From the NCBI RefSeq assembly GCF_000814025.1, contig NZ_JWLL01000003.1, positions 268,334 through 332,333 on the forward strand: a stretch of 64,000 nt of DNA, in the 5' to 3' direction. This DNA is from Tateyamaria sp. ANG-S1 (GTDB lineage Bacteria; Pseudomonadota; Alphaproteobacteria; Rhodobacterales; Rhodobacteraceae). Position numbers and translations under genes: made by a program. Below are positions 1-64,000 of this stretch, piece by piece. Every line of letters begins with the position of its first letter. The first letter of the stretch is position 1. Below the pieces are notes generated by a model. That model worked only from the letters and a program-made list of their open reading frames with translations. It ran no database searches and was not told the DNA's origin.

Positions 1-82
1 GTCCGCGTGAGTAGGGTAAACCCCACCTCGCCCCTTTTCGTCCCTGACGCCGCGTGCAACTCTGCCCGCAAAGGAGAGCGCC

Positions 83-769
83 ATGCCCATCACCACCTGT
101 ATCTTCGATGCCTATGGCACCCTCTTCGACGTGGCGGCGGCTGCGCGCATTGCCGCGTCCGAGCCCGATTTTCCCCAACTGGCCGACACATGGCCCACGG
201 TGGCCGAACACTGGCGACTGAAACAGCTTCAATACACATGGCTGCGCGCCATCACCAATGCACACACGGATTTCTGGCAGGTGACCCAAGACGGCCTCGA
301 CTGGGCGCTTGAGCGCAGCGGGCTGGACGGAAACGCGGCCCTGCGCGAACGCCTCTTGGCTCTCTATTGGGAATTGCAAGCCTATCCGGAAGTGCCGACA
401 ATGCTACACGCCCTAAGGGACGCAGGCCTGAACACGGCCATCCTATCCAACGGCTCGCCCGATATGCTGAACGGGGCCGTCCAATCTGCCGGTATCGGAA
501 ACGTTCTGGACGACTGCCTATCGGTCGAGAGCGTCGGCATCTTCAAACCGGACAGCCGGGTCTACGACCTCGTCGGCCAGCGCTTTGGCTGCGCACGGGA
601 CGAGGTGCTATTCGTCTCCTCCAACGGCTGGGATGCCGCCGGTGCCGCCGGCTACGGCTTCACCACAGCCTGGGTTAACCGCGCAGGCGAGCCCATGGAC
701 CGCCTGCCCTGGACGCCCTCACACATGCTGTCCGACCTCACATCCATCCCGGAGCTTGCCACCGCATGA
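83..769 (+). CDS. Haloacid dehalogenase type II (HAD superfamily)
   Basis: Predicted cytosolic HAD-fold hydrolase of the (S)-2-haloacid dehalogenase type, which replaces halogen with hydroxyl on short 2-haloacids. Seen: the nucleophile motif FDAYGTLFD with Asp9 near the N terminus, the SNGSPDML loop near residue 122, FKPDSRVY with its lysine near 153, and SSNGWDAAGAAG near 178. All four are typical of this subfamily, and 228 residues is the usual length. The start is supported by AAAGGAGAG about six bases upstream. The stop overlaps the next start by four bases, so it heads a coupled operon. Family membership is clear; a true halogenated substrate is inference, because relatives act on other substrates. 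Confidence 0.85.
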   Translation: MPITTCIFDAYGTLFDVAAAARIAASEPDFPQLADTWPTVAEHWRLKQLQYTWLRAITNAHTDFWQVTQDGLDWALERSGLDGNAALRERLLALYWELQAYPEVPTMLHALRDAGLNTAILSNGSPDMLNGAVQSAGIGNVLDDCLSVESVGIFKPDSRVYDLVGQRFGCARDEVLFVSSNGWDAAGAAGYGFTTAWVNRAGEPMDRLPWTPSHMLSDLTSIPELATA

Positions 770-1584
770 GCACCTTCCAAACATCAGATGGCCTCACCCT
801 CTATTTTGAGGATGAGGGCCAGGGCCTTCCCCTCCTCTGCCTGCCCGGCCTGACACGCACGACCCAAGACTTCCAATACGTGACCCCGCACCTACCCCCC
901 TGCCGTTTGATCAAGATGGACTATCGCGGGCGCGGGCAGTCGCAATGGGACCAGAACTGGCAGAACTATACCCTGCCCATCGAAATCCGCGACGTGATGG
1001 AGCTGATGGACCACCTGTCACTTGCATCGGTCGCCATACTTGGCACCTCGCGCGGCGGGCTGAACGCGATGGGCCTCGCCGCTGCGGCACCCGACCGACT
1101 TCTTGGCGCGGCGCTGAACGACGTCGGCCCCGAACTCGATCCCGCAGGGTTGAGCGGAATCATGACCTATCTCGGCAAACGCCCCGCTGCACGCAGCCAC
1201 GCCGAAGCCGCGGCTGCCTTACCCCATGTCCTCAAAGGGTTCGATGACGTGCCAACCGAACGCTGGATGCAAGAGGCGCGGACTCATTTCATTGAAACGC
1301 ATGACGGCCTCGACATCACCTACGATCCACACCTGCGTGACGCGGTCGAAGCAGGTGGTGAGCTTCCAGACCTATGGCCCTTCTTCGACGCGCTTGCAGG
1401 CAAACCGCTCGCCCTGATCCGCGGCGCGGGCTCCGACCTGCTCAGCGCCGGGATCGCCCAAAAGATGCAGGATCGCCGCCCCGATATGATCTATGCCGAG
1501 GTGCCGGACCGCGGGCACGTCCCTTTCCTTGACGAACCCGAAGCGCTGCGCGCAACACGCACCTGGATGGAGCAGATGACATGA
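766..1584 (+). CDS. Alpha/beta hydrolase
   Basis: 272-residue alpha/beta-hydrolase-fold protein. Visible are the oxyanion-hole region around LPGLT (residues 26-30), the nucleophile elbow GTSRGG with Ser95, and a C-terminal catalytic His in DRGHVPF near 250. There is no signal peptide, so it is cytosolic. The start ATG lies inside the stop of the upstream HAD gene (ATGA) and its own stop overlaps the next start in the same way, so translation is probably coupled. The family includes esterases, lactonases and C-C hydrolases, and the sequence alone does not fix the substrate. Confidence 0.85.
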   Translation: MSTFQTSDGLTLYFEDEGQGLPLLCLPGLTRTTQDFQYVTPHLPPCRLIKMDYRGRGQSQWDQNWQNYTLPIEIRDVMELMDHLSLASVAILGTSRGGLNAMGLAAAAPDRLLGAALNDVGPELDPAGLSGIMTYLGKRPAARSHAEAAAALPHVLKGFDDVPTERWMQEARTHFIETHDGLDITYDPHLRDAVEAGGELPDLWPFFDALAGKPLALIRGAGSDLLSAGIAQKMQDRRPDMIYAEVPDRGHVPFLDEPEALRATRTWMEQMT

Positions 1585-2552
1585 ATATCGACATGATCCG
1601 GGCCGCAGCCACCCGGCTTAACGGGCACACGTGCACCACACCGCTCCTGAACTCGCCCTTCCTCGACGACATCGCGGGCCGTCGGGTGTGGATCAAGCCG
1701 GAATGCCTGCAACACACCGGCAGCTTCAAGTTCCGCGGCGCGCTCTCGGCCCTCTCGGCACTGGACGACGCCACACGCAGCGCAGGCGTCATCGCCTTTT
1801 CCAGCGGCAATCACGCTCAAGGTGTCGCATTGGCCGCACAAATGCACGGCGTGCCTGCTGTCATCGTGATGCCCAGCGACGCACCCAGCCTGAAGATCGA
1901 GAACACCAAGGCACTCGGGGCCGAAGTCGTCCTATACGAACGCGGCTCCGGCGACCGCGACGCCATCGGCGCGCAACTGGCCGAAGACCGCGGCCTAACG
2001 CTGGTCAAACCCTTTGATGAACCACAGGTGATCGCCGGTCAGGGCACCACCGGCCTCGAAATCGCGGAACAGGCGGCCGCCGTAGGCGTCGTTGCCGCAG
2101 ACGTCATCGTCTGCTGTGGCGGGGGCGGCTTCACCAGCGGCATCGCCCTCGCGCTCGAGGCCGAAGCACCGGGCCTGCGCGTCCGCCCGGCGGAGCCCGA
2201 GGGGTTCGACGACGTGACCCGCTCTCTCCGTTCCGGCACCATCGAACGCAACACCGCAGTCTCCGGCAACATCTGCGACGCCATCATCACGCCCCAGCCC
2301 GGCGATCTGACCTTTCCCATCCTGCACCGGCTCTGCGGCCCCGGTCTGGTGGTCAGCGAAGACGAAGCGCTTTACGCCATGGCGCAGGCGTTTCTCCGGC
2401 TCAAACTCGTGGCCGAACCCGGCGGTGCGGTGGCCCTTGCTGCCGCATTATGTCGGCAGGATCAGATTGAAGGGGATGACGTGGTCGTCACGATTTCGGG
2501 CGGCAACGTGGACCACGATATTTTCCAACGCGCATTGGACACACTTGCATGA
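1581..2552 (+). CDS. Threonine/serine dehydratase-like PLP enzyme (fold type II)
   Basis: 323-residue pyridoxal-phosphate enzyme of the serine/threonine dehydratase family, which deaminates hydroxy amino acids to 2-oxo acids. Seen: the PLP lysine in GSFKFRGA (Lys50), the cofactor-binding SSGNHAQG segment near 75, the glycine-rich phosphate loop CCGGGGFTSG near 175, and a C-terminal TISGGNVD. There is no C-terminal ACT regulatory domain, so it is the short, catabolic type. Alternatives in the same fold are serine racemase and hydroxyaspartate dehydratase; the companion genes of the beta-hydroxyaspartate cycle are not next to it. Starts and stops overlap both neighbours by four bases. Confidence 0.82.
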   Translation: MNIDMIRAAATRLNGHTCTTPLLNSPFLDDIAGRRVWIKPECLQHTGSFKFRGALSALSALDDATRSAGVIAFSSGNHAQGVALAAQMHGVPAVIVMPSDAPSLKIENTKALGAEVVLYERGSGDRDAIGAQLAEDRGLTLVKPFDEPQVIAGQGTTGLEIAEQAAAVGVVAADVIVCCGGGGFTSGIALALEAEAPGLRVRPAEPEGFDDVTRSLRSGTIERNTAVSGNICDAIITPQPGDLTFPILHRLCGPGLVVSEDEALYAMAQAFLRLKLVAEPGGAVALAAALCRQDQIEGDDVVVTISGGNVDHDIFQRALDTLA

Positions 2553-3739
2553 CCGACTTCACCATCGCCAGTTTCAACGTCAAAAACCTGATCGGCCCCG
2601 ATCAGGAATACTACCGCTTCCAATCCTACACGCCCGAGGAATACGCCTGGAAAGTCGACTGGCTGTCGGAACAGATGCAAACGATGGACGCCGACATCGT
2701 CGGTTTTCAGGAGATTTTCGAAGAAGGCGCCCTGCGCGCCGTGATCGACGCCGCGGATGCCGAAGGGATGGCGGACAACGCTCAACACATTCCCGGTCCT
2801 AACAAACGCTACCGGCGCAAGGCGATCTTCCGCAAGCTGGCCTACCGCCCCTATACCGATGCCGCGCTGGCAGTTGCACCCAACGTGAACGACGGCGGGC
2901 CGGGTCAAAGGCGACCCGGGGTCGCGATCCTGTCGCGCTTCGGTTTCGTGGGAGAACCCGAGATCATTCAGGACCTGGCCACCCCCGTCGACATCGATTT
3001 CGGCCCAATGGGTCCGGACGGCGGCGGCAGCTTTCGCCTGACCCGCCTCAGCCGACCCATCCTGAAGGTGCGCGTGCCCATCGGCGGACACGTGATCACC
3101 GTGTTCAACTGTCACCTCAAATCGAAACTGGGCGAATTCGTCCGGCCCGACGGCGCAGACTTCCCGCCCGAGGTTGACCTCACGAGCTACGATCCCGTGG
3201 GTCGCGCACTCGGGGGATTGCGGGCCTCTCTACGCCGCATGGCCGAAGCGTGGGTTCTGCGCCGCGCGATTGTCGCCGAATTACAGGCGGGCCACCCGGT
3301 CATCGCAATGGGCGACTTCAACGATGGCGAACACGCCGTCAGCTCCGAAATCATCAGCGGAGAGGTCCCGTTCAAAAACTACGCCTGGATGCTGCGCCAC
3401 GACGGCGAAACACCCCGCGACCGCTATTCGGAAGACGAAGACGCCCAAATCCGCGAAACCATAGAAGCGGTCCGCCTGCATTCGGCAGAAAAGCAGTTCA
3501 TCCGCAAATCCACCCGCGACATGGTCTATACGGCCGCGTTCGGCGGCGTGTATGAAAGCATCGACCAGATCTATATGTCCCGCCACTTCCTGGCTGACGC
3601 ACCGGAAAGCATAGGACAGATGGACTATTTCAGCGTGCTCAACGATCATCTCACCGATGGCAGCCATGCCGAGGCACCGTACAACAAGCTGGCCTCGGAT
3701 CACGGGCAGATCATCGCGCATATGCGACTGAAGGATTAA
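2549..3739 (+). CDS. Endonuclease/exonuclease/phosphatase family protein
   Basis: 396-residue protein of the metal-dependent EEP fold shared by DNase I, exonuclease III and inositol phosphatases. Seen in order: ASFNVKNL at the N terminus (metal-site Asn), VGFQEIF near 53 (metal-site Glu), NCHLKSK near 187 (catalytic His region), MGDFND near 254 (Asp/Asn) and a terminal SDHGQI (catalytic His). There is no signal peptide. The central insertion of about 50 residues and the catabolic neighbourhood give no clue to whether it acts on nucleic acid or on a small phosphodiester. Start is coupled to the upstream dehydratase by ATGA. Confidence 0.8.
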   Translation: MTDFTIASFNVKNLIGPDQEYYRFQSYTPEEYAWKVDWLSEQMQTMDADIVGFQEIFEEGALRAVIDAADAEGMADNAQHIPGPNKRYRRKAIFRKLAYRPYTDAALAVAPNVNDGGPGQRRPGVAILSRFGFVGEPEIIQDLATPVDIDFGPMGPDGGGSFRLTRLSRPILKVRVPIGGHVITVFNCHLKSKLGEFVRPDGADFPPEVDLTSYDPVGRALGGLRASLRRMAEAWVLRRAIVAELQAGHPVIAMGDFNDGEHAVSSEIISGEVPFKNYAWMLRHDGETPRDRYSEDEDAQIRETIEAVRLHSAEKQFIRKSTRDMVYTAAFGGVYESIDQIYMSRHFLADAPESIGQMDYFSVLNDHLTDGSHAEAPYNKLASDHGQIIAHMRLKD

Positions 3740-3744
3740 CGACA

Positions 3745-4533
3745 ATGCACATGACCGACCTGGGCGACGTTCGCCTGCACTACCGGATTGACGGACCGGA
3801 CGACGGTGCGCCTGTCGTCTTCGTCAACTCGCTCGGCACCGACATGCGGCTCTGGGATCCGATCCTGCCTTTGCTGCCCGACGGCCTGCGCATCCTGCGG
3901 TTTGACAAGCGGGGCCATGGCCTGTCGACCTGCCCGCCCGCCCCCTATTCCATGGGCGCGCTCGTCAGCGATTGCGAGGCGCTGATGGACATGCTTGGCT
4001 TCAAGGATGTGATGTTCGTCGGCCTCTCCATCGGCGGCATGATCGCCCAGGGCCTTGCCGTGAAACGGCTGGACCTGATGCGCGCTATGGTCCTGTCGAA
4101 CACCGGCGCCAAGATCGGCACGAAAGAGATGTGGGCCGACCGCATCCAAGATGTGAACACAGGCGGCATCGAAAAACTGGCGGATGCCGTCATGGACCGT
4201 TGGTTCTCGCGCGACTTCCACAAAGGGGTCGAGTTGGAGCTGTGGCGCAACATGCTCACCCGGCAAGAAGATGAAGGATACGCAGGCTGCTCCGCCGCCA
4301 TCTCAGGCACCGATTTCTTCTCCACTACCGCGACGCTGCGCCTGCCCACGCTGGGCATTGCGGGCTCCGAAGATGGCTCAACCCCGCCCGACCTCGTGCG
4401 CGAAACGGCGGGCCTGATCCCCGGCAGCCAGTTCCACCTAATCCGCAAGGCAGGCCACCTTCCTTGCGTCGAACAGCCCGAAGAATACGCCCGCGTCCTG
4501 ACCGACTTTATGCGTGCAACAGGACATATCTGA
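3745..4533 (+). CDS. pcaD: 3-oxoadipate enol-lactonase (PcaD-like)
   Basis: 262-residue alpha/beta hydrolase matching 3-oxoadipate enol-lactonase, which opens the enol-lactone to 3-oxoadipate in the protocatechuate branch of the beta-ketoadipate pathway. Seen: FVNSLGTDMRLWD oxyanion region near residue 27, RGHGLS near 56, nucleophile elbow GLSIGG with Ser95, and the catalytic His in RKAGHLPCVEQP near 238. The length fits the family. It lies three bases before a PcaB-like gene, which strengthens the call. The other pca genes (C, H, G, Q) are absent from the window, so it may serve a related lactone instead. Confidence 0.8.
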   Translation: MHMTDLGDVRLHYRIDGPDDGAPVVFVNSLGTDMRLWDPILPLLPDGLRILRFDKRGHGLSTCPPAPYSMGALVSDCEALMDMLGFKDVMFVGLSIGGMIAQGLAVKRLDLMRAMVLSNTGAKIGTKEMWADRIQDVNTGGIEKLADAVMDRWFSRDFHKGVELELWRNMLTRQEDEGYAGCSAAISGTDFFSTTATLRLPTLGIAGSEDGSTPPDLVRETAGLIPGSQFHLIRKAGHLPCVEQPEEYARVLTDFMRATGHI

Positions 4534-4536
4534 TCC

Positions 4537-5859
4537 ATGGCAGCTTCGGTGTTTTCATCAGCGCTCTACGCCAAGCTGTTCCCAACAGGCGACGTGGGCC
4601 GCCTCTGGACCGACAGCGCCGAAGTGCGCGCCATGCTGCTGGTCGAAGGGGCGCTTGCCAAGGTGCAAGGCGCGCAGGGCGTGATCCCCGAAATCAGCGC
4701 CGCCTTCATCCACCGCTCTTCGCTGGAGGTACAGATCGACCCCGGCGGCCTCGCCGACGCCACCGGCCAGAACGGGGTCAGTGTCCCCGCCCTCGTGTCC
4801 GAGTTCCGCAAAGCGATGGAGGCCCCGGAACACGCCCAATACGCCCATTGGGGCGCCACAAGCCAGGACATCATCGACACTGCGCTGATGCTGCGCCTGC
4901 GCCAGACGCTGGCCGCGCAAGAGGCGATGCTGCGCAGCTTGCTGCAACACCTCGGCACGCAAGCCGACGCCCATGCAGACACCCCCATGGTCGCCCGCAC
5001 CTACGGCCAGCACGCAACGCCGACAAGCTGGGGAGCCGTTCTGGCCCAATGGGGACAACCACTGGCGGATGCGCTTGATGACCTCGAAACAGTGAAAACA
5101 GCCGCCCTCTGGGTCTCCCTGAGCGGCGCGGCAGGCACCGCATCTGCACTGGGACCACACGCCAGTGAGACACGCGCGAAACTGGCCGACGCCTTGAAGT
5201 TGGGCGACCCGGGCCGCAGTTGGCACACCGACCGCGGACCCATCCTGCGCGTCGCGGACTGGATGGCGCGCATCGTGGCGACGCTCGCGGGTCTGGGTCA
5301 AACAGCCGTGGCCCTGACTGCCACGGACAGCGCCGAACTGGTGCTGTCCGGTGCCGGGTCCTCGTCCACCATGCCACAAAAGCAGAACCCGGTGGGACCA
5401 TCAGCGCTCGCCGCTCTTGGGCTTCAGATGACCGGACTAACGGCGAGCCTGCACGCCTCCGCAAGCCACCAGCACCAGCGCGACGGTGCTGCGTGGTTCA
5501 CTGAATGGATGGTGCTGCCGCAGATCGCCCTGTCCTGCGCCGCCGCGCTGCAGATAACAGAAAACCTCGTGGCGCAGTGGCGCCCCGACACTGACGCGAT
5601 GGCGGCGAAGTTCGACGGTCTGGGCAGTGTCCACGCCGAAGCGCTGAGCTTTGCGCTCGCTGCAAATATGCCGCGCCCAGACGCCCAAACAGCGACCAAA
5701 ACGCTGATCGCCGACGCCACCGCACAAGGCACATCGCTCGAAGCCGTGGCGCGCGCAGCCCATCCCGACCTGCCGGCAGATCTATTCGATCCAAAGGCGC
5801 AGATGGGCGCCGCACCCGATCAGGCGCGCCGCTTTGCCGCGCGGGTGTCCTCCCTGTGA
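4537..5859 (+). CDS. pcaB: 3-carboxy-cis,cis-muconate cycloisomerase (PcaB-like)
   Basis: 440-residue member of the fumarase/aspartase superfamily, matching PcaB, which lactonises 3-carboxy-cis,cis-muconate. Seen: the N-terminal segment with AQYAHWGATSQDIIDTA near residue 105-120 and the superfamily signature SSSTMPQKQNP near 280, which carries the catalytic serine loop. Length fits bacterial PcaB. It follows the PcaD-like gene by three bases. Its stop overlaps a GTG start of the next gene (GTGA), so the transporter is probably co-translated. Adenylosuccinate lyase is the main alternative, but context and the WGATSQD motif favour PcaB. Confidence 0.85.
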   Translation: MAASVFSSALYAKLFPTGDVGRLWTDSAEVRAMLLVEGALAKVQGAQGVIPEISAAFIHRSSLEVQIDPGGLADATGQNGVSVPALVSEFRKAMEAPEHAQYAHWGATSQDIIDTALMLRLRQTLAAQEAMLRSLLQHLGTQADAHADTPMVARTYGQHATPTSWGAVLAQWGQPLADALDDLETVKTAALWVSLSGAAGTASALGPHASETRAKLADALKLGDPGRSWHTDRGPILRVADWMARIVATLAGLGQTAVALTATDSAELVLSGAGSSSTMPQKQNPVGPSALAALGLQMTGLTASLHASASHQHQRDGAAWFTEWMVLPQIALSCAAALQITENLVAQWRPDTDAMAAKFDGLGSVHAEALSFALAANMPRPDAQTATKTLIADATAQGTSLEAVARAAHPDLPADLFDPKAQMGAAPDQARRFAARVSSL

Positions 5860-7085
5860 AGCTGCCGGTCGTCTTCATCCTGCTAACGGTGATGATCGAC
5901 GCCATGGGCATCGGGCTGATCGTGCCGGTGATGCCCGACCTGATACAGGAGGTTCAGGGCGCAGGTCTCGGTACGGCAGCTCTGTGGGGTGGTGTCCTCG
6001 CCACCACCTTTGCGGCAATGCAGTTCCTCTTTGGCCCACTGCTCGGCGCGCTGTCGGACCGTTACGGGCGCCGCCCCGTCCTCCTCCTGTCGCTCGTCGT
6101 ATTGGCCGTTGACTACCTCGTCATGGCCGTCGCAGGCACCATCTGGCTCCTGCTGCTGGGCCGGGTCGTGGGCGGGATTACCGCAGCCACCCAATCAACA
6201 GCCAACGCCTACATGGCCGACATCTCGAAACCAGAAGACAAGGCCGCGAATTTCGGCCTGATCGGCGCGGCCTTTGGTCTCGGCTTCGTGTTAGGCCCCG
6301 CCTTGGGCGGCTTTCTGGCCGAATACGGCACCCGTGCGCCCTTCTACGCAGCGGCGGGCCTTGCAGCGACGAACGCGGTCTTCGGCTACCTCGTGCTCAA
6401 GGAAACGGTCGATGACCGCATCCGCCGCCCCTTTGCGTGGCGACGTGCCAACCCGTTCGGCCTCTTCCGGCACCTGGCAAAGCTGCCCGGCCTCGGCCCA
6501 CTCCTTCTGGTCTTTTTCATCTACCAGGTCGCCTTCACGGTCTACCCGGCCATCTGGGCCTATTACACGGCAGAGCGGTTCGACTGGTCGCCCGGCATGG
6601 TCGGCCTGTCGCTCAGCCTGTTTGGGATCTCAATGGCCGTGGTACAAGGTGGGCTGATCCGGCCCATGCTGCGACTGATGGGCGAACGGGGGGCCGTCAT
6701 CTACGGCCATGTCGCGGACGTGGCGGTATTCCTGCTGATCGGGTTCGTCAGTTCGGGCACGTGGCTCCTGATCCTAACACCGCTGGCCGCCCTGCCCGCC
6801 GTCATCACACCGGCACTCCAGGGGATCATGTCCAAAGCAGTCGGTGATGACGAACAGGGCGAGTTGCAAGGCGCGCTCGTCTCCATCGCCGCCCTTGCCA
6901 TGATCGTGTCACCGATGCTGATGACCTTCGTGTTCTACAGGTTCACGGAACCGGCAAACGGGATCTACCTGCCCGGCGCGCCCTTTTTGCTGGCGGCGGT
7001 CCTGATTGCGGTGGCACTCATGGTGTTCATGCGCAGCGCCCGACCACGACCGTCACCCGGCGTCCGCGGTTCAACAGCGCCCTGA
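5856..7085 (+). CDS. MFS transporter, TCR/Tet (DHA1) type
   Basis: 409-residue inner-membrane transporter with about twelve hydrophobic segments and the MFS motif A in the loop after helix 2 (LSDRYGRRP near residue 70). The N terminus ([17 protein letters not shown]) is typical of the tetracycline-exporter/TCR branch of proton-driven exporters. The GTG start overlaps the stop of the PcaB-like gene. Its position in the aromatic/lactone operon suggests export or uptake of a pathway-related compound, or simple detoxification; the substrate cannot be read from sequence. Confidence 0.85.
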
Positions 7086-7159
7086 TCAGGTCGTTTTCCG
7101 ACTTGCTTGCGCGGAGCCGCTGCGCCACCGTCACGGCAACGACAGACGAAGGGACGGAT

Positions 7160-8251
7160 ATGCAAACCATCAAAGCCGCCGTGTGCCACGATTTCGGAGC
7201 GCCCCTCGTGGTCGAAGACATCCTGATCCGCGCGCCCGAGATGGGCGAGGTCGAGGTGACGCTGGATGCGGTCGCAGTCTGTCACTCCGACATCTCTTAC
7301 GCCGAAGGGGCCTGGGGCGGCAGCCTGCCTGCTGTTTACGGGCACGAAGCGGCGGGCGTGGTCAGCGCTGTAGGCCCCGGCGTCGTCGGACTGGCCGAGG
7401 GCGACAGCGTCGTCGTCACCCTGATCCGCGCCTGCGGCACCTGCCCCTCCTGCGCCAGCGGCAAACCCACAATCTGCGAAACGCCCTATGATGGCGACGC
7501 CGGACCGATCCGTACGGCTGAGGACGGCAAATTGCATCAGGCCATGGCCTGTGGCGCGTTCGCCGAGAAAGTGGTCGTGGACCAGAAGCAGCTTGTCAAA
7601 ATCCCCGGCGACATCTCAAAAGAGGCCGCGAGCCTGATCGCCTGTGGCGTCATCACGGGCGTGGGCGCGGTGGTCAACGCCGCCGGTCTGCGCGCAGGAC
7701 AGGATGTGGTCGTCATCGGCGCGGGCGGTGTGGGGCTGAACGCCATCCAGGGCGCGCGCATCGCAGGCGCCCGCCGCATCGTCGCCGTCGACATGACCGA
7801 GGAAAAGCTGGAAGACGCCAAGGCCTTTGGCGCAACCCACGGCGTGCTTGCCACGCAAAAGTCGCCCTGGCGTGCCAGCTACAAGGCATTGGGCGGCAAG
7901 GGGGCAGAAGCCGTGATCGTCACCGTCGGCGCGATCCCCGCCTATGAACAAGCGCCGAAATATATGGGCCGCGGCGGCAAGGTCGTCATGGTTGGCATGC
8001 CACATTCCGGTGCAACGGCAGAGTACGAACCGGTCATCCTCGCCGCGATTGGTCAGGGCATGCTCGGGTCAAAGATGGGCGACGTGGTGATCCAACGCGA
8101 CATTCCGTGGATGGTAGACCTCTACCAGCAGGGGCGCTTACAACTCGACAGCCTGATTTCAGGCCGCTGGTCGCTGGAACAGATCAACGAGGCTATCGCG
8201 GACACCAAGTCCGGCACGGCACGGCGGAACGTGATCCTGTTTGAGAGGTAG
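7160..8251 (+). CDS. Zinc-dependent alcohol dehydrogenase (MDR superfamily)
   Basis: 363-residue NAD(P)- and zinc-dependent alcohol dehydrogenase. Seen: catalytic-zinc Cys and His in CHSDISY and GHEAAG (near residues 38 and 59), the four-Cys structural-zinc lobe CGTCPSCASGKPTIC near 92-106, and the Rossmann motif GAGGVGLNAIQ near 190. ATG 7160 is preferred because the MQTIKAAVC start is typical of the family and GAAGGGA lies just upstream; an upstream in-frame start at 7103 would add a non-conserved leader. It is 74 bases downstream of the MFS gene on the same strand. It resembles class III-like ADHs, but the substrate is unknown. Confidence 0.88.
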   Translation: MQTIKAAVCHDFGAPLVVEDILIRAPEMGEVEVTLDAVAVCHSDISYAEGAWGGSLPAVYGHEAAGVVSAVGPGVVGLAEGDSVVVTLIRACGTCPSCASGKPTICETPYDGDAGPIRTAEDGKLHQAMACGAFAEKVVVDQKQLVKIPGDISKEAASLIACGVITGVGAVVNAAGLRAGQDVVVIGAGGVGLNAIQGARIAGARRIVAVDMTEEKLEDAKAFGATHGVLATQKSPWRASYKALGGKGAEAVIVTVGAIPAYEQAPKYMGRGGKVVMVGMPHSGATAEYEPVILAAIGQGMLGSKMGDVVIQRDIPWMVDLYQQGRLQLDSLISGRWSLEQINEAIADTKSGTARRNVILFER

Positions 8252-8252
8252 A

Positions 8253-8316
8253 AGGGGGCCAGCCCCCTCGGCCTATGGCCTCACCCCCGGGATTTTTTTG
8301 AAACAGGGAAGAGGGA
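8253..8316. repeat. Intergenic repeat family A, with terminator-like hairpin
   Basis: A 7-bp stem with a 2-base loop (AGGGGGC..GCCCCCT, 8253-8268) is followed by GGCCTATGGCC and then CCCCCGGGATTTTTTT and GAAACAGGGAAGAGG. The same arrangement recurs in inverted orientation at 59718-59775. It lies directly after the alcohol dehydrogenase stop and before the next gene, so it may end that transcript. Confidence 0.7.
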
Positions 8317-8323
8317 CTGAAGG

Positions 8324-9556
8324 ATGAAGCTCAAGGACCTCGATATCATCATTACGGCCCCCCCGGCACCAGGTTGGGGCGGGCGCTACTGGATTCTCGT
8401 GAAGCTGACGACAGATGACGGCATCACCGGTTGGGGCGAATGCTACGCTTCCTCCGTCGGGCCGGACGCGATGCGGGCCGTGATCGAGGATGTGTTCTCC
8501 CGCCACATGGCTGCCGAAAACCCCGAAAACATCGAATTGATGTTCCGCCGCGCTTATTCCTCCGGCTTCACCCAACGCCCGGACCTGACAGTCATGGGCG
8601 CCTTTTCGGGGCTGGAAATTGCCTGCTGGGACATCCTTGGCAAGGCGCGTAACCGCCCCGTCTGGGCGCTTCTGGGCGGCAAGATGAACGACCGCATCCG
8701 CGCCTACACCTACCTCTACCCCCTACCCCATCACGGGCTCGACGCCTTCTGGACCTCGCCCGTTCTGGCGGCTGAGGCAGCACTCGATTGCGTCGACCGC
8801 GGCTACACCGCCGTCAAATTCGACCCCGCGGGTCCCTACACGATGCGCGGCGGGCACATGCCGGGAATGCGCGACATCTCCATGTCGGTGGACTTCTGCA
8901 AGGCCATCCGCGAGGCCGTCGCCGACCGCGCCGACCTGCTCTTTGGCACCCACGGCCAGTTCACCACCGCAGGCGCCATCCGTCTCGGGCAGGCGCTCGA
9001 ACCCTATGCCCCGCTCTGGTTCGAGGAACCGATCCCCCCAGACGCGGTCGAGGAAATGGCCAAGGTCGCCCGCGCCGTGCGCATCCCCATCGCCACCGGC
9101 GAGCGCCTCACGACCAAGGCAGAATTCGCCCCCATCCTGCGCAGCGGAGCCGCCACGATCCTGCAACCGGCCCTCGGTCGTGCAGGCGGCATATGGGAGA
9201 TGAAAAAGGTCGCCGCCATGGCCGAGGTCTACAACGCCCAGATGGCCCCCCACCTCTATGCAGGCCCCGTGGAATGGGCCGCCAACATCCACCTCGCCGC
9301 CTCTATCCCGAACCTATTGATGTGCGAAACCATCGAAACGCCCTTCCACGACCAACTGATCAAGGGCAGCATCCGGGTCGAGCGCGGCTTCATCACGCCC
9401 CCCGAGATCCCCGGCCTTGGCATCGACGTTGACGAAGATCTGGCCCGCGCCCACCCGTATACCGGCGACGGCCTGCACCTGCAGATGCAGGAGGCCCCCT
9501 GCGACTACGAACGCGGCAACAACTTCGAGGGCGGCGCGCCCGCTCCGCGCGATTAG
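8324..9556 (+). CDS. Mandelate racemase/muconate lactonizing enzyme family protein
   Basis: 410-residue enolase-superfamily enzyme with an N-terminal capping domain and a C-terminal TIM barrel. Seen: WGGRYWILVKLTTDDGITGWGE near residues 18-39, a barrel lysine in AVKFDPAGP near 163, LFGTHGQFT near 206 (His as possible acid/base), FEEPIPP near 232, ATGERL near 258, and APHLYAGP near 308 (His). The pattern resembles acid-sugar dehydratases (mannonate/galactonate dehydratase-like) more than true mandelate racemases. It is the last gene of the + strand run and overlaps the convergent CIA30 gene by four bases. It could feed the pathway encoded opposite; the exact acid sugar is not predictable. Confidence 0.83.
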   Translation: MKLKDLDIIITAPPAPGWGGRYWILVKLTTDDGITGWGECYASSVGPDAMRAVIEDVFSRHMAAENPENIELMFRRAYSSGFTQRPDLTVMGAFSGLEIACWDILGKARNRPVWALLGGKMNDRIRAYTYLYPLPHHGLDAFWTSPVLAAEAALDCVDRGYTAVKFDPAGPYTMRGGHMPGMRDISMSVDFCKAIREAVADRADLLFGTHGQFTTAGAIRLGQALEPYAPLWFEEPIPPDAVEEMAKVARAVRIPIATGERLTTKAEFAPILRSGAATILQPALGRAGGIWEMKKVAAMAEVYNAQMAPHLYAGPVEWAANIHLAASIPNLLMCETIETPFHDQLIKGSIRVERGFITPPEIPGLGIDVDEDLARAHPYTGDGLHLQMQEAPCDYERGNNFEGGAPAPRD

Positions 9557-10077
9557 CGGTAGAACCGCACACCGGACACGGCAATGTCCGCCTGCATCTC
9601 GCGCCCGATGGCGAGAATACCGATCCGTCGCAACCGGCTCGGGTCGAACGACACATCGGTACGATGCGCCTCAAAAGCAGTGAAGGGAATGCGGAGCGTC
9701 GTCCATTCATCGAGCGCCACAAACTCGGACCGGAACGACTGCCAAGGCCGCGTAAGCGCATCGGTGCGCAGGCGCAGATCATAGGTCTCGCCATTGCCCA
9801 GCACATCCAGCGCCACACCGGCATAGCCGCTCGCATCGAACACAGCGCCGCCCGCCAGATCAAAAGCGATCTGCACAAAGCCACCATTGTTCTCCAGCGA
9901 CACGAGCCCGGTCAGCCGCACAGCCTCCCGCCCCTTAACGACCTCAAACGTGGCCTGCCCCGAAGACACACCACCCATCACCGTGTCAGCCACGTATTCC
10001 CAGTCGGGGCTAAGTTCCAAATCATCCGCCATGACCGGCGAACATAGCAGGGCAAAGGCGATTGCCCAGCGGATCAC
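9553..10077 (-). CDS. CIA30 family protein with signal peptide
   Basis: 174-residue protein with an N-terminal signal peptide (hydrophobic residues 3-17, cleavage after PVMA) and a CIA30 jelly-roll domain over the rest. Seen: the hallmark VMGGVSSG near residue 34 and the C-terminal GILAIGREMQADIAVSGV. CIA30 proteins were named for complex I assembly in mitochondria; bacterial members are often exported and are thought to bind carbohydrate-like ligands. It is the last gene of the long - strand operon and overlaps the RraA-like gene by ATGA. A periplasmic role linked to the imported substrate is inference. Confidence 0.75.
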   Translation of the reverse strand: MIRWAIAFALLCSPVMADDLELSPDWEYVADTVMGGVSSGQATFEVVKGREAVRLTGLVSLENNGGFVQIAFDLAGGAVFDASGYAGVALDVLGNGETYDLRLRTDALTRPWQSFRSEFVALDEWTTLRIPFTAFEAHRTDVSFDPSRLRRIGILAIGREMQADIAVSGVRFYR

Positions 10078-10766
10078 GTCCGCGCCGCCTCGAATACGGC
10101 CCAGACCGCTTCGAACTCCTCAAATCCGATCCGCTTGCCCTTGACCGCATCAAACACGATCTTCTCCGACCGCATCAGCGTCGCGATGGCGTCGGTAAGT
10201 CCAGCCACCACATCCTTCGGGATCACCACGGCCCCATGCCGGTCCGCATGCACCAGATCGCCGGGCCGGATGTCGAGGCCATGGATACGCACCTGCTGGT
10301 CATAATCCACCACATGCACAAACCCATGACTCGGCCCGATAGAGCCAGCAACCACCGGGTACCCCTCTGCCAGATCGCCAAGGTCGCGCATCACCCCGTC
10401 GGTCAGCGTTCCCGCCAGCCCAAATGCCTTGTGAATATTCGTGTTCACCTCACCCCAATAGGCGCCAATAGCATTTGGCACATCCAGATCCTGCACCACG
10501 CAGACCGCCGGACGCGCGCCTTCGGACATGTACTTGTAGTAAGCCATCCGCCGCGCCTTGATCACCTCGGGCGGCTCCGTGGGCGGGGCCAGCGCCCGGA
10601 TCCGGGCCGTGCGCGCATAGCCCACCATCACCCCATCCGGGTCCGACGCCAGCATCGTGCCACGGGTGAAGGCGTTGAACCCCCGCTTGCCCTGCGCGAC
10701 CTCAATGGCATTGCAGACCGTCGGCGTATCCACCGACCTCAGCAGATCATGCAGTGCGTCCTCCAT
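10074..10766 (-). CDS. RraA-like aldolase (HMG/CHA aldolase family)
   Basis: 230-residue RraA/4-hydroxy-4-methyl-2-oxoglutarate aldolase family protein. Seen: YWGEVNTNIHKAFGLAGTLTDG near residues 105-127, the metal/substrate motif DGVMRD (Arg-Asp pair) near 126-131, and GDLVHADRHGAVVIP near 175. Members either cleave 2-oxo-4-hydroxy acids to pyruvate, decarboxylate oxaloacetate, or (RraA proper) inhibit RNase E. The catabolic operon and the Arg-Asp pair favour a lyase. It starts three bases after the MetE-like gene and overlaps the CIA30 gene. The substrate is unknown. Confidence 0.78.
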   Translation of the reverse strand: MEDALHDLLRSVDTPTVCNAIEVAQGKRGFNAFTRGTMLASDPDGVMVGYARTARIRALAPPTEPPEVIKARRMAYYKYMSEGARPAVCVVQDLDVPNAIGAYWGEVNTNIHKAFGLAGTLTDGVMRDLGDLAEGYPVVAGSIGPSHGFVHVVDYDQQVRIHGLDIRPGDLVHADRHGAVVIPKDVVAGLTDAIATLMRSEKIVFDAVKGKRIGFEEFEAVWAVFEAART

Positions 10767-10769
10767 AAC

Positions 10770-11894
10770 TCAGCCCTTCACCATCGCGGCACCCTCGGAC
10801 AGGGCATTCAGCTTGGCATAGGCAATTTCCGGATCGACTGACCCGAAGCCCGCAAAAGTGCCAAACCCACAATCGCTCCCCGCAATCACCCGATCCGCAC
10901 CCACAATCTCCGTAAACCGCTCGATCCGCTGCCGCACGACCTCCGGATGCTCGACAAAGTTCGTGGTGGTATCGACCACGCCCGGCACCAGCACCTTGTC
11001 ATCCGGTATCTCCGCTTTGCGGTTCCGAAACACCGTCCACTCATGCGCATGACGCGGGTTCGACGTCTCGAACAGAACATAGCGCGCCTTGGTCGCCATC
11101 AGCGTGGGAAAGACCGTGTCCATGGGCACATCACACACATGCGGCCCCTCGTAATTGCCCCAGCAGATATGCACCCGTACCTTCTCCGCAGGCACATCCG
11201 CCAGCGCATGGTTCAGCGCCTCCACATGGGCATCCGCGATCTTTACAAACTCCGCATCGCTCAGGTCGTTGAACAACATGTGCCGCGACAGGGCCAAATC
11301 GGGGCAATCCAGCTGCAAATCCAGCCCAGCCCCCACGATCGTCTCATACTCCGCCTTCATCGCATCGGCGAGGGCGGCCAGATAGGCGTCGCGCGTCGGA
11401 TAAAAGTCATTCTGCAAAAACAGCGAAATCACACCGGGCGAGGCTGCATTCATAAACCCGCGCTCAACCCCATGCTTGGCCATCGCTGCCTTGAGGTTCG
11501 CAATGTCCTTCTCCAACTCGCCCTGCCCCTTGGACGTCACCTCACCCGTACACATGGGCCGGGCGTATTGCGGGGTGCCGCCACCCTCGGCCAAGCGCTT
11601 GAGAAAGCTGGGAAACTGCTTCAGATCAGCAGGCGCATTGCGCGGGCTGTCGCCGGAAAACCCGGTATAGCGGTCCTTGACATAGGTCGCATAACTGATC
11701 TTCGACGTCTCGCCATCGCTGACGATATCAACACCCGCCGCCACCTGCTTGGCCACCGTGTCGTCCACCGCCTCGGCCATCGCCGCATCGAAATCAGCCT
11801 GCTCAAACGGCTCCTCCCGCTCGCGGGCAAAGATGAAATCGACGACCTTTTGCGTCCGGGGCAAGGACCCGACATGGGTGGTTGTGACAGGCAT
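10770..11894 (-). CDS. Cobalamin-independent methionine synthase II-like protein
   Basis: 374-residue protein corresponding to the catalytic C-terminal half of MetE. It starts with TTHVGSLPR, typical of the family. The zinc ligands appear conserved: His and Cys in HICWGNYEG near residue 240, Glu in LFETSN near 275, and Cys in GSDCGFG near 342. Without the N-terminal MetE half it is not the housekeeping enzyme. Short MetE relatives include core-MetE proteins and epoxyalkane:coenzyme M transferase, both using a zinc-bound thiolate. In this operon, downstream of a SAM methyltransferase, a thiol- or methyl-transfer step in catabolism is a reasonable inference. Confidence 0.78.
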   Translation of the reverse strand: MPVTTTHVGSLPRTQKVVDFIFAREREEPFEQADFDAAMAEAVDDTVAKQVAAGVDIVSDGETSKISYATYVKDRYTGFSGDSPRNAPADLKQFPSFLKRLAEGGGTPQYARPMCTGEVTSKGQGELEKDIANLKAAMAKHGVERGFMNAASPGVISLFLQNDFYPTRDAYLAALADAMKAEYETIVGAGLDLQLDCPDLALSRHMLFNDLSDAEFVKIADAHVEALNHALADVPAEKVRVHICWGNYEGPHVCDVPMDTVFPTLMATKARYVLFETSNPRHAHEWTVFRNRKAEIPDDKVLVPGVVDTTTNFVEHPEVVRQRIERFTEIVGADRVIAGSDCGFGTFAGFGSVDPEIAYAKLNALSEGAAMVKG

Positions 11895-11905
11895 GGTGGT
11901 CTCCT

Positions 11906-12508
11906 TCAGTCTTTGCGCGCCATCAGCACGGTATGCTGGTTCGCATCGGGGTCTTCGGCCAGAAACCCGGTCAGGCGCAAGCCATTCTCTTCAAGACATG
12001 TGGCATAGCCCGCGGGCGAGAGCGAGGCGTGATAGACCGCCTCATCGCCAACGGTGCCCTCAGCCTCACCTGCGCTTGGCCCAACGGTCAGCATCAAACT
12101 GCCACCGGGTTCCAGATGCGCGGCCATACGCGAGATACAGTCGCGCTGCGCCTCTGCCGTCAGGTGAAAAAAGCTGTTCCAGGCAATGATGCCGTCAAAG
12201 GTCTCGCCCAGATCAAGCACCCGCATATCCGCCTGCCGCCAGTCGCCCTCCGGCCACCGTTCCCGCGCAATCGCCAGCATCGGCTCCGAAAAATCGACAC
12301 CGGTAACGGAAAACCCCTCAGCCATGAACCACCGCGCAATCGGATCGCCCGTACCGCAGCCCAGATCCAGCACCCGTGCCCCGCCGGGCAAGGCCACCGC
12401 AAACCGCGCCAACCACCGCGCCTCGAACAACGCACGGGACCGGCGAGCGTCGTAAACCGCCGCCTGCCGGTCATAGACGCCCTGGATGTCTTCGGGATCG
12501 GCGCTCAC
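11906..12508 (-). CDS. Class I SAM-dependent methyltransferase
   Basis: About 200 residues. Seen: SAM motif I VLDLGCGTGDP near residue 45, motif II GVDFSEPML near 68, and a later motif around FDGIIAWNSFFHL near 103. GTG 12508 is chosen because it overlaps the bicupin stop as GTGA, like the other junctions in this operon; GTG 12517 is an alternative three codons upstream. Soluble small-molecule methyltransferases of this type act on many substrates. It precedes the MetE-like gene by eleven bases. Confidence 0.82.
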   Translation of the reverse strand: MSADPEDIQGVYDRQAAVYDARRSRALFEARWLARFAVALPGGARVLDLGCGTGDPIARWFMAEGFSVTGVDFSEPMLAIARERWPEGDWRQADMRVLDLGETFDGIIAWNSFFHLTAEAQRDCISRMAAHLEPGGSLMLTVGPSAGEAEGTVGDEAVYHASLSPAGYATCLEENGLRLTGFLAEDPDANQHTVLMARKD

Positions 12509-13470
12509 CCTGCCCACGTCGGCCCCGCCGGATCATCCGTGCCCACCACGTGATAGAGCGCCGCCTCGCCCGTCATCGACGGCACGGCGCTATGGGCCAA
12601 GTTCTCCGGCACGCTCATCGTGTCACCGGGCGCCAGCGTCGTGCTGCCACCCTCCCACGTCACCTTCCAATGCCCTTTCACCGGCATCAGGACTGATGGC
12701 TTGTCATGCGCGTGCATGTCATCGCAGGCACTCGAGCGGGTCACCAGATCCACCTCAAACCCCGGCTTGTCCCGAATAATTCCCGTCTCGCCAATCACCT
12801 TGCAGGGCGCGTCCTTAGCCAGACACACCATGTCCCAATACCGGCGCACGCCCATGCCGACGACCTGCATCGGCGACATCTCGGGGAACTCCGTCAACTC
12901 CTCCGCGGTCAGCAACGGCATGGGCCCCACGCCATCAGGCAGGCTCTCCCCCTTCTTGCTGTCATAAAGGCTGCCATTCTCGCCCAGAACCAGCCCATGC
13001 GCGCCCGCCTCCTCGATCACTTGCGGGGCCCAGATCACGCCGCCGCCCGCATCGTCGCCGCCAAGGATCGCCATGATCATCCCGTAGTCGGTGCCGATAT
13101 TCTCGAAACCACGGAAAATACCTGTGGGAATGTTGATGATATCCCCCTCTTCCAGCACGACCTCCCCGGCCTTCCCCCAGCGTCCCCAGAAAAACCGCCA
13201 ACGCCCCGACAGGACAAAGAATACCTCTGCCGTGCGGTGCGAATGCAGCGAATTCCGGCACTTCGGCGGCTGCCCCGCCGCCCCGATGTTGAAGCCGTGC
13301 GGGATCGAAATATGCACGTGCTGATCAGGGCTTTCCGACACCCCGCCCCCGATGATGGTAAAGTTCTCCTTCTGGTCCGACCCCGGCGTGTGCGCGTCGA
13401 TAAACGCGGTCTTGCAGGGCATCAGATCGCCATAACGCACAATGCGCGGCTCCATCTCGGCGGGGGTCAT
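12505..13470 (-). CDS. Bicupin domain protein
   Basis: 321-residue protein with two cupin domains. The first, near residues 60-150, carries the metal-binding motif LHSHRTAEVFFVLSG and a second motif in GDIINIPTG; the second, near 225-310, carries MHAHDKPSVLMPVKG and GDTMSVPENLAHS. This bicupin layout is shared with gentisate-type dioxygenases, but the first-motif Glu spacing and sequence do not identify a specific oxygenase. It is coupled by ATGA to the DUF6653 gene upstream. A metal-dependent isomerase or dioxygenase step on the imported compound is possible. Confidence 0.78.
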   Translation of the reverse strand: MTPAEMEPRIVRYGDLMPCKTAFIDAHTPGSDQKENFTIIGGGVSESPDQHVHISIPHGFNIGAAGQPPKCRNSLHSHRTAEVFFVLSGRWRFFWGRWGKAGEVVLEEGDIINIPTGIFRGFENIGTDYGMIMAILGGDDAGGGVIWAPQVIEEAGAHGLVLGENGSLYDSKKGESLPDGVGPMPLLTAEELTEFPEMSPMQVVGMGVRRYWDMVCLAKDAPCKVIGETGIIRDKPGFEVDLVTRSSACDDMHAHDKPSVLMPVKGHWKVTWEGGSTTLAPGDTMSVPENLAHSAVPSMTGEAALYHVVGTDDPAGPTWAG

Positions 13471-14003
13471 GTGGGGGTCCTTTCATGTGGGAGGGTTGGA
13501 TCGGGCAACGGATCGCCCGGTTTGGAATTGGTGATGTCGGTGTGGATCCAGACCATGCGGTCCACGAACCAGACCTTCGGCAGGATGGTGGCGACCAGCC
13601 CAAGGATTGTCGTCCACGGGTTCAGCACGATCAGGCCATAGATCAGGGGCAACAGACCGATGACGGATAGGGCGACCAACACATGTGCCGGCCGCATGTG
13701 ATGCGCTGCGATGTCATAGCGGTCCCGCGCCAGAAAAATGCGCTCCCCCAGTGTCCCACGCGATGCCCAACTGCCAAAGTCACGGGGCGCAGGAAACGCA
13801 CGCGGGTTCACCCATGTCCACGCTGCGGCCAACAGAAAAAGCGGCAGCGCCCACCCCCCGATCCACTGCCGCGCATAAATCGCCAGCGCGATCAAAGGCA
13901 GGCAAGAAAACCGCGTCCAAAAGCTCCACGGGCTTGCGTGCCGCCGCCAATCAACGTCCTTCATCCCCATCAGACGTTCGGCAGCGCGGTAGATGTCGGT
14001 CAT
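13467..14003 (-). CDS. DUF6653 family membrane protein
   Basis: 178-residue protein with hydrophobic segments near residues 33-42, 48-62 and two between 105 and 140, so probably four membrane segments. The N-terminal HASPWSFWTRF, the WTWVNPRAFP and the WFVDRMVWI motifs match my recollection of DUF6653 proteins, which have no known function. It lies inside the operon with four-base overlaps on both sides, so it is probably co-expressed with the pathway enzymes. Confidence 0.65.
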   Translation of the reverse strand: MTDIYRAAERLMGMKDVDWRRHASPWSFWTRFSCLPLIALAIYARQWIGGWALPLFLLAAAWTWVNPRAFPAPRDFGSWASRGTLGERIFLARDRYDIAAHHMRPAHVLVALSVIGLLPLIYGLIVLNPWTTILGLVATILPKVWFVDRMVWIHTDITNSKPGDPLPDPTLPHERTPT

Positions 14004-14614
14004 GCCTGCCCCTTCAGCGCAGCATTCTCCGCTTCCAACTCGGCAATCCGCGCCTGCAGCTTGTCCATCTCCGGTGCCACAAGCTGCGCGATCTCACCCG
14101 CATCAAAGCGCGGCGTGATGAACTGCGGACAGTTCCAGTCAAAGGCCTCAATCCGGATCGTCACCACCCGCTCAACCCGACCCTGCCCCTCGACAGCCAG
14201 TTGCTCGGCCAGCTCGGGCTCATCATCAGCCTTCGCAAACGTCGCACGCCCCTGCAGCTTCATCCGGGCCTTGCGCGGGTAATCCATCAGAAACAGCGAC
14301 ACCCGGTCATCACCGGCCAGGTTCCCCTCGGAAATGTGCTGCTTGTTCCCGCGATAGTCCGCAAAACCCAACGTGTGATCATCCAGCACCTTCAGAAACC
14401 CGACAGGCCCGCCCCGATGCTGGATGTATGGCCAACCGGTCTCCGACACCGTGCCCATGTAGAACGACGTGCGCGACGTGATGAACGCCACCTCATCCGC
14501 ATTCAGCGCATGCGTCCGCGCCCCATAGCTGCGCGCGTACATCTCGGCAGATCCATCCGCCTCCTGCAGCGCCTTCACGGCATCGGTAAACATCACCTCG
14601 TCATAGCGGCGCAC
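14000..14614 (-). CDS. Pyridoxamine 5'-phosphate oxidase family protein
   Basis: 204-residue flavin-reductase-like split-barrel protein of the PNPOx family. Seen: the barrel segment ADEVAFITSRTSFYMGTVSETGWPYIQHRGG (parts near residues 39-70), GDDRVSLFLMDYP near 100, and a C-terminal coiled-coil-like tail (IAELEAENAAL). The start is GTG 14614 with GAAAGG eight bases upstream. Members bind FMN or F420 and include oxidoreductases and stress proteins. It is 42 bases after the NTF2-like gene and overlaps the DUF6653 gene. Confidence 0.78.
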   Translation of the reverse strand: MRRYDEVMFTDAVKALQEADGSAEMYARSYGARTHALNADEVAFITSRTSFYMGTVSETGWPYIQHRGGPVGFLKVLDDHTLGFADYRGNKQHISEGNLAGDDRVSLFLMDYPRKARMKLQGRATFAKADDEPELAEQLAVEGQGRVERVVTIRIEAFDWNCPQFITPRFDAGEIAQLVAPEMDKLQARIAELEAENAALKGQA

Positions 14615-14656
14615 GGCCCTGACCTTTCATTGTTCCTCAAATATGCAAATGCGACC

Positions 14657-15625
14657 TCAGCCGGTCTGCAACAAGATCTGCTTCCAGATCGCCGTCTCAT
14701 CAAAGAGCGCATATTCCCGGCGCAGGCCCCAAGGCCCGAACTCGGCATGAGAAATGCCCAGAACATAGACCTCAGCCCCCGTCGGCGCGCCAAAATACCC
14801 CCACCCATCATGTTTGCCATGCAGGCTCCATCGGATGGCGGCCCGGGGCGGCATCATCTCATCATCCCGCCCAATCTGGTGATCAATGGTGAACGTTGCA
14901 TCCGGGAACGACGCCCGCAGTCCCATCCAGAAACGATCTACCGGCCCTGTCCCATGCCCGGTCAGCCCGCCGGGATACTCCGACTGCACCGCCCGGTCAT
15001 ACTCGCCGGGAATGACGGCCATATCGGCCCCCATGATCCGCGTCAGAATGTCGGCGTACCTCGCGCCCCACTCATTGTCATTGCCGCGCCCCTTGTAGGG
15101 CCCAGGCTGATCCGTCGCATGGCTCAGAGGACGCACCGCGTTTTCCATCCCACCCTCACGCTCGATCAGATCAGCAGCATAGGCCTTCGCCTCCCACCCG
15201 ATCTGGTTCACGATGGCCGTCTGGTCGCGGATCAACCACTCATCGTTGATCTGATCATTGATGGCATGACAGTCCGCAATAATTCGGTACTGCAGCGTCT
15301 TGCCAGATGCCTTGCCATAGACACCATCCGCCATGTGCGTCGCCGTCGACAGGATGCGGTGCGACGACAGCATCCCCTCTTCCGGCGTCCCGCTCCAGAT
15401 CACATCTTCACCCAGCAGCGTCCGGTCCGGAAATTCGGCGAGCGTCGCCATGGTGGCCCCAATCACCTTCTCGTTCCCAATCACCACCGAACCGGGCGAC
15501 CGCACCACGATGCCCGGGCTGTAATAGTGATGCAGGGTCGCGATGCCGCGATCCTCCCAGATCTCCTTGGTGATGCCGATGATATAGTCGGGGAAGTCCT
15601 TCCACCGGTTCGAAAAACCCTTCAT
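14657..15625 (-). CDS. SnoaL/NTF2-like protein, probable tandem domains
   Basis: 322-residue protein made of two NTF2-like alpha+beta cone domains, roughly residues 10-160 and 180-320. Domain 1 includes IVVRSPGSVVIG and IADCHAINDQINDEWLIRDQ; domain 2 includes RFWMGLRASFPDATFTIDHQ and the tail REYALFDETAIWKQIL. ATG 15625 is preferred because it forms an ATGA overlap with the LacI stop and has AAAGGA eight bases upstream; ATG 15634 is possible. It is more divergent than the other NTF2-like proteins of the cluster. Family members are cyclases, isomerases, dehydratases or ligand carriers; the reaction here is unknown. Confidence 0.75.
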   Translation of the reverse strand: MKGFSNRWKDFPDYIIGITKEIWEDRGIATLHHYYSPGIVVRSPGSVVIGNEKVIGATMATLAEFPDRTLLGEDVIWSGTPEEGMLSSHRILSTATHMADGVYGKASGKTLQYRIIADCHAINDQINDEWLIRDQTAIVNQIGWEAKAYAADLIEREGGMENAVRPLSHATDQPGPYKGRGNDNEWGARYADILTRIMGADMAVIPGEYDRAVQSEYPGGLTGHGTGPVDRFWMGLRASFPDATFTIDHQIGRDDEMMPPRAAIRWSLHGKHDGWGYFGAPTGAEVYVLGISHAEFGPWGLRREYALFDETAIWKQILLQTG

Positions 15626-16641
15626 GCGGTCCATCCTTTGGGTATGCGGGCCGACCCGCGCAGGATGAGTGGTCCATCCAGCGCGACGCGGCGGGGTTTG
15701 GTGTCAGGATCGGCAAGCCGGTCCATCAGAATATCAACCGTGGCATCCGCCATCTGCCCGGCAGGCTGGCGCACGGTGGTCAGGTCATAGCTGGGCCAGG
15801 CGGCCAAGGTCACGTCGTCATAGCCCACAACCGACACGTCGCCCGGCACGCTCAGCCCCAACTCAAATCTCAAAACATCCATCACGGCAAAGGCCATGTG
15901 ATCATTGGCACAAAACACCGCATCCGGCCGTTCCGGCCCCACAAACATCTCGCGCGCCACATCCTTGGCGGTTTCAAAGTCGAAGTCACTGCCCCCGCGT
16001 GCGAACAGGCGGCGCCCCGCCACCTCCAGCCCCGCGACAAAGCCCGCCTCGCGGTCCCGCTGGGTCGAGGCTCCCTCCCACCCGGCCACATGCGCAATGC
16101 GTTGGTGCCCACCGGCCACCAGAAACTCCGCCAGCTTGCGCCCACCGTGGTAGTTGTCAGAGGTGACCGAGGACAGCCGGTCATCATCCTGCGCCCGGTT
16201 GAACAGGACAATGGGAATGCCCGCCGCCTCGCAGCGCTGGGTCAGGTCGTTCGACATGCCGACACTGGCCGCAATGATCCCATCCACCTGATAGTCCAGC
16301 AGTTCCCGCATCACCTCATCCGCATCATCCGCCGAGTTCGACGAGATGAACACCAGCACGTGGTAGCCCTGCTCCTGCAGCTTGCGGCTCAACCGCTCGA
16401 TAGCTTCGGGGTAGAAGTGGTTTTCCAAGTAAGCAACCAGCAACCCCACAATACGGCTCCGTCCGGTAATCAGCGACCGCGCCAGCACATTGGGCCGATA
16501 CCCCAGATCATCCGCCGCTTGACGCACCTTATCCGCGGTGCGTTTCGACACCGACGCACCGGGGGTGAAGACACGACTGACGGCCGAGCGGGACACGCCC
16601 GCGCGTTCAGCCACATCGAGTGCTGTCACCTTGTCGGGCAT
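15622..16641 (-). CDS. LacI family transcriptional regulator
   Basis: About 339 residues: an N-terminal helix-turn-helix (VTALDVAERAGVSRSAVSR near residues 5-23), the LacI hinge region (GYRPNVLARSL near 50-60), and a periplasmic-binding-protein-like effector domain with RIVGLLVAYLENHFYPE and later GDVSVVGYDD. ATG 16641 is chosen because it forms TGATG with the stop of the SDR gene; ATG 16656 is an alternative. It lies within the operon it probably controls. LacI regulators usually bind sugars or related polyols and repress transport and catabolic genes. The best operator candidate is the palindrome at 27558-27577. Confidence 0.9.
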   Translation of the reverse strand: MPDKVTALDVAERAGVSRSAVSRVFTPGASVSKRTADKVRQAADDLGYRPNVLARSLITGRSRIVGLLVAYLENHFYPEAIERLSRKLQEQGYHVLVFISSNSADDADEVMRELLDYQVDGIIAASVGMSNDLTQRCEAAGIPIVLFNRAQDDDRLSSVTSDNYHGGRKLAEFLVAGGHQRIAHVAGWEGASTQRDREAGFVAGLEVAGRRLFARGGSDFDFETAKDVAREMFVGPERPDAVFCANDHMAFAVMDVLRFELGLSVPGDVSVVGYDDVTLAAWPSYDLTTVRQPAGQMADATVDILMDRLADPDTKPRRVALDGPLILRGSARIPKGWTA

Positions 16642-17399
16642 CAGTCCGCTGTCCAACCCCCGTCGATCAGCATCGAGGTGCCGGTAACCATCGCAGACGC
16701 ATCCGAGGCCAGAAACAGCACCGCCCCCATGATGTCCTCGACCTCTGCCACGCGCGGCAACTTGATCTTGTCCATGATCCAGGCATAGCGCTCGGGGTCC
16801 TCAAACGACTTCTCGGTAAAGGCCGTGCGCACAAAGGTCGGGCAGACCGTATTGATGCGAATATTCGCCTTGCCCCACTCGATGGCCATGGCCTTCACCA
16901 TGCCCTCGACCCCGTGTTTCGTGGCGCAATAGACAGCCCGGTCGATGCCACCCACATGACCCATTTGCGATGAGATATGGATGATCGACCCACCCTTGCC
17001 TGCCTCGGTCAACGCTCGCGCAGCGGCGGTGGAAAGGAAGTATGCGCCCTTCAGATTGATGCCGACAACCGCATCGAAATCCTCGGGTTGCGTCTCCATC
17101 GAAGGCCCATGCCGCGCCAGACCAGCCGAGTTCAAGACAATGTCGCATGGCCGATCAAAAGCGGCCTCAATGGCCGCCATATCCGACTGATCGAACTGCA
17201 ACGCCTCCGCGCTCCAGCCCTGTTCAGTCATGGCCCCAACCACGTCCGCCAAAACATCAGCCCGCCGCGCGGCACAGACCACATGCGCACCCGCCTCAGC
17301 CAAAGCGACGGCACAACCCAGCCCGATGCCAGACGAAGCACCCGTCACCAACGCCCGCTTGCCCGACAGATCAAACGAAGGGGTCTTCGGCAGGCTCAT
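16641..17399 (-). CDS. SDR family oxidoreductase
   Basis: 252-residue classical short-chain dehydrogenase. Seen: the dinucleotide motif TGASSGIG near residues 19-26, NSAG near 91, the catalytic Ser in IHISSQMG near 142, the YCATK motif (Tyr and Lys) near 157-161, and a C-terminal DGGWTAD. It probably oxidises a secondary alcohol of the imported substrate using NAD(P). Its start overlaps the upstream NTF2-like stop by four bases, and its stop is shared with the LacI start. Confidence 0.9.
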   Translation of the reverse strand: MSLPKTPSFDLSGKRALVTGASSGIGLGCAVALAEAGAHVVCAARRADVLADVVGAMTEQGWSAEALQFDQSDMAAIEAAFDRPCDIVLNSAGLARHGPSMETQPEDFDAVVGINLKGAYFLSTAAARALTEAGKGGSIIHISSQMGHVGGIDRAVYCATKHGVEGMVKAMAIEWGKANIRINTVCPTFVRTAFTEKSFEDPERYAWIMDKIKLPRVAEVEDIMGAVLFLASDASAMVTGTSMLIDGGWTAD

Positions 17400-18445
17400 G
17401 CCGCCCTCCCCGTCTCCGGGTCAAACCCCGCACGCGCCTTGTTGAATTCGCGCATCCGCGCCAGCACGTCGACGCCCATCTGGTCATACATCTGCAGCAT
17501 GTCCACCATCACCCAATTCTCCCGTATCAACCCGTTCTCCAGCCGCCAAAAATCAAGCGACCGCATCTCAATCCGCTTATCTGTCGGCGGCAGCCCCAGC
17601 CACCCTCCATGCGTCACCGTCTGGTACATGTTCGGCCAGCCCGTGACCGCAGCATAGTTTGCGTCACCAAAGAAGTGATAGACGATCTCGTCCACATACT
17701 GACCGCGGTCCGGCATCCCGTTCAGAAACGGGATCTGGTGCCAGTTGCGAAAGCCCGCAATCCCGCGCCCCGATCCGATGCCGCTGGGCCCATACCACAT
17801 CATCTTCGGGTGCCAGAACCGCTCCATCTCCATCACCTCAGGCCCGCCCTGACCGGGGTGCTTCTTCATATGCGTCAGCATGTCGATGATGTGCTGGCAG
17901 GACGCGGCGGACACTTCCGCATCGTAGGGCCCCAGCACCAACCCATCGCAGGACGCAGGGCCCGGCACATGCAATTCGCGACCCAAGGACGGCACCATCG
18001 GCCACGCCCCCGCCTGCATCATCACCTCGGGGATGTCCCACAGCGCCTGCATCTCGACGATCTTGCCGTCTTCGAAGCGATAGAACTCATGGAACCGCAT
18101 ATGCACGATGTGCCCGGTCGGCGGGATGTTGAGCCACGGGGCGGTGAAGGTGCCGGTGTAGTACCCGCCACACCCGACCCAATCCGCACCTTCGGGTGTG
18201 GGACCAGCCATGACGATGTAATCGCGCCGCTCCAAATCGGGGATAGCCGCCACCAGCAGGGCAAAGCCCGCATCCACAAACGCATCCACGCCCGCGATGC
18301 TTTCAAAGGGAAAGGCGAGGCGAAATACGACGTCCGGGGCGCATACATCTCGCAACACCGCCCGGACGGCAGCCTCATCATAGTCGTAAAGCGCAGCGCG
18401 CAGCGGCGCGATCAGCGCCTTGTGGTTGGTGTGCCGGTCGGTCAT
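17396..18445 (-). CDS. SnoaL/NTF2-like tandem-domain protein
   Basis: 349-residue protein with two NTF2-like domains, about residues 15-150 and 190-335. Seen: GGYYTGTFTAPWLNIPPTGH in domain 1; MWYGPSGIGSGRGIAGF and ENWVMVDMLQMYDQMGVDVL in domain 2. The start MTDRHTNHK at 18445 overlaps the stop of the upstream paralogue by four bases; a longer in-frame reading would run into that gene. The YGPxGIG and ENWVxxDxxxxxxQMGxD motifs are shared with the genes at 18442 and 27597, so these are paralogues. SnoaL-like folds act as cyclases, isomerases or hydratases; no catalytic role can be assigned. Confidence 0.8.
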   Translation of the reverse strand: MTDRHTNHKALIAPLRAALYDYDEAAVRAVLRDVCAPDVVFRLAFPFESIAGVDAFVDAGFALLVAAIPDLERRDYIVMAGPTPEGADWVGCGGYYTGTFTAPWLNIPPTGHIVHMRFHEFYRFEDGKIVEMQALWDIPEVMMQAGAWPMVPSLGRELHVPGPASCDGLVLGPYDAEVSAASCQHIIDMLTHMKKHPGQGGPEVMEMERFWHPKMMWYGPSGIGSGRGIAGFRNWHQIPFLNGMPDRGQYVDEIVYHFFGDANYAAVTGWPNMYQTVTHGGWLGLPPTDKRIEMRSLDFWRLENGLIRENWVMVDMLQMYDQMGVDVLARMREFNKARAGFDPETGRAA

Positions 18446-19446
18446 GCCCGCACCTCCATCCGGACAAACAGATCGACGCCCATCTGCTGGAACAGGTGGA
18501 TCATATCCACGAATACCCAGTTCTCGGAGAACTTCCCGTCCGTCCGCAGCCAGAAATCTAGGCCTGACACCTCGATCGGCGCACCCGTAGCCGCGTGCCC
18601 CAAATACGTCCCGCCATGGGTGCCCACCACGCCCTTCGGGCCAGAGGCGGCGACCATCCGATCCTCGGCAAAGAGGCTTTCCAAATGCATCACCTTGCGG
18701 TCGGGAAAGGCCGTCAGCCACGGCTGTTGGTGCCGCGTCTCGAACTCGGCCAGCGACAGGCAGGCGCCGATGCCGCCCGGCCCGTACCATTTGATATTGG
18801 GATGAAAGAACCGCGCCATGCCCATGCTGGTCAGGTCATTTTCATCAAAACTGTTGAGCCCGCCAAATATTAACGCGCGCCCCAAAGTCATTGATTTTAT
18901 AGACTCAACTTCCAGTTGCACGGCTGTCAAAACACCGTCATACGCAGTGGGTGCCGGGTACACATGCGCCGCCCCGCGCGGGCGCGGCAGAACGGGCAAT
19001 CCAATCTGGTCAAACCAATCGACAAAGTCCCAGATCGTCTGGGCATAGGTGATGTTCCCAGCCTCATCAAACCGCAGAAACTCACCCCACCGAATGCGCA
19101 AATCATGACCCGTGGCAGGGATGCCAAACACCTCCGATGTCGCACGCCCGGTATAGTACCCGGTGCCCGCCACCCAATGCGCCCCATCCCCCGCGCCGCT
19201 TTCATGCGCCGAGGATGCACCGCCCATGAAAATATGCGTCTGCCGTCTCAAATTGGGAATGGCCGCGCGCAGAGGGGCAAAGAGCCCACCGATGATCCCA
19301 TCGGCACTGCCCTGCATCCCGATGGGCGCAGGCCCATGCCACCCGTCCAGCGCGGGCAGCAGCGCCGCCGCACTCTCCGGGTCGCGATCCAAGGCCGCCC
19401 ACAGCGTCAGCGCCGTGGCCTTGTTGCGTTGGTTCTGGTCGGTCAC
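18442..19446 (-). CDS. SnoaL/NTF2-like tandem-domain protein
   Basis: 334-residue paralogue of the gene that follows, again with two NTF2-like domains (about residues 10-150 and 185-330). Shared motifs are KWYGPGGIGACLSLAEF and ENWVFVDMIHLFQQMGVDLF, plus GTGYYTGRATSEVFGIPATGH in domain 1. It begins with GTG two bases after the stop of the histidinol-dehydrogenase-like gene, so it is probably translated by coupling. Side-by-side paralogues suggest either a heteromeric complex or two successive steps on related intermediates. Function unknown. Confidence 0.8.
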   Translation of the reverse strand: MTDQNQRNKATALTLWAALDRDPESAAALLPALDGWHGPAPIGMQGSADGIIGGLFAPLRAAIPNLRRQTHIFMGGASSAHESGAGDGAHWVAGTGYYTGRATSEVFGIPATGHDLRIRWGEFLRFDEAGNITYAQTIWDFVDWFDQIGLPVLPRPRGAAHVYPAPTAYDGVLTAVQLEVESIKSMTLGRALIFGGLNSFDENDLTSMGMARFFHPNIKWYGPGGIGACLSLAEFETRHQQPWLTAFPDRKVMHLESLFAEDRMVAASGPKGVVGTHGGTYLGHAATGAPIEVSGLDFWLRTDGKFSENWVFVDMIHLFQQMGVDLFVRMEVRA

Positions 19447-19448
19447 GG

Positions 19449-20777
19449 CTATTCCGCTGCGTCGCGCGCAGGGGCCCCCTCACCATAAGGCACGTTGATC
19501 CCGCCATAGCGGCGGACGCGCAGGTTGCACTGCTCGGCATGGCCCACGAACCCTTCCAGCATGCACAGACGCGAGCCATAGGCCCCGATCTCCGCCGCCG
19601 CCTCGTCCGTGGTGACCTTCTGATAGCTGTGGGTCTTGAGGTACTTGCCGACCCACAGACCCCCCGTATACCGCCCCGCCTTTTTCGTGGGCAGGGTGTG
19701 GTTGGTCCCGATCACCTTGTCCCCGTTGGCGACATTGGTGCGCGGCCCAAGGAACAGCGCGCCGTAGCAGGTCATGTGTTCCAGGAACCAGTCATCGCGG
19801 TCGGTCATCACCTGCACGTGCTCACTGGCCACATCATCAGCCACCTGCAACATCTCATCATAAGTATCGCAGAGGATGATCTCGCCATAGTCCTCCCAGC
19901 TTTTGCGGGCCGTGTCGGCAGTGGGCAGAATGCCCAGGATGCGCTCGATCTCTGCCGCCGTCTCATCCGCCAGCTTGCGCGAGTTCGTCAGCAGAACGGC
20001 AGGCGAGTTGTAGCCATGCTCCGCCTGCCCGAGCAGGTCGGTGGCACACATCTCTGCGTCCACCGTCTCGTCCGCGATCACCATCGTCTCGGTCGGACCT
20101 GCAAACAGGTCAATGCCCACGCGGCCGAAAAGCTGACGCTTGGCCTCGGCCACAAAGGCGTTGCCGGGCCCGACGAGCATGTGGACCGGATCAATCGTCT
20201 CGGTCCCGATGGCCATGGCCCCCACGGCCTGAATGCCGCCCATGACGTAGATTTCGTGCGCGCCGCCCAGATGCATCGCTGCGATTACCGCCGGGTTCGG
20301 CTTGCCCTGCCACGGAGGGGTACAGGCGATAATGCGGGGCACACCGGCGACGCTGGCCGTGGCGACCGACATGTGGGCGGATGCGACCATCGGGAACTTG
20401 CCGCCCGGTACGTAGCAGCCGACGGACTGCACGGGGATGTTCTTGTGGCCGAGGATCACGCCCGGCATCGTCTCGACCTCGATATCCAGCATCGAGTCCC
20501 GCTGGGCTTGCGCAAAGTCACGGACCTGCTGCTGGGCGAACTGGATGTCGGCCAGCTCGCGCGGGGTCAGCTCGGCGATCAGCGCGTCGATTTCGGCTTG
20601 GGTCAGGCGGAAGCTGTCGGGGCTGTAACCATCGAACTTCTCCGACAACTCACGCACGGCAGCATCCCCGCGCTTTTCGATATCGGCCAAAGTCGCTTCA
20701 ACAATGGCGCGGGTTTTGGCATCGTCCTCGGCCCGCTCTGCTTCGGGCTTGCCGCGTTTCAGATATTCAATCGTCAT
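19449..20777 (-). CDS. Histidinol dehydrogenase-like NAD-dependent dehydrogenase
   Basis: 442-residue zinc enzyme of the histidinol dehydrogenase family. Seen: [17 protein letters not shown] near residues 119-135, [18 protein letters not shown] near 200, zinc/catalytic residues in [10 protein letters not shown] near 257, ASEHVQ near 325 (Glu-His pair), GTNHTLPT near 364 and a C-terminal GHAEQC near 422. It is not in a his operon, and its form resembles HpsN, which oxidises 2,3-dihydroxypropane-1-sulfonate to the acid. Oxidation of a primary alcohol to a carboxylate in this pathway is the likely role; the substrate is inferred only. GAGGTGA precedes the ATG. Confidence 0.85.
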
Positions 20778-20786
20778 CTCGTCACC

Positions 20787-21317
20787 TCAGTTGTCGGGGC
20801 GCGGCGGTGTCTTGTCGCCGCGATCGAAGGCTTCCCAGCCTTCACCATCAAAAACGTCCCGCCCCAGCTGGGCGAGCACGTGGGGGAAATCGACCATCAC
20901 GTAGTTGTCGGTGATGCGGCCGTCTTCGACCTTCCAGAAATCCATGTACCGGATCTCGATCCGCTTGCCGGTGGGCGCAATCCCCATGAACTCACCAGCA
21001 TGGGTGGCCTCCTGTCGGCCAAAGGCGGCGGCCCACTCGCCCATATACAGCCGGGCTTCGTCCACGCAGACCTTGTCGGCGAAGGCGGCCTGGAACGGGC
21101 GCTGCCAGTTGTCCTGGAACTGCTGCAGGCCCGTCTTGGTGCCGCAGCCGGTGTTGCCCATCCAGCGGAAACTTTCGGCAAAGAACTGGCCGATATCGTC
21201 AATGCGGTGGTCGTTGAGACCATCGACCATCCCTTCGATTACAGCGCGGGTGTCTTCCGTTTTGGACATATCCGTATCGCGGGTCAGAACCGCCTGTTCC
21301 GGTCGGGAACCTTTCAT
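20787..21317 (-). CDS. SnoaL-like ester cyclase (single NTF2 domain)
   Basis: 176-residue single-domain NTF2-like protein. Seen: the helix IEGMVDGLNDHRIDDIGQFF near residues 28-47, GEFMGIAPTGKRIEIRYMDF near 108-127 and DNYVMVDFPHVLAQLGRDVF near 138-157. The last matches the ENWVxxD motif of the larger paralogues. The start could be ATG 21317 or ATG 21269; 21317 is used because a GA-rich stretch precedes it while 21269 has no visible ribosome-binding site. It sits between the ABC permease genes and the histidinol-dehydrogenase-like gene, nine bases before the latter. Confidence 0.8.
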   Translation of the reverse strand: MKGSRPEQAVLTRDTDMSKTEDTRAVIEGMVDGLNDHRIDDIGQFFAESFRWMGNTGCGTKTGLQQFQDNWQRPFQAAFADKVCVDEARLYMGEWAAAFGRQEATHAGEFMGIAPTGKRIEIRYMDFWKVEDGRITDNYVMVDFPHVLAQLGRDVFDGEGWEAFDRGDKTPPRPDN

Positions 21318-21388
21318 CTCTCATCCACCCCTTTGGGCTGTCTTCGTTTGGGCCAGCGATGAAAGCCCAGATGGGCTTGAAGAGCGTC

Positions 21389-22540
21389 TCATCCCTTCAC
21401 CGCACCTGCCGTGAGGCCCGATACGATCTGGCGTTGGAAGACCATGACCAGCAGGAACAATGGGGCGGTGATGGACACCGCTGCCGCCACCGCTTCGACC
21501 TGATCCGTCGTGGTGGTTTCGCGGTTGAAGTAGCCTGCGATGGCCGGGACCATTGTCTGGTTCTGGGCGTCGAGCAGCAGGGCCGTGACGAGGAAGTCGT
21601 TGTAGCCAAGAAGAAAGCTGAAGAGGCCCGTGGTGATCACCCCCGGCCACATGACCGGCATGATCACGCGGCGGAACGCCTGGAAATGCGAGCAGCCGTC
21701 AACGCGCGCCGCCTCGTCCAGTTCGGACGGGATGTTCTGGAAGAACGACCGCAGCATCCAGATGGTAAAGGGCTGGTTGATCGCCACCAGCACCGCGATG
21801 ATCGCCCAGGGCTGGCCGTAAAGCGTGGGGCTGAGGTCGCCCAGGATCGGACGCAGGATTTCCGCCGAGTTGATGAACCACGGCAGATAGCCGGCCACTA
21901 GCACAGAGTGCGGCAGGGCACGGAAGACAAGTGCGATGATCAGGAGCCAGAAGGCGAGGTTCGAGCCGGAGCGCGCGAGGCCGTAGCCTGCCAGCGTGCC
22001 CACGGTGAGCGATACGGTCACCACGCCTGCCGTCACGATCATGGAGTTGATGAAGTTGCGGTAGAACTGGTTTTCCGCCCAGACCGCCACGTAGTGCTCG
22101 GTCGTCAGGCCGAGGATGGGTGTGCCAAGCGGCCCCGCGATGCTGTTGAGTGCGCCGAAGATCACGGGCAGTGCGCCGAAGAAGATTAGCACGAACAGCA
22201 GGCCGTAGACGGCTGCACCAACAAGCCAGCCCAACACGATGAAGCCGGGGGGCGAGAATTGCTCGACCAACCGGGACAGCTTTGTGAAAGCCCAGCGGAT
22301 CGCGAAGTACAGCACGATCAGCCCCAGCAGAATGTCGAGGAAGCTGAGCCCGTTGCCCGCCGCCCGCGTGGCGGGTCCGGTGATCACGTTCCACGCGCTG
22401 GCGTCGAAGGCGTCGCGCGGGGACTTCACGCTCATCACCGCGATCCAGGCGATGGGGAAGGCTGCGATCAGGCACCAGAAGGCGAGGAACGCGCCCGATG
22501 CAAGCTTGAGCGACAGCGGCTGTGCGGTGGCTTTTGACAT
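21389..22540 (-). CDS. ABC transporter permease, MalG/UgpE type
   Basis: 383-residue inner-membrane permease of a carbohydrate-type ABC importer. The EAA loop that docks on the ATPase is visible as EAARVDGCSHFQAFRRVIMP near residues 285-304. The protein is about 100 residues longer than a typical MalG: an extra segment with two or three hydrophobic stretches (roughly residues 60-150) lies between the first helix and the conserved core. Its ATG directly follows the TAG stop of the partner permease. It works with the neighbouring permease, binding protein and ATPase. Confidence 0.88.
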   Translation of the reverse strand: MSKATAQPLSLKLASGAFLAFWCLIAAFPIAWIAVMSVKSPRDAFDASAWNVITGPATRAAGNGLSFLDILLGLIVLYFAIRWAFTKLSRLVEQFSPPGFIVLGWLVGAAVYGLLFVLIFFGALPVIFGALNSIAGPLGTPILGLTTEHYVAVWAENQFYRNFINSMIVTAGVVTVSLTVGTLAGYGLARSGSNLAFWLLIIALVFRALPHSVLVAGYLPWFINSAEILRPILGDLSPTLYGQPWAIIAVLVAINQPFTIWMLRSFFQNIPSELDEAARVDGCSHFQAFRRVIMPVMWPGVITTGLFSFLLGYNDFLVTALLLDAQNQTMVPAIAGYFNRETTTTDQVEAVAAAVSITAPLFLLVMVFQRQIVSGLTAGAVKG

Positions 22541-23569
22541 CTAGTGTGCCCCCCCTTTGTGGTCGCGCCAGGTGCGGCGCAGCGGCAGGATCAGCAGGAT
22601 CACGATGCCCACCATGGTCAGCATGGCGCTGGCGGCGGCCCGGCTGATCGCCCGGTTGCCCGCGTCATCCGGTGTCAGGAAGTCGAAGGTCAGCCATTGC
22701 AGCGAGATGACATGCGCCTGGCTGCGGAAGCCGATGATCTCGTCGAAGACGCGGTAGCAGTCCATCAGGTGGATCAGTGCGATGAAGATGATCAGCGGCA
22801 TCAGGTGCGGCACGATCACATAGCGCAGCCGTTCAAAGCGGCTGGCGCCATCGATGATCGCGCTTTCCAGCGTGTCCATGTTCACCGTTTGCAGGCCCGC
22901 GTAGAAGATCACGAAGGCGAAGGGCGCGACGTGCCAGACGCGGTAGAAATACATGAGCAGTTCGATGGTCCAAGCCTGCGCGAACATGGCGATGTCCTGG
23001 CCCGTCCAGCGTTCGAGCGTGGCCGTGAGGATGCCGTCACCCACGAAGAGCCAGTAGATCGACAGTGACCCGATGACCGGCGTGATGATGAAGGGCAGCA
23101 GCGAGACGAAGATCACTGGGCCACGCAAGGACTTGGCGGCGTTGTTGACTGCGAGCGCGATCATGAGACCCACACCGATCACCAGCGGCAAGGTCACGAG
23201 CGTGAACATCAGGGTGAACCGCAGGGCCTTCCAGAAGTCGATTTGCAGGATCTCGCCCCAATTGCCGGACCCGATGGCGGACCAGAATTTATCCATTTGC
23301 AGCACGTTCTGGTAGCTTTGAAAGCCGACCCAGGCGGTGGTGGTTTCGGTGCGTCCGGTTTCTTCATTGATGACGGGCACCGTCTTGACCTCGGTCACGC
23401 AGGTCTGGGTGAGGAAGCCCGGGGTGCAGGTCTCGACCTCGATCTGCTGCATCACGGGCTGGGTGATCTGGAAGGACTGGATGAAAACCGAGATCAGGGG
23501 GGCCGCGATGAACAAGAGCATCATGAAGACCGACGGGGCCACGAACCAGAAGAAGGTTTTGAACTTCAT
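22541..23569 (-). CDS. ABC transporter permease, MalF/UgpA type
   Basis: 342-residue inner-membrane permease. One helix at residues 8-32 is followed by a periplasmic stretch of about 70 residues holding a Cys pair (Cys48 and Cys57), then the membrane core. The EAA loop appears as ESAIIDGASRFERLRYVIVP near residues 232-251. Its ATG overlaps the stop of the GMC oxidoreductase gene by four bases, tying transport and catabolism into one transcript. The extended periplasmic loop may contact the binding protein. Confidence 0.88.
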   Translation of the reverse strand: MKFKTFFWFVAPSVFMMLLFIAAPLISVFIQSFQITQPVMQQIEVETCTPGFLTQTCVTEVKTVPVINEETGRTETTTAWVGFQSYQNVLQMDKFWSAIGSGNWGEILQIDFWKALRFTLMFTLVTLPLVIGVGLMIALAVNNAAKSLRGPVIFVSLLPFIITPVIGSLSIYWLFVGDGILTATLERWTGQDIAMFAQAWTIELLMYFYRVWHVAPFAFVIFYAGLQTVNMDTLESAIIDGASRFERLRYVIVPHLMPLIIFIALIHLMDCYRVFDEIIGFRSQAHVISLQWLTFDFLTPDDAGNRAISRAAASAMLTMVGIVILLILPLRRTWRDHKGGAH

Positions 23570-25071
23570 GCTGCTTTCCTTGTCGCTGCGGCGGCCACAT
23601 GGCCTCCGATCTGCCAGCCAATCATCATGGATGGGGCGTTGGTGTTGGCGCTGGTGATGCGCGGCATGACCGAGGCATCGGCTACCCAGAGGTTGTCCAC
23701 GCCTTTGACCGCACCCTGCGCATCGAGCGGGCCACCGAGGGCGACGGTGCCGACGGGGTGGTAGGCGGTGCCTGCTCGCGTGCGGATCACTTCGCGGAGG
23801 GCGGCGCCGGTGATATGGGTGCCCGGGAAGCCCTCGGGTGCGCGGCGGTGTTCGAAGGGAGCGGCATCAAGCAGCGCGCGCAGGCGTTCGACACCCTTCA
23901 CCATCATGCCGAGGTCCCAGTCGTCGCCGAACAGGTTGAGGTCGATAAGGGGTTGGAAACGGTCGGTGCCCATGCGCAACCGGCCACGTGAGCGGGGTTG
24001 GCACAGGCAGACATCGGCGAAGTAGCCCGATCCCCAGATGATCGCGCGGCCCTGCCAGCCCATCAGGAAGGGCAGGAAATGGGTCTGGATGTCAGGCGCG
24101 TCGCTGTCGGTGACGCTGTAGAAGGCGCCCGCCTCGACCGTGTTGGAGCTGAGCCGCCCGGAGCGCGCGAAGAGCCATTGGAATGGGGACAGTGCCCATG
24201 CCGGGAGCTGACCAAGGGTCAGACCATAACCCGACCCCTGCCCCTTGAAATGCAGGCCGAAACCTGGGTGGTCGTGCAGGTTTGCACCCACGCCGGGCGT
24301 GTCGATGCGCACGTCGATGCCTGCGGCTTTCAGGTCTACGCCCGGTCCGATGCCGGAGCGCATGAGGATCATTGGGCTTTCGATGCTGCCTGCCGACAGG
24401 ACAACGCTCGCCCGCGCAGTCAAGGTGCGCCCGTCGCGCAGAACGACGCCCGTAGCACGGGTGCTGTCGAAGGTGACGTGGTCTACCTCGGCGTCCGTGA
24501 TCACGTCCGCACCGGATGGCCGCAGGAACCCGTCGGCGGCTGACCAGCGCGCGCCGCCCCTCATGTTGGTGTGGAACACGCCCGCGCTTTTCCGTTCCGG
24601 CGTGGGCGGGGCGTGCGGGTCGTTGGCTGGGAAGACGCGGCCGAACGCTTCGGACAGGGGGTGCGGGTGCGGCAGGCGGTCGGGTGTCATCCGCGCCTCG
24701 ACCGCGTCGAAAGCCCGCCAGACCGCCGCGCTGTCCCATCCGGGCAGGCCCCAGGTGTCGAAATCAGCGCGGGTGCCACGGAACCAGACCATAGAATTGA
24801 TCGAGCCCGACCCGCCCAGCATCTTGCCGCGCGGGACGGACACTTGCCGGTTGCCAGCCGATGCCATGGGTACAGTTTGCCGCTTCCAGTTGCGGCGGTC
24901 GGAGGCCAAAAGGTTCACAAGAGCAAAGGGCACCTTGACCCGGATGTCCCGATCGGACGGCCCCGCCTCGACCACGCACACCTTTGCGCCCGGTCGTTCG
25001 GCAAGACGCGCGGCCACCGCGCATCCAGCAGAGCCACCGCCCACAACGATATGATCGTATTCACGTGTCAT
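23566..25071 (-). CDS. GMC family FAD-dependent oxidoreductase
   Basis: 501-residue glucose-methanol-choline oxidoreductase. Seen: FAD-binding IVVGGGSAGCAVAARLAE near residues 8-25, GKMLGGSGSINSMVWFRG near 80-97, the GMC signature around LSAGSIESPMILMRSGIG near 250, the catalytic His in AYHPVGTV near 440 and the C-terminal SANTNAP. MTREYDH at 25071 is the start, with GGGGGA just upstream; an in-frame extension to 25209 lacks any family similarity. It lies inside the transporter operon, between the binding-protein and permease genes, so it probably oxidises the imported alcohol or sugar. Confidence 0.9.
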   Translation of the reverse strand: MTREYDHIVVGGGSAGCAVAARLAERPGAKVCVVEAGPSDRDIRVKVPFALVNLLASDRRNWKRQTVPMASAGNRQVSVPRGKMLGGSGSINSMVWFRGTRADFDTWGLPGWDSAAVWRAFDAVEARMTPDRLPHPHPLSEAFGRVFPANDPHAPPTPERKSAGVFHTNMRGGARWSAADGFLRPSGADVITDAEVDHVTFDSTRATGVVLRDGRTLTARASVVLSAGSIESPMILMRSGIGPGVDLKAAGIDVRIDTPGVGANLHDHPGFGLHFKGQGSGYGLTLGQLPAWALSPFQWLFARSGRLSSNTVEAGAFYSVTDSDAPDIQTHFLPFLMGWQGRAIIWGSGYFADVCLCQPRSRGRLRMGTDRFQPLIDLNLFGDDWDLGMMVKGVERLRALLDAAPFEHRRAPEGFPGTHITGAALREVIRTRAGTAYHPVGTVALGGPLDAQGAVKGVDNLWVADASVMPRITSANTNAPSMMIGWQIGGHVAAAATRKAA

Positions 25072-25126
25072 CTGTCCCCCAGGGTGAGTGGCTGGCCGAG
25101 GGAGCCCCGGCCAGCCGAGTGGTGAC

Positions 25127-26347
25127 TTATTCGAGCACACCGGCCTCTTTGGCCGACGTGGTGTAAGCTTCTTCGATGGCGACCAGCGTGGCCTCTGCCC
25201 CGCGCTCACCGGTCAGGAAGGCGGGCAGTTCATTGCCCAGAGCCGTGTGCAGCAGACCCATCTGCGTGGTCGACGGGTACGCAGGCGGGGCCGGGTTGGC
25301 GGTGGCCGTTGCAACTGCACCTTCGGCGAGCGGGCCGGGCTCATAGCCCTGCACCAGCCAGATGGCGGCCTCATTGGCGCCCTGCACCATTTCGGCGTCC
25401 ATGCCTTCCATCGCGAGGCGGAAGGCGGCGTCTGCTTCCTCATCCGTGATATTGGCCGCGATCACGATACCGTCCCACCAGAGCGTGGTGGCCGGCGCGC
25501 CGCCGTCCATCGCCATCGGGGCTGCGGCCATGGAGACCTTGCCCACAACGGTGCTTTCGTTTTCGTCATTCATCGCACCCGCGCGGCTGGCCCAGAGATT
25601 CGCCATGGCGATCTTGCCCTGCTGGAACTGCTGCTGCACGTAGGTCGAGTCGCTGACCAGAACCTCCGGGTCGGTGAACTCAAGCGTGCGCTTCATGGTG
25701 TCGAGCGCCTTCATCCCCGCCTCGGAATTTACGGCGGTGGTGTTGTCGGCGTTGAAGAACGCGCCGCCAAAGCCGGGATACATGTTCACGAATTCCTGCG
25801 CGAGGTTCCAGCCGGACTTCATGGTCGCACCGATGGCGTGGTCAACGACGCCCGCTTCTTCGATCTTCTCGGCGGCGGCGAACACCTCGTCCCATGTGCT
25901 GGGCGTCTCGATGCCCAGATCGGCAAGGATATCGCTGCGGTACATCAGGTGCTGCGTGTTCACCATCATGGCGACGGCCATGATCTGACCATCCACGCGG
26001 ATCAGCTGGTTGGGCGACAGGTTCTGGCCGTACTTTTCGACCAGATCGTCCAGCGGGCGGATCGTGCCTGCGTTCAGGAGCGGTGTGATGGTGCCGTTCG
26101 ACACGCCGCCGATGTGGTAGAGCGACGGGTTCGCTTCGAACGCAGCGGGCTGCTTGGTGCGGAATTCCTGGTCCAGCTCGGCCTGGAAATTGCCGCACTC
26201 GGCCATGGCATCAGTGACGGCCTTCCAGGCTTCAAAGCCCGCGGTCAGCGACTTCAACGGCACCTCGTTTTCGTAGGAACACGCGGCAAAGGCCGTGCTA
26301 CCCAAAAGCGAGACGGCGCCCGCAAGTGCCAGTTTTTTCAGATACAT
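25127..26347 (-). CDS. ABC transporter extracellular solute-binding protein
   Basis: 406-residue periplasmic binding protein of the family-1 (MalE/UgpB-like) type. Seen: a signal peptide MYLKKLALAGAVSLLG ending at AFAAC, SLYHIGGVSNGTITPLLN near residue 90, and MANLWASRAGAM near 235. The ATG at 26347 has AGGGAGT upstream; earlier in-frame starts would bury the signal peptide. A Cys follows the AFA site, so lipid attachment is possible though the lipobox is imperfect. It delivers the substrate to the two permeases. Family-1 proteins bind mono- and oligosaccharides, polyols or glycerol phosphates. Confidence 0.9.
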   Translation of the reverse strand: MYLKKLALAGAVSLLGSTAFAACSYENEVPLKSLTAGFEAWKAVTDAMAECGNFQAELDQEFRTKQPAAFEANPSLYHIGGVSNGTITPLLNAGTIRPLDDLVEKYGQNLSPNQLIRVDGQIMAVAMMVNTQHLMYRSDILADLGIETPSTWDEVFAAAEKIEEAGVVDHAIGATMKSGWNLAQEFVNMYPGFGGAFFNADNTTAVNSEAGMKALDTMKRTLEFTDPEVLVSDSTYVQQQFQQGKIAMANLWASRAGAMNDENESTVVGKVSMAAAPMAMDGGAPATTLWWDGIVIAANITDEEADAAFRLAMEGMDAEMVQGANEAAIWLVQGYEPGPLAEGAVATATANPAPPAYPSTTQMGLLHTALGNELPAFLTGERGAEATLVAIEEAYTTSAKEAGVLE

Positions 26348-26373
26348 GTGCAAACTCCCTGTTGCGTTTTGCG

Positions 26374-26438
26374 CCAGTGCATCTTGCAAGTCTGCACTGG
26401 CCGGTGTTGGGCCGCGCTCTGGGTGCCCCCGCGCGGCC
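26374..26438 (-). other. Two inverted repeats between ABC ATPase and binding-protein genes
   Basis: CCAGTGCA (26374-26381) pairs with TGCACTGG (26393-26400), and GGCCGCGC (26410-26417) pairs with GCGCGGCC (26431-26438). Both arms are perfect 8-mers. They occupy the only sizeable gap at the head of the operon. Such hairpins often partially stop transcription or protect mRNA ends and can shift the ratio of binding protein to ATPase; that role is inferred. Confidence 0.55.
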
Positions 26439-26445
26439 GGGTTCC

Positions 26446-27492
26446 TCAGGCGAGACGTTCGCCGGAAGAGGAATCGAATGCGTGGCAGATTTCTGCCGGG
26501 ACCGAGAAGGACACGGTGTCGCCGATCTCGGCCCGGAATTCCTTGTGCGCCTTGATCGACACAAGCTGCCCGCCTGCGCGGACGGTGAGCATGGTGGCGT
26601 CACCCAAAAGCTCGATGGTGTAGATGGGGGCGGTGATCTGCGCCTCATCCTCCGCCAATGCGGCGTCTTCGGCGCGGAAGCCGAGCGTGGCAGGGCCATC
26701 GGGCGCGGTGAGGCCGCTGATCGATACGTTGTCGCCGGTGAAGGTGCCGCCCGCCATCGTCCCCTCCATCAGGTTCATGGCGGGGGAGCCAATAAAGCTG
26801 GCCACGAAGGTGTTGGCGGGGCGGTCGTAAATTTCCGTAGGCGTGCCCACCTGCTGCACCTTGCCCTGCTTCATCACCACCACGCGGTCGGCGAGGGTCA
26901 TCGCCTCGATCTGGTCGTGGGTCACGTAGACGGTTGTCACCTTCAGCTCGTGGCTGAGGTTCTTGATCTGGGCGCGGGTCGAGACGCGCAGCTTGGCGTC
27001 GAGGTTCGACAGCGGCTCGTCCATCAGGAACACGTTGGGTTCGCGCACGATGGCGCGGGCAAGGGCTACGCGCTGGCGTTGGCCACCCGACAGTTCGGCG
27101 GGCTTGCGGTGCAGGAAATCATCAAGCTCCACCATGGCCGAGGCGCGGCGCACGCGGTCGTCATGGGTGGCCGGGTCAACCTTGCGGACCTTCAGCGGGA
27201 AGCGGATGTTTTCGTAGACATTCAGGTGCGGATAGAGGCCGTAGGACTGGAAGACCATCGCCACATCGCGGTCCTTGGGGTCCAGATCATTGACCCGCTT
27301 GCCGTCGATCATAATGTCGCCTTCGGTCGCGTCCTCCAGCCCCGCGATCATGCGCATCGTCGTGGTCTTGCCGCAGCCCGAGGGGCCGAGCAGCACCAAG
27401 AACTCCTCGTCCGCGATCGTCAGGTCGAAATTGTCGACGCCCACGAACGTGCCCCACCGTTTGTTGATGTTGCGCAGCTGGATTTCTGCCAT
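26446..27492 (-). CDS. ABC transporter ATP-binding protein, UgpC/MalK type
   Basis: 348-residue ATPase of a carbohydrate-type ABC importer. Seen: Walker A GPSGCGKTTT near residues 36-45, signature LSGGQRQRVALARAI near 133-147, Walker B VFLMDEPLSNLD near 152-163, the switch His in TVYVTHDQ near 190, and a C-terminal MalK-like regulatory region from about 235. It is the first gene of the long - strand operon and drives the permease pair encoded downstream. It follows a divergent promoter region with a strong palindrome. Confidence 0.93.
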   Translation of the reverse strand: MAEIQLRNINKRWGTFVGVDNFDLTIADEEFLVLLGPSGCGKTTTMRMIAGLEDATEGDIMIDGKRVNDLDPKDRDVAMVFQSYGLYPHLNVYENIRFPLKVRKVDPATHDDRVRRASAMVELDDFLHRKPAELSGGQRQRVALARAIVREPNVFLMDEPLSNLDAKLRVSTRAQIKNLSHELKVTTVYVTHDQIEAMTLADRVVVMKQGKVQQVGTPTEIYDRPANTFVASFIGSPAMNLMEGTMAGGTFTGDNVSISGLTAPDGPATLGFRAEDAALAEDEAQITAPIYTIELLGDATMLTVRAGGQLVSIKAHKEFRAEIGDTVSFSVPAEICHAFDSSSGERLA

Positions 27493-27522
27493 GTGGACCC
27501 CCGACCCATAGGTTGATGAAAT

Positions 27523-27552
27523 AGGCTAGACATCCGGGCTTTGACTTGGCAA
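27523..27552 (-). promoter_or_regulatory. Candidate promoter of the ABC/catabolic operon
   Basis: Read on the - strand: a -35-like TTGCCA (27547-27552), an 18-bp spacer and a -10-like TAGCCT (27523-27528), about 30 bases before the ATPase start. The match to sigma-70 consensus is moderate. The 20-bp palindrome lies five bases upstream of the -35. Confidence 0.45.
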
Positions 27553-27557
27553 CTGTT

Positions 27558-27577
27558 TTTTGCACACGTGTGCAAAA
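27558..27577. promoter_or_regulatory. Perfect 20-bp palindrome, candidate LacI operator
   Basis: TTTTGCACACGTGTGCAAAA is a perfect inverted repeat with the central CG typical of LacI-family operators. It sits between the divergent ABC operon (starting at 27492) and the NTF2-like gene (starting at 27597). It would overlap the -10 region of a + strand promoter with TTGACT at 27541-27546. The only LacI-family gene in the window (15622-16641) lies in the operon it would control. I noticed no second copy. Confidence 0.65.
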
Positions 27578-27596
27578 CGACTTCAGGACTGCACCC

Positions 27597-28583
27597 ATGA
27601 CCTCCGTTATTCCTGCGCTGCGGGCGGCACTGCATGCGCTTTGGGCAGATGATGATGCTGCGGCGCGGCGGGCCTTCGAAGGCTGCTTTGCGCACGATTG
27701 CGCCTTTTATTTCTCGCATCCCGCGAATGAGCCACGTGATGCCTGGGCCGAGGTTTACGCCCCATTGCGTGCTGCACTGCCGCATGCGCGGCGGCGCGAT
27801 GAAATTTTCATCGCAGGGGCCAACAGGCGGGAGGTTGGCGGTCAGTGGATCGCCGCATTCACGCACTATGCGGGCACGTTTGCCGCGCCTTTGTGGAACA
27901 TTGCGCCGTCGAATCGGCTGGCCTTTCTGCGGTCAGGCGAGTTTTACCGGGTCGAGGGCGGCCAGATCATCGAGGCGCGGATCATCCTCGACCTGCCGGA
28001 CCTGATGCGGCAGGCGGGGCATGATCCATTTGGTGAATTGCTCGGCACCGAGATGCTGTTTCCGGGGCCAGCCACCCATGACGGGATCCTGCCGGCGGGC
28101 GATGGGGTCAAAAGCCTGGACCTGATCGAAGCGATGCTGGGTGATCTGCATATCTACGACCCCGAAACCGGTACCTCCAAGGGTCAGACCGGAGAGGGCG
28201 GATACTGGGCCGATGACATGTTGTGGTACGGGCCCGGCGGGATCGGGTCGAACTATCGCTGGGAGGGGTTTGTCAAAGATCACCGTGCGCCCTTCCTTGC
28301 CGCCTTTCCCGACCGCAAGGGCGGCAATCACTACGCGCGGATTGGACAAGGCAACTACGCCGCCATCTCGGGCTGGCCTTCCATGACGATGACGCATCGC
28401 GGCCCTTATCTGGGCGTAGAGCCAACGGGTAAATCGCTGACGCTGCGGGTGATGGACTTCTACCGCTGCGCAGACGGTCAGATCGCCGAGAACTGGGTCA
28501 TGCTCGACTACATGGACCTGTTCCACCAGATGGGCATTGACCTGATTGCCAAATCAAACGCCCAAGCCGTTTCTTCTGACTGA
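27597..28583 (+). CDS. SnoaL/NTF2-like tandem-domain protein
   Basis: 328-residue paralogue of the proteins at 17396 and 18442. Two NTF2-like domains occupy about residues 5-145 and 180-320. Seen: AAFTHYAGTFAAPLWNIAPS in domain 1, LWYGPGGIGSNYRWEGF and ENWVMLDYMDLFHQMGIDLI in domain 2. ATG 27597 is chosen because the upstream in-frame start at 27546 would place the palindrome inside the coding region. It is transcribed divergently from the ABC operon and probably shares its operator. No function is known. Confidence 0.8.
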   Translation: MTSVIPALRAALHALWADDDAAARRAFEGCFAHDCAFYFSHPANEPRDAWAEVYAPLRAALPHARRRDEIFIAGANRREVGGQWIAAFTHYAGTFAAPLWNIAPSNRLAFLRSGEFYRVEGGQIIEARIILDLPDLMRQAGHDPFGELLGTEMLFPGPATHDGILPAGDGVKSLDLIEAMLGDLHIYDPETGTSKGQTGEGGYWADDMLWYGPGGIGSNYRWEGFVKDHRAPFLAAFPDRKGGNHYARIGQGNYAAISGWPSMTMTHRGPYLGVEPTGKSLTLRVMDFYRCADGQIAENWVMLDYMDLFHQMGIDLIAKSNAQAVSSD

Positions 28584-28624
28584 AAATACCATCGGGGGTC
28601 CGGGGGCAGACAGCCCCCGGTCCT
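28571..28624. repeat. Intergenic repeat family B, with strong hairpin
   Basis: TTCTTCTGACTGAAAATACC is followed by a GC-rich stem CCGGGGGC (28600-28607) and GCCCCCGG (28613-28620). The same order of elements is found at 34748-34797. It lies between the convergent ends of the NTF2-like gene and gcdH and overlaps the last codons of the former, so it may end both transcripts. Confidence 0.65.
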
Positions 28625-28628
28625 GGCT

Positions 28629-29852
28629 TTAGAAAAACGCCTGCAGACCGGTCTGCGCGCGCCCGAGGATCAGGGCGTGCACGTCATGGGTGCCTTCGTA
28701 GGTATTTACCGTCTCGAGGTTCACCATGTGTCGCATCACCTGGAACTCGCCGGAGATGCCGTTGCCGCCGTGCATGTCGCGGGAGGCGCGGGCGATGTCG
28801 AGCGCCTTGCCGCAATTGTTGCGCTTGACGATTGAGATCATCTCGGGCGCGGCTTGTGCAGCGTCCATCAGACGGCCGACCTGAAGCGAGGCTTGCAGGC
28901 CCAGCGTGATCTCGGTCTGCATGTCGGCCAGCTTCTTCTGGAAAAGTTGCGTCTGCGCCAGCGGCCGCCCGAACTGCTTGCGGTCGAGCCCGTATTGACG
29001 GGCGGCGTGCCAGCAGAACTCGGCGGCGCCCATCGCACCCCAGGAGATGCCGTAGCGGGCGCGGTTGAGGCAGCCGAACGGACCCTTCAGACCCTGCACG
29101 TCGGGCAGAAGCGCGTCTTCGCCCACCTCGACGCCTTCCATCACGATCTCGCCCGTGATGGAAGCGCGCAGGGACAGTTTGTTTTCGATCTTCGGCGCGG
29201 ACAGGCCCTTCATCCCCTTTTCGAGAACGAAGCCGCGGATCTTGCCGTCATGCGCTTCTGACTTGGCCCAGACCACGAAGACATCTGCGATGGGGGCGTT
29301 GGAGATCCACATCTTGGAGCCATTCAGGACATAGCCGCTGTCGGCTTTCTTCGCCGTGGTCTTCATGCCCGCCGGGTCGGAGCCTGCGTCGGGCTCGGTC
29401 AGGCCGAAACAGCCGATCCATTCGCCGGAGGCGAGCTTGGGCAGGTATTTCTGGCGCTGCTCTTCGGAACCGTAGGCGTAGATGGGGTAGATGACGAGGG
29501 ACGATTGCACGGACATCATCGACCGGTAGCCGCTGTCGATCCGCTCAACCTCACGCGCGACAAGGCCATAGGAGACGTAGGAGCCACCCAAGCCGCCGTA
29601 TTCCTCGGGCAGGGTCACGCCCAAAAGGCCCATGTCGCCCATTTCGCGGAAGATGTCGGGGTCCGTGGCCTCATCCGCGAAGGCGGAGACCACGCGCGGG
29701 GCCAGTTTTTCCTGGGCATAGGCGTGCGCCGACGCCTGGATCATCCGTTCGTCTTCGGAGAGCTGGTCCGACAGGCGCAGGGGGTCGGCCCAGGCAAAGG
29801 AGCCGAGGTCGGGGGCATCCTTGGCTTTGAGGATCTTCGTCTCGATGTTCAT
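28629..29852 (-). CDS. gcdH: Glutaryl-CoA dehydrogenase
   Basis: 407-residue acyl-CoA dehydrogenase closely matching glutaryl-CoA dehydrogenase, which oxidises and decarboxylates glutaryl-CoA to crotonyl-CoA in lysine and tryptophan degradation. Seen: [12 protein letters not shown]-like N-terminal helix, [19 protein letters not shown] near residues 149-167 (flavin contact), [12 protein letters not shown] near 263 and the catalytic Glu in [15 protein letters not shown] near 382. AGGGAGA precedes the ATG. It stands alone between convergent and divergent neighbours, as is common for this gene. Confidence 0.92.
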
Positions 29853-30077
29853 ATGCGTCTCCCTTGGGCGATGCGCCGCGGTGGCACCTCGTTTGAGCTT
29901 TATCTAGTGCGGGTGCGCGTGCAAGGCCATGCGACATTGCCACGGCGGATCGGATGTATCCGAAGCACCCGCCGCGCCGGTGCTGCCCCACCGCCTCATT
30001 TCAGCCGCATTCGTCGCGCACACACAGCATATACGATTCTGTCTTCCGGGTGGGGCCGAAGCAAAAGGAGTGCTGGC

Positions 30078-30428
30078 ATGCAGCGCATGATGCAAATTGG
30101 GGCCGTTCTGGCCATGCTGACCACGGCGACCGCTGTGTCCGCCGCCGAACACGAGATCCTGATCCTGCCGGACGCTTACTTCCCGTCCATCCTGTACATT
30201 GATGACGGCGACACCGTGAAATTCACCAACCTGACCGGGTCCGAGCATAGCATCGTGGCCAAGAACGACAGTTGGGCCATCGGGCCGATTGCCGATCAGG
30301 CGTCTGTTTCGATGGTTGTCGAAAAGGGCACGCAGACGACCTTTTACGATGCGAATGCCGTGTCGGAAGAGGATGGCTCGTTTCTGGTCGAAGGCCGGAT
30401 GAGCTTTGCCGAGGCGCCCCTCGACTAA
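30078..30428 (+). CDS. Cupredoxin-like periplasmic protein without a type-1 copper site
   Basis: 116-residue exported protein. Residues 1-22 form a signal peptide ending VSAA. The mature part has the plastocyanin-like strand pattern: AYFPSILYIDDGDTVKFTN followed by GSEHSIVAKND. Only the first His of a type-1 copper site is present; the C-terminal Cys-His-Met cluster is missing, so copper binding of the blue type is unlikely. The ATG at 30078 has AAAGGAG upstream; longer in-frame readings would cross the divergent gcdH promoter. It overlaps the convergent SRAP gene by four bases. Confidence 0.65.
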   Translation: MQRMMQIGAVLAMLTTATAVSAAEHEILILPDAYFPSILYIDDGDTVKFTNLTGSEHSIVAKNDSWAIGPIADQASVSMVVEKGTQTTFYDANAVSEEDGSFLVEGRMSFAEAPLD

Positions 30429-31096
30429 TCCTCTGCTGGTTCGATGAGGCCCGGGCCCGCGGCCCGGTTCGAATTGACGGCTTTTGACACGCGATGCCAT
30501 GTGAGCGCATCATCCGGGGCGGCCCGCATCAGCGTGGCGGCCCCTTTGCCTTGTTCGCCCAACCATAATGCGATGTCGTCCGGTTCCAGAATGACCGGCA
30601 TGCGGTGATGGATGGATGACATGGGCGTGTTGGCCGCCGTTGTGACGATGGCCGCCGTACGCTGCCGCGTCTCCGGCGCGCCGGGGGTGTGCCAATTTTG
30701 CCAGACCGCCGCGAAGGCCAGCGGCGCGCCATCACTGCGGGTGATGTACCATGGCAGCCGCGTGTCCCCGTCCCGCGTCCATTCATAGAACCCCGAGGCC
30801 AAGATGACCGCCCGTCGCTCGCGGCACGCCATGCGAAAGGCGGGCTTGTCCGCAATCGTCTCGGCCCGCGCGTTGATCAGTAGCGGACCGTCCGTCGGCG
30901 ACTTGTACCAATGCGGGATGAAGCCCCAGCGCATCGGCGCGAGCCATCGTTGACCGCGTTGGGTGGTGACCGTGTGCACCGCATCGGTGGGGCAGACATT
31001 GAAGTTGGGCACATCCGGCATGTCGTTTGCCGCCACGGCTGCAAAGAGCTCCGACATGTCTTCGGGGGCGAGGGAGATCGAAAAACGTCCGCACAT
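30425..31096 (-). CDS. SOS response-associated peptidase (SRAP/YedK family)
   Basis: 223-residue SRAP-domain protein. These proteins form a covalent thiazolidine link to abasic sites in single-stranded DNA through Cys2, shielding them during replication. Seen: MCGRFS at the very start (Cys2), NARAET near residue 79, GFYEWTRDGD near 106 (active-site Glu) and HHRMPVIL near 166 (active-site His). All catalytic positions are present, so it should be active. The start is fixed by the need for Cys at position 2. Confidence 0.92.
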   Translation of the reverse strand: MCGRFSISLAPEDMSELFAAVAANDMPDVPNFNVCPTDAVHTVTTQRGQRWLAPMRWGFIPHWYKSPTDGPLLINARAETIADKPAFRMACRERRAVILASGFYEWTRDGDTRLPWYITRSDGAPLAFAAVWQNWHTPGAPETRQRTAAIVTTAANTPMSSIHHRMPVILEPDDIALWLGEQGKGAATLMRAAPDDALTWHRVSKAVNSNRAAGPGLIEPAED

Positions 31097-31127
31097 GCGG
31101 TGACGCTACATCGCCAAGAGAGACGAT

Positions 31128-31153
31128 GTAAGGCGGATCAGGATCCGCCTTAC
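31128..31153. repeat. Palindromic repeat of the GGCGGATC family
   Basis: A 12-bp perfect stem GTAAGGCGGATC / GATCCGCCTTAC with a two-base centre, lying between divergently placed SRAP and the end of the nucleotidase gene. The same core (AGGCGGATC / GATCCGCCT) recurs at 57192-57211, where it overlaps two stop codons. Confidence 0.7.
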
Positions 31154-31163
31154 GATTGGGCAT

Positions 31164-31190
31164 AAAAAAGGCGGAGCTTTGCCCCGCCTT
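31164..31190 (-). terminator. Rho-independent terminator of the 5'-nucleotidase gene
   Basis: On the - strand, the stem AAGGCGG / CCGCCTT (31184-31190 and 31168-31174) is followed by a run of Ts (A run at 31164-31169 on the + strand). It lies 40 bases beyond the nucleotidase stop. A third hairpin, GGCGCAGG-TGT-CCTGCGCC (31204-31222), sits between the two. Confidence 0.75.
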
Positions 31191-31229
31191 CTCAAGATCG
31201 TAAGGCGCAGGTGTCCTGCGCCCCTGTCC

Positions 31230-32789
31230 TTACTTCGCCGTGATCCGACCGTCGGTGTAGGGCGTGAACGGCCCCTGCTCGGCCAGGTACTCCGCCGTCA
31301 CATCGGCGAGGTCCGGCCCGAAGTCGTAGGCGTTTTCCGCGTCCACGAACATCGAATACCCGTCACCGCCGTTGCGGACATAGTTGTTGCTGACCACGCC
31401 ATAGAGCTTGTCCATCTCGATGGGTGTGCCGCCCACCATGACGTCGCTGACCCGCTCACCCGCAGGCTTCGCTGCATCAAACGCATAGCTCATACCCGCC
31501 ACTTGCGGGAAGCGGCCTGCACCGTCCTCGATCTGGCCCACGCCGTTTTCAAGCGCTGCGACGATGGCCGCGCCCGGCACCTGAAAGGTCGACAGCGTGT
31601 TCTGGAAGGGCAGCACCGTCAGCACCTCGCCCATGGTGATCTCGCCCGCGTCGATGGAGGCACGAATGCCACCGCCGTTCTGGATGGCGATCTCGATCCC
31701 CTGGTCTGCGACCCGAGCGAGCATCGCGTCAGCGATGAGCGAGCCCATGGGGCATTCCTGCGCCCGGCAGACGGACCGGTCGCCTTCAATAGCTTCGGCT
31801 GCTTCGGCGACAACGCGGTTTTTCATCTCTTCGATGGGCGCGCCCATTTCGGCGATGCGAGCGATGAAGTCGGCATCAGGTTCGACCGACGCATCCAGCA
31901 GCATCGGGTCGCCCGAGGCTGCCGTCACGTTGCCATCGTCATCAAAAGTCACGGTCAGGTGGCCGAGGTACTTGGTGTAGGCATAGGCCTGCGCCACTGC
32001 CGCGTCGCCCACCATGGTCGGGTACGCGGGCGTTTCGGCGTCGTCGTTGGTCATCAGCGTGTGGCTGTGCCCGCCGATCACCACGTCGATGCCGTCGACC
32101 GCCTCGGCAATGGCGAGATCCTTGTTCAGTCCCACGTGGTTGAGGGCGATGATGATGTCGACGCCTTCTTCCTGCAGCGTGGCGACGTCTGCCTGCAGCG
32201 CCTCGATCTCGTCCTGGAAGACGACGTTGGGACCGGGCGATGATGTTTCAACCGTGTCCACAGCCAGCGCCGAGACGATGCCGATTTTCTTGCCGCCGAC
32301 CTCAAGCACAACGTGGTTTTCAACCTTTCCGTTCAGCATCTCTTCGGCAGACAGATCGAGGTTGCCGGAGATGACGGGGAAGCTCACCGCGTCGATGAAC
32401 TCCGCCAGCTTGGGCGGGCCATCGTCGAACTCGTGGTTGCCCACGGCCATGGCGTCATAGCCGATCTTCTCCATGAACTCGGCCTCAGCCGCGCCCTTGT
32501 AGGTGGTGTAGAAGAGCGAGCCCTGGAACGGGTCGCCTGCGTCCAATACGACGACGTTCTGATTGTCGAGCGACGCCTTCTTGGCGTCGATGGCCGACTT
32601 GACCCGCGCCACGCCGCCAAAGCATTCGCCCTCTGCTTCGCCTTCGGCGTTGCAGGTCGAATCGAAGCGGTTGATCGATTCAATGCGGCTGTGCATGTCG
32701 TTGGTGTGCAGGATGTGCAGCGTGTATTCGGCGGATGCCATCCCAGCGCTCAGCGCCAGGGCGGCCGTGCCCATCAAAAACCGGGTCAT
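31230..32789 (-). CDS. Bifunctional metallophosphatase/5'-nucleotidase
   Basis: 519-residue exported enzyme. Residues 1-20 form a signal peptide (MTRFLMGTAALALSAGMASA). The metallophosphatase domain shows HTNDMHSR near residue 28, DAGDPFQGS near 79, GNHEFDDG near 112, NHVG near 208 and GGHSHT near 231; the C-terminal 5'-nucleotidase domain shows GGGIRASIDAGEITMGEVL near 380 and NNYVRNGGDGYSMF near 473. ATG 32789 has AGGGAGA upstream; a longer in-frame reading has no family similarity. It probably scavenges phosphate and nucleosides in the periplasm. An unpaired extra Cys pair (CNAEGEAEGEC) may form a disulfide. Confidence 0.9.
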   Translation of the reverse strand: MTRFLMGTAALALSAGMASAEYTLHILHTNDMHSRIESINRFDSTCNAEGEAEGECFGGVARVKSAIDAKKASLDNQNVVVLDAGDPFQGSLFYTTYKGAAEAEFMEKIGYDAMAVGNHEFDDGPPKLAEFIDAVSFPVISGNLDLSAEEMLNGKVENHVVLEVGGKKIGIVSALAVDTVETSSPGPNVVFQDEIEALQADVATLQEEGVDIIIALNHVGLNKDLAIAEAVDGIDVVIGGHSHTLMTNDDAETPAYPTMVGDAAVAQAYAYTKYLGHLTVTFDDDGNVTAASGDPMLLDASVEPDADFIARIAEMGAPIEEMKNRVVAEAAEAIEGDRSVCRAQECPMGSLIADAMLARVADQGIEIAIQNGGGIRASIDAGEITMGEVLTVLPFQNTLSTFQVPGAAIVAALENGVGQIEDGAGRFPQVAGMSYAFDAAKPAGERVSDVMVGGTPIEMDKLYGVVSNNYVRNGGDGYSMFVDAENAYDFGPDLADVTAEYLAEQGPFTPYTDGRITAK

Positions 32790-32930
32790 GCGGTGTCTCC
32801 CTTGTTGAATATGACAGTAACGTGACAGCAATCCGCGCCACGAGTCAAAGCGGTTCCTTAGGGAAGGTCCGCAACATTTCGGTGACAGCGCGCACTTGAC
32901 CAGCGCTTGGGCAATGGGCATCACCCGCCC

Positions 32931-33278
32931 ATGCTGATTTACAAGATTTTCCGTGGCCCCGAATGGGCCGCCTTGCGCGAGAACGGCGCGACACCGGGGG
33001 CGCCGATTGATGTGCAGGACGGATATGTCCACTTTTCCACCGCGACGCAGGCGGCCGAAACAGCCGCCAAGCATTTCGCAGGCGAAGATGACCTGTTCCT
33101 GATCGCGGTCGAGGCGGACGCCCTGGGCGATGACCTGAAGTGGGAGGTGTCGCGCGGCGGTGCTGAGTTTCCGCATCTTTATCGCGAGATGCGGCTGGCC
33201 GATGTGCACTGGGCGCAGCCCTTGCCGCTGAAGAACGGCGCGCATCAATTCCCCGCAGGCGCCGGATTCGATGGATGA
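32931..33278 (+). CDS. DUF952 domain-containing protein
   Basis: 115-residue protein with the DUF952 layout: MLIYKIFRGPEWAAL at the start, DGYVHFSTATQAAETAAKHF near residues 35-54, and FPHLYREMRLADV near 84-96. The family has no established biochemical role. ATG 32931 is chosen because family members begin with this LIYKI segment; ATG 32907 would add eight residues. It opens a coupled set with DUF1330 and pyrD genes (ATGA overlaps). Confidence 0.75.
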   Translation: MLIYKIFRGPEWAALRENGATPGAPIDVQDGYVHFSTATQAAETAAKHFAGEDDLFLIAVEADALGDDLKWEVSRGGAEFPHLYREMRLADVHWAQPLPLKNGAHQFPAGAGFDG

Positions 33279-33703
33279 GCCACGTGGACCCCACCCGCGA
33301 CCAGTTCGAGGCGTTCAAGGACCTGCCCCGCGATACGCCCATCGAGATGCTCAACCTCGTGGCTTTTCGCGATCTGGCGAATTACCCCGGTGATCATGAA
33401 CTGGCCCGCGACGGGCTGACCGGCGCGCAGGCCTATGCGCTTTATGGCAAGCAGTCCGGCCCGGTTCTGGGGAAAGTGGGCGGCAGCATTGTCTGGCGCG
33501 GCGGGTTTGAAACGACGCTGATCGGCACTGCGGAGGAGGCTTGGGATGCCATGTTCATCGCCCGCTACCCACAAGCGGGCGCGTTCCTCGCCATGGTGAC
33601 CGACCCCGACTACAAACGGGCGGTGGTGCACCGACAGGCGGCAGTGAAAACATCGCGCCTGATCCGCTGCGCCCCGGCAGACGGGGGCGCGACCTTCGGA
33701 TGA
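33275..33703 (+). CDS. DUF1330 domain-containing protein
   Basis: 142-residue protein of the DUF1330 ferredoxin-like (dimeric alpha-beta barrel) group. Seen: [13 protein letters not shown] near residue 22, [16 protein letters not shown] near 68, and [20 protein letters not shown] near 89-108. The related proteins are small cytosolic dimers of uncertain function. Start and stop overlap the DUF952 and pyrD genes by four bases each. Confidence 0.75.
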
Positions 33704-34743
33704 AACAGGCTATCGAACGCATTGGCACGCGCGCGCTGCGCAGGCTCGACCCCGAAACCGCCCACGGGCTGGCGCTGAAGGCGTTGCACACGCCGCTTGC
33801 CGCCCTGCCCGGCCCCGTGACAAGCCCGCGTTTGCGGACAACGCTTGCGGGCATGGACCTGCCCAACCCGCTTGGCCTTGCCGCTGGGTTCGACAAGAAT
33901 GCGACGGCCATCGCCCCGCTCAGCCGTGCGGGCTTTGGCTGGATTGAGGTGGGCGCGGCCACCCCCCTGCCCCAGCCCGGCAACCCTAAACCGCGGCTCT
34001 TTCGGCTGACCGAAGATGCTGCCGCGATCAACCGTTTCGGCTTCAACAATGACGGGATGGAAGCGATTGCGGCGCGGCTTGCCAAGCGGCCCAAGGGCGT
34101 GCCGGTGGGCCTGAACCTTGGGGCCAACAAGGACAGCGCAAACCGGGCCGAGGACTTCGCCAAGGTACTGCAGCACTGCGCGCCGCATATCGACTTTGCC
34201 GCGGTCAATGTCTCCAGCCCCAACACCGAAAAGCTGCGGGATTTGCAGGGGCCTATGGCGCTTGCGGCCTTGCTGGACGGGGTCATGCAGGTACGGGGCG
34301 ACATCCCCGTCTTCCTGAAGATCGCGCCGGACCTGACGGATCAGGACCTTGCCGACATCGCCAAGGTCGCCGAAGACGCGCGGGTGGCGGCGATCATCGC
34401 TACGAATACGACGCTCGACCGCGACGGTCTGCGCAGTGCGCATGCAAATGAAAAAGGGGGCCTCTCCGGCGCACCTCTGTTCGAAAAGTCCACACGCGTA
34501 CTGGCGAAGCTGCACAGCCTGACCAAGATACCGCTCATCGGCGTCGGCGGCATCTCGAACGCGCGCGATGCCTATGCCAAAATTCGGGCGGGGGCTTCTG
34601 CCGTGCAGCTTTACACCGGCCTCGTCTATGGCGGCCTCAGCCTTGCTGCGCGCATTGCCAAGGGCCTCGACGTGCAGCTGCAACAGGACGGTTTCCAGTC
34701 GATCACCGAAGCGATCGGCACAGAAACAAAAGACTGGCTCTAG
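33700..34743 (+). CDS. pyrD: Dihydroorotate dehydrogenase (quinone), class 2
   Basis: 347-residue class 2 dihydroorotate dehydrogenase, which oxidises dihydroorotate to orotate in pyrimidine synthesis and passes electrons to quinone at the membrane. Seen: an amphipathic N-terminal helix (residues 1-30), [13 protein letters not shown] near 56, [19 protein letters not shown] near 84-102, the catalytic Ser in NVSSPNT near 171, and the FMN site [12 protein letters not shown] near 283 with [11 protein letters not shown] near 300. The ATG overlaps the DUF1330 stop; an earlier start at 33541 would run inside that gene. Confidence 0.95.
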
Positions 34744-34747
34744 GCCT

Positions 34748-34797
34748 TTCTTCTGGCTGGAAATACCTCGGGGGTCTGGGGGCTGGCCCCCAGTTCC
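34748..34797. repeat. Intergenic repeat family B, terminator-like hairpin after pyrD
   Basis: TTCTTCTGGCTGGAAATACC followed by a perfect stem CTGGGGGC (34776-34783), two-base loop, GCCCCCAG (34786-34793). It occupies the whole gap between convergent pyrD and the MATE gene and resembles the element at 28571-28624. Confidence 0.7.
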
Positions 34798-36129
34798 TCA
34801 CGCCGCATCCCGCTCCAACGCCGCATACCGCGCACCCAGTGTCACCCCTCGCGCGACGAACGAAATGAGGATCGCGACCCAGAGCCCGTGATTGCCCAGA
34901 ACCGGCAACAGCGTCAGCACCGCGAGCCAATACAGCACAAACGAGATCGCCATCATGTTGCGCATGTCCCGGCCCCGGCCTGCGCCAATGAAAATGCCGT
35001 CGAGCATCCATGCCGCACAGCCCAGCAGCGGGGCGGCGACCATGTAGAGCAGGTAATCCCGTGCCTCCGCCTGCACCTGCGCGTCCTTGGCCATCACGTC
35101 GATCAGCCAAGGACCAGCGAGCAAGAACGCGCCCGCCGTGACACAACACACAGCCATGCCCCACATGCTTGTCATCGCCGCCGAGCGGCGCACGCGGGCC
35201 GGATCGCGGCGGCCATAGGCGCGGGCGATCAGGGTTTCAGCTGCAAAGGCAAAACCGTCCATGGCGTAGGCGGTGATGTACATGAATTGGATCAGCACCT
35301 CGTTCGCCGCCAGCGTCACGTCGCCAAACCGCGCGCCCAGGAAGACAAAGCTGGAAAAGATGATCATCAGCATGAGCGAGCGCAGCAGGATATCAGTATT
35401 CAAAAGCGCCATGCGGATCAGTTGCGCGCGGCGCAGCACGCGGGGCCAGTCGCGCCATGCCGGACCTACAAAGGCCGCGCGGCAGAACCAGAGGCCGAGG
35501 GCCGCGCCGATCACCTCGGCAATCACGGTGGCGATGGCGACGCCTGCGACGCCCCAACCGAAGCCCAGCACGAACACGAAGTTCAGGATGATGTTGATCC
35601 CGTTCATCACGAGCTGGACCCAAAACACCCCGCCGGTGCGCTCCATGGCCACCAGCCAGCCGGTGAGCGCGTAGACCGCGATGGCGGCGGGCGCGGTCCA
35701 GATGCGGATGAAGAGGTAGTCGCGGGTCAGGCTTTCGACCTCGTCGCTCGCCGGAGAGAGTTCAAACGCCGCCCAGAATATCGGGATTTGCAGCAGGATC
35801 AGGCCCGCGCCGCCCACTGCGGCGACCAGAAGCGCGCGGGTGAGCCAGGCGGAGACTTCATCGTCGTCCCCTGCCCCCGCCGCTTGGCCCACCAAGCTGA
35901 CCGTGCCCATGCGCAGAAAACCGAAGATCCAGTAGATCGTGGTCAGGATGATGGCACCCATGGCAACGGCGCCGATCGGGGCCGCTTCGCCCATTTGGCC
36001 GACGACGCCCACATCTACCGCCCCGAGGATCGGCACTGTGGCGTTGGACAGAACGATCGGCAGCGCAATTTTCAGCACCCGCTTGTGCGTCAGCGGGGCG
36101 GGTGCGGCCTTGGGATCGACGGCGTCCAA
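34798..36129 (-). CDS. MATE family efflux transporter (DinF-like)
   Basis: 443-residue inner-membrane exporter with about twelve hydrophobic segments. Seen: the MATE start region VLKIALPIVLSNATVPILGAV (two parts near residues 16-36), VGQMGEAAPIGAVAMG near 40, and the C-terminal-half repeat with FAAETLIARAYGRRD near 285. These pumps use Na+ or H+ gradients to expel cationic compounds. The most likely start is TTG 36129, one base after the TAG of the thioesterase gene; a longer reading to 36351 would overlap that gene out of frame. No strong ribosome-binding site is seen, so coupling is assumed. Confidence 0.85.
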   Translation of the reverse strand: MDAVDPKAAPAPLTHKRVLKIALPIVLSNATVPILGAVDVGVVGQMGEAAPIGAVAMGAIILTTIYWIFGFLRMGTVSLVGQAAGAGDDDEVSAWLTRALLVAAVGGAGLILLQIPIFWAAFELSPASDEVESLTRDYLFIRIWTAPAAIAVYALTGWLVAMERTGGVFWVQLVMNGINIILNFVFVLGFGWGVAGVAIATVIAEVIGAALGLWFCRAAFVGPAWRDWPRVLRRAQLIRMALLNTDILLRSLMLMIIFSSFVFLGARFGDVTLAANEVLIQFMYITAYAMDGFAFAAETLIARAYGRRDPARVRRSAAMTSMWGMAVCCVTAGAFLLAGPWLIDVMAKDAQVQAEARDYLLYMVAAPLLGCAAWMLDGIFIGAGRGRDMRNMMAISFVLYWLAVLTLLPVLGNHGLWVAILISFVARGVTLGARYAALERDAA

Positions 36130-36130
36130 A

Positions 36131-36631
36131 CTAGCGCCGTTGCGGCATGACGAAATGCCCCGTGGCCTGCGCAAAAAGCCGGTCGCGGTTGTCCTGCCAG
36201 CCCTCCACATGCACCGAAGCATAGCGCCGACCGGAGCGGTTGATCCGCGCGCGGGCATAGGCGTCGCGCGGCAGGCCAGAGCGGAGGTAGTCGACCGAGA
36301 AATCCACCGTCTTGGGCAGGCGCGGCATCCGCGTGCCGCCGCCGGGATCAAAATCGAGGCTGCCGCTTTCGATGTCTTCCCAGAGATACGACCACGATAG
36401 GGTGATGACCGCCGTCATCTCCATGAAGGCAGCCGTCACACCGCCGTGTAAAGCGGGCAAAAGCGGATTGCCGATCAGCTTTTCATCAAAGGGCAGCACG
36501 CCCGTCAGCTCATCCCCGCGCCGGTCGAAGGTGACGCCCAGATACTGGATGTAGGGGACGCCATCGACCAGCGCGCGCAGGGCGGCGTCGCGGCGTTGCT
36601 TGACCACTTGCACCGGTTCGGGCCGTTTCAT
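36131..36631 (-). CDS. PaaI family thioesterase
   Basis: 166-residue hotdog-fold thioesterase. Seen: YIQYLGVTFDRRGDELTGVLP near residues 24-44 (in parts), ALHGGVTAAFMEMTAV near 58-73, in which Glu stands where the catalytic Asp or Glu lies, and KTVDFSVDYLRSGLPRDAYA near 106-125. It probably hydrolyses acyl-CoA thioesters. It is the second of two adjacent hotdog genes, with an ATGA overlap with the first; they may form a heteromer or serve different acyl groups. Confidence 0.85.
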   Translation of the reverse strand: MKRPEPVQVVKQRRDAALRALVDGVPYIQYLGVTFDRRGDELTGVLPFDEKLIGNPLLPALHGGVTAAFMEMTAVITLSWSYLWEDIESGSLDFDPGGGTRMPRLPKTVDFSVDYLRSGLPRDAYARARINRSGRRYASVHVEGWQDNRDRLFAQATGHFVMPQRR

Positions 36632-37056
36632 GCGCTGCCCTCCACCGTGAAGGCGCCTGTGGCTGTGGCGACGGGGTTCTGAGCGTCTTCGTCATAAGCA
36701 GTCGCACGGACAAAGGCGACCGAGCGGGTGACGTGATAACACGTGGCGCGGGTGGTGATCTGCTGGCCGGGCGTGGCCGCGCGCATGTAGTCGATGCGCA
36801 GGTCGAGCGTTGCCGTGCCCGCGAGGTTCTTGGGGTGGCTCATCACCGCCGCGCCGCAACATGTGTCCATCAGGGCCGACACCGCGCCGCCGCTGATCAC
36901 CCCCGTTTCCGGATCACCAATCAGCTTTTCATCATAGGGCATCGTGATCACGGCCACGCCGTCGTCCATCTCGGTCAGCTCCATCCCGAGATCGCGGGAA
37001 TGTGGAATGGCTTCAATGAATTGGCGCGCCAACTTGAGTTTGTCGGGGTCGGTCAT
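36628..37056 (-). CDS. PaaI family thioesterase
   Basis: 142-residue hotdog-fold thioesterase. Seen: IPHSRDLGMELTEMDDGVA near residues 17-35, SGGAVSALMDTCCG near 65-78 with the catalytic Asp, and TLDLRIDYMRAATPGQ near 93-108. It resembles phenylacetate-pathway PaaI and general acyl-CoA thioesterases. It is divergently placed from a MerR regulator at 37181, which could control it. The downstream gene is a second hotdog protein of different sequence. Confidence 0.87.
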   Translation of the reverse strand: MTDPDKLKLARQFIEAIPHSRDLGMELTEMDDGVAVITMPYDEKLIGDPETGVISGGAVSALMDTCCGAAVMSHPKNLAGTATLDLRIDYMRAATPGQQITTRATCYHVTRSVAFVRATAYDEDAQNPVATATGAFTVEGSA

Positions 37057-37180
37057 GTGGTCTCGTCATGCGGTCTTTGACCCAAGTTATGAGCATTGCG
37101 CAGCCAGCGGGCAAGGCACCTGTTGCGCGGCCCGTCCCCGCGCCTTAGGTTGAAGGTCAGGGATGGAGACAAGGCAAGCC

Positions 37181-37552
37181 ATGGCAGACGACCGCTTGAG
37201 CTTCAAGGAGATGTGCGCGGAGTTCGACGTGACCCCACGCACGTTGCGCTACTACGAGTATATCGAGCTTTTACAACCGGACCGGGAAGGGCGATCCCGA
37301 TTCTATGGCCCCCGCGAATGCGCCCGGATGAAGCTGATCCTGCGCGGGCGCAAGTTCGGCTTCCAGCTTGAGGATATCCGGCAGTGGCTGCTCATTTACG
37401 AGCATGAGGGCACCGAGGCGCAGATGCGTGCCTGGATCGAACTGGCCGACGGGCAGCTCAAGGAACTGGACGAGCAGCGCAAGCAGCTGGACGAGGCGCG
37501 CGACGAATTGCAAGGGCTGCGCGACAGTGTGGCTGCCGAGTTGAACGGTTAG
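37181..37552 (+). CDS. MerR family transcriptional regulator
   Basis: 123-residue MerR-type regulator. Seen: winged [22 protein letters not shown] near residues 8-26, FYGPRECARMKLILRGRKFGF near 42-62 (in parts), and a C-terminal coiled coil rich in Glu/Lys (EQRKQLDEARDELQGL). No effector-binding Cys cluster, so it is not a metal sensor. ATG 37181 is preferred because it gives the same N-terminal length as the paralogue at 39587; ATG 37163 is possible. It probably regulates the divergent thioesterase pair or fatty-acid genes. Confidence 0.87.
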   Translation: MADDRLSFKEMCAEFDVTPRTLRYYEYIELLQPDREGRSRFYGPRECARMKLILRGRKFGFQLEDIRQWLLIYEHEGTEAQMRAWIELADGQLKELDEQRKQLDEARDELQGLRDSVAAELNG

Positions 37553-38547
37553 GATCGCGCCTCGCCCGGGCCGGACAGGAACTCACCCAGTGGTCGCAGC
37601 GCGTCGATGTGTTTGCACAGCACCGACATCGTCACCAGCAGCGGCACGGCCATGATCATCCCCATGATCGACCAGAGCCACGCCCAAAACGCCACCGCGA
37701 TCAGGATCACAACCGTGTTCAGGCGCAGCTTGCGGCCCACAAGCCAGGGTGTCACCACCTGCCCCTCGATGGATGTGAGCAGGAAGTAAACGCCCGCCAC
37801 CACAGCGGCATCAAAAAGGCTGGGCAGGTTCATCAGGGCAACTGCGAACGACAGGACAACCCCCACCATGGCCCCCACAAACGGCACGAAGTTCATGGCA
37901 AAGGCCAGAAGTCCGAAGGCCATCGGGTTCGGCATGCCAAGCGCGCCCAGCGCCAATCCAACCGCCACGCCCAAGCCCGCGTTGATCAGCGTGATGTGCA
38001 GCAAATACCGGGAAACCTCGCGTTCAACATCATAGGCGATGCTGATGGCGCGGCGCTTGTCGGCAAAGTTCGGCATGACCGCCACCAGCCGTTCGTAAAA
38101 CAGGCTGCCTGATGCCAGTATGAAAAAGGTCAGGATCAACACGAACACGGTCTGCGCCACGATCAGCGGTGCGCCAAGCGCCACTTCGGTCAGGGGGCCG
38201 CGCTGTTCGACCACGACCTCAAGTGGGGCATTGGTCTGATCTGCGGCGGCAGCGGCGGCTTCGGTGATCTGCTCCTCGGCCTCGACCACCGCGGCGGCGA
38301 CACCCGATAGGTTGCGCAGTTTCCATTCGACCTCCTGCGCCATGCGCGGCGCATCCTCGATCCAACCTGCGGCTGGAATGGCAAGGGCTGCCGCGAAAAA
38401 GCCAACCGCGCTGAGCAAGGACAGCACGATGGCTGCGGCACTCAAAGGCTCCGGAATTCTGCGTCGTTTGAGCCACCGGCAGGGTCCGCTGAACACCAGC
38501 GCCAGCAGGATCGACAGGATGACTGGCACAACAAAGACGCTGGCCAC
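37549..38547 (-). CDS. AI-2E family transporter, apparent 5' frameshift
   Basis: 332 residues from GTG 38547, an AI-2E/PerM-type membrane protein with about seven hydrophobic segments. Seen: LKRRRIPEPLSAAAIVLSLL near residues 26-45 and GQVVTPWLVGRKLRLNTVVI near 273-292. Reading upstream in the same frame continues a clear first membrane helix (WWAGGAAIILLACLALLTAL) but meets no ATG. A proper start, ATG 38666 (MPDVPVQETRPTHAPLAA), lies in another frame and joins this one if a single C is added near 38610-38614. So the gene has probably lost one base there, or the assembly has an error. The convergent MerR gene overlaps its end by four bases. Confidence 0.75.
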   Translation of the reverse strand: MASVFVVPVILSILLALVFSGPCRWLKRRRIPEPLSAAAIVLSLLSAVGFFAAALAIPAAGWIEDAPRMAQEVEWKLRNLSGVAAAVVEAEEQITEAAAAAADQTNAPLEVVVEQRGPLTEVALGAPLIVAQTVFVLILTFFILASGSLFYERLVAVMPNFADKRRAISIAYDVEREVSRYLLHITLINAGLGVAVGLALGALGMPNPMAFGLLAFAMNFVPFVGAMVGVVLSFAVALMNLPSLFDAAVVAGVYFLLTSIEGQVVTPWLVGRKLRLNTVVILIAVAFWAWLWSIMGMIMAVPLLVTMSVLCKHIDALRPLGEFLSGPGEARS

Positions 38548-38682
38548 CGAAAGGGCGGTCAGCAGGGCAAGACAGGCCAGCAGGATGATGGCGGCCCCAC
38601 CGGCCCACCAAAGGCGGCGAGCGGTGCATGTGTCGGTCGTGTTTCCTGCACAGGGACGTCGGGCATCTCGTGCCCGGGGGCA

Positions 38683-38751
38683 TCAAGAGACAAAGTTCAC
38701 AATCGCCATAATAATGACAACCAGCCCAACCATGTGAATAATACGGTGCAT
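38683..38751 (-). CDS. Putative 22-residue membrane peptide
   Basis: Short reading frame MHRIIHMVGLVVIIMAIVN followed by FVS, a single hydrophobic helix with a positive N-terminal end. AGGGAG lies seven bases before the ATG, a strong ribosome-binding site. It ends 16 bases before the probable true start of the AI-2E transporter on the same strand, so it may be a leader or a partner subunit. No family is recognised. The good ribosome-binding site and hydrophobic composition are the only support. Confidence 0.45.
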   Translation of the reverse strand: MHRIIHMVGLVVIIMAIVNFVS

Positions 38752-38860
38752 CGCGGCTCCCTCGCCTCACTTCACTTGGAATGAAAAGACAACCGCGGAT
38801 GCTTTGATTAAGTTCCGGCGCGCCCGGAAACAGATCGGCGCGCCATTGGGCGACCGCTTG

Positions 38861-39307
38861 TCAGATCACCGACAGCGTTGCGCATTTGGCAAGGTGATTG
38901 ACCTGCTGGCTGGTGCTGCCCTGCACAAGCGAGCCGATGCTGCCCAGCCCTCGCCGCCCGGTGACGATCAGGTCGGCCCCAAGCTTCTGCGCAAAGCTCG
39001 TGATTTCAGTGCCCGGATCGCCCTGTTCAATCTGCGTGCTGACCACCGGGCAGCCGCAGGTCGTGGCAACGTCTGTCGCCGCGTCGACAATCTTTTGTGC
39101 CGCTTTGACCACCTCGTCGTGGGTGGGCATGGTAGTGACCGCGTGATAGCCCGCCACTGCCCCAAGTGCGAAGGCCACGGTTTGCGGCTGCGGCGTGTGC
39201 ACGAGGTGGATTTCGCTGCCATATTTCCCGGCCAGATCGCAGGCGATCCGCACCGCATTGTCTGACGTTTCGGACCCGTCGACGCCAACCACGATTTTAC
39301 TGAACAT
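38861..39307 (-). CDS. Universal stress protein (UspA family)
   Basis: 148-residue UspA-fold protein. Seen: IVVGVDGSETSDNAVRIACD near residues 5-24 and the ATP-binding pattern GRRGLGSIGSLVQGSTSQQV near 119-138 (G-x2-G-x9-G-S/T). This places it in the ATP-binding Usp subgroup. Function is stress survival through an unknown mechanism. GGAGGAAAT lies upstream of the ATG. The gene is divergent from the MerR-led beta-oxidation block. Confidence 0.9.
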   Translation of the reverse strand: MFSKIVVGVDGSETSDNAVRIACDLAGKYGSEIHLVHTPQPQTVAFALGAVAGYHAVTTMPTHDEVVKAAQKIVDAATDVATTCGCPVVSTQIEQGDPGTEITSFAQKLGADLIVTGRRGLGSIGSLVQGSTSQQVNHLAKCATLSVI

Positions 39308-39455
39308 GATATTTCCTCCGTTCGCCTAGGCCTTCACGCTAGGAGATTGCGGCGACGCCATCCTTGACCTGCATCAACGCAGCCACGAGGCGAACAGGAG
39401 GCGAAAGAACAGCCGCGATGATGCAGTTTCGGGAAAAGAGTGTGGGAAATAATGC

Positions 39456-39520
39456 TTGACGCACCTTGCGATCACGTCAACCTGAGAAGTGACGCAACGT
39501 AGAACTTACGTCAACGTCAG
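39456..39520 (+). promoter_or_regulatory. Control region of the MerR/beta-oxidation block
   Basis: TTGACG at 39456-39461 could be a -35 element. Two ACGTCAAC copies appear (39474-39481 and 39508-39515), the second within TTACGTCAACGTCAG (39506-39520). That resembles the operator consensus I recall for LiuR-type MerR regulators (TTACGT-x-AACGT-x-A). The MerR gene 67 bases downstream is the obvious binder. Exact promoter positions are uncertain. Confidence 0.4.
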
Positions 39521-39586
39521 GTGGCTGTTGCATCACACCGGCCACTGTCCCATGTCCTTGCCACACCACAAGATGCGAGTGATCTG

Positions 39587-39988
39587 ATGACCGAGAAAAC
39601 GATGACCATCCGCGAGATGTGCGACGCCTTCGACGTCACCCCGCGGACCCTGCGCTTTTACGAAGCCAAGGAATTGCTGTTCCCGATCCGCGAGGGCCAG
39701 AAGCGCCTGTTTACCAAGCGGGACCGCGCCCGCCTGAAGCTGATCCTGCGCGGCAAGCGCTTTGGCTTTAGCCTTGAGGAAATCCGCCAGCTTCTGGACC
39801 TCTATGACATGGGCGACCAGCAACAGACCCAGCTGGCCCGCACATATGACATTGCCCGCGACCGCCTGGCCGACATGGAACGCCAGCGCGACGAGCTGAC
39901 CGAGGCCATCGACGACCTCAAAGATCAGTTGAAGTGGGGCGAGAAGATGATCGCCTCGATGAACACACCAAAAAAAGCCGCTGAATAA
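39587..39988 (+). CDS. MerR family transcriptional regulator of fatty-acid genes
   Basis: 133-residue MerR-type regulator, paralogous to the one at 37181. Seen: [19 protein letters not shown] near residues 8-26, [20 protein letters not shown] near 42-61 and a C-terminal coiled coil ([20 protein letters not shown]). No metal-binding cysteines. It starts a + strand block of acyl-CoA dehydrogenases and other beta-oxidation genes 25 bases downstream, so it is probably their regulator, comparable with LiuR. ATG 39587 is used because earlier in-frame starts precede the control region motifs. Confidence 0.88.
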
Positions 39989-40013
39989 GCGGCAGACCCA
40001 GGGAGAGAGACTT

Positions 40014-41795
40014 ATGCCAAGCTACACGCCCCCCACCAAGGACATGCAATTCATCCTGCACGACGTGCTGAACGTCACCGGCTCCGACATTCCAGGCTAT
40101 GACGAGCTGGAAGCCGATTTTACCTCCGCCATCCTTGATGAGGCGGGCAAGCTGACCTCGGAAGTGTTGGCGCCATTGAACGTGGTCGGCGACAAGGAAG
40201 GTTGCCGTCTCGAAAACGGCGTCGTTTACACCCCCACCGGGTTCAAGGACGCCTTCGAGCAGGTAAAAGAAGGCGGCTGGCCCGGTCTGGACATGCCCGA
40301 AGAGTTTGGCGGCCAGAACATGCCTTACGTCATGGGCACCGCCGTGGGTGAGATGTTTTCGTCCGCCAACATGGCCTTCACCATGTACCAGGGCCTGACC
40401 CACGGCGCGGCCTCCGCCATCCTGGCGCACGGGTCCGACCAGCAGAAAGCAACCTATCTGCCCAAGATGGTATCCTGTGAATGGACTGGCACCATGAACC
40501 TGACCGAACCGCATTGCGGCACCGATCTGGGCCTGATGCGCACCAAGGCCGAACCACAGGACGACGGCACCTACAAAATCTCCGGCCAAAAGATCTTTAT
40601 CTCTGCCGGTGAGCACGACATGGCCGACAACATCATCCACCTGGTGCTGGCGAAAATCGTTGGCGGGCCTGAGGGGATCAAGGGCGTGTCGCTGTTGATC
40701 GTGCCCAAGTTCATAGTGAACGAAGACGGCTCGCTGGGCGCCCGCAACGGTGTCGCCGTCGGCAACATCGAAGAGAAGATGGGCATTCACGGCAACTCCA
40801 CCTGCGTCATGAACTATGACGAGGCAGTCGGCTATCTGGTAGGCGAAGAGCACAAAGGCATGCGCGCCATGTTCACCATGATGAACGAAGCGCGTCTGGG
40901 CGTGGGTATGCAGGGTCTGTCGCAGGCAGAGGTCGCGTATCAGAACGCTCTGGAATACGCCAAAGACCGTCTGCAAGGCCGTGACGTGACCGGTGCAAAA
41001 GCGCCTGAAAAGCCCGCCGACCCGCTCATTGTGCACCCCGACATCCGCCGTTCGCTTATGGACCAGAAGTCGTTTGCTGAAGGGGCGCGTGCCTTCATCC
41101 TGTGGGGCGCGACCATGATCGACGCGGCCCACCGCTCGGATGACAAAGACGCTGACGGCCTCGTGTCGCTGCTGACCCCGATCATCAAGGGTTTCCTGAC
41201 GGATGTCGGCTACGACAACACCATCAAGGCCCAGCAGGTCTATGGCGGTCACGGCTACATCGAGGAATGGGGCATGTCGCAATACACCCGCGACGCCCGT
41301 ATCGCGATGATCTACGAAGGGGCCAATGGCGTTCAGGCGCTGGACCTCGTCGGCCGCAAGCTTGCGCAGGACGGCGGCAAGCACGTGATGGCTTTCTTTG
41401 AACTGGTCAAAAGCTTCATCAAGGAGAACGCCGGTCAGGACGAAGCGTTCGACAAGGAATACCTGGACCCGCTGAAAGCGGCCTCCAAGGACCTGCAAGC
41501 CGCTGGCATGTACTTCATGCAGAACGGCATGACGAACCCCAACAACGCGCTGAGCGGAAGCTACGACTTCATGCACATGTTCGGCCATGTCTGCCTCGGC
41601 CTGATGTGGGCCAAGATGGGCAAAGCCTCCCGTGAAGCGCTGGCGAATGGAACCTCGGACCCTGAATTCCACGAAACCAAGCTGGCAACGGGCCGCTATT
41701 ACATGGCGCGCCAATTGCCCGCCACGGCGCTGCACCTGACGCGCATTCAGTCCGGTGCCGATCCTGTGATGGCACTGGAAGCGGCAAACTTCTAA
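40014..41795 (+). CDS. Acyl-CoA dehydrogenase, DmdC-like
   Basis: 593-residue large acyl-CoA dehydrogenase with an additional C-terminal domain. Seen: the flavin contact [20 protein letters not shown] near residues 161-180, [20 protein letters not shown] near 286-305, the catalytic Glu in [19 protein letters not shown] near 432-450 and an extra helical domain beyond 460. This architecture fits DmdC, the 3-methylmercaptopropionyl-CoA dehydrogenase of DMSP demethylation, and related FadE-like enzymes. Several paralogues occur in roseobacters, so the substrate is not certain. AGGGAGAGAG precedes the ATG. Confidence 0.85.
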
Positions 41796-41825
41796 GGTAG
41801 CGGCGGGGTAAAACCCCGCCCTACC
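41796..41825. terminator. Hairpin after the DmdC-like gene
   Basis: GGTAG plus GGCGGGG (41796-41808) pairs with CCCCGCC plus CTACC (41814-41825) around the loop TAAAA. It begins directly after the TAA stop and could end or attenuate the transcript before the two small ORFs. There is no long T run after it. Confidence 0.5.
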
Positions 41826-41842
41826 GCTTTTAGGAGACCACC

Positions 41843-42055
41843 TTGCCCAAACGCTTTCGCCTGACCCGCCGCTTTCCCGTCGCCATGACCGAGGACGGCT
41901 ATCGCCGCCTCAAGCGGTTTGCCGCCGATGCGGGTCTGGACGAGGGCGAGGCGCTGTCGTTCCTGTTCGAGAATTTCGATAGCGTGCTGAACGAGGAAAA
42001 CCTGACAGCCCGCCTGCGGCTGTTCAATTCCGAGTTGGAGGCGCGCAAAAGGTAA
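41843..42055 (+). CDS. Small hypothetical protein
   Basis: 70-residue basic N terminus ([15 protein letters not shown]) followed by an acidic helix-rich part ([22 protein letters not shown]). The start is TTG at 41843 with TAGGAGA five bases upstream, a strong ribosome-binding site. It overlaps the next small ORF by one base. The small size, basic start and following helices recall ribbon-helix-helix proteins, but the match is too weak to claim. Function unknown. Confidence 0.6.
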
Positions 42056-42342
42056 TGCAAGCCGCCGCACGCTGGATTCTGGGCCTTGGGCTGCTGCCAA
42101 TGGGCTTGACCCTGCTTCACCTTGGAGCGACTTCGGCCGTAGGCAAAATGGCAGGGTGCGGACGCGTAACGGCCGCTGCGCAACCCGACTGCACCTTGTT
42201 GGGGATACAGGTTGGAGGGTTCGTATATTCGGGTATTGCCTCAGGCTATTTTATGGGGCTGGCATTCTTGCTGTTCATTTTGTGTTTTGTGATCTGCCTA
42301 TTGGCATTTTTGGGCAATTCGGTTTTGGGAGGAAACAAGTGA
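42055..42342 (+). CDS. Small membrane protein
   Basis: 95-residue protein with an N-terminal hydrophobic stretch (residues 7-28) and a second, longer one (55-90), so probably two or three membrane segments. Two Cys (near residues 35 and 46) lie in the intervening loop and may form a disulfide in the periplasm. The ATG shares a base with the upstream stop (TAATG), and its stop overlaps the GTG start of the next acyl-CoA dehydrogenase. No family recognised. Confidence 0.65.
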
Positions 42343-43496
42343 AAGACATGGCTGCCGGGTCATCCACCTGGATGACGGAAGAACACGGAATGATCGCCGA
42401 CATGACAGCGCAATTCATCACCAATGAATGGGCGCCCCATTTCGAACGTTGGCGCAAGCAGGGCGAGATGGACCGCGAAACCTGGGCGCAAGCGGGTGAG
42501 CTGGGCCTACTCTGCCCTTCGATCCCCGAAGAATACGGCGGGGCGGGCGGCGATTTCGGCCACGAGGCGGCCATTCTGATTGAAGCAGCGCGCGCCAACC
42601 TCGCGGCCTGGGGGCACGGCATCCATTCCGGCATCGTTGCGCACTATGTGCTGGCCTACGGCACTGAAGACCAAAAACAGCGCTGGTTGCCCAAGCTGGT
42701 GACAGGCGAGTTGGTCGGCGCATTGGCGATGACCGAACCCTCCACCGGCTCTGACGTGCAAGCAATCAAGACCCGCGCCATCAAGGACGGCAACGCCTAT
42801 AAGCTGACCGGTTCCAAAACCTTCATCACTAACGGCCAGCACGCCAACCTGATCGTGGTCGCGGCCAAGACCGATCCGACGCAAGGGTCCAAGGGCGTGT
42901 CTCTGGTTGTCGTCGAAACCGACGGTGCGACTGGCTTTGCCCGTGGCCGCAACCTCGACAAGATCGGCATGCACGCCTCTGACACGTCCGAGCTGTTTTT
43001 CGACAATGTCGAGATTGCGCCCGAAAACGTCCTGGGCGGGGCTGAAGGCCAGGGCTTTTACCAACTGATGCAACAGCTTCCGCAGGAACGATTGGTCATT
43101 GCCTGCTCGGCTGTTGGCGCCATGGAAGGGGCCGTTGATCGCACGGTTGCGTATTGCAAGGAACGTGAAGCCTTTGGCGGCAACCTCCTGCAATTCCAGA
43201 ACACCCGGTTCAAGCTGGCCGAAGCCAAGACGAAAACGATGGTCAGCCGGGCGTTCTTTGATGAGTGCATGGTCGAGCATATCCGAGGCGAGTTGACCGT
43301 CGACAAGGCCGCCATGTGCAAATACTGGACGACGGACACGCAAGCCTGGGTGCTGGACGAGTGCCTGCAACTCCATGGCGGCTACGGCTTCACCAACGAC
43401 TACGACATCGGCGGAATGTGGACCGACGCGCGGGTGCAGCGGATCTACGGCGGGACCAATGAGATCATGAAAGAGCTGATTGCGAGGGCGTTTTGA
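42339..43496 (+). CDS. Acyl-CoA dehydrogenase, long-chain (LCAD) type
   Basis: 385-residue acyl-CoA dehydrogenase. Seen: [20 protein letters not shown] near residues 126-145, LPQERLVIA near 246-254, [20 protein letters not shown] near 275-294 and [19 protein letters not shown] at the C terminus. Gly replaces the usual catalytic Glu in the YEGTNE position, while the LPQER glutamate matches that of LCAD and isovaleryl-CoA dehydrogenase, so the base is in the alternative location. GTG 42339 is chosen for its GGGAGGA at optimal spacing and overlap with the upstream stop; ATG 42348 is possible. Confidence 0.87.
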
Positions 43497-43804
43497 TACT
43501 CCTTGCCGAGCGGCGGGTGGCGCATCGGCCCTCCGGGGGGAGTCTATTTGGCAAGATGAAGACTGGATCACTGAGCGAGATCCACCCCGCCATCCGGCCT
43601 GTGACAGCGGGACGTTGGGGCTTCACCTTGCACATGGCTCAGCTCTCCAGCCTGCCATGCGCCTTCAACCTAGGCATGTTAACCTTAATGCTTGGTGAAC
43701 AGATCCAACTTCATCTTGCCAAACAAACTCCACGGGGGGTCCGGGGGGTGTGAAACCCACCGGTCCTGCCATTTCAAAACTCAAGACCGGAAAGGCCTGC
43801 GCTC
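43497..43804. other. 308-bp intergenic region with inverted repeat
   Basis: No convincing gene. It holds a G-rich start (CCTCCGGGGGGAG), an inverted pair of 15-mers (listed separately), and a G-rich tail ending GGGGGGTCCGGGGGGTG followed by the glutathione S-transferase ribosome-binding site. Two short + strand frames cross it but lack ribosome-binding sites or recognisable products. Confidence 0.6.
43547..43724. repeat. Inverted 15-mer pair next to G-rich tracts
   Basis: TTTGGCAAGATGAAG (43547-43561) is exactly complementary to CTTCATCTTGCCAAA (43710-43724). Each copy is flanked on its outer side by a G-rich tract (CGGGGGGAG and CGGGGGGTC). This composition is like short repeats scattered between genes in this bacterial group. 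No transposase or terminal duplication is visible. Confidence 0.6.
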
Positions 43805-44437
43805 ATGACCCTCAAACTGCACTGCTTTGGTGAAAGCGGGAACTCCTACAAGGCTGCACTCGCACTGCAATTGTCAGGTCTTGATTGGGAACCTGTATTC
43901 GTCGACTTTTTCGGAGGGGCCGCCCGGACAGATGAGTATCGCGCCCTAAACCCCATGGGTGAAGCCCCCTTGCTGCAAGACGGGGATCGCTGCATCAGCC
44001 AGTCCGGCGTCATCCAGCAATACATCACCGACAAAACCGGCAAGTTCGGCGGTGAGGGTGATGATCGGTACGAGATGCTGCGCTGGGTTCTTTGGGACAA
44101 TCATAAGCTCAGCTCCATGTGCGGCGTGACGCGCTTCCTGATGAACTTCTTGCCCGAAGATAAACGGCCGCAAGAGGTCATTGGCTTCAATCAGGGGCGC
44201 CTCAAGGCGGCTTATGCCGTGCTGAACGCTCATCTTGAGCGGCGCGACTGGATCGTGGGCGATGGGATCACCAACGCTGACATTTCCTGCTGCGGATACC
44301 TCTACTACCCCGAACCCTTCGGCTTTGACCGTGCCGACTGGCCCAATATCGACCGCTGGCTGACCAACATCTCGAACACGCCCGGCTGGAAAGCGCCGTA
44401 TGACCTCATGCCCGGCTCCCCGGCAGATCGCGCCTAA
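43805..44437 (+). CDS. Glutathione S-transferase family protein
   Basis: 210-residue GST with an N-terminal thioredoxin-like domain (residues 1-85) and a C-terminal helical domain. Seen: LHCFGESGNSYKAALAL near residues 4-20 with Ser as possible catalytic residue, NPMGEAPLLQDGD near 49 (the cis-Pro region), SQSGVIQQYI near 66 and DWIVGDGITNADISCCGYLY near 146-165. It may conjugate or isomerise intermediates of fatty-acid breakdown. GAAAGG lies upstream. It is followed closely by yidD. Confidence 0.87.
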   Translation: MTLKLHCFGESGNSYKAALALQLSGLDWEPVFVDFFGGAARTDEYRALNPMGEAPLLQDGDRCISQSGVIQQYITDKTGKFGGEGDDRYEMLRWVLWDNHKLSSMCGVTRFLMNFLPEDKRPQEVIGFNQGRLKAAYAVLNAHLERRDWIVGDGITNADISCCGYLYYPEPFGFDRADWPNIDRWLTNISNTPGWKAPYDLMPGSPADRA

Positions 44438-44440
44438 CCT

Positions 44441-44821
44441 ATGCTCAAGGCTGCAGCGTTCGGCGTCATCTGGGCCTATCAAAGGTATCTGTCGCCGCGC
44501 AAGGGATACGCCTGTGCCTACCGGGTTGTGCATGGTGGCACAGGCTGTTCAGGTTACGCCAAGGCTCTGATCAGGGATCGTGGTTTGGTTGCAGCCTTGC
44601 CTGCGATGCGCACCCGTTTTGCAGACTGCAAGGCAGCTGCGTTGTTGCTTCGCGAGGAGACGGATCAGCAGAAAAGCAAGGATCGGAAGTCGCGTTGGTA
44701 CGACTCTTGTGACGTCGCGGGGTGCTGTAGCGAAATTGTACCCTGCGGGGGCTCGGGCAGAGCTTCAAAATCGACAGGCGATGGATGCGACGCCTACGAT
44801 GCCTGTAGTTGTAGTCCATGA
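44441..44821 (+). CDS. yidD: Membrane protein insertion efficiency factor YidD
   Basis: 126-residue YidD-type protein. Seen: FGVIWAYQRYLSPRKGYACAY near the start and VVHGGTGCSGYAKALIRDRG near residues 29-48, the conserved H-x-G-x-x-GCSGY pattern. The C-terminal half is Cys-rich (CDVAGCCSEIVPCGG and CDAYDACSCSP), longer than standard YidD of about 75 residues. Unusually it is not next to rpmH, rnpA or yidC. It follows the GST gene by three bases. Confidence 0.78.
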   Translation: MLKAAAFGVIWAYQRYLSPRKGYACAYRVVHGGTGCSGYAKALIRDRGLVAALPAMRTRFADCKAAALLLREETDQQKSKDRKSRWYDSCDVAGCCSEIVPCGGSGRASKSTGDGCDAYDACSCSP

Positions 44822-44862
44822 TCCGCCCACTTTACCTAAACCGCCGCAACGTCACCCTTGAT

Positions 44863-44878
44863 TAGACCATCCGGTCTA
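44863..44878. promoter_or_regulatory. TetR-like palindrome upstream of thiolase
   Basis: TAGACC (44863-44868), four-base centre ATCC, GGTCTA (44873-44878). A -35-like TTGATT (44858-44863) abuts it, so a repressor bound here would block the thiolase/fadJ promoter. No TetR gene is in the window. Confidence 0.4.
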
Positions 44879-44924
44879 CCCCATCTGACACCAAAGACAC
44901 GCCATTGGCAGGAGGACCAATCCG

Positions 44925-46136
44925 ATGACCGAAGCCTATATCTACGACGCGATCCGCACGCCGCGCGGCAAGGGCCGCAGGGACGGTGCGCTGCACGAGG
45001 TGACCTCGTTGCGCCTGTCGACCCTGACCCTGAACGCGCTGAAAGAGCGTAACAACATCGACGGCCACGTGGTCGAGGATGTGATCTGGGGCAACGTCAC
45101 GCAGGTGATGGAACAGGGCGGCAACCTCGCGCGGACCGCCGTGCTGGCGTCGGATCTGGATGAAGCGATCCCCGGCATCGCCATCAACCGCTTCTGCGCC
45201 TCCGGTCTGGAAGCGGTGAACATCGCAGCCAACCAGGTGCGCGGCGGGGCGGGTGACGGTTACATCGCGGGCGGTGTCGAGATGATGGGCCGTGTCGCCA
45301 TGGGCTCCGATGGTGCCGCCATCGCGGCAGACCCTTCGATTGCCATGGAAAGCTACTTTGCCCCCCAAGGCATCGGCGCGGACCTGATCGCAACGGAATA
45401 TGGATTCTCCCGCGATGACGTTGACCAGTATTCGGTCGAAAGCCAGCGCCGCGCGAAAGAGGCGTGGGATGACAAGCGGTTCGAAAAGTCAGTCATTACC
45501 GTCAAGGACCAGAACGGCCTGCCGATCCTCGATCACGACGAATACATGCGTCCTCAGACCGACATGCAGTCTCTGGGCAGCCTTAACCCCGCTTTTGAAG
45601 CCATGGGCAAGGTCATGCCCGGCTTCGACAAGGTGGCGCTGATGAAGTACCCGCACCTTGAGCGCATCAACCACGTCCACCACGCCGGCAACTCCTCCGG
45701 CATCGTGGACGGCGCGGCAGCGCTTTTGATTGGCAACAAGGAACTGGGCGAAAAGCTGGGCATCAAGCCCCGCGCGCGCATCAAGTCCACCGCCAAGATC
45801 GGCACCGATCCCACCATCAACCTGACCGGCCCCGTGCCCGTCACCGAAAAAATCCTGCGCGACAATGGCATGAACATCGGCGACATCGACCTGTTCGAAG
45901 TCAACGAAGCCTTCGCCGCCGTCGTCCTGCGTTTCCTGCAGGCTTTTGACGTCGACCACGGCAAGGTGAACGTGAACGGCGGTGCCATCGCTATGGGCCA
46001 CCCGCTAGGAGCTACAGGTGCCATGATCCTCGGCACGCTGCTGGACGAGATGGAGCGGACCGACAAGGAAACCGGCCTTGCCACCCTCTGCGTTGCCTCC
46101 GGCATGGGTGCCGCCACAATCATCGAACGCGTGTAA
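44925..46136 (+). CDS. Acetyl-CoA C-acyltransferase (thiolase)
   Basis: 403-residue thiolase catalysing the last step of beta-oxidation. Seen: nucleophilic Cys in INRFCASGLEAVN near residues 86-98, the NEAFAA motif near 326, GGAIAMGHPLGATGA near 353-367 (His) and CVASGMGAA near 389 (second Cys). All catalytic residues are present. AGGAGGA precedes the ATG. It pairs with the FadJ gene 12 bases downstream; such a pair would form the FadIJ/FadAB-type multifunctional complex. Confidence 0.92.
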   Translation: MTEAYIYDAIRTPRGKGRRDGALHEVTSLRLSTLTLNALKERNNIDGHVVEDVIWGNVTQVMEQGGNLARTAVLASDLDEAIPGIAINRFCASGLEAVNIAANQVRGGAGDGYIAGGVEMMGRVAMGSDGAAIAADPSIAMESYFAPQGIGADLIATEYGFSRDDVDQYSVESQRRAKEAWDDKRFEKSVITVKDQNGLPILDHDEYMRPQTDMQSLGSLNPAFEAMGKVMPGFDKVALMKYPHLERINHVHHAGNSSGIVDGAAALLIGNKELGEKLGIKPRARIKSTAKIGTDPTINLTGPVPVTEKILRDNGMNIGDIDLFEVNEAFAAVVLRFLQAFDVDHGKVNVNGGAIAMGHPLGATGAMILGTLLDEMERTDKETGLATLCVASGMGAATIIERV

Positions 46137-46148
46137 GGAGCGAAACCA

Positions 46149-48347
46149 ATGGCTGATTTCACACTCACCAAAGACGCCGAAGGCATCGCCACCATCACAT
46201 GGGACGTGCCGGGCAAGACCATGAACGTCATGTCCTTCGAAGGGCTGGAGTTGCTCAACGACATGATCGACGACGTGCTGGCCGATGACGACGTCAAGGG
46301 CGTCGTGATCACCTCCGGCAAGGACACCTTCGCTGGCGGCATGGACCTGAACCTGCTTGCCAAGATGAAGGAGGAGGCGGGCGACAACCCCGCCAAGGGC
46401 CTGTTCGAAGGCACGATGAAAATGCACGGTCTGCTGCGCAAGATCGAGCGCGCGGGCATGGACCCCAAGACCAACAAGGGCGGCAAACCGATTGCCGCTG
46501 CCCTGCCCGGCACCGCGGCTGGCATTGGTCTGGAACTGCCGCTGGCCACGCACCGCACCTTCATCGCCGACAACCCCAAGGCCAAGGTCGGCCTGCCCGA
46601 AATCCTGGTTGGCATCTTCCCCGGTGCCGGTGGCACAACGCGCCTCGCACGCAAGTTGGGCGCGATGGACGCCTCGCCCTTCCTGCTGGAAGGCAAGATG
46701 GTGTCCCCCGCCAAGGCCAAGGGCAAGCTGGTGGATGAGGTCGTCGCTGACCCCGTTGCTGCCGCCCGTGAATGGGTGCTGAATGCGACCGACGCGGACC
46801 TTGTAAAACCGTGGGACCAGAAGGGCTACAAAATGCCCGGCGGTGCCCCCTATCACCCCGCTGGCTTCATGACCTTTGTTGGTGCGGCCGCGATGGTGAA
46901 TGGCAAGACCCAAGGCGTCTATCCCGCCGCCAAGGCGCTGTTGAGTGCCGTCTATGAAGGCGCGCTTGTGCCCTTCGACACCGCGCTGAAGATCGAAGCG
47001 CGCTGGTTCACCAATGTGCTGCTGAACCCCTCCTCCGGTGCTATGATCCGCTCGCTGTTCATTAACAAGGAAGCGCTGGAAAAGGGTGCCGTGCGGCCCC
47101 AAGGCATCGAAGACCAACGGGTCAAGAAGCTCGGCGTGCTGGGGGCTGGCCTGATGGGCGCGGGCATTGCCCTCGTCTCCGCTCAGGCGGGTATCGAAGT
47201 GGTGCTGATCGACCGCGACCAGGAAAGCGCGGATCGCGGCAAAAACTACTCGGAGAAGTACGTCGAGGGCGGCATCAAACGCGGCAAGACCACGCAGGAA
47301 AAGGGCGAAGCGCTCCTGTCCCGCATCACGGCCACACCTGATCTCGACGCCCTCAAAGGCTGCGACCTGATCATCGAAGCCGTATTCGAAGACCCCAAGG
47401 TCAAGGCCGAGATCACGCAAAAGGTAGAGGCGATCATCCCCGAGGACTGCATCTTTGCCTCCAACACCTCGACCCTGCCGATCTCGGATCTGGCGAAAGC
47501 GTCGAAAAACCAAGAGCAGTTCATCGGCATCCACTTCTTCTCGCCCGTCGAAAAGATGCTGCTGGTCGAGATCATCAAGGGTGCAAACACCGGCGACCGG
47601 GCCGTGGCCAAGGCGCTCGACTATGTGCGCCAGATCCGCAAGACACCCATCGTGGTCAACGACGCGCGCTTCTTCTACGCCAACCGCTGCATCATCCCTT
47701 ACATCAACGAAGGGACGCGGATGGTCACCGAAGGGGTCGAACCTGCGCTGATCGAAAACGCCGCCAAGATGGTCGGCATGCCGCTGGGTCCGCTGCAATT
47801 GACGGATGAGACGGCCATTGATCTGGGGGCCAAGATCGCCCGCGCGACCAAGGCGGCCATGGGCGACGCCTATCCCGACAGCCCCTCCGACGACCTGATC
47901 TTCTGGATGGAAGAGCTGGGCCGCATGGGCCGCAAGGCGAACGCGGGCTTCTACGACTACGATGAGAAGGGCAAACGCCAGGGCATCTGGCGCGGCGTGC
48001 ACGACAAGTACCCGCTGATGGACGACCAGCCGGAACTCGGCGAAGTCCAGCATCGCCTGCTCTTCTCCCAAGTCCTCGAAGCTGTCCGCGCGCTGGAAGA
48101 AGGCGTGCTGATGGACATCCGAGAAGGCGACGTGGGCGCGATCCTTGGCTGGGGCTTTGCCCCATGGTCCGGTGGCCCGCTCAGCTGGCTCGACATCATT
48201 GGCGCGCCTTACGCTGCCGAACGGTGCGACCAGTTGGAAGCCAAGTATGGCGAGCGGTTCAAGTGCCCTGCTCTGCTGCGCGAGATGGCGGAGAAGAACC
48301 AGAGCTTCTACGGTCGCTTCGGCCCGGACGCCGCCAAAGCCGCTTAA
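46149..48347 (+). CDS. fadJ: Multifunctional fatty-acid oxidation protein (enoyl-CoA hydratase / 3-hydroxyacyl-CoA dehydrogenase)
   Basis: 732-residue fusion of an N-terminal crotonase domain (residues 1-200) and a C-terminal 3-hydroxyacyl-CoA dehydrogenase (about 320-720). Seen: GTAAGIGLELPLATH near residue 120 and GLPEILVGIFPGAGGTTRLA near 151 (hydratase glutamates), the NAD motif GVLGAGLMGAGIALVSAQAG near 328-347, and IGIHFFSPVEKMLLVEII near 459 (His of the dehydrogenase). It carries out two beta-oxidation steps and partners the thiolase encoded just upstream. AAGGAG precedes the ATG. Confidence 0.93.
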   Translation: MADFTLTKDAEGIATITWDVPGKTMNVMSFEGLELLNDMIDDVLADDDVKGVVITSGKDTFAGGMDLNLLAKMKEEAGDNPAKGLFEGTMKMHGLLRKIERAGMDPKTNKGGKPIAAALPGTAAGIGLELPLATHRTFIADNPKAKVGLPEILVGIFPGAGGTTRLARKLGAMDASPFLLEGKMVSPAKAKGKLVDEVVADPVAAAREWVLNATDADLVKPWDQKGYKMPGGAPYHPAGFMTFVGAAAMVNGKTQGVYPAAKALLSAVYEGALVPFDTALKIEARWFTNVLLNPSSGAMIRSLFINKEALEKGAVRPQGIEDQRVKKLGVLGAGLMGAGIALVSAQAGIEVVLIDRDQESADRGKNYSEKYVEGGIKRGKTTQEKGEALLSRITATPDLDALKGCDLIIEAVFEDPKVKAEITQKVEAIIPEDCIFASNTSTLPISDLAKASKNQEQFIGIHFFSPVEKMLLVEIIKGANTGDRAVAKALDYVRQIRKTPIVVNDARFFYANRCIIPYINEGTRMVTEGVEPALIENAAKMVGMPLGPLQLTDETAIDLGAKIARATKAAMGDAYPDSPSDDLIFWMEELGRMGRKANAGFYDYDEKGKRQGIWRGVHDKYPLMDDQPELGEVQHRLLFSQVLEAVRALEEGVLMDIREGDVGAILGWGFAPWSGGPLSWLDIIGAPYAAERCDQLEAKYGERFKCPALLREMAEKNQSFYGRFGPDAAKAA

Positions 48348-48352
48348 ATGTA

Positions 48353-48374
48353 GGTTGCGCAGTCTCTGCGCACC
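48353..48374. repeat. Palindromic repeat of the TGCGCAG family
   Basis: GGTTGCGCAG-TCT-CTGCGCACC directly after the fadJ stop. A related element (GTGCGCA / TGCGCAC) lies at 49031-49054, preceded by the same GTAGG bases. Confidence 0.65.
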
Positions 48375-48387
48375 GCATCCAAAACAC

Positions 48388-48416
48388 AAAGGGCCGTGCA
48401 TCGCGCGGCCCTTTTT
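48388..48416 (+). terminator. Rho-independent terminator after fadJ
   Basis: Stem AAAGGGCCG / CGGCCCTTT followed by a T run, 40 bases after the fadJ stop. It ends the beta-oxidation transcript just before the convergent GNAT gene. Confidence 0.82.
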
Positions 48417-48434
48417 CTATGCAATCCCGCCCGT

Positions 48435-48929
48435 TCAGTTGACCCAGAGCAGATAAAGAAGCTCGTGTTCCGGCACGCCGCCCTCGCGGATGGCATCCGG
48501 GCGGACACCGTATTTCTGGAACCCCTGCTTTTTGTAGAACGCGATGGCCCGCGCATTGTCCGGCGCCACGGTCAGCTCGATCTGTGCCACGCCGCCTGCG
48601 CGCGCCTCGGCCAGCACGCCCTGCATCATCACCCGTGCGGCCCCCGACCCCTGCCGGTCAGGAGTCACGTAGAAAGGCCCCAACTCCGCCCGATGCCGGA
48701 TGCGCTGTCGTTGCTGGGGGCGATAGCCGCAAAACCCCACAAGCGTCTCGTCCTCGAAAACGCCGCGCATGGCACCAAACTCCAGCATCTGCCGGGCGCG
48801 GTCCGTGTCCATTGCAAGCGCTTCGTCCAGCGTGACAAGAAAGCCATTGGGCGCAACCCGCGCCCCTTCCTGCCGCAAGTCCAGCCAGGCGGGCGCATCC
48901 TCGCCCGTGAGCGTGCGATATGTGAACAT
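48435..48929 (-). CDS. GNAT family N-acetyltransferase
   Basis: 164-residue GCN5-type acetyltransferase. Seen: ELGPFYVTPDRQGSGAARVM near residues 78-97 containing the acetyl-CoA loop (Q/R-x-x-G-x-A pattern as RQGSGA), and VAPDNARAIAFYKKQGFQKY near 120-139. MFTYRTLTGED at 48929 is used as start because upstream in-frame residues show no family similarity. The acetyl acceptor is unknown. Gene stands alone between terminators. Confidence 0.82.
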   Translation of the reverse strand: MFTYRTLTGEDAPAWLDLRQEGARVAPNGFLVTLDEALAMDTDRARQMLEFGAMRGVFEDETLVGFCGYRPQQRQRIRHRAELGPFYVTPDRQGSGAARVMMQGVLAEARAGGVAQIELTVAPDNARAIAFYKKQGFQKYGVRPDAIREGGVPEHELLYLLWVN

Positions 48930-49030
48930 GGTTGTCGGTCCCGATATGCGTGCGTTGCACTTTGTGTACCGACCGACAGCAGGGGTGGGAACATGGACCA
49001 AATGAACGGGCAAAGACCAGCCGAAGGCCC

Positions 49031-49054
49031 GTAGGGTGCGCATTCACTGCGCAC
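49031..49054. repeat. Palindromic repeat of the TGCGCAG family
   Basis: GTAGG then GTGCGCA (49036-49042), five-base loop, TGCGCAC (49048-49054). It lies immediately after the dddL stop and may end that transcript. It resembles the element at 48353-48374. Confidence 0.65.
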
Positions 49055-49056
49055 AG

Positions 49057-49716
49057 TCACCGCGGTTTGCGCGTGAACACCATCTTCTGTTCCGCCAGCT
49101 TCTCCGGCGCACCTTCCCACGCATAAAACAGAAGCGCGGGCACATGATCGGCAACCGTGATCCGGTGCAACTGCTCCGGCGGGTTGAAGATAAGCGAGCC
49201 GGGGCCGTACACGCCCTGATCGTTCTCGGACACGGCACCCGACAGGCAGATATAGCTTTCCGTGATCCCGTCATGGGCGTGCGCCGGATAGGTGCAGGCT
49301 GGCGCAAAGAGGACCAGCCCCAGGATCACCTCATGCGTGATCACCGGCCCGCTTGGGCCCACAAGTTCGGCGTAGGCAAACTTGCGTTCCAGCCCGCGCG
49401 GCACCTTTTCATAGCCATATTGCCAGGTCAGCCGGTGGCGGATCGCGTCGAGTGAGCGGATAAACGGCGCGTGCCGTTCCATCCGCCCGTTGTCGAGTGC
49501 CCGGCGCAGGTGCTTGGTCACGGGTTTGTCCGCAGGCTCGGGAAAGCGCACCTCGGCATTGGCCTTGATCACGCGGTTGATCCGCTCGCGCACGCTGCGC
49601 TGGTGGGTCCGGATCTTGGCACTGCCGCCCGCGGACTGGCGGCGATAGAAGTCGTAGCTGTCGCGCAGCACATAGGTCCAGTCCGGGTGGTCAGACAGTC
49701 GCGAGGGATGGGTCAT
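49057..49716 (-). CDS. dddL: Dimethylsulfoniopropionate lyase DddL
   Basis: 219-residue protein matching DddL, which cleaves DMSP to dimethyl sulfide and acrylate. Seen: an N-terminal helical part with SAGGSAKIRTHQRSVRERI near residues 28-46, LTWQYGYEKVPRGLERKFAY near 95-114, and a C-terminal cupin with the metal ligands in YPAHAHDGITESYICLSGA near 142-160 (His, His, Glu) and FNPPEQLHRI near 176-185 (His). ATG 49716 is chosen because MTHPSRLSDHPDW matches family N termini; longer in-frame readings have no similarity. Recognition is from memory of the family, with all metal ligands visible. Confidence 0.85.
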   Translation of the reverse strand: MTHPSRLSDHPDWTYVLRDSYDFYRRQSAGGSAKIRTHQRSVRERINRVIKANAEVRFPEPADKPVTKHLRRALDNGRMERHAPFIRSLDAIRHRLTWQYGYEKVPRGLERKFAYAELVGPSGPVITHEVILGLVLFAPACTYPAHAHDGITESYICLSGAVSENDQGVYGPGSLIFNPPEQLHRITVADHVPALLFYAWEGAPEKLAEQKMVFTRKPR

Positions 49717-49847
49717 GCCGGGCCTGCTGCATAGAGTGTCGGTCCAAACGCACATGGCGTGAAAGTGGTGCAACTGCAATGGGCTGCGCACCCGCGTCCC
49801 TGCGGCACGATGCACCAGGTGGGCGTGCCCGAAACCTGCGCCCTTGC

Positions 49848-49859
49848 ATTTGTGCAAAT
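49848..49859. promoter_or_regulatory. Small inverted repeat between dddL and aldo/keto reductase
   Basis: ATTTG-TG-CAAAT lies in the 220-bp divergent region 78 bases before the reductase start and 132 bases before the dddL start. It could be a regulator site for either gene. Nothing else recognisable was found in this gap. Confidence 0.3.
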
Positions 49860-49936
49860 CGGGTTGCATCCGCGACGACGCGCAAGAGCCCCCCGTTGCC
49901 CCTAGGATCACCCAGACGGCAGGAGGAGGCAAACCG

Positions 49937-50983
49937 ATGACAGACACACAGCCTGTCCCCATGGGGACAGAACCGCTTGGCAGCGGCGGCCTGATCGCCT
50001 CGCGCATGGGGCTGGGCACGATGACATTCGGGGTTGAGACGGCGGCGGCGGACGCCCACCGCCAGCTTGATCTGTTCGTGGACCGGGGCGGCACCATGAT
50101 CGACACGGCCGATGGCTACGGCGCAGGCGCATCCGAGACCATCATTGGCGAGTGGGGTCGCGCACGGGGCGGGGTGGAGGACCTGATCATCGCCACCAAG
50201 GGCCGCTTTGCACCAGTACCCGGCAGCGCGGGCGCGTCGCGCCGCAGCCTTGTCCGGTCGATCGACGCCAGCCTGAAACGACTGCAGGTCGAGGCGATTG
50301 ACCTCTATTACGTGCACGGCTGGGATCCGCGTACCGACATCACAGACACGCTTGGCGCGCTGGCCAACCTGCGCGCGGCGGGCAAGCTGCACCACGTGGG
50401 CTGGTCAAACCTGAGCGCGTGGCAGTTGCAAAAGCTGCTGTCTGTCGCCGACCAGTACAACCTGCCAAAACCCATCGCCGTGCAACCGCAATACAACCTG
50501 CTGGAACGCGGGATCGAACTGGAGCTTATGCCGTGCTGTCTTGAGGCGGACATCTCACTGGTGCCCTGGTCTCCGCTGGGCGGTGGCTGGCTGACCGGCA
50601 AGTACAAGGCCGACGCGCGACCATCAGGTGCAACGCGGCTGGGCGAAGATCCGAAGCGCGGCGTGGAAGCCTATGACCTGCGCAACACCGAACGCACATA
50701 CACCGTGCTCGACGCCGTGTCACAGGTCGCGCAAGAAACAGGGCGCCCGGCAGCCCATGTTGCGCTGGCCTGGCTTGGGGCACGGCCCGGTGTTGCCTCT
50801 GTCCTGCTGGGCGCACGCACGGTCACGCAGTTACAAGACAATCTGAACGCCGCCGATCTTGCGCTGACTGACGCACAGATGCAGACCCTGACCTCCGCCT
50901 CAGCGCTGTCTGGCCTGCCCTACCCCTACAACTTCCTGCGAGATTGGTGCGGCATGGATATCTGGACCCGTTTGGGCACGTGA
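49937..50983 (+). CDS. Aldo/keto reductase
   Basis: 348-residue NADPH-dependent aldo/keto reductase. The catalytic tetrad is visible: Asp and Tyr in MIDTADGYGAG near residues 55-65, Lys in IIATKGRF near 88, and His in LYYVHGWDP near 128. Other motifs are QPQYNLLERGIE near 183 and VLLGARTVTQLQDNL near 292. AGGAGGAGG lies just upstream of ATG 49937. It is divergent from dddL; a role in acrylate or aldehyde handling is possible but not shown. Confidence 0.9.
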   Translation: MTDTQPVPMGTEPLGSGGLIASRMGLGTMTFGVETAAADAHRQLDLFVDRGGTMIDTADGYGAGASETIIGEWGRARGGVEDLIIATKGRFAPVPGSAGASRRSLVRSIDASLKRLQVEAIDLYYVHGWDPRTDITDTLGALANLRAAGKLHHVGWSNLSAWQLQKLLSVADQYNLPKPIAVQPQYNLLERGIELELMPCCLEADISLVPWSPLGGGWLTGKYKADARPSGATRLGEDPKRGVEAYDLRNTERTYTVLDAVSQVAQETGRPAAHVALAWLGARPGVASVLLGARTVTQLQDNLNAADLALTDAQMQTLTSASALSGLPYPYNFLRDWCGMDIWTRLGT

Positions 50984-51045
50984 GACTGCCCTCCGCATCC
51001 TGCCACTCTCTCGACAACTGGAAAGCATGCAGGATGCAGAGCCGA

Positions 51046-51076
51046 GTGGGCGCGCGACTCCAGGTCGCGCGCCCAC
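51046..51076. terminator. Strong hairpin between convergent genes
   Basis: GTGGGCGCGCGAC (51046-51058) and GTCGCGCGCCCAC (51064-51076) form a perfect 13-bp stem with a five-base loop. It lies between the convergent ends of the aldo/keto reductase and the Hint-domain gene. There is no T run, so it may act as a bidirectional hairpin stop or be another repeat. Confidence 0.6.
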
Positions 51077-51084
51077 CATTCGTA

Positions 51085-51735
51085 TCAGGCTGCGTTGAAC
51101 AAGGTCTGATCCTCGACCTTCATGCACTCCACCAGAAACGCCGCAGCGCGCGGGGGCAGAACCTCGTATCCCGGTTCCAGTGCGCCCACAGTGCCAATCG
51201 GTTGAGGGTCGCGCGGGCAATGAACAAGCGCCCCACCCTCGGCATAAACAACCTGCTCGTCGGCGAAAACCAATGTCACGACCTCGATCCGGGTCCGCGG
51301 TGTCACACGGCAAATGCCGCGATAGCCGTCCAAGGCACGGGCAGACAGCACGGCAAAGGGATCGCCCAGCGCATCACAAGCCGCATCGCTTTCCACCAGC
51401 ACCGGCTGATCCGGCAGCAGCTCAAGATCGGAGGAATTGCCAATCGCCCCCGCAGGGACAAAGACCGAATGATAGGCGGCGGGCACGGTGGCCTCGGCTG
51501 TCCAGAACGTGTCCCGGCGCACATCGACAAGCGGTTGAAGGCCCGCATCAAAGGTCAGGACCAGATCACCGGGTGCCAATGCCTCGACCGCGCGCCAGCC
51601 CATAGCCGTCGCAACCCGCGTTCCGGCCAGCAACCCCTGGGTGGTCATCAGCCCACCGTCCCAGGCGGCCGACATTTCGGGCATACGTCGCGGTGCGTCC
51701 ATTTTCATCCATCCAAACATATCATCCATCCCCAT
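51085..51735 (-). CDS. Hint (hedgehog/intein) domain protein
   Basis: About 216 residues. Residues near 30-180 match a Hint domain: GLLAGTRVATAMGWRAVEAL (the start of the fold, where processing proteins have Cys or Ser) and GDLVLTFDAGLQPLVDVRRD, later the His-containing ALVHCPRD. In this bacterial group Hint modules are often at the end of secreted haemolysin-type proteins; here it is nearly alone with no adhesin or toxin repeats, and the first residue of the fold (Thr-Arg context) is not an obvious nucleophile. The start is uncertain: ATG 51735 or 51729. Confidence 0.75.
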   Translation of the reverse strand: MGMDDMFGWMKMDAPRRMPEMSAAWDGGLMTTQGLLAGTRVATAMGWRAVEALAPGDLVLTFDAGLQPLVDVRRDTFWTAEATVPAAYHSVFVPAGAIGNSSDLELLPDQPVLVESDAACDALGDPFAVLSARALDGYRGICRVTPRTRIEVVTLVFADEQVVYAEGGALVHCPRDPQPIGTVGALEPGYEVLPPRAAAFLVECMKVEDQTLFNAA

Positions 51736-51924
51736 GGTGCAGCGCTGGCAGCGCGCCGGTTTGCATTCGATAGCTACAATTGAAGCGATTCCCACGGCCA
51801 AGACGGGTCGTGAACGAGGCCGAATTTGGGCATTGGCCACGCGGTTGTCGTCAATTGTGGCGCGCGTGACGCATTGATCGAAAAACGTGAACAGTTTTCG
51901 TCAAATGCGAGAGGATTTGACCTG

Positions 51925-52566
51925 TCAGTCGAACCTGTAGTCGAATCTCTCGATGTCTTCCGCGCACGCGTCCGCCACTGCGGACCGGCTGGCGTCTGTA
52001 TAATAGCCACGGTGGTCCGCATCGCGCCGAGACGCATTGGCCTGTGGCAACGCCAGTTCAAAGCCGAGATGATCCCAAAGCGGGGCCGCATCCGTCTGAA
52101 ACTGCTCCAGCCGGATATAGAGATCACAGCGCTCGTGCCCTTGGGCGTCTGTCATGTAGTGGCGCGCGGGGCTCGACTTCATGGACGACCGCGTGTGTGC
52201 GGAGCAGGCAAAGTCGGTGAAGTCCAATTGCTGCGCCAGTGCTACCGCCGGATGGTTGAACTCCTGATCGCGCAGCCAGTGATAGTAGCTGACCATCCGG
52301 TCCCAGGGGTTGCGCACGAGGGTGAAGGCGAAAAACCCATCAAGGCTAGGCACTAGCCCGTCGATGTCAGCCATGGTGGAGTGTTTCCACAGCCGCCCGT
52401 GCGTCTTGGTCCCCTGCACGCGCCGGCGGCGTTTCAACGCCTTGGGCGTGTCGCCCAGCATGATGTCATCCTTCATCGCCCGGTCTTCGAGGGCGAGGGC
52501 CATTGCCGTGCCACCGGTCTTGGGGGCGTGGATGAAAACGTAGTTGCGGCCGGTGCTGAGGATCAT
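51925..52566 (-). CDS. Sulfotransferase family 2 domain protein
   Basis: 213-residue sulfotransferase-fold protein. Seen: the 5'-phosphosulfate loop FIHAPKTGGTAMA near residues 10-22, the 3'-phosphate motif LVRNPWDRMVSYYHWLRD near 79-96, and DLYIRLEQF near 145. These bind PAPS, suggesting transfer of sulfate to a sugar or surface polymer. MILSTGRNYVF at 52566 is used as start because the first loop must follow closely; longer readings to 52623 are possible. It stands alone after an EamA gene on the same strand. Confidence 0.82.
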   Translation of the reverse strand: MILSTGRNYVFIHAPKTGGTAMALALEDRAMKDDIMLGDTPKALKRRRRVQGTKTHGRLWKHSTMADIDGLVPSLDGFFAFTLVRNPWDRMVSYYHWLRDQEFNHPAVALAQQLDFTDFACSAHTRSSMKSSPARHYMTDAQGHERCDLYIRLEQFQTDAAPLWDHLGFELALPQANASRRDADHRGYYTDASRSAVADACAEDIERFDYRFD

Positions 52567-52623
52567 ATGGGGCACACTAGCAACGATGCGGTTCCTGTCC
52601 ACGCCATTTGACCTGCACCCCAA

Positions 52624-52681
52624 GGGCCGGGCACCCAGCCCGGCCAGCGCCCGCCCGACCTCCCCCCGGAGGGCGGGCGCT
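52624..52681 (-). terminator. Paired hairpins downstream of the EamA gene
   Basis: AGCGCCCGCCC (52646-52656) pairs with GGGCGGGCGCT (52671-52681), 11 bp, and a smaller stem GGCCGGGC / GCCCGGCC lies at about 52626-52645. They fill the gap between the tandem EamA and sulfotransferase genes and probably separate their transcripts. Confidence 0.55.
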
Positions 52682-52728
52682 ACATCAACATCTGCGCTGA
52701 ACGAATATGCGCCGCGCGCGGATACGGG

Positions 52729-53682
52729 TCACGTTGTAGAACGGCCCTCCGGGTCGGTCGGGCGCTGTCCTGCATCCTTGCTCCGCACCGCGATGATCAC
52801 TCCTGCCAGTACGATCAGAGCAATCCCCGCCCCCTGCATCCACGTGACCGGCTGACCCAGCAGCCACCAGCCAAAGAAGGGGCCGAAGATCATCACCGAA
52901 TACTCGAACACCGCCACATGGCTGGCCTCACCCAACTGATAGGCGCGGTTCAGAAGGCTCACGCCCAGCACGGAGCCAAAGACTTGAAGGAGAAGGTAGG
53001 GCCACGCCTCGTCCATCGGCCAGACCCAGCCGCGGGTGAGGAAGGCGATGCCGCCCGCGCCGACCTCGGGTTGCAGGGCTGTGATGGCAACGAGGGCCAC
53101 CGTACCCAGCGCGCCCTGCGCCACGAAGATGCCAAGGAGCAGGGTCAGCGTGCTTTCGCCTTCGCAGAGCGCCCGTGTCGCCACGACGCCCGAGGCGTAG
53201 AGCATCCCGCCCAGCACCGGTAGAACGATCACCCAGCCTAGGCTGCCGCCCGAGGGGCCGAGGACCACGAGGATGCCCAGGAACCCGACGGCCACCGCAA
53301 TGATCCGCCACGGCCCGATCCGCTGGCGCAGGACAAACGCGGTGAGCAGCAGCACGAAGATCGGCGAGGTGAAGAGCCCCGCCAGCGCCATGGCGATGGG
53401 CATGAAGGCGAGCGCGCCGAAATAGCAGAACATGCCTGTCGCGATCAGAGTGGAGCGAAAGGTCACCGCCCCGACCCTGCGGGGACGCACCGTGCCGAAG
53501 CCCATGGCCGACAGCGCCAGCACGATCGGGGCCGCCAGCAAAAGCCGCATGATCAGGAACTGCCAGAGCGAGATCGTCTGCGCGATCACCGCCACGTAGA
53601 TGTCGATGGCCCCGATCACCGCCATGGCGCCAACCATGTTCAGCGCAGCCGATGTCGGGCGGTGAGATGCGGTGGGCGTCAT
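52729..53682 (-). CDS. EamA family (DMT superfamily) transporter
   Basis: 317-residue inner-membrane protein with about ten hydrophobic helices in two EamA repeats (residues 10-140 and 150-300). Seen: NMVGAMAVIGAIDIYVAVIAQ-like first helix and FGWWLLGQPVTWMQGAGIAL near 272-291. These transporters export or import amino acids, nucleosides and other metabolites; the substrate is not predictable. ATG 53682 has GGAAAG upstream; a longer reading to 53793 would reach into the promoter of the divergent ligase gene. Confidence 0.87.
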   Translation of the reverse strand: MTPTASHRPTSAALNMVGAMAVIGAIDIYVAVIAQTISLWQFLIMRLLLAAPIVLALSAMGFGTVRPRRVGAVTFRSTLIATGMFCYFGALAFMPIAMALAGLFTSPIFVLLLTAFVLRQRIGPWRIIAVAVGFLGILVVLGPSGGSLGWVIVLPVLGGMLYASGVVATRALCEGESTLTLLLGIFVAQGALGTVALVAITALQPEVGAGGIAFLTRGWVWPMDEAWPYLLLQVFGSVLGVSLLNRAYQLGEASHVAVFEYSVMIFGPFFGWWLLGQPVTWMQGAGIALIVLAGVIIAVRSKDAGQRPTDPEGRSTT

Positions 53683-53758
53683 CTGGTCTTTCCATTGGTT
53701 GCGCCACTCGCCATAACGGCGCAACATCACTGCGCATTGCGTCATGGGGAGGACAGAT

Positions 53759-55378
53759 ATGGGTTGGATGGCAGATGAAACGGGCCTGGGCAAGACGCCT
53801 GCGAACTGTGTCCCGTTGACGCCCTTGTCGCATTTACAGCGCGCGGCCTCGGTCTTTGCCGAGCGGACGGCGGTGATCTATGGTGCGCATCGCGTGACTT
53901 ATGCGGAATATCACGCGCGCTGTTCGCGTCTGGCCTCGGGCCTGATTGGGCTTGGCGTGCGGCCCGGCGATGTCGTCGCGACGCTTCTTCCCAACCTGCC
54001 CGCGCAGGCTGAGGCGCATTTTGGCGTGCCCGCCTGCGGAGCGGTGCTGAACACCATCAACACCCGGCTTGATGTGGATACCGTTGCCTACATCTTCGAC
54101 CATGGCGGGGCGAAGGTCGTGCTGGTGGATCCGCAGTTTCTGGAGTTGGCGGAAGCCGCCGCCGAAGCGATGGAAGGTGCTGCGCCGACCTTGATCGAAT
54201 GTCCGGACCCACATGCCGGCTTCCCGGCGTCGGGGCGGTATCAAACCTATGACGGTCTGTTGGCATCAGGCGATCCATCCTTTGAGTGGATCATGCCCGA
54301 GGACGAGTGGGAGAGCCTATCGCTGAACTATACCTCGGGCACGACGGGGCGGCCAAAGGGCGTGGTGTATCATCACCGCGGGGCCTATCTGATGACGATG
54401 GGCACCGTGGTGTCGTGGCGCATGGTGCTGCACCCGGTGTTCATGGCGATTGTTCCGCTGTTTCACTGCAACGGTTGGAACCACACCTGGATGATGCCCT
54501 TGGTCGGTGGCACGCTGGTCTGCTGCCGGGATGTGACGGCGACGGCCATCTACAACGCCATCCATTACGATGGCGTGACACATTTCGGTGGCGCGCCGAT
54601 TGTTTTGAACATGATCGTGAACGCACTGGACGAGGACCGACGGACCTTTGACCACCGGGTCGAGGTGTTCACCGCAGGCGCACCCCCTGCCCCCGCGACG
54701 CTGGCGAAGATCGAGGCGTTGGGGTTCAACGTCACGCAGGTCTATGGGCTGACCGAGACCTATGGCCACGTGACCGAGTGCCTTTGGAAGAGCGCGTGGG
54801 ACGGGGCCGAGGATACGGCGGCGATCAAGGCGCGGCAGGGTGTGGCCTTCCCGATGATGGAGCATATTACCGTTATGGACGGCGACATGGGCCAAGTGCC
54901 GATGGACAGTGCGACGCAGGGTGAAATCATGATCCGTGGAAACTCGGTCATGAAGGGGTATCTGAAGAACCCGGAGGCAACGGAGGAAGCATTTGCCGGA
55001 GGGTATTTCCATTCTGGCGACATCGCGATCCAGCATCCTGATGGCTATATCCAGATCGCAGACCGGGCCAAGGACATCATCATTTCGGGGGGCGAGAACA
55101 TCAGCTCCGTCGAGGTGGAGGGCGTGCTGATGGCGCATCCGGATGTGAACCTTGCCGCCGTTGTTGCCAAGCCGGACGAGAAATGGGGCGAGGTGCCCTG
55201 TGCCTTTGTCGAGTTGAAACCCGGCACCGCGCCGAGTGAAGCGGATTTGATCGCGTTTTCCCGCGAGACATTGGCGGGGTTCAAAGCGCCAAAGAAGGTT
55301 GTGTTTCAGGAACTGCCCAAGACTTCGACCGGGAAAATCCAGAAGTTCGAGTTGCGCAAAACTGCGGCTGATTTGTAG
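53759..55378 (+). CDS. Acyl-CoA synthetase, DmdB-like
   Basis: 539-residue AMP-forming CoA ligase. Seen: the phosphate loop LNYTSGTTGRPKGV near residues 183-196, VPLFHCNGWNHTWMMPLVGG near 233-252, YGLTETYGH near 326-334, HSGDIA near 420 and the C-terminal catalytic Lys in PKTSTGKIQKFEL. Size and motifs resemble DmdB, the 3-methylmercaptopropionate-CoA ligase of DMSP demethylation; medium-chain ligases are similar. ATG 53759 has GGGGAGGA just upstream. Together with the DmdC-like gene and dddL in this window it suggests DMSP metabolism, but no dmdA is here. Confidence 0.85.
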   Translation: MGWMADETGLGKTPANCVPLTPLSHLQRAASVFAERTAVIYGAHRVTYAEYHARCSRLASGLIGLGVRPGDVVATLLPNLPAQAEAHFGVPACGAVLNTINTRLDVDTVAYIFDHGGAKVVLVDPQFLELAEAAAEAMEGAAPTLIECPDPHAGFPASGRYQTYDGLLASGDPSFEWIMPEDEWESLSLNYTSGTTGRPKGVVYHHRGAYLMTMGTVVSWRMVLHPVFMAIVPLFHCNGWNHTWMMPLVGGTLVCCRDVTATAIYNAIHYDGVTHFGGAPIVLNMIVNALDEDRRTFDHRVEVFTAGAPPAPATLAKIEALGFNVTQVYGLTETYGHVTECLWKSAWDGAEDTAAIKARQGVAFPMMEHITVMDGDMGQVPMDSATQGEIMIRGNSVMKGYLKNPEATEEAFAGGYFHSGDIAIQHPDGYIQIADRAKDIIISGGENISSVEVEGVLMAHPDVNLAAVVAKPDEKWGEVPCAFVELKPGTAPSEADLIAFSRETLAGFKAPKKVVFQELPKTSTGKIQKFELRKTAADL

Positions 55379-55397
55379 CCGGGTTGCAGTCAGAACC

Positions 55398-55442
55398 TGT
55401 CCCCGCGGGATTTGTCCCCGCGGGATTTGTCCCCGCGGGGAC
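55398..55442. repeat. Three tandem 15-bp repeats ending in a palindrome
   Basis: The unit TGTCCCCGCGGGATT occurs at 55398-55412 and 55413-55427 and, with a changed end, at 55428-55442. The last copy completes the perfect palindrome GTCCCCGCGGGGAC (55429-55442). It starts 20 bases after the ligase stop. Each unit contains a short CCCCGCGGG inverted repeat. It may serve as a terminator; slippage could change the copy number. Confidence 0.75.
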
Positions 55443-55650
55443 AAGGCGTTCTGAGGCTTTGCCCGATCTTAGCCGTTTTGTGATTTATATGTTAATTCAA
55501 TACTTTGAGGCATCGCACGGTTCGCTTACCGAATTTCCATGAAAAATTAACATGCTGACGGCCAAGGGCCTTCGGTTGGCGGGTATGCACCAAACGCTCT
55601 TGGTAGTCCCTGTGCATACGCCCATGTAGGATGGGTGCAGAAAGGGATCG

Positions 55651-57204
55651 ATGATGAGCCTTGATGACGCCCCTGCCCCGCCGGGCTACCGTATTGACGT
55701 GGTGCCATTGCCGCATCCGGTGCGTATCTTTCACAATGACATCCTGTTGGCCGAGACGACCCGTGCGCGGGCCATGTACGAGACCCGGCTGCCTGTTGCG
55801 ATCTACGTGCCGCGCGAGGATATCTGCGTGCCAATGGGGCCGAAGACGGACCTTCAAACCTTTTGCCCGTTCAAGGGAACCGCAAGCTATCATGATGTGC
55901 TGTTGGACACCGGCACCATTGAGAACGGTGTGTGGAGCTATGTCTCGGCCCTACCCGAGAGCAAGGGGATACAGGGCTATGTCGGTTTCATGCCCAGTGC
56001 TGCGACCCGAGTTGATCTGGGCGAGAATGAGTTCCGGACGGGTAGTGATCCGAGCATCACAGGGCCGCTGGTCGATTGGTTGATGCGCGAGGCGGGCACA
56101 TTGCCCGACCCCGAGACCTTTACCCGTACCGTGGCCACCAAGATGCGCGAGAACGGGATTGCCGTGTCGCGCATGTCGATCCTGATCTGGTCGCTGCATC
56201 CGATGATTGCGGGCAAGAACTACATCTGGCGGGCGGATACGGACGAGGTGCGGACCTTCAGCCCCTCCTACGACATCCACCAGTTTCCGGGCTTTGTGAA
56301 CAGCCCGCTTCAGCATGTGTCGAACTGCTTGGGCGGGGTGCGGCAGCGCTTGGCGGATACCGACGAGGCATCGCGCTTTCCCATCATGGACGATCTGCGG
56401 GCCGAGGGTGCGACGGACTATGTCGCGATGCCCCTACCCTTTTCCGATGGGCGAACAAATGTGCTGACGCTGACGTCGGACCATCCGGATGGGTTCACGA
56501 CCGAGAACCTTGGGCTGGTCTTTGAGTGTGCGACCGTCATCAGCCGGTATTACGAGGTGTTCATGCAGCGCGAGAATGCGCAGGCACTGCTTGAGACTTA
56601 CGTGGGCAAGCGATCCGGTGCGCGGGTGCTGGGCGGAGAGATCCGGCGCGGGGATGGGGACGAGATTGATGCGGCGATCATGTTCTGTGATCTGCGCGGC
56701 TCGACCCGCTTGGAGCAGGAATTGCCGCGCGATGAATACATCGCGCTGTTGAATGCGTTTCTTGAGATCACTTCGACCATCGTGGATCAGCGCGGGGGCG
56801 AGGTGTTGAAGTTCATTGGCGACGCGGTGCTGGCGGTGTTCCCGGCGGGTGAGGATGCGGCGGCGGCCTGCGCAGCGGCCTTGGATGCGGCGCGGGCCAT
56901 TGTGGATCAGGTGGCGGGCGACGCCGTGACGGCCCAGACCGCCTGCGCCATCGGTATCGCCTTTGGCAGCGTGACCTATGGCAATATCGGGTCGAGCACG
57001 CGTTTGGACTTTACCGTCATTGGGTTGGCTGCAAACGTGGCTGCGCGGCTGTGCGATGCGGGCAAAGGCCATGATCGCGCGATCATGGTCACCGATGAGG
57101 TGGCGGCGGGCCAGACCGGGCTTGCCGATCTGGGCCCTGTGGAGTTGCGCGGGCTGAGTGCGCCCGTGCATGTGTTTGGCGACGCCTCGCAAGGCGGATC
57201 TTGA
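55651..57204 (+). CDS. DUF427-adenylate/guanylate cyclase fusion protein
   Basis: 517-residue protein. Residues about 15-120 resemble DUF427 (HPVRIFHNDILLAET, VYVPRED-like strand, NGVWSYVSALPESKGIQGYVG). A middle part of about 190 residues (130-315) is of the kind seen in sensor regions. The C-terminal class III cyclase domain shows IMFCDLRGSTRLEQEL near 346 (metal Asp), EVLKFIGDAVLAVF near 386 (Lys and second Asp), LDFTVIG near 455 (adenine-specifying Asp) and NVAARLC near 465 (transition-state Asn/Arg). All catalytic positions look intact, so it should make cAMP. No membrane segments. AAAGGG precedes the ATG. Confidence 0.82.
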   Translation: MMSLDDAPAPPGYRIDVVPLPHPVRIFHNDILLAETTRARAMYETRLPVAIYVPREDICVPMGPKTDLQTFCPFKGTASYHDVLLDTGTIENGVWSYVSALPESKGIQGYVGFMPSAATRVDLGENEFRTGSDPSITGPLVDWLMREAGTLPDPETFTRTVATKMRENGIAVSRMSILIWSLHPMIAGKNYIWRADTDEVRTFSPSYDIHQFPGFVNSPLQHVSNCLGGVRQRLADTDEASRFPIMDDLRAEGATDYVAMPLPFSDGRTNVLTLTSDHPDGFTTENLGLVFECATVISRYYEVFMQRENAQALLETYVGKRSGARVLGGEIRRGDGDEIDAAIMFCDLRGSTRLEQELPRDEYIALLNAFLEITSTIVDQRGGEVLKFIGDAVLAVFPAGEDAAAACAAALDAARAIVDQVAGDAVTAQTACAIGIAFGSVTYGNIGSSTRLDFTVIGLAANVAARLCDAGKGHDRAIMVTDEVAAGQTGLADLGPVELRGLSAPVHVFGDASQGGS

Positions 57205-57211
57205 TCCGCCT
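57192..57211. terminator. Palindrome overlapping two convergent stop codons
   Basis: AGGCGGATC-TT-GATCCGCCT, perfect 9-bp arms. It contains the TGA stop of the cyclase gene (57202-57204) and reaches the TAG stop of prpE (57210-57212). It has the same core as the repeat at 31128-31153 and could serve as a compact bidirectional terminator. Confidence 0.65.
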
Positions 57212-59099
57212 AGCCCTTGGCGTACCCGATGGTCTGCAGCGCATCCTTGATCTCGTCCAGGATGGCCGGATCGTCGATGGTGGCGGGCATCTTGTACGCT
57301 TCGTTGTCCGCGATTTTCACGACCGTGCCGCGCAGGATTTTACCCGAGCGTGTCTTGGGCAGACGGTCCACAACGACCGCCTGTTTGAAGGCCGCAACAG
57401 GGCCGATCTGGTCGCGTACCCGTTTGACGCATTCCGTGACGATCTCATCATGGGCGCGGTCCACGCCGGAGGTCAGGCAGAGAAGGCCCACGGGGCTTTG
57501 CCCCTTGAGTTGGTCGCTGACCCCGATCACCGCGCATTCGGCGACGTCCGGGTGGCCTGCCAGCACTTCCTCCATCGCACCGGTCGACAGCCGGTGGCCT
57601 GCCACGTTGATGACGTCATCGGTGCGCGCCATGATGTAGAGGTAGCCGTCTTCGTCCATCATGCCCGCATCGCCGGTCTCGTAATAGCCGGGGAAGGTGT
57701 TGAGGTAGGATTTAATGAAGCGTTCCTCGGCATTCCACAGCGTGGGCAGCGTGCCGGGGGGCAGCGGCAGTTTGACCGCGATGGCGCCAAGCTCGCCGGG
57801 CGCGACGGGGTGGCCAGCATCGTCGAGGATCTGCACGTCGTATCCGGGCATGGCGACCGTGGGGGACCCGATTTTCACCGGCAGCGCTTCGAGCCCCGCA
57901 GGATTGCCCGCAATGGTGTAGCCGGTTTCGGTCTGCCACCAGTGGTCGTAGACCGGCACGCCCAGAAGCTCGCCCGCCCATTCGATCGTGTCGGGGTCGG
58001 CACGTTCACCGGCAAGGTAGAGCGCGCGCAGGCCCGACAGGTCGTATTTGGCGCGGTATTCGCCTTTGGGGTCCTCGCGCTTGACCGCACGGATAGCGGT
58101 GGGCGCGGTGAAGAAGGATTTGACGTCGTGTTCTTCGATCACACGCCAGAAGGTGCCTGCGTCGGGAGTGCCGACCGGCTTGCCCTCGAACACGATTGTG
58201 GTGTTGCCGTGGATCAGCGGCGCGTAGCAGATGTAGGAATGGCCCACGACCCAGCCCACATCGGAGGCGGCCCAGAACACTTCACCGGGGTTCATCTGGT
58301 AGATGTTTTTCATGGTCCAGTTGAGGGCCACGAGGTGACCGGCCGTGGCCCGAACGACGCCTTTCGGCGCACCGGTCGTGCCGGAGGTGTAGAGGATGTA
58401 AGCCGGGTGGTTGCCTGCAACTGGCACACAGTCGGCAGGTGTGACGCCTTGCTGCGCTTCGTGCCAGTCCACGTCGCGGGGGCCGAGATCGCAGGGGCAC
58501 TGATCGCGTTGCAGGATCAGGCACACATCGGGTGTGTGATCCGCGAGGTCGATGGCGCCGTCGAGGAGCGGCTTGTATTCAACCGTCCGCCCCGGTTCGA
58601 GACCGCAGGAGGCCGCGATGATCGCCTTGGGCGTGCAGTCGTCGATGCGCACGGCAAGCTCGTTGGCCGCAAAGCCACCGAACACGACCGAGTGGATGGC
58701 ACCGATGCGCGCACAGGCCAGCATGGCAACCAGCGCTTCGGGCACCATGGGCATGTAGATGATGACCCGGTCGCCCATCGCCACGCCTTGGGCCGTCAGT
58801 GCACCGGCAAGCGATGCCACCTGCCCTTGCAGCTCAGCATAGGAGGTCTTGGACTTCGCGCCGGTGATGGGGCTGTCGTAGATAATCGCCGTCTGGTCGC
58901 CGCGCCCGGCTTCCACGTGCCTGTCCACCGCATTCCAGCAGGTGTTCACTTCCGTCTCTGCGAACCATTCATAAAGATGCTCGCCCCGCTGGCTCAGCGC
59001 CTTGGTCGGGGGTTTGATCCAGTCGATGGCCTGAGCCGCCTGCATCCACCACCCTTCTGGATCGGCTTTCCAGCTGTCATATTCCGCGCGATAGCCCAT
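57210..59099 (-). CDS. prpE: Propionyl-CoA synthetase
   Basis: 629-residue AMP-forming acyl-CoA synthetase of the acetyl/propionyl-CoA synthetase type. Seen: MGYRAEYDSWKADPEGWW at the start, YILYTSGTTGAPKGVVRAT near residues 233-251, DHWWQTETGYTIAGNP near 385-400, YYETGDAGMMDEDGYLYIMA near 465-484 and the catalytic Lys in PKTRSGKILRGT near 590. The opening and TSGTTGAPKGVVR form fit PrpE rather than Acs. In Ruegeria pomeroyi PrpE also activates acrylate, the product of DMSP lyases, so its presence near dddL is meaningful. Convergent with the cyclase gene. Confidence 0.92.
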   Translation of the reverse strand: MGYRAEYDSWKADPEGWWMQAAQAIDWIKPPTKALSQRGEHLYEWFAETEVNTCWNAVDRHVEAGRGDQTAIIYDSPITGAKSKTSYAELQGQVASLAGALTAQGVAMGDRVIIYMPMVPEALVAMLACARIGAIHSVVFGGFAANELAVRIDDCTPKAIIAASCGLEPGRTVEYKPLLDGAIDLADHTPDVCLILQRDQCPCDLGPRDVDWHEAQQGVTPADCVPVAGNHPAYILYTSGTTGAPKGVVRATAGHLVALNWTMKNIYQMNPGEVFWAASDVGWVVGHSYICYAPLIHGNTTIVFEGKPVGTPDAGTFWRVIEEHDVKSFFTAPTAIRAVKREDPKGEYRAKYDLSGLRALYLAGERADPDTIEWAGELLGVPVYDHWWQTETGYTIAGNPAGLEALPVKIGSPTVAMPGYDVQILDDAGHPVAPGELGAIAVKLPLPPGTLPTLWNAEERFIKSYLNTFPGYYETGDAGMMDEDGYLYIMARTDDVINVAGHRLSTGAMEEVLAGHPDVAECAVIGVSDQLKGQSPVGLLCLTSGVDRAHDEIVTECVKRVRDQIGPVAAFKQAVVVDRLPKTRSGKILRGTVVKIADNEAYKMPATIDDPAILDEIKDALQTIGYAKG

Positions 59100-59388
59100 G
59101 GCCCGTACTCCTCCGTCATAATCCTGCGCAGGGTTACGCGGCGACAGGCAGGAGGGGCAAGAGCCGTGAGCGCCAACAGTGGCAGAATATCACGTTGGCA
59201 GGGACAATTTGTCAGTCATTGCTGTCCAGACGCCCGCAGCCGAACAGTGGACGGTACGTTTGGGACAGCCATGGCCGTTCCTGTATTGCACGCATGACAT
59301 GGCCTATTCGGAGCCCGGCCCAGTGCACCTGATAAGCGACAGAGGCCAGAAAGGTACCGCAGTGATCCGGATCATCCTGATCCCTGCC

Positions 59389-59652
59389 CTAAAAATTGCT
59401 GCGGTCGCGGTTGTAGGTGTCGATCAGCGCGGTTTCGCAATCTGCGCGGTTGCCCGGAATACAGCTCACGCGCTCGGCTCCGACCTGAATGGTCATACGC
59501 GAATAGGTGCTGCCATCGGCACGCTGAAATTGTCGGGTGATGGTCGGGTACGTCTCGCCACGGGCGGTGAAGGTGCCGGTTGTCTCGGACACGGTTTCGC
59601 TACAGGCGGCAAGACCAAGCAGGCAGATGGAAAAAAGGGATAGGGACTTCAT
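59389..59652 (-). CDS. Small lipoprotein, function unknown
   Basis: 87-residue exported protein with a lipoprotein signal peptide MKSLSLFSICLLGLAACSET (lipobox LAAC, Cys17). The mature part is short and polar, with two further Cys (CIPGNRADC) likely to form a disulfide. ATG 59652 is chosen for the signal peptide; the longer frame to 59712 places it internally. No family recognised. It is followed by 289 bases before the prpE start; that gap holds only a small GGATCA-TCC-TGATCC hairpin (59369-59383) and no gene I can support. Confidence 0.7.
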   Translation of the reverse strand: MKSLSLFSICLLGLAACSETVSETTGTFTARGETYPTITRQFQRADGSTYSRMTIQVGAERVSCIPGNRADCETALIDTYNRDRSNF

Positions 59653-59717
59653 GGCGCGTCGGGCTCCTATGACGGTATTACTCCCATATAGGCGCACCAG
59701 TGCGGGGTTCACGCCAC

Positions 59718-59775
59718 CCTCTTCCCTGTTTCAAAAAATCCCGGGGGAGGCCGCAGGCCGGGGGCAGAGCCCCCG
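59718..59775. repeat. Intergenic repeat family A, inverted copy
   Basis: Reverse-complement relative of the element at 8253-8316: CCTCTTCCCTGTTTC, then a run of A, CCCGGGGG, a GGCCGCAGGCC core and the stem GGGGGC-AGA-GCCCCC. It lies just beyond the malic enzyme stop and, read on its strand, puts the G-rich stem first, so it could end that transcript. Confidence 0.7.
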
Positions 59776-59792
59776 ACGATCATCGTGGCCGA

Positions 59793-62066
59793 TCAGCCAT
59801 AGTGTGCGACTGGCGTGCCCGCGACGGCGGACATGTTCAAAAGCCCGCGGGCCGTGATTGAGGGTGATACGATATGGGCGCGGTTGCCCATGCCCATGAG
59901 GATCGGACCCACTTCCAGTCCGCCGCCCTTCATCTTCAGAATGTTGCGCACGCCCGATGCCGCATCGGCATGGGCGAAGACCAGCACGTTGGCGGCCCCT
60001 TCCATCCGGTTACCAGGAAACAGGCGGTCGCGCAGTTCGGGATCAAGGGCAGTGTCGATGTTCATCTCGCCCTCATAGCAGAAGTCATGGCCTTGAGCGT
60101 CCAGCATCCGGATCGCCTCGCGCAGGCGATTGCCCGACCCGTTGCCCTGGTTGCCGAACTGGCTTTGCGAGCAGAAGGCGATCTTGGGTTCGATCCCGAA
60201 ACGGCGCACGTGGCGGGCAGCGCCCACTGCGATCTCGGCAATCTGGTTGGGATCCGGATGCAGGTGAACCTGCGTGTCCGCAACAAAGAGAGGCCCATCT
60301 TCCAGGATCATCATACTCAGCGCACCGACGGGATTATAGCTATCTCTACCAAGGACTTGCGTGACATAATTCAGATGCCACCTGAACTCGCCGAACGTGC
60401 CGCAGATCAGGCTGTCGGCCTCGTCCCGGTGCACCATGACGGCACCAATAGCCGTGGTGTTGGTCCGCATGATCGCGCGCGCAATATCGGGTGTTCCGCC
60501 GCGGCGGGACATCAGGTCGTGATAGGTGCCCCAGTAGTCGCGGTAACGTGGATCATTTTCGGGGTTCACGAGATCGACACTGTCACCCAGCTTGATCGTC
60601 AGTCCGGCCCGCGCGATGCGCGCCTCGATCACCTCGGGCCGTCCGATCAGTATGGGCCGTTCGGTGGTTTCCTCGACCATGGCTTGGGCTGCACGCAGCA
60701 CCCGCTCGTCCTCGCCTTCGGCAAAGACGATGCGGCGCGCCTTGGCCCGCGCGGCCTCGAAAACCGGACGCATGAGGAGCGCCGACTTGAAGACAGAACC
60801 GTCGAGGGACGTCTTGTAAGCATCGAGGTCCGCGATGGGACGCTGTGCCACGCTTGTCTCCATCGCGGCCTTGGCCACGGCGGAACTGACGACGCCCACA
60901 AGGCGCGGATCAAAGGGTTTTGGGATCAGGTACTCGGGGCCGAAGGTCAGTTGCTCCCCCTGATAGGCGGCGGCAGCCTCGGCACTGGTGGTGGCGCGTG
61001 CCAGGGCTGCGATACCGTCGATGCACGCGAGTTGCATTTCATCGTTGATCGTTGTCGCACCGACGTCGAGCGCGCCACGGAAGATGAAGGGAAAGCACAA
61101 AACGTTGTTGACCTGGTTTGGGAAGTCGCTGCGTCCCGTGGCGATGATGGCATCGGGGGCGACACTGCGCGCATCATCTGGCAGGATTTCAGGGGTCGGG
61201 TTGGCAAGGGCGAAGATGATGGGCTGCTTGTTCATCTTGGCCACATGATCCGGCTTCAGAACACCGGGACCGGAGAGGCCGAGGAAGAGGTCCGCGCCGT
61301 CGATCACGTCATCGAGCGTACGTTTGTCCGTGGCTTGGGCAAAAGCGGCCTTGGCCGGGTTCATGTCCTCTGTCCGGCCTTCGTAGACGAGGCCATGGAT
61401 GTCGCAGAGCCAGATGTTTTCCCGTTTGACCCCAAGTTTGAGCAGCATGTTGAGGCAGGCAATGCCCGCTGCGCCGCCGCCCGTAGACACAATCTTGATG
61501 TCTTCGAACTGCTTTCCGGCGACGTGCAGTGCGTTCTTGGCCGCAGCCCCGACAACGATGGCCGTGCCATGCTGGTCGTCGTGGAAGACGGGGATGTTCA
61601 TGCGCTCGCGGCACAGTTTTTCGACGATAAAACAGTCCGGTGCTTTGATATCTTCAAGGTTGATGGCGCCAAAGGTAGGTTCGAGTGCGCAGACGATGTC
61701 GGCCAGTTTTTCCGGATCGCTTTCATTCACCTCGATGTCGAAGCAGTCGATGGAGGCGAATTTCTTGAAGAGCACCGCCTTGCCCTCCATCACCGGCTTG
61801 GAGGCGAGCGCGCCGATATTGCCGAGGCCGAGGACGGCTGAACCATTCGAGACCACCGCCACAAGGTTGCCGCGCGCGGTGTAGCGGGCGGCATTGGACG
61901 GATCATCTTTTATCTCTATGCAGGCTTCGGCCACGCCGGGGGAGTAGGCACGCGCCAAGTCACGCCCGTTTGCCATCGGCTTAGTTGCCCGGATTTCGAG
62001 TTTTCCGGGCTTGGGGAATTCGTGGTAAGCGAGCGCTGCGTCCCGCAAGTTCGGTGTGTCGGACAT
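59793..62066 (-). CDS. maeB: NADP-dependent malic enzyme
   Basis: 757-residue MaeB-type malic enzyme converting malate to pyruvate and CO2 with NADP reduction. The N-terminal malic domain (about residues 10-420) shows YSPGVAEACIEIKDDP near 42, FHDDQHGTAIVVGAAAKNAL near 160 and IVSTGGGAAGIACLNMLLK near 192; the C-terminal part (about 430-757) is phosphotransacetylase-like with FAEGEDERVLRAAQ near 458 and SLICGTFGEF near 560. This two-part form is usual in Gram-negative bacteria, where acetyl-CoA regulates it. ATG 62066 has AAGGGGGGA upstream. It supplies NADPH and pyruvate when growing on C2-C4 compounds. Confidence 0.94.
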   Translation of the reverse strand: MSDTPNLRDAALAYHEFPKPGKLEIRATKPMANGRDLARAYSPGVAEACIEIKDDPSNAARYTARGNLVAVVSNGSAVLGLGNIGALASKPVMEGKAVLFKKFASIDCFDIEVNESDPEKLADIVCALEPTFGAINLEDIKAPDCFIVEKLCRERMNIPVFHDDQHGTAIVVGAAAKNALHVAGKQFEDIKIVSTGGGAAGIACLNMLLKLGVKRENIWLCDIHGLVYEGRTEDMNPAKAAFAQATDKRTLDDVIDGADLFLGLSGPGVLKPDHVAKMNKQPIIFALANPTPEILPDDARSVAPDAIIATGRSDFPNQVNNVLCFPFIFRGALDVGATTINDEMQLACIDGIAALARATTSAEAAAAYQGEQLTFGPEYLIPKPFDPRLVGVVSSAVAKAAMETSVAQRPIADLDAYKTSLDGSVFKSALLMRPVFEAARAKARRIVFAEGEDERVLRAAQAMVEETTERPILIGRPEVIEARIARAGLTIKLGDSVDLVNPENDPRYRDYWGTYHDLMSRRGGTPDIARAIMRTNTTAIGAVMVHRDEADSLICGTFGEFRWHLNYVTQVLGRDSYNPVGALSMMILEDGPLFVADTQVHLHPDPNQIAEIAVGAARHVRRFGIEPKIAFCSQSQFGNQGNGSGNRLREAIRMLDAQGHDFCYEGEMNIDTALDPELRDRLFPGNRMEGAANVLVFAHADAASGVRNILKMKGGGLEVGPILMGMGNRAHIVSPSITARGLLNMSAVAGTPVAHYG

Positions 62067-62270
62067 GGATTCCCCCCTTGAGCCATTCAAATTTGGTTTA
62101 GCGTTAAACTATTTTCAATGGCGCGCCAATTGACGTTTGGTCACACACCCGGCTCGCGCACGTGCAGACGGCCAGAGACCGTGCAACATGTCTGACCAGG
62201 ATCGCGGTTTTATTGAGTGGTCAAGCTGGCGCCCTTTGGCTAGGGTCGGGGTCCGGAAATGAGGGTATCA

Positions 62271-62669
62271 ATGGACGAGCTGAAAGCGGCGGCGCTGAAG
62301 GTGCGGGAAAATGCGCATGCGCCCTATTCGAATTTCAAGGTGGGCGCGGCGTTGCGGGCCGAGGATGGCACCGTGTTTGTCGGCTGCAATGTTGAAAACG
62401 TAGCATATCCCGAAGGTACATGTGCAGAAGCCGGAGCCATTGCAGCCATGGTCGCCGCAGGACAGAACCGGATTACCGAGGCCTACGTCGTCGCAGGCAG
62501 CCCCATGCCAGTGACACCGTGCGGTGGGTGCCGTCAGAAGCTGGCTGAATTCGGTGCAGGTGATGTTCGGGTCACCATGGCCACAACTGGTGGTGTCGAG
62601 CAGGTGATGACCCTGGCCGAGCTCTTGCCCGGCGCGTTTGGAGCCGCACATATGGACGGTGACGCATGA
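62271..62669 (+). CDS. cdd: Cytidine deaminase
   Basis: 132-residue tetrameric-type cytidine deaminase, converting (deoxy)cytidine to (deoxy)uridine. Seen: AHAPYSNFKVGAAL near residues 15-28, the zinc Cys with proton-shuttling Glu in GTCAEAGAIAAM near 50-61, and TPCGGCRQKLAEF near 83-95 (two zinc Cys). ATG 62271 has GAGGG five bases upstream and fits the normal length; ATG 62259 is an alternative. It opens a nucleoside salvage operon and overlaps deoA by four bases. Confidence 0.93.
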   Translation: MDELKAAALKVRENAHAPYSNFKVGAALRAEDGTVFVGCNVENVAYPEGTCAEAGAIAAMVAAGQNRITEAYVVAGSPMPVTPCGGCRQKLAEFGAGDVRVTMATTGGVEQVMTLAELLPGAFGAAHMDGDA

Positions 62670-63973
62670 GCGACGCGCGATCGATTATCGCCAAGCTGCG
62701 CCAGCGTCAGACGCCATCGCGGGACGAATTGGCGTGGTTTGCCCAAGGGCTGGCCGATGGGTCCGTCAGCGATGCGCAGGCCGGTGCCTTTGCCATGGCC
62801 GTATGTTTGAACGGTCTGGGCGATGTGGGGCGCGTAGCCCTAACCATCGCCATGCGCGACAGTGGTCAGGTGCTGGATTGGCAGTTGGATGGCCCTGTGC
62901 TGGACAAGCATTCGACCGGCGGGGTCGGCGACTGCGTGAGCCTTGTGCTTGCCCCTGCCCTTGCCGCCTGCGGTGCCTATGTCCCGATGATTTCGGGCCG
63001 CGGGCTGGGGCATACCGGCGGGACGCTGGACAAGCTCGATGCCATTCCGGGTGTGTCGACACAACTGAGCGACCGCAGGCTGCGGGATGTGATGGCCCGG
63101 GCTGGATGCGCTATCGTTGGTGCAACGGCCACGGTCGCGCCTGCGGACAAGCGGCTTTATGCGATCCGTGATGTTACGGCGACGGTCGAGAGTATGGATC
63201 TGATCACCGCCTCCATCCTGTCAAAGAAGCTGGCCGCCGGGCTGGATGGCTTGGTGCTGGACGTCAAGGTCGGCTCTGGCGCCTTTATGAAAGACGCACA
63301 GGATGCCCGCGATCTGGCCGACGCGCTGGTCAAGACCGCCAATGCTGCTGGATGCAAGACCACGGCTCTGATCACTGACATGTCGCAGCCCTTGGCCCCT
63401 GCCCTTGGCAATGCGCTTGAGGTGGCGGAAGTCATGCGCGTCCTGACCGGTTCGGCGCAAGGGCCGCTGGTCGAGATTTGTGCCGCGCTGGGTGGCATCC
63501 TGTTGTCGAATGGCGGGCTGGCCAAGGACGTGCAAAGCGGTGCCGACGCCATCGTAGGCGCCATCGCGGATGGGCGCGCGGCAGAGCGGTTCGGCACCAT
63601 GATCGCGGCGATGGGTGGACCGATGCAGTTTGTCGAGAATTGGTCGCGCTTTTTGCCCGAAGCGACTGTCATTCTTGAGATTGTCGCGCCGTCCTCCGGA
63701 TATGTCACTGCCATCGACGGTGAGGCTCTTGGCTTGGCCGTTGTCGATATGGGTGGCGGACGCAAAGTGGAAAGCGATGTGATCAACCCCGCTGTCGGCC
63801 TGTCGGATGTGGCACGCTTGGGCACCAAGGTCGCCAAGGGCCAGCCGCTTTGCGTGATCCATGCGGCCCGCTTTGCTGATGCGGACCGTGCGGAGGCCGC
63901 TGTGCGGGCGGCGATCCGAATGGGACCGCAACCCAAGCCTGCGCCAGACCTGATTGCGGAACGGATCGGCTGA
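62666..63973 (+). CDS. deoA: Thymidine phosphorylase
   Basis: 435-residue pyrimidine-nucleoside phosphorylase. Seen: DKHSTGGVGDCVSLVLAPAL near residues 79-98 (phosphate loop), the signature SGRGLGHTGGTLDKLDAIPG near 110-129, and LDVKVGSGAFMKDAQDARDL near 197-216. It releases thymine and deoxyribose 1-phosphate from thymidine. Start and stop overlap cdd and deoB by four and one bases, so the three are co-translated for nucleoside catabolism. Confidence 0.94.
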   Translation: MSDARSIIAKLRQRQTPSRDELAWFAQGLADGSVSDAQAGAFAMAVCLNGLGDVGRVALTIAMRDSGQVLDWQLDGPVLDKHSTGGVGDCVSLVLAPALAACGAYVPMISGRGLGHTGGTLDKLDAIPGVSTQLSDRRLRDVMARAGCAIVGATATVAPADKRLYAIRDVTATVESMDLITASILSKKLAAGLDGLVLDVKVGSGAFMKDAQDARDLADALVKTANAAGCKTTALITDMSQPLAPALGNALEVAEVMRVLTGSAQGPLVEICAALGGILLSNGGLAKDVQSGADAIVGAIADGRAAERFGTMIAAMGGPMQFVENWSRFLPEATVILEIVAPSSGYVTAIDGEALGLAVVDMGGGRKVESDVINPAVGLSDVARLGTKVAKGQPLCVIHAARFADADRAEAAVRAAIRMGPQPKPAPDLIAERIG

Positions 63974-64000
63974 TGGCGCGCGCGTTTCTTGTCGTCATGG
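63973..64000 (+). CDS. deoB: Phosphopentomutase, cut by the window end
   Basis: Only nine codons are present: MARAFLVVM, the classical start of DeoB phosphopentomutase (metal-site Asp follows just outside). The ATG shares a base with the deoA stop (TGATG). DeoB would convert deoxyribose 1-phosphate from DeoA to the 5-phosphate. The call relies on the N terminus plus operon order. Confidence 0.75.

Follow-up and report, generated by a model that had tools for sequence, protein, structure and literature searches.

A conserved LacI-linked SnoaL operon and its possible role in the catabolism of mycosporine-like amino acids or gadusols

Background

Cobalamin-independent methionine synthases (MetE) hold zinc through His, Cys, Glu and Cys ligands (H-x-C...E...C). 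Members of the RraA superfamily share an acidic-x20-R-D motif, D-x20-RD, and the family includes aldolases that act on tertiary-alcohol aldols. Enzymes of the HisD family are described as taking an alcohol to the acid within one enzyme, and the sulfonate-specific member HpsN is recognized by the motif G-R-Y-A/S-H with a sulfonate-binding His126 (accessible text of PMC11382572). For mycosporine-like amino acids (MAAs), the accessible part of one review (PMC3083659) relates the suggestion that Vibrio harveyi forms mycosporine-glycine by hydrolysis of shinorine and porphyra-334; the review also refers to 4-deoxygadusol being formed by bacteria. The accessible text of PMC12405062 holds nothing on MAA catabolism.

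Here we describe an operon within a 64-kb stretch of Tateyamaria sp. ANG-S1 DNA, the whole of which is referred to as the window. From its sequence, the operon looks like a system for the import and degradation of small ring compounds of a single class that carry methoxyl groups and amino acids.

Organization of the operon

The operon comprises 19 minus-strand genes (9553-27492) and one divergent NTF2/SnoaL gene. The importer, oxidoreductase, MetE-like, methyltransferase, bicupin, RraA-like and SnoaL genes named in the original prediction are all present, each scoring above its Pfam cut-off. That prediction also held the gene junctions to be mostly ATGA overlaps, which overstates their number, as ATGA-type (4-nt) overlaps make up six of the 18 junctions. 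Four further junctions touch or overlap (0, -1, -13 and -13 nt), so that tight gene packing nevertheless holds. A tRNA scan of the whole window found none.

The importer genes, on the minus strand, encode an ATPase of the UgpC/MalK type (26446-27492; PF00005; NF008653 at 452.9 bits against a cut-off of 432), a CUT1-type substrate-binding protein (25127-26347; PF01547) with weak PDB relatives including 5iai and SmoF (7nbz), and two permeases (22541-23569 and 21389-22540; both PF00528). Together with the LacI-family regulator gene (15622-16641, minus strand; PF00356/PF13377; 45/55 loci of the sample described below) and a predicted operator, they constitute a CUT1-type importer operon.

All five NTF2-like proteins of the original prediction, including the divergent one, belong to PF07366 and exceed its gathering score of 28.4 bits. 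SNe, the divergent double-SnoaL protein (27597-28583, plus strand), was reassigned from a TTG start at 27546 to the ATG at 27597. The other four are encoded on the minus strand: SNd (20787-21317), SNc (18442-19446), SNb (17396-18445, a corrected extent; model pLDDT 91) and SNa (14657-15634), which forms a distinct group in alignment. Four of the five have double-domain length, SNd being single-domain. SNc is rare, occurring in none of the 55 loci; the two that come closest, L056 (52%) and L039 (43%), are both shorter loci.

Operator and putative LacI control

A palindromic putative operator, TTGCAnnCGnnTGCAA, recurs at the divergent promoter across loci. In the window the putative LacI-type operator, already noted in the original prediction, reads TTTTGCACACGTGTGCAAAA at 27558-27577, between SNe and the ATPase gene; it is a perfect palindrome and contains the exact 16-mer core. 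Of 93 loci, 53 contain the exact core, with 81 sites in total; 61 of the sites are at the start of the ATPase gene. In 47 pairs an SNe-type gene diverges from the gene for the ATPase or for the binding protein (loci L001-L093). The host's own genome has two exact core sites, one of which is that of this operon. When two mismatches were allowed, the window gave two matches against 4.43 expected by chance; because such matches are no commoner than chance, only exact sites were used.

Conservation and distribution

One SnoaL gene served to select 55 loci, each 20 kb or longer, in which conservation was counted. Genes for the binding protein and the two permeases occur together in 48 of them, which disposes of the possibility, raised with the original prediction, that NTF2-like genes and importer do not co-occur. 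Counts are similarly high for SNa (50), SNd (46), the HisD-like gene (45), the bicupin gene (43) and the MetE-like gene (39). When SNb alone was used for selection, at least five of the 14 other core genes were present in 67 of the 80 loci, at least eight in 60, and none in three; this co-occurrence exceeds chance. In two genomes where SNb stands nearly alone (L080 and L093), the HisD-like, SDR, bicupin and MetE-like genes lie together on another contig. The core genes almost certainly make up a single catabolic unit, and the view of a single LacI-linked uptake and catabolic operon is supported by the conservation of the gene set.

Not every gene belongs to the core. The original prediction treated a GMC oxidoreductase (23566-25071, minus strand, its start corrected to near 25071; PF00732/PF05199) as a core step, yet it is found in only 2/55 loci and was rejected as a core enzyme on these counts. 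It is a local extra, as are the PNPOx-like flavoprotein (14000-14614; PF01243), the DUF6653 protein (13467-14003; PF20358) and the CIA30-domain protein (9553-10077; PF08547), all on the minus strand and each in one of the 55 loci. A SAM-dependent methyltransferase (11906-12517, minus strand; PF13649) is occasional (8/55). Conversely, a conserved alpha/beta hydrolase present in 32 of the 55 loci is absent from the window operon. Pfam assignment of 20 proteins, all but one encoded by other genes of divergent loci, returned mainly transport, regulatory and FAD-oxidoreductase genes.

A set of about 15 genes, for which literature searches turned up no described function, is common to many marine bacteria. 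The operon is conserved in Rhodobacterales; it also occurs among further Alphaproteobacteria, in Beta- and Gammaproteobacteria and in SAR324 records, and a haloarchaeon has a reduced relative of it. Source material of the loci includes coral, algae and a saltern archaeon, and several copies are plasmid-borne. Three Vibrio records that were examined contain SnoaL members, one of them with the importer.

Core enzymes

The HisD-like dehydrogenase (19449-20777, minus strand; PF00815) scores 434 bits against the TIGR00069 hisD cut-off of 243.8, and its closest PDB match is HpsN. Its recognition motif is GKFPM, which is neither the G-S-A-P-L of HisD nor the G-R-Y-A/S-H of HpsN, placing it in a third subfamily. 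KFPM occurs in 67 of 74 sequences of the two HisD-like groups compared; the remainder have RYPL (3), KYPL (1), GYPM (1) or no match (2). The catalytic Glu-His pair (E319/H320) and the Zn-site residues, H254, E319, H320, D353 and H413 in all, are each conserved in 97% or more of 72 sequences. Two more HisD-family copies are present in the same genome, one of HpsN type (GRYSH) and one with another motif (VPGGLATY, on C31). Histidine biosynthesis was rejected on the motif and the operon context. In the scheme first proposed, HisD-like oxidation and aldol-type cleavage remain plausible; the GMC enzyme as a core step is unsupported by the counts, and since a HisD-family enzyme takes the alcohol to the acid by itself, the GMC enzyme need not supply an aldehyde. 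An SDR oxidoreductase (16641-17399, minus strand; PF13561) is present in 34/55 loci.

The same scheme gave no role to the MetE-like Zn methyltransferase-fold protein (10770-11894, minus strand; PF01717) despite its conservation. This protein retains the zinc-ligand set of methionine synthase as H242, C244, E276 and C342, each kept in at least 97% of 67 sequences. A relative with 50% identity belongs to a Novosphingobium O-demethylation cluster that also contains aminomethyltransferase, MetF, PurU, FolD and LigA/class III dioxygenase genes. The genes around the relatives found in Rhodococcus, Halobaculum and Pantoea gave no further information.

In the bicupin (12505-13470, minus strand; PF07883), H76, H78, E82 and R120 are invariant in an alignment of 22 sequences. 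Its fold resembles quercetin, salicylate and hydroxyanthranilate dioxygenases, with matches at TM about 0.45, the nearest being the ring-cleaving quercetin dioxygenase (TM about 0.46). The RraA-like aldolase/decarboxylase (10074-10766, minus strand; 27/55 loci) scores 64.7 bits against the PF03737 gathering score of 24.5 and has the motif E106-x20-R127-D128; E-x20-RD was found in 42 of 42 sequences.

Neighboring genes

L-serine ammonia-lyase and GcvP (glycine cleavage) genes each occur in 4/93 loci, the former directly adjoining a SnoaL gene in L081 and L092, and each is present as one full-length copy where it occurs (15 genomes checked). These counts are small and were picked out among 22 recurrent flanking families. 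Two of the serine ammonia-lyase cases are Vibrio plasmids, a count that covers plasmid records only, and L065 and L073 are both Rhodobacteraceae single-cell-type records that may be close relatives. No serine-deaminase or glycine-cleavage type gene was seen beside the window operon, nor a serine gene near SNe in a Vibrio record that carries SNe alone. GcvT-like neighbors, considered as possible demethylases of this pathway, are a mixed cluster of GcvT, DmdA and sarcosine-type genes; the GcvT-type cluster (12 loci) includes DMSP demethylases (two tested and one annotated) and one sarcosine oxidase.

Proposed pathway and alternative substrates

We propose MAAs or gadusols as the substrate, with a probability of roughly one in three. 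What the sequences provide is gene content, conservation as one unit, a shared operator and catalytic residues; from these we infer the steps. The CUT1-type importer would take up the MAA. SnoaL proteins could then hydrolyze the imine or enaminone C-N bond to release glycine, serine or threonine, or alternatively dehydrate or isomerize the ring. The MetE-like Zn protein would transfer the ring O-methyl group to a thiol, and the HisD-like enzyme with NAD+ would oxidize the ring CH2OH to COOH. Oxidative opening of the enediolone ring would fall to the bicupin, possibly assisted in other species by the alpha/beta hydrolase. A 6-deoxygadusol ring would yield 4-carboxy-4-hydroxy-2-oxoadipate as ring-opened product, which an RraA-type aldolase may split to pyruvate and oxaloacetate. 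Besides the features of the HisD-like, MetE-like and bicupin proteins, we count in favor of this substrate the serine ammonia-lyase and GcvP genes beside a few loci, the SnoaL genes in Vibrio and the coral and algal sources. Against it count the low LigK scores of the RraA-like protein and its E in place of D, the Arg and the TM values of the bicupin, the small number of serine and glycine cases, and the related clusters that lack SnoaL and MetE.

The original prediction had a polyol or sugar-like compound as substrate. It may be a branched one of the apiose or hamamelose type, or carry O-methyl groups, with oxidation by the SDR and HisD-like enzymes and cleavage by an RraA or HpcH aldolase. 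We regard this as slightly less likely than MAAs or gadusols. A CUT1 importer and LacI regulator are typical for sugars, and the SDR is nearest to gluconate/KduD-type enzymes. Clusters of HisD-like, SDR, hydrolase, aldolase and cupin genes occur in Klebsiella without SnoaL and MetE, and cupin-HpcH-hydrolase clusters with tetronate kinase genes also occur, so that part of the pathway serves other substrates; 3-oxo-tetronate kinase and aldolase genes are present in related clusters. In many loci an Amidohydro_2 gene lies beside SNe; its nearest PDB structure is 4dlf, a sugar lactonase (a search of the host's own genome for this gene, run without a positive control, gave none at 1e-10). However, nothing in the breakdown of a sugar or polyol would require a MetE-like protein, a bicupin of dioxygenase type or four to five SnoaL proteins, and the core lacks a kinase or glycosidase. 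The MetE-like relative in the Novosphingobium O-demethylation and LigAB-type cluster, the dioxygenase-like bicupin fold and the RraA family member would also suit the demethylation and ring cleavage of a methoxylated aromatic compound, or of its glycoside, via a gallate-type intermediate. This we consider improbable, as the core contains neither an aromatic hydroxylase nor a LigAB gene, phenolics are not usually imported by CUT1 systems, and we know of no HisD-like enzyme for aryl alcohols.

Two further explanations are very unlikely. If the HisD-like enzyme were HpsN, the operon would serve dihydroxypropanesulfonate (DHPS) or another C3-sulfonate; its closest solved structures are sulfopropanediol 3-dehydrogenases and an SDR partner is present, as with HpsO. 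This was rejected on the missing HpsN motif, including its sulfonate-binding His, and on the separate HpsN-type copy in the genome; the operon also lacks a sulfo-lyase. A cluster for polyketide-like biosynthesis, with SnoaL proteins cyclizing the product, is suggested by the family name and by fold matches to IdmH, AclR, MonB and Lsd19, but there is no synthase or activating enzyme, the importer is among the most conserved neighbors, and a LacI gene and putative operator are present.

Whatever the substrate, the gene set is portable, as the several plasmid copies indicate, and the conserved operon probably serves a common marine compound. Should this be an MAA or gadusol, the operon would represent a gene-level bacterial sink for the UV sunscreens of algae, corals and fish eggs, several enzyme families would gain new roles, and the trait may be widespread, given that the bicupin gene by itself was found in 168 of the 394 genomes sampled from the host family. 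Tentatively, it could then be the first pathway known at gene level for the breakdown of MAAs and gadusols in bacteria and, in reduced form, in archaea. Its HisD-type dehydrogenase would be new, and O-demethylation would fall to a MetE-like protein, C-N hydrolysis to SnoaL-type proteins and ring opening to a bicupin dioxygenase. Titles and abstract openings of literature on SnoaL/ester cyclases, HisD and related operons, and MAA catabolism clusters, with few subscription papers covered, describe no such pathway.

Comparison with known systems

The double-domain epoxide hydrolases Lsd19 and MonB have two tandem NTF2-type domains, as here, but identity is 12-16%, full-length superposition is poor (rmsd about 16-18) and the present operon context is catabolic. 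Core MetE (PF01717) shares its zinc-ligand set with the window protein, which nevertheless falls far below the NCBIfam methionine-synthase equivalog cut-off (best 95.3 against 406 bits) and occurs in catabolic clusters. Quercetin 2,3-dioxygenase YxaG has the two-cupin fold and H-x-H-x3-E in domain 1, as does the bicupin; the two differ in that identity is 16%, the bicupin has Arg at the expected fourth (His) ligand position and its second domain is less conserved. HpsN, the (R)-2,3-dihydroxypropanesulfonate 3-dehydrogenase (PDB 8v35, 8wwe), shares HisD-family sequence, the catalytic Glu-His and Zn-type residues with the HisD-like enzyme, which has GKFPM in place of GRYA/SH. Lastly, the LigK/RraA-type 4-carboxy-4-hydroxy-2-oxoadipate aldolase of the protocatechuate 4,5 pathway belongs to the same family as the RraA-like protein, which scores far below the LigK and 4-carboxy-4-hydroxy-2-oxoadipate aldolase NCBIfam cut-offs (26.4/179 and 25.3/304.5 bits) and has E-x20-RD instead of D-x20-RD; if the proposed pathway holds, both would act on the same tertiary-alcohol aldol.

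Gene content and layout

Pfam families were assigned to 20 proteins predicted from the open reading frames of the operon region, and the scan upheld the family assignments of the original prediction. The operon's nineteen genes occupy 27492 to 9553 on the minus strand; SNe (27597-28583) is divergent from them. Five proteins of the set, SNe among them, belong to the SnoaL family (PF07366); SNa, SNb, SNc and SNe have a double-domain length of about 325-350 aa, and SNd is 176 aa long with one SnoaL domain. Intergenic gaps are -4 nt at six of the 18 junctions, -13 to 11 nt at eight others and 42-98 nt at four. Convergent with the operon end, at 7160-9556, are a Zn alcohol dehydrogenase gene and an enolase-superfamily (mandelate racemase-like) gene. 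By BLAST the same pair is kept next to the operon in another Tateyamaria locus (L014), and a SAR324 locus (L035) contains a 53% relative of the enolase-superfamily gene.

Conservation of the operon

The operon is real and conserved. Plasmid records of Ruegeria, Paracoccus, Octadecabacter and Marinovum carry largely the same gene set, judged by their named genes. A double-SnoaL alignment, run against genome contigs, picked up at least 594 stretches, 585 of those listed being relatives; the best 80 were kept, and locus ORFs were assigned to proteins of the window through their best BLAST hit. Among the 80 loci picked through SNb, 67 have at least five and 60 at least eight of the 14 other core genes, while L069, L077 and L093 have none.

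Single genes were counted in the 55 of these 80 loci with a length of at least 20 kb (25 shorter loci were excluded), and the counts are conditional on SNb, since SNb picked the loci. The importer is represented by the substrate-binding protein in 48 loci, permeases 1 and 2 in 49 each and the ATPase in 45; the LacI gene is likewise found in 45. SNa is present in 50, SNd in 46, an SNe-type gene in 43 and SNc in 0. For the enzymes the numbers are 45 (HIS, the HisD-like dehydrogenase), 43 (bicupin), 39 (MetE-like protein), 34 (SDR) and 27 (RraA), with the SAM-dependent methyltransferase (8), GMC (2), PNPOx, DUF6653 and CIA30 (1 each) being rarer. An alpha/beta hydrolase, which the window's operon lacks, occurs in 32.

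When loci were picked through the bicupin instead, from its best 30 matches only, SNa was inside the 4-kb stretch in 25 of 29 (own locus L094 excluded). At E <= 1e-40, 168 of the 394 same-family genomes contain the bicupin. This counts bicupins and not whole operons, and a few hits with E-values around 1e-46 to 1e-50 could represent other bicupins. Much of the set is also present in records titled SAR324, Thiotrichaceae, Oceanospirillaceae, Comamonadaceae, Halomonas and several Hyphomicrobiales, many of which are MAGs. Where SNb stands nearly alone (L080 and L093), HIS, SDR, bicupin and MetE-like genes are grouped on another contig of the genome; in the L060 genome the MetE-like and alpha/beta hydrolase genes are together on another contig, and 7 of 10 chosen genomes gave a MetE-like match. 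As far as our literature searches reached, no described function for the operon was found.

Operator

The sequence TTTTGCACACGTGTGCAAAA sits between SNe and the ATPase gene. Exact copies of its core, TTGCAnnCGnnTGCAA, number 81 and are spread over 53 of 93 loci (1.86 Mb); 61 of these copies lie where the ATPase gene starts. Three mononucleotide shuffles contained none. Paired copies 50-60 bp apart are found in 25 loci. With a slightly narrower pattern the Tateyamaria sp. ANG-S1 genome gave two exact sites, one being that of the operon, and we infer that the operon's own LacI binds the predicted operator.

Candidate substrates

The mycosporine ring, as we take it, carries an O-methyl group, one or two amino acids and, between two ring carbons, a carbon with OH and CH2OH. 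Mycosporines are a candidate because the gene set would supply one activity per ring feature: C-N hydrolysis or dehydration by the SnoaL proteins, handling of the ring methyl by the MetE-like protein, action on the CH2OH by the HisD-like enzyme and on the ring by the bicupin. With a 6-deoxy ring these steps would end in 4-carboxy-4-hydroxy-2-oxoadipate, a compound that RraA-type aldolases accept as substrate. The equivalent cut of gadusol, with CH2OH unoxidised, would yield 3-oxo-tetronate, which might fit the variant clusters bearing a kinase. Sugar- or polyol-like compounds are ranked next and are only slightly less likely as the substrate; mycosporines or gadusols are the lead reading, tentatively held at a probability of about 0.35. 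A review (PMC3083659) includes the suggestion that Vibrio harveyi hydrolyses shinorine and porphyra-334 to mycosporine-glycine, and also cites the formation of 4-deoxygadusol by bacteria.

Structure comparison of the SNb model (mean pLDDT 91) gave full-length but poorly superposed matches to MonB and Lsd19, which are two-domain NTF2 epoxide hydrolases, and good matches to single SnoaL-type domains. The MetE-like protein retains H242, C244, E276 and C342, presumably the MetE Zn ligands. In Novosphingobium pentaromativorans a 50% relative lies among genes for an NTF2 protein, aminomethyltransferase, methylenetetrahydrofolate reductase, PurU, FolD, LigA and a class III extradiol dioxygenase, which we read as an O-demethylation setting. 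The Halobellus relative is inside a SnoaL cluster, and the contexts in Rhodococcus, Halobaculum and Pantoea held nothing informative. For the bicupin model (mean pLDDT 83) the nearest fold is quercetin dioxygenase YxaG, with oxalate decarboxylases, Mn-binding MncA, hydroxyanthranilate and salicylate dioxygenases and plant vicilins close behind; because TM-scores are about 0.45, these matches indicate fold class, not function. H76, H78 and E82 do not vary across 22 bicupin sequences, and R120 occupies the expected fourth-ligand position. RraA has E-x20-R-D in 42 of 42 sequences, and its scores fell under the LigK cut-offs.

Flanking genes and variant clusters

Two flanking genes are counted in favour of a mycosporine substrate. 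Serine ammonia-lyase occurs in 4 of 93 loci (L008, L013, L081, L092), and in L081 and L092 it directly adjoins the SnoaL gene; GcvP likewise occurs in 4 of 93 (L036, L065, L073, L092). These counts are small and were picked out among 22 recurrent flanking families. Identities were confirmed for the serine ammonia-lyases of L081 and L092 and for GcvP of L036, L065 and L073; those of L008 and L013 are record annotations, and GcvP of L092 is truncated where the locus ends. Full-length copies number one per genome where present (serine ammonia-lyase in 10 and GcvP in 13 of 15 genomes, among which the genomes of five serine/GcvP loci were included by choice). Also present in a GcvT-type cluster (12 loci) are a sarcosine oxidase and DMSP demethylases, of which two were tested and one is an annotation.

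Vibrio pelagius carries the importer and four double-SnoaL genes adjoining genes for sarcosine oxidase, PurU and L-serine ammonia-lyase; in Vibrio europaeus SNe is close to L-serine ammonia-lyase and transporters, and in Vibrio sp. THAF191d SNe is with transporters and no serine gene is in the vicinity. Halobellus limi has an importer, an aldehyde dehydrogenase, five SnoaL genes and a MetE-like gene. A sister group with an added amidase is found in Labrenzia, Martelella, Alloyangia and Sinorhizobium, and a Klebsiella cluster comprises LacI, HisD-like, SDR, MFS, hydrolase, HpcH and cupin genes. Thioclava, Ensifer and Vibrio have 3-oxo-tetronate kinase genes alongside cupin, HpcH and hydrolase.

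A module of cupin, HpcH-type aldolase and alpha/beta hydrolase recurs (L124, L126, L127, L128, L130), partnered by a HisD-like gene in Novosphingobium and Klebsiella and by the kinase on Thioclava, Ensifer and Vibrio plasmids. SBP56-type genes, which we take to encode a methanethiol-oxidase-like selenium-binding protein, are close to SnoaL clusters in Phaeobacter and Marinovum (L012:13777-15174, L009:21554-22951). An Amidohydro_2 gene (nearest PDB 4dlf; e.g. L032:1382-2260) is present in 27 of 123 loci and directly follows an SNe-type gene in 22 of them; it gave no match in the Tateyamaria sp. ANG-S1 genome at E 1e-10 in a search run without a positive control. That genome also has a solitary double-SnoaL gene (C29:446824-447801; L150/L153), closest to a Vibrio SNe (46%), with regulatory and transport genes as neighbours.

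The HisD-like dehydrogenase compared with HpsN and HisD

The HisD-like enzyme scores 399 bits against sulfopropanediol dehydrogenases, its nearest solved structures, and 255 bits against histidinol dehydrogenases. In 74 sequences the motif tally was KFPM 67 (61 under a stricter expression), RYPL 3 (sister group HIS2), KYPL 1, GYPM 1 and two without a match. The Tateyamaria sp. ANG-S1 genome also contains a 47% relative with GGRYSH and a 37% relative with another motif and one TAG within the match. The former, an HpsN-type dehydrogenase (GRYSH), adjoins an alcohol-dehydrogenase-like gene (L154:7678-8985), a pair that probably represents true DHPS degradation.

Given its own motif, its conserved catalytic residues and the separate GGRYSH and other-motif copies, the window's enzyme appears to represent a third subfamily, which probably carries out the same conversion of alcohol to acid with a different substrate. 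The distinguishing motifs are G-R-Y-A/S-H for HpsN and G-S-A-P-L for HisD (PMC11382572); HpsN is also covered in PMC11131964. Compared with HpsN, the window's enzyme conserves the catalytic and Zn-type residues (H254, E319, H320, D353 and H413), whereas its motif is G-K-F-P-M, which differs from that of HisD as well.
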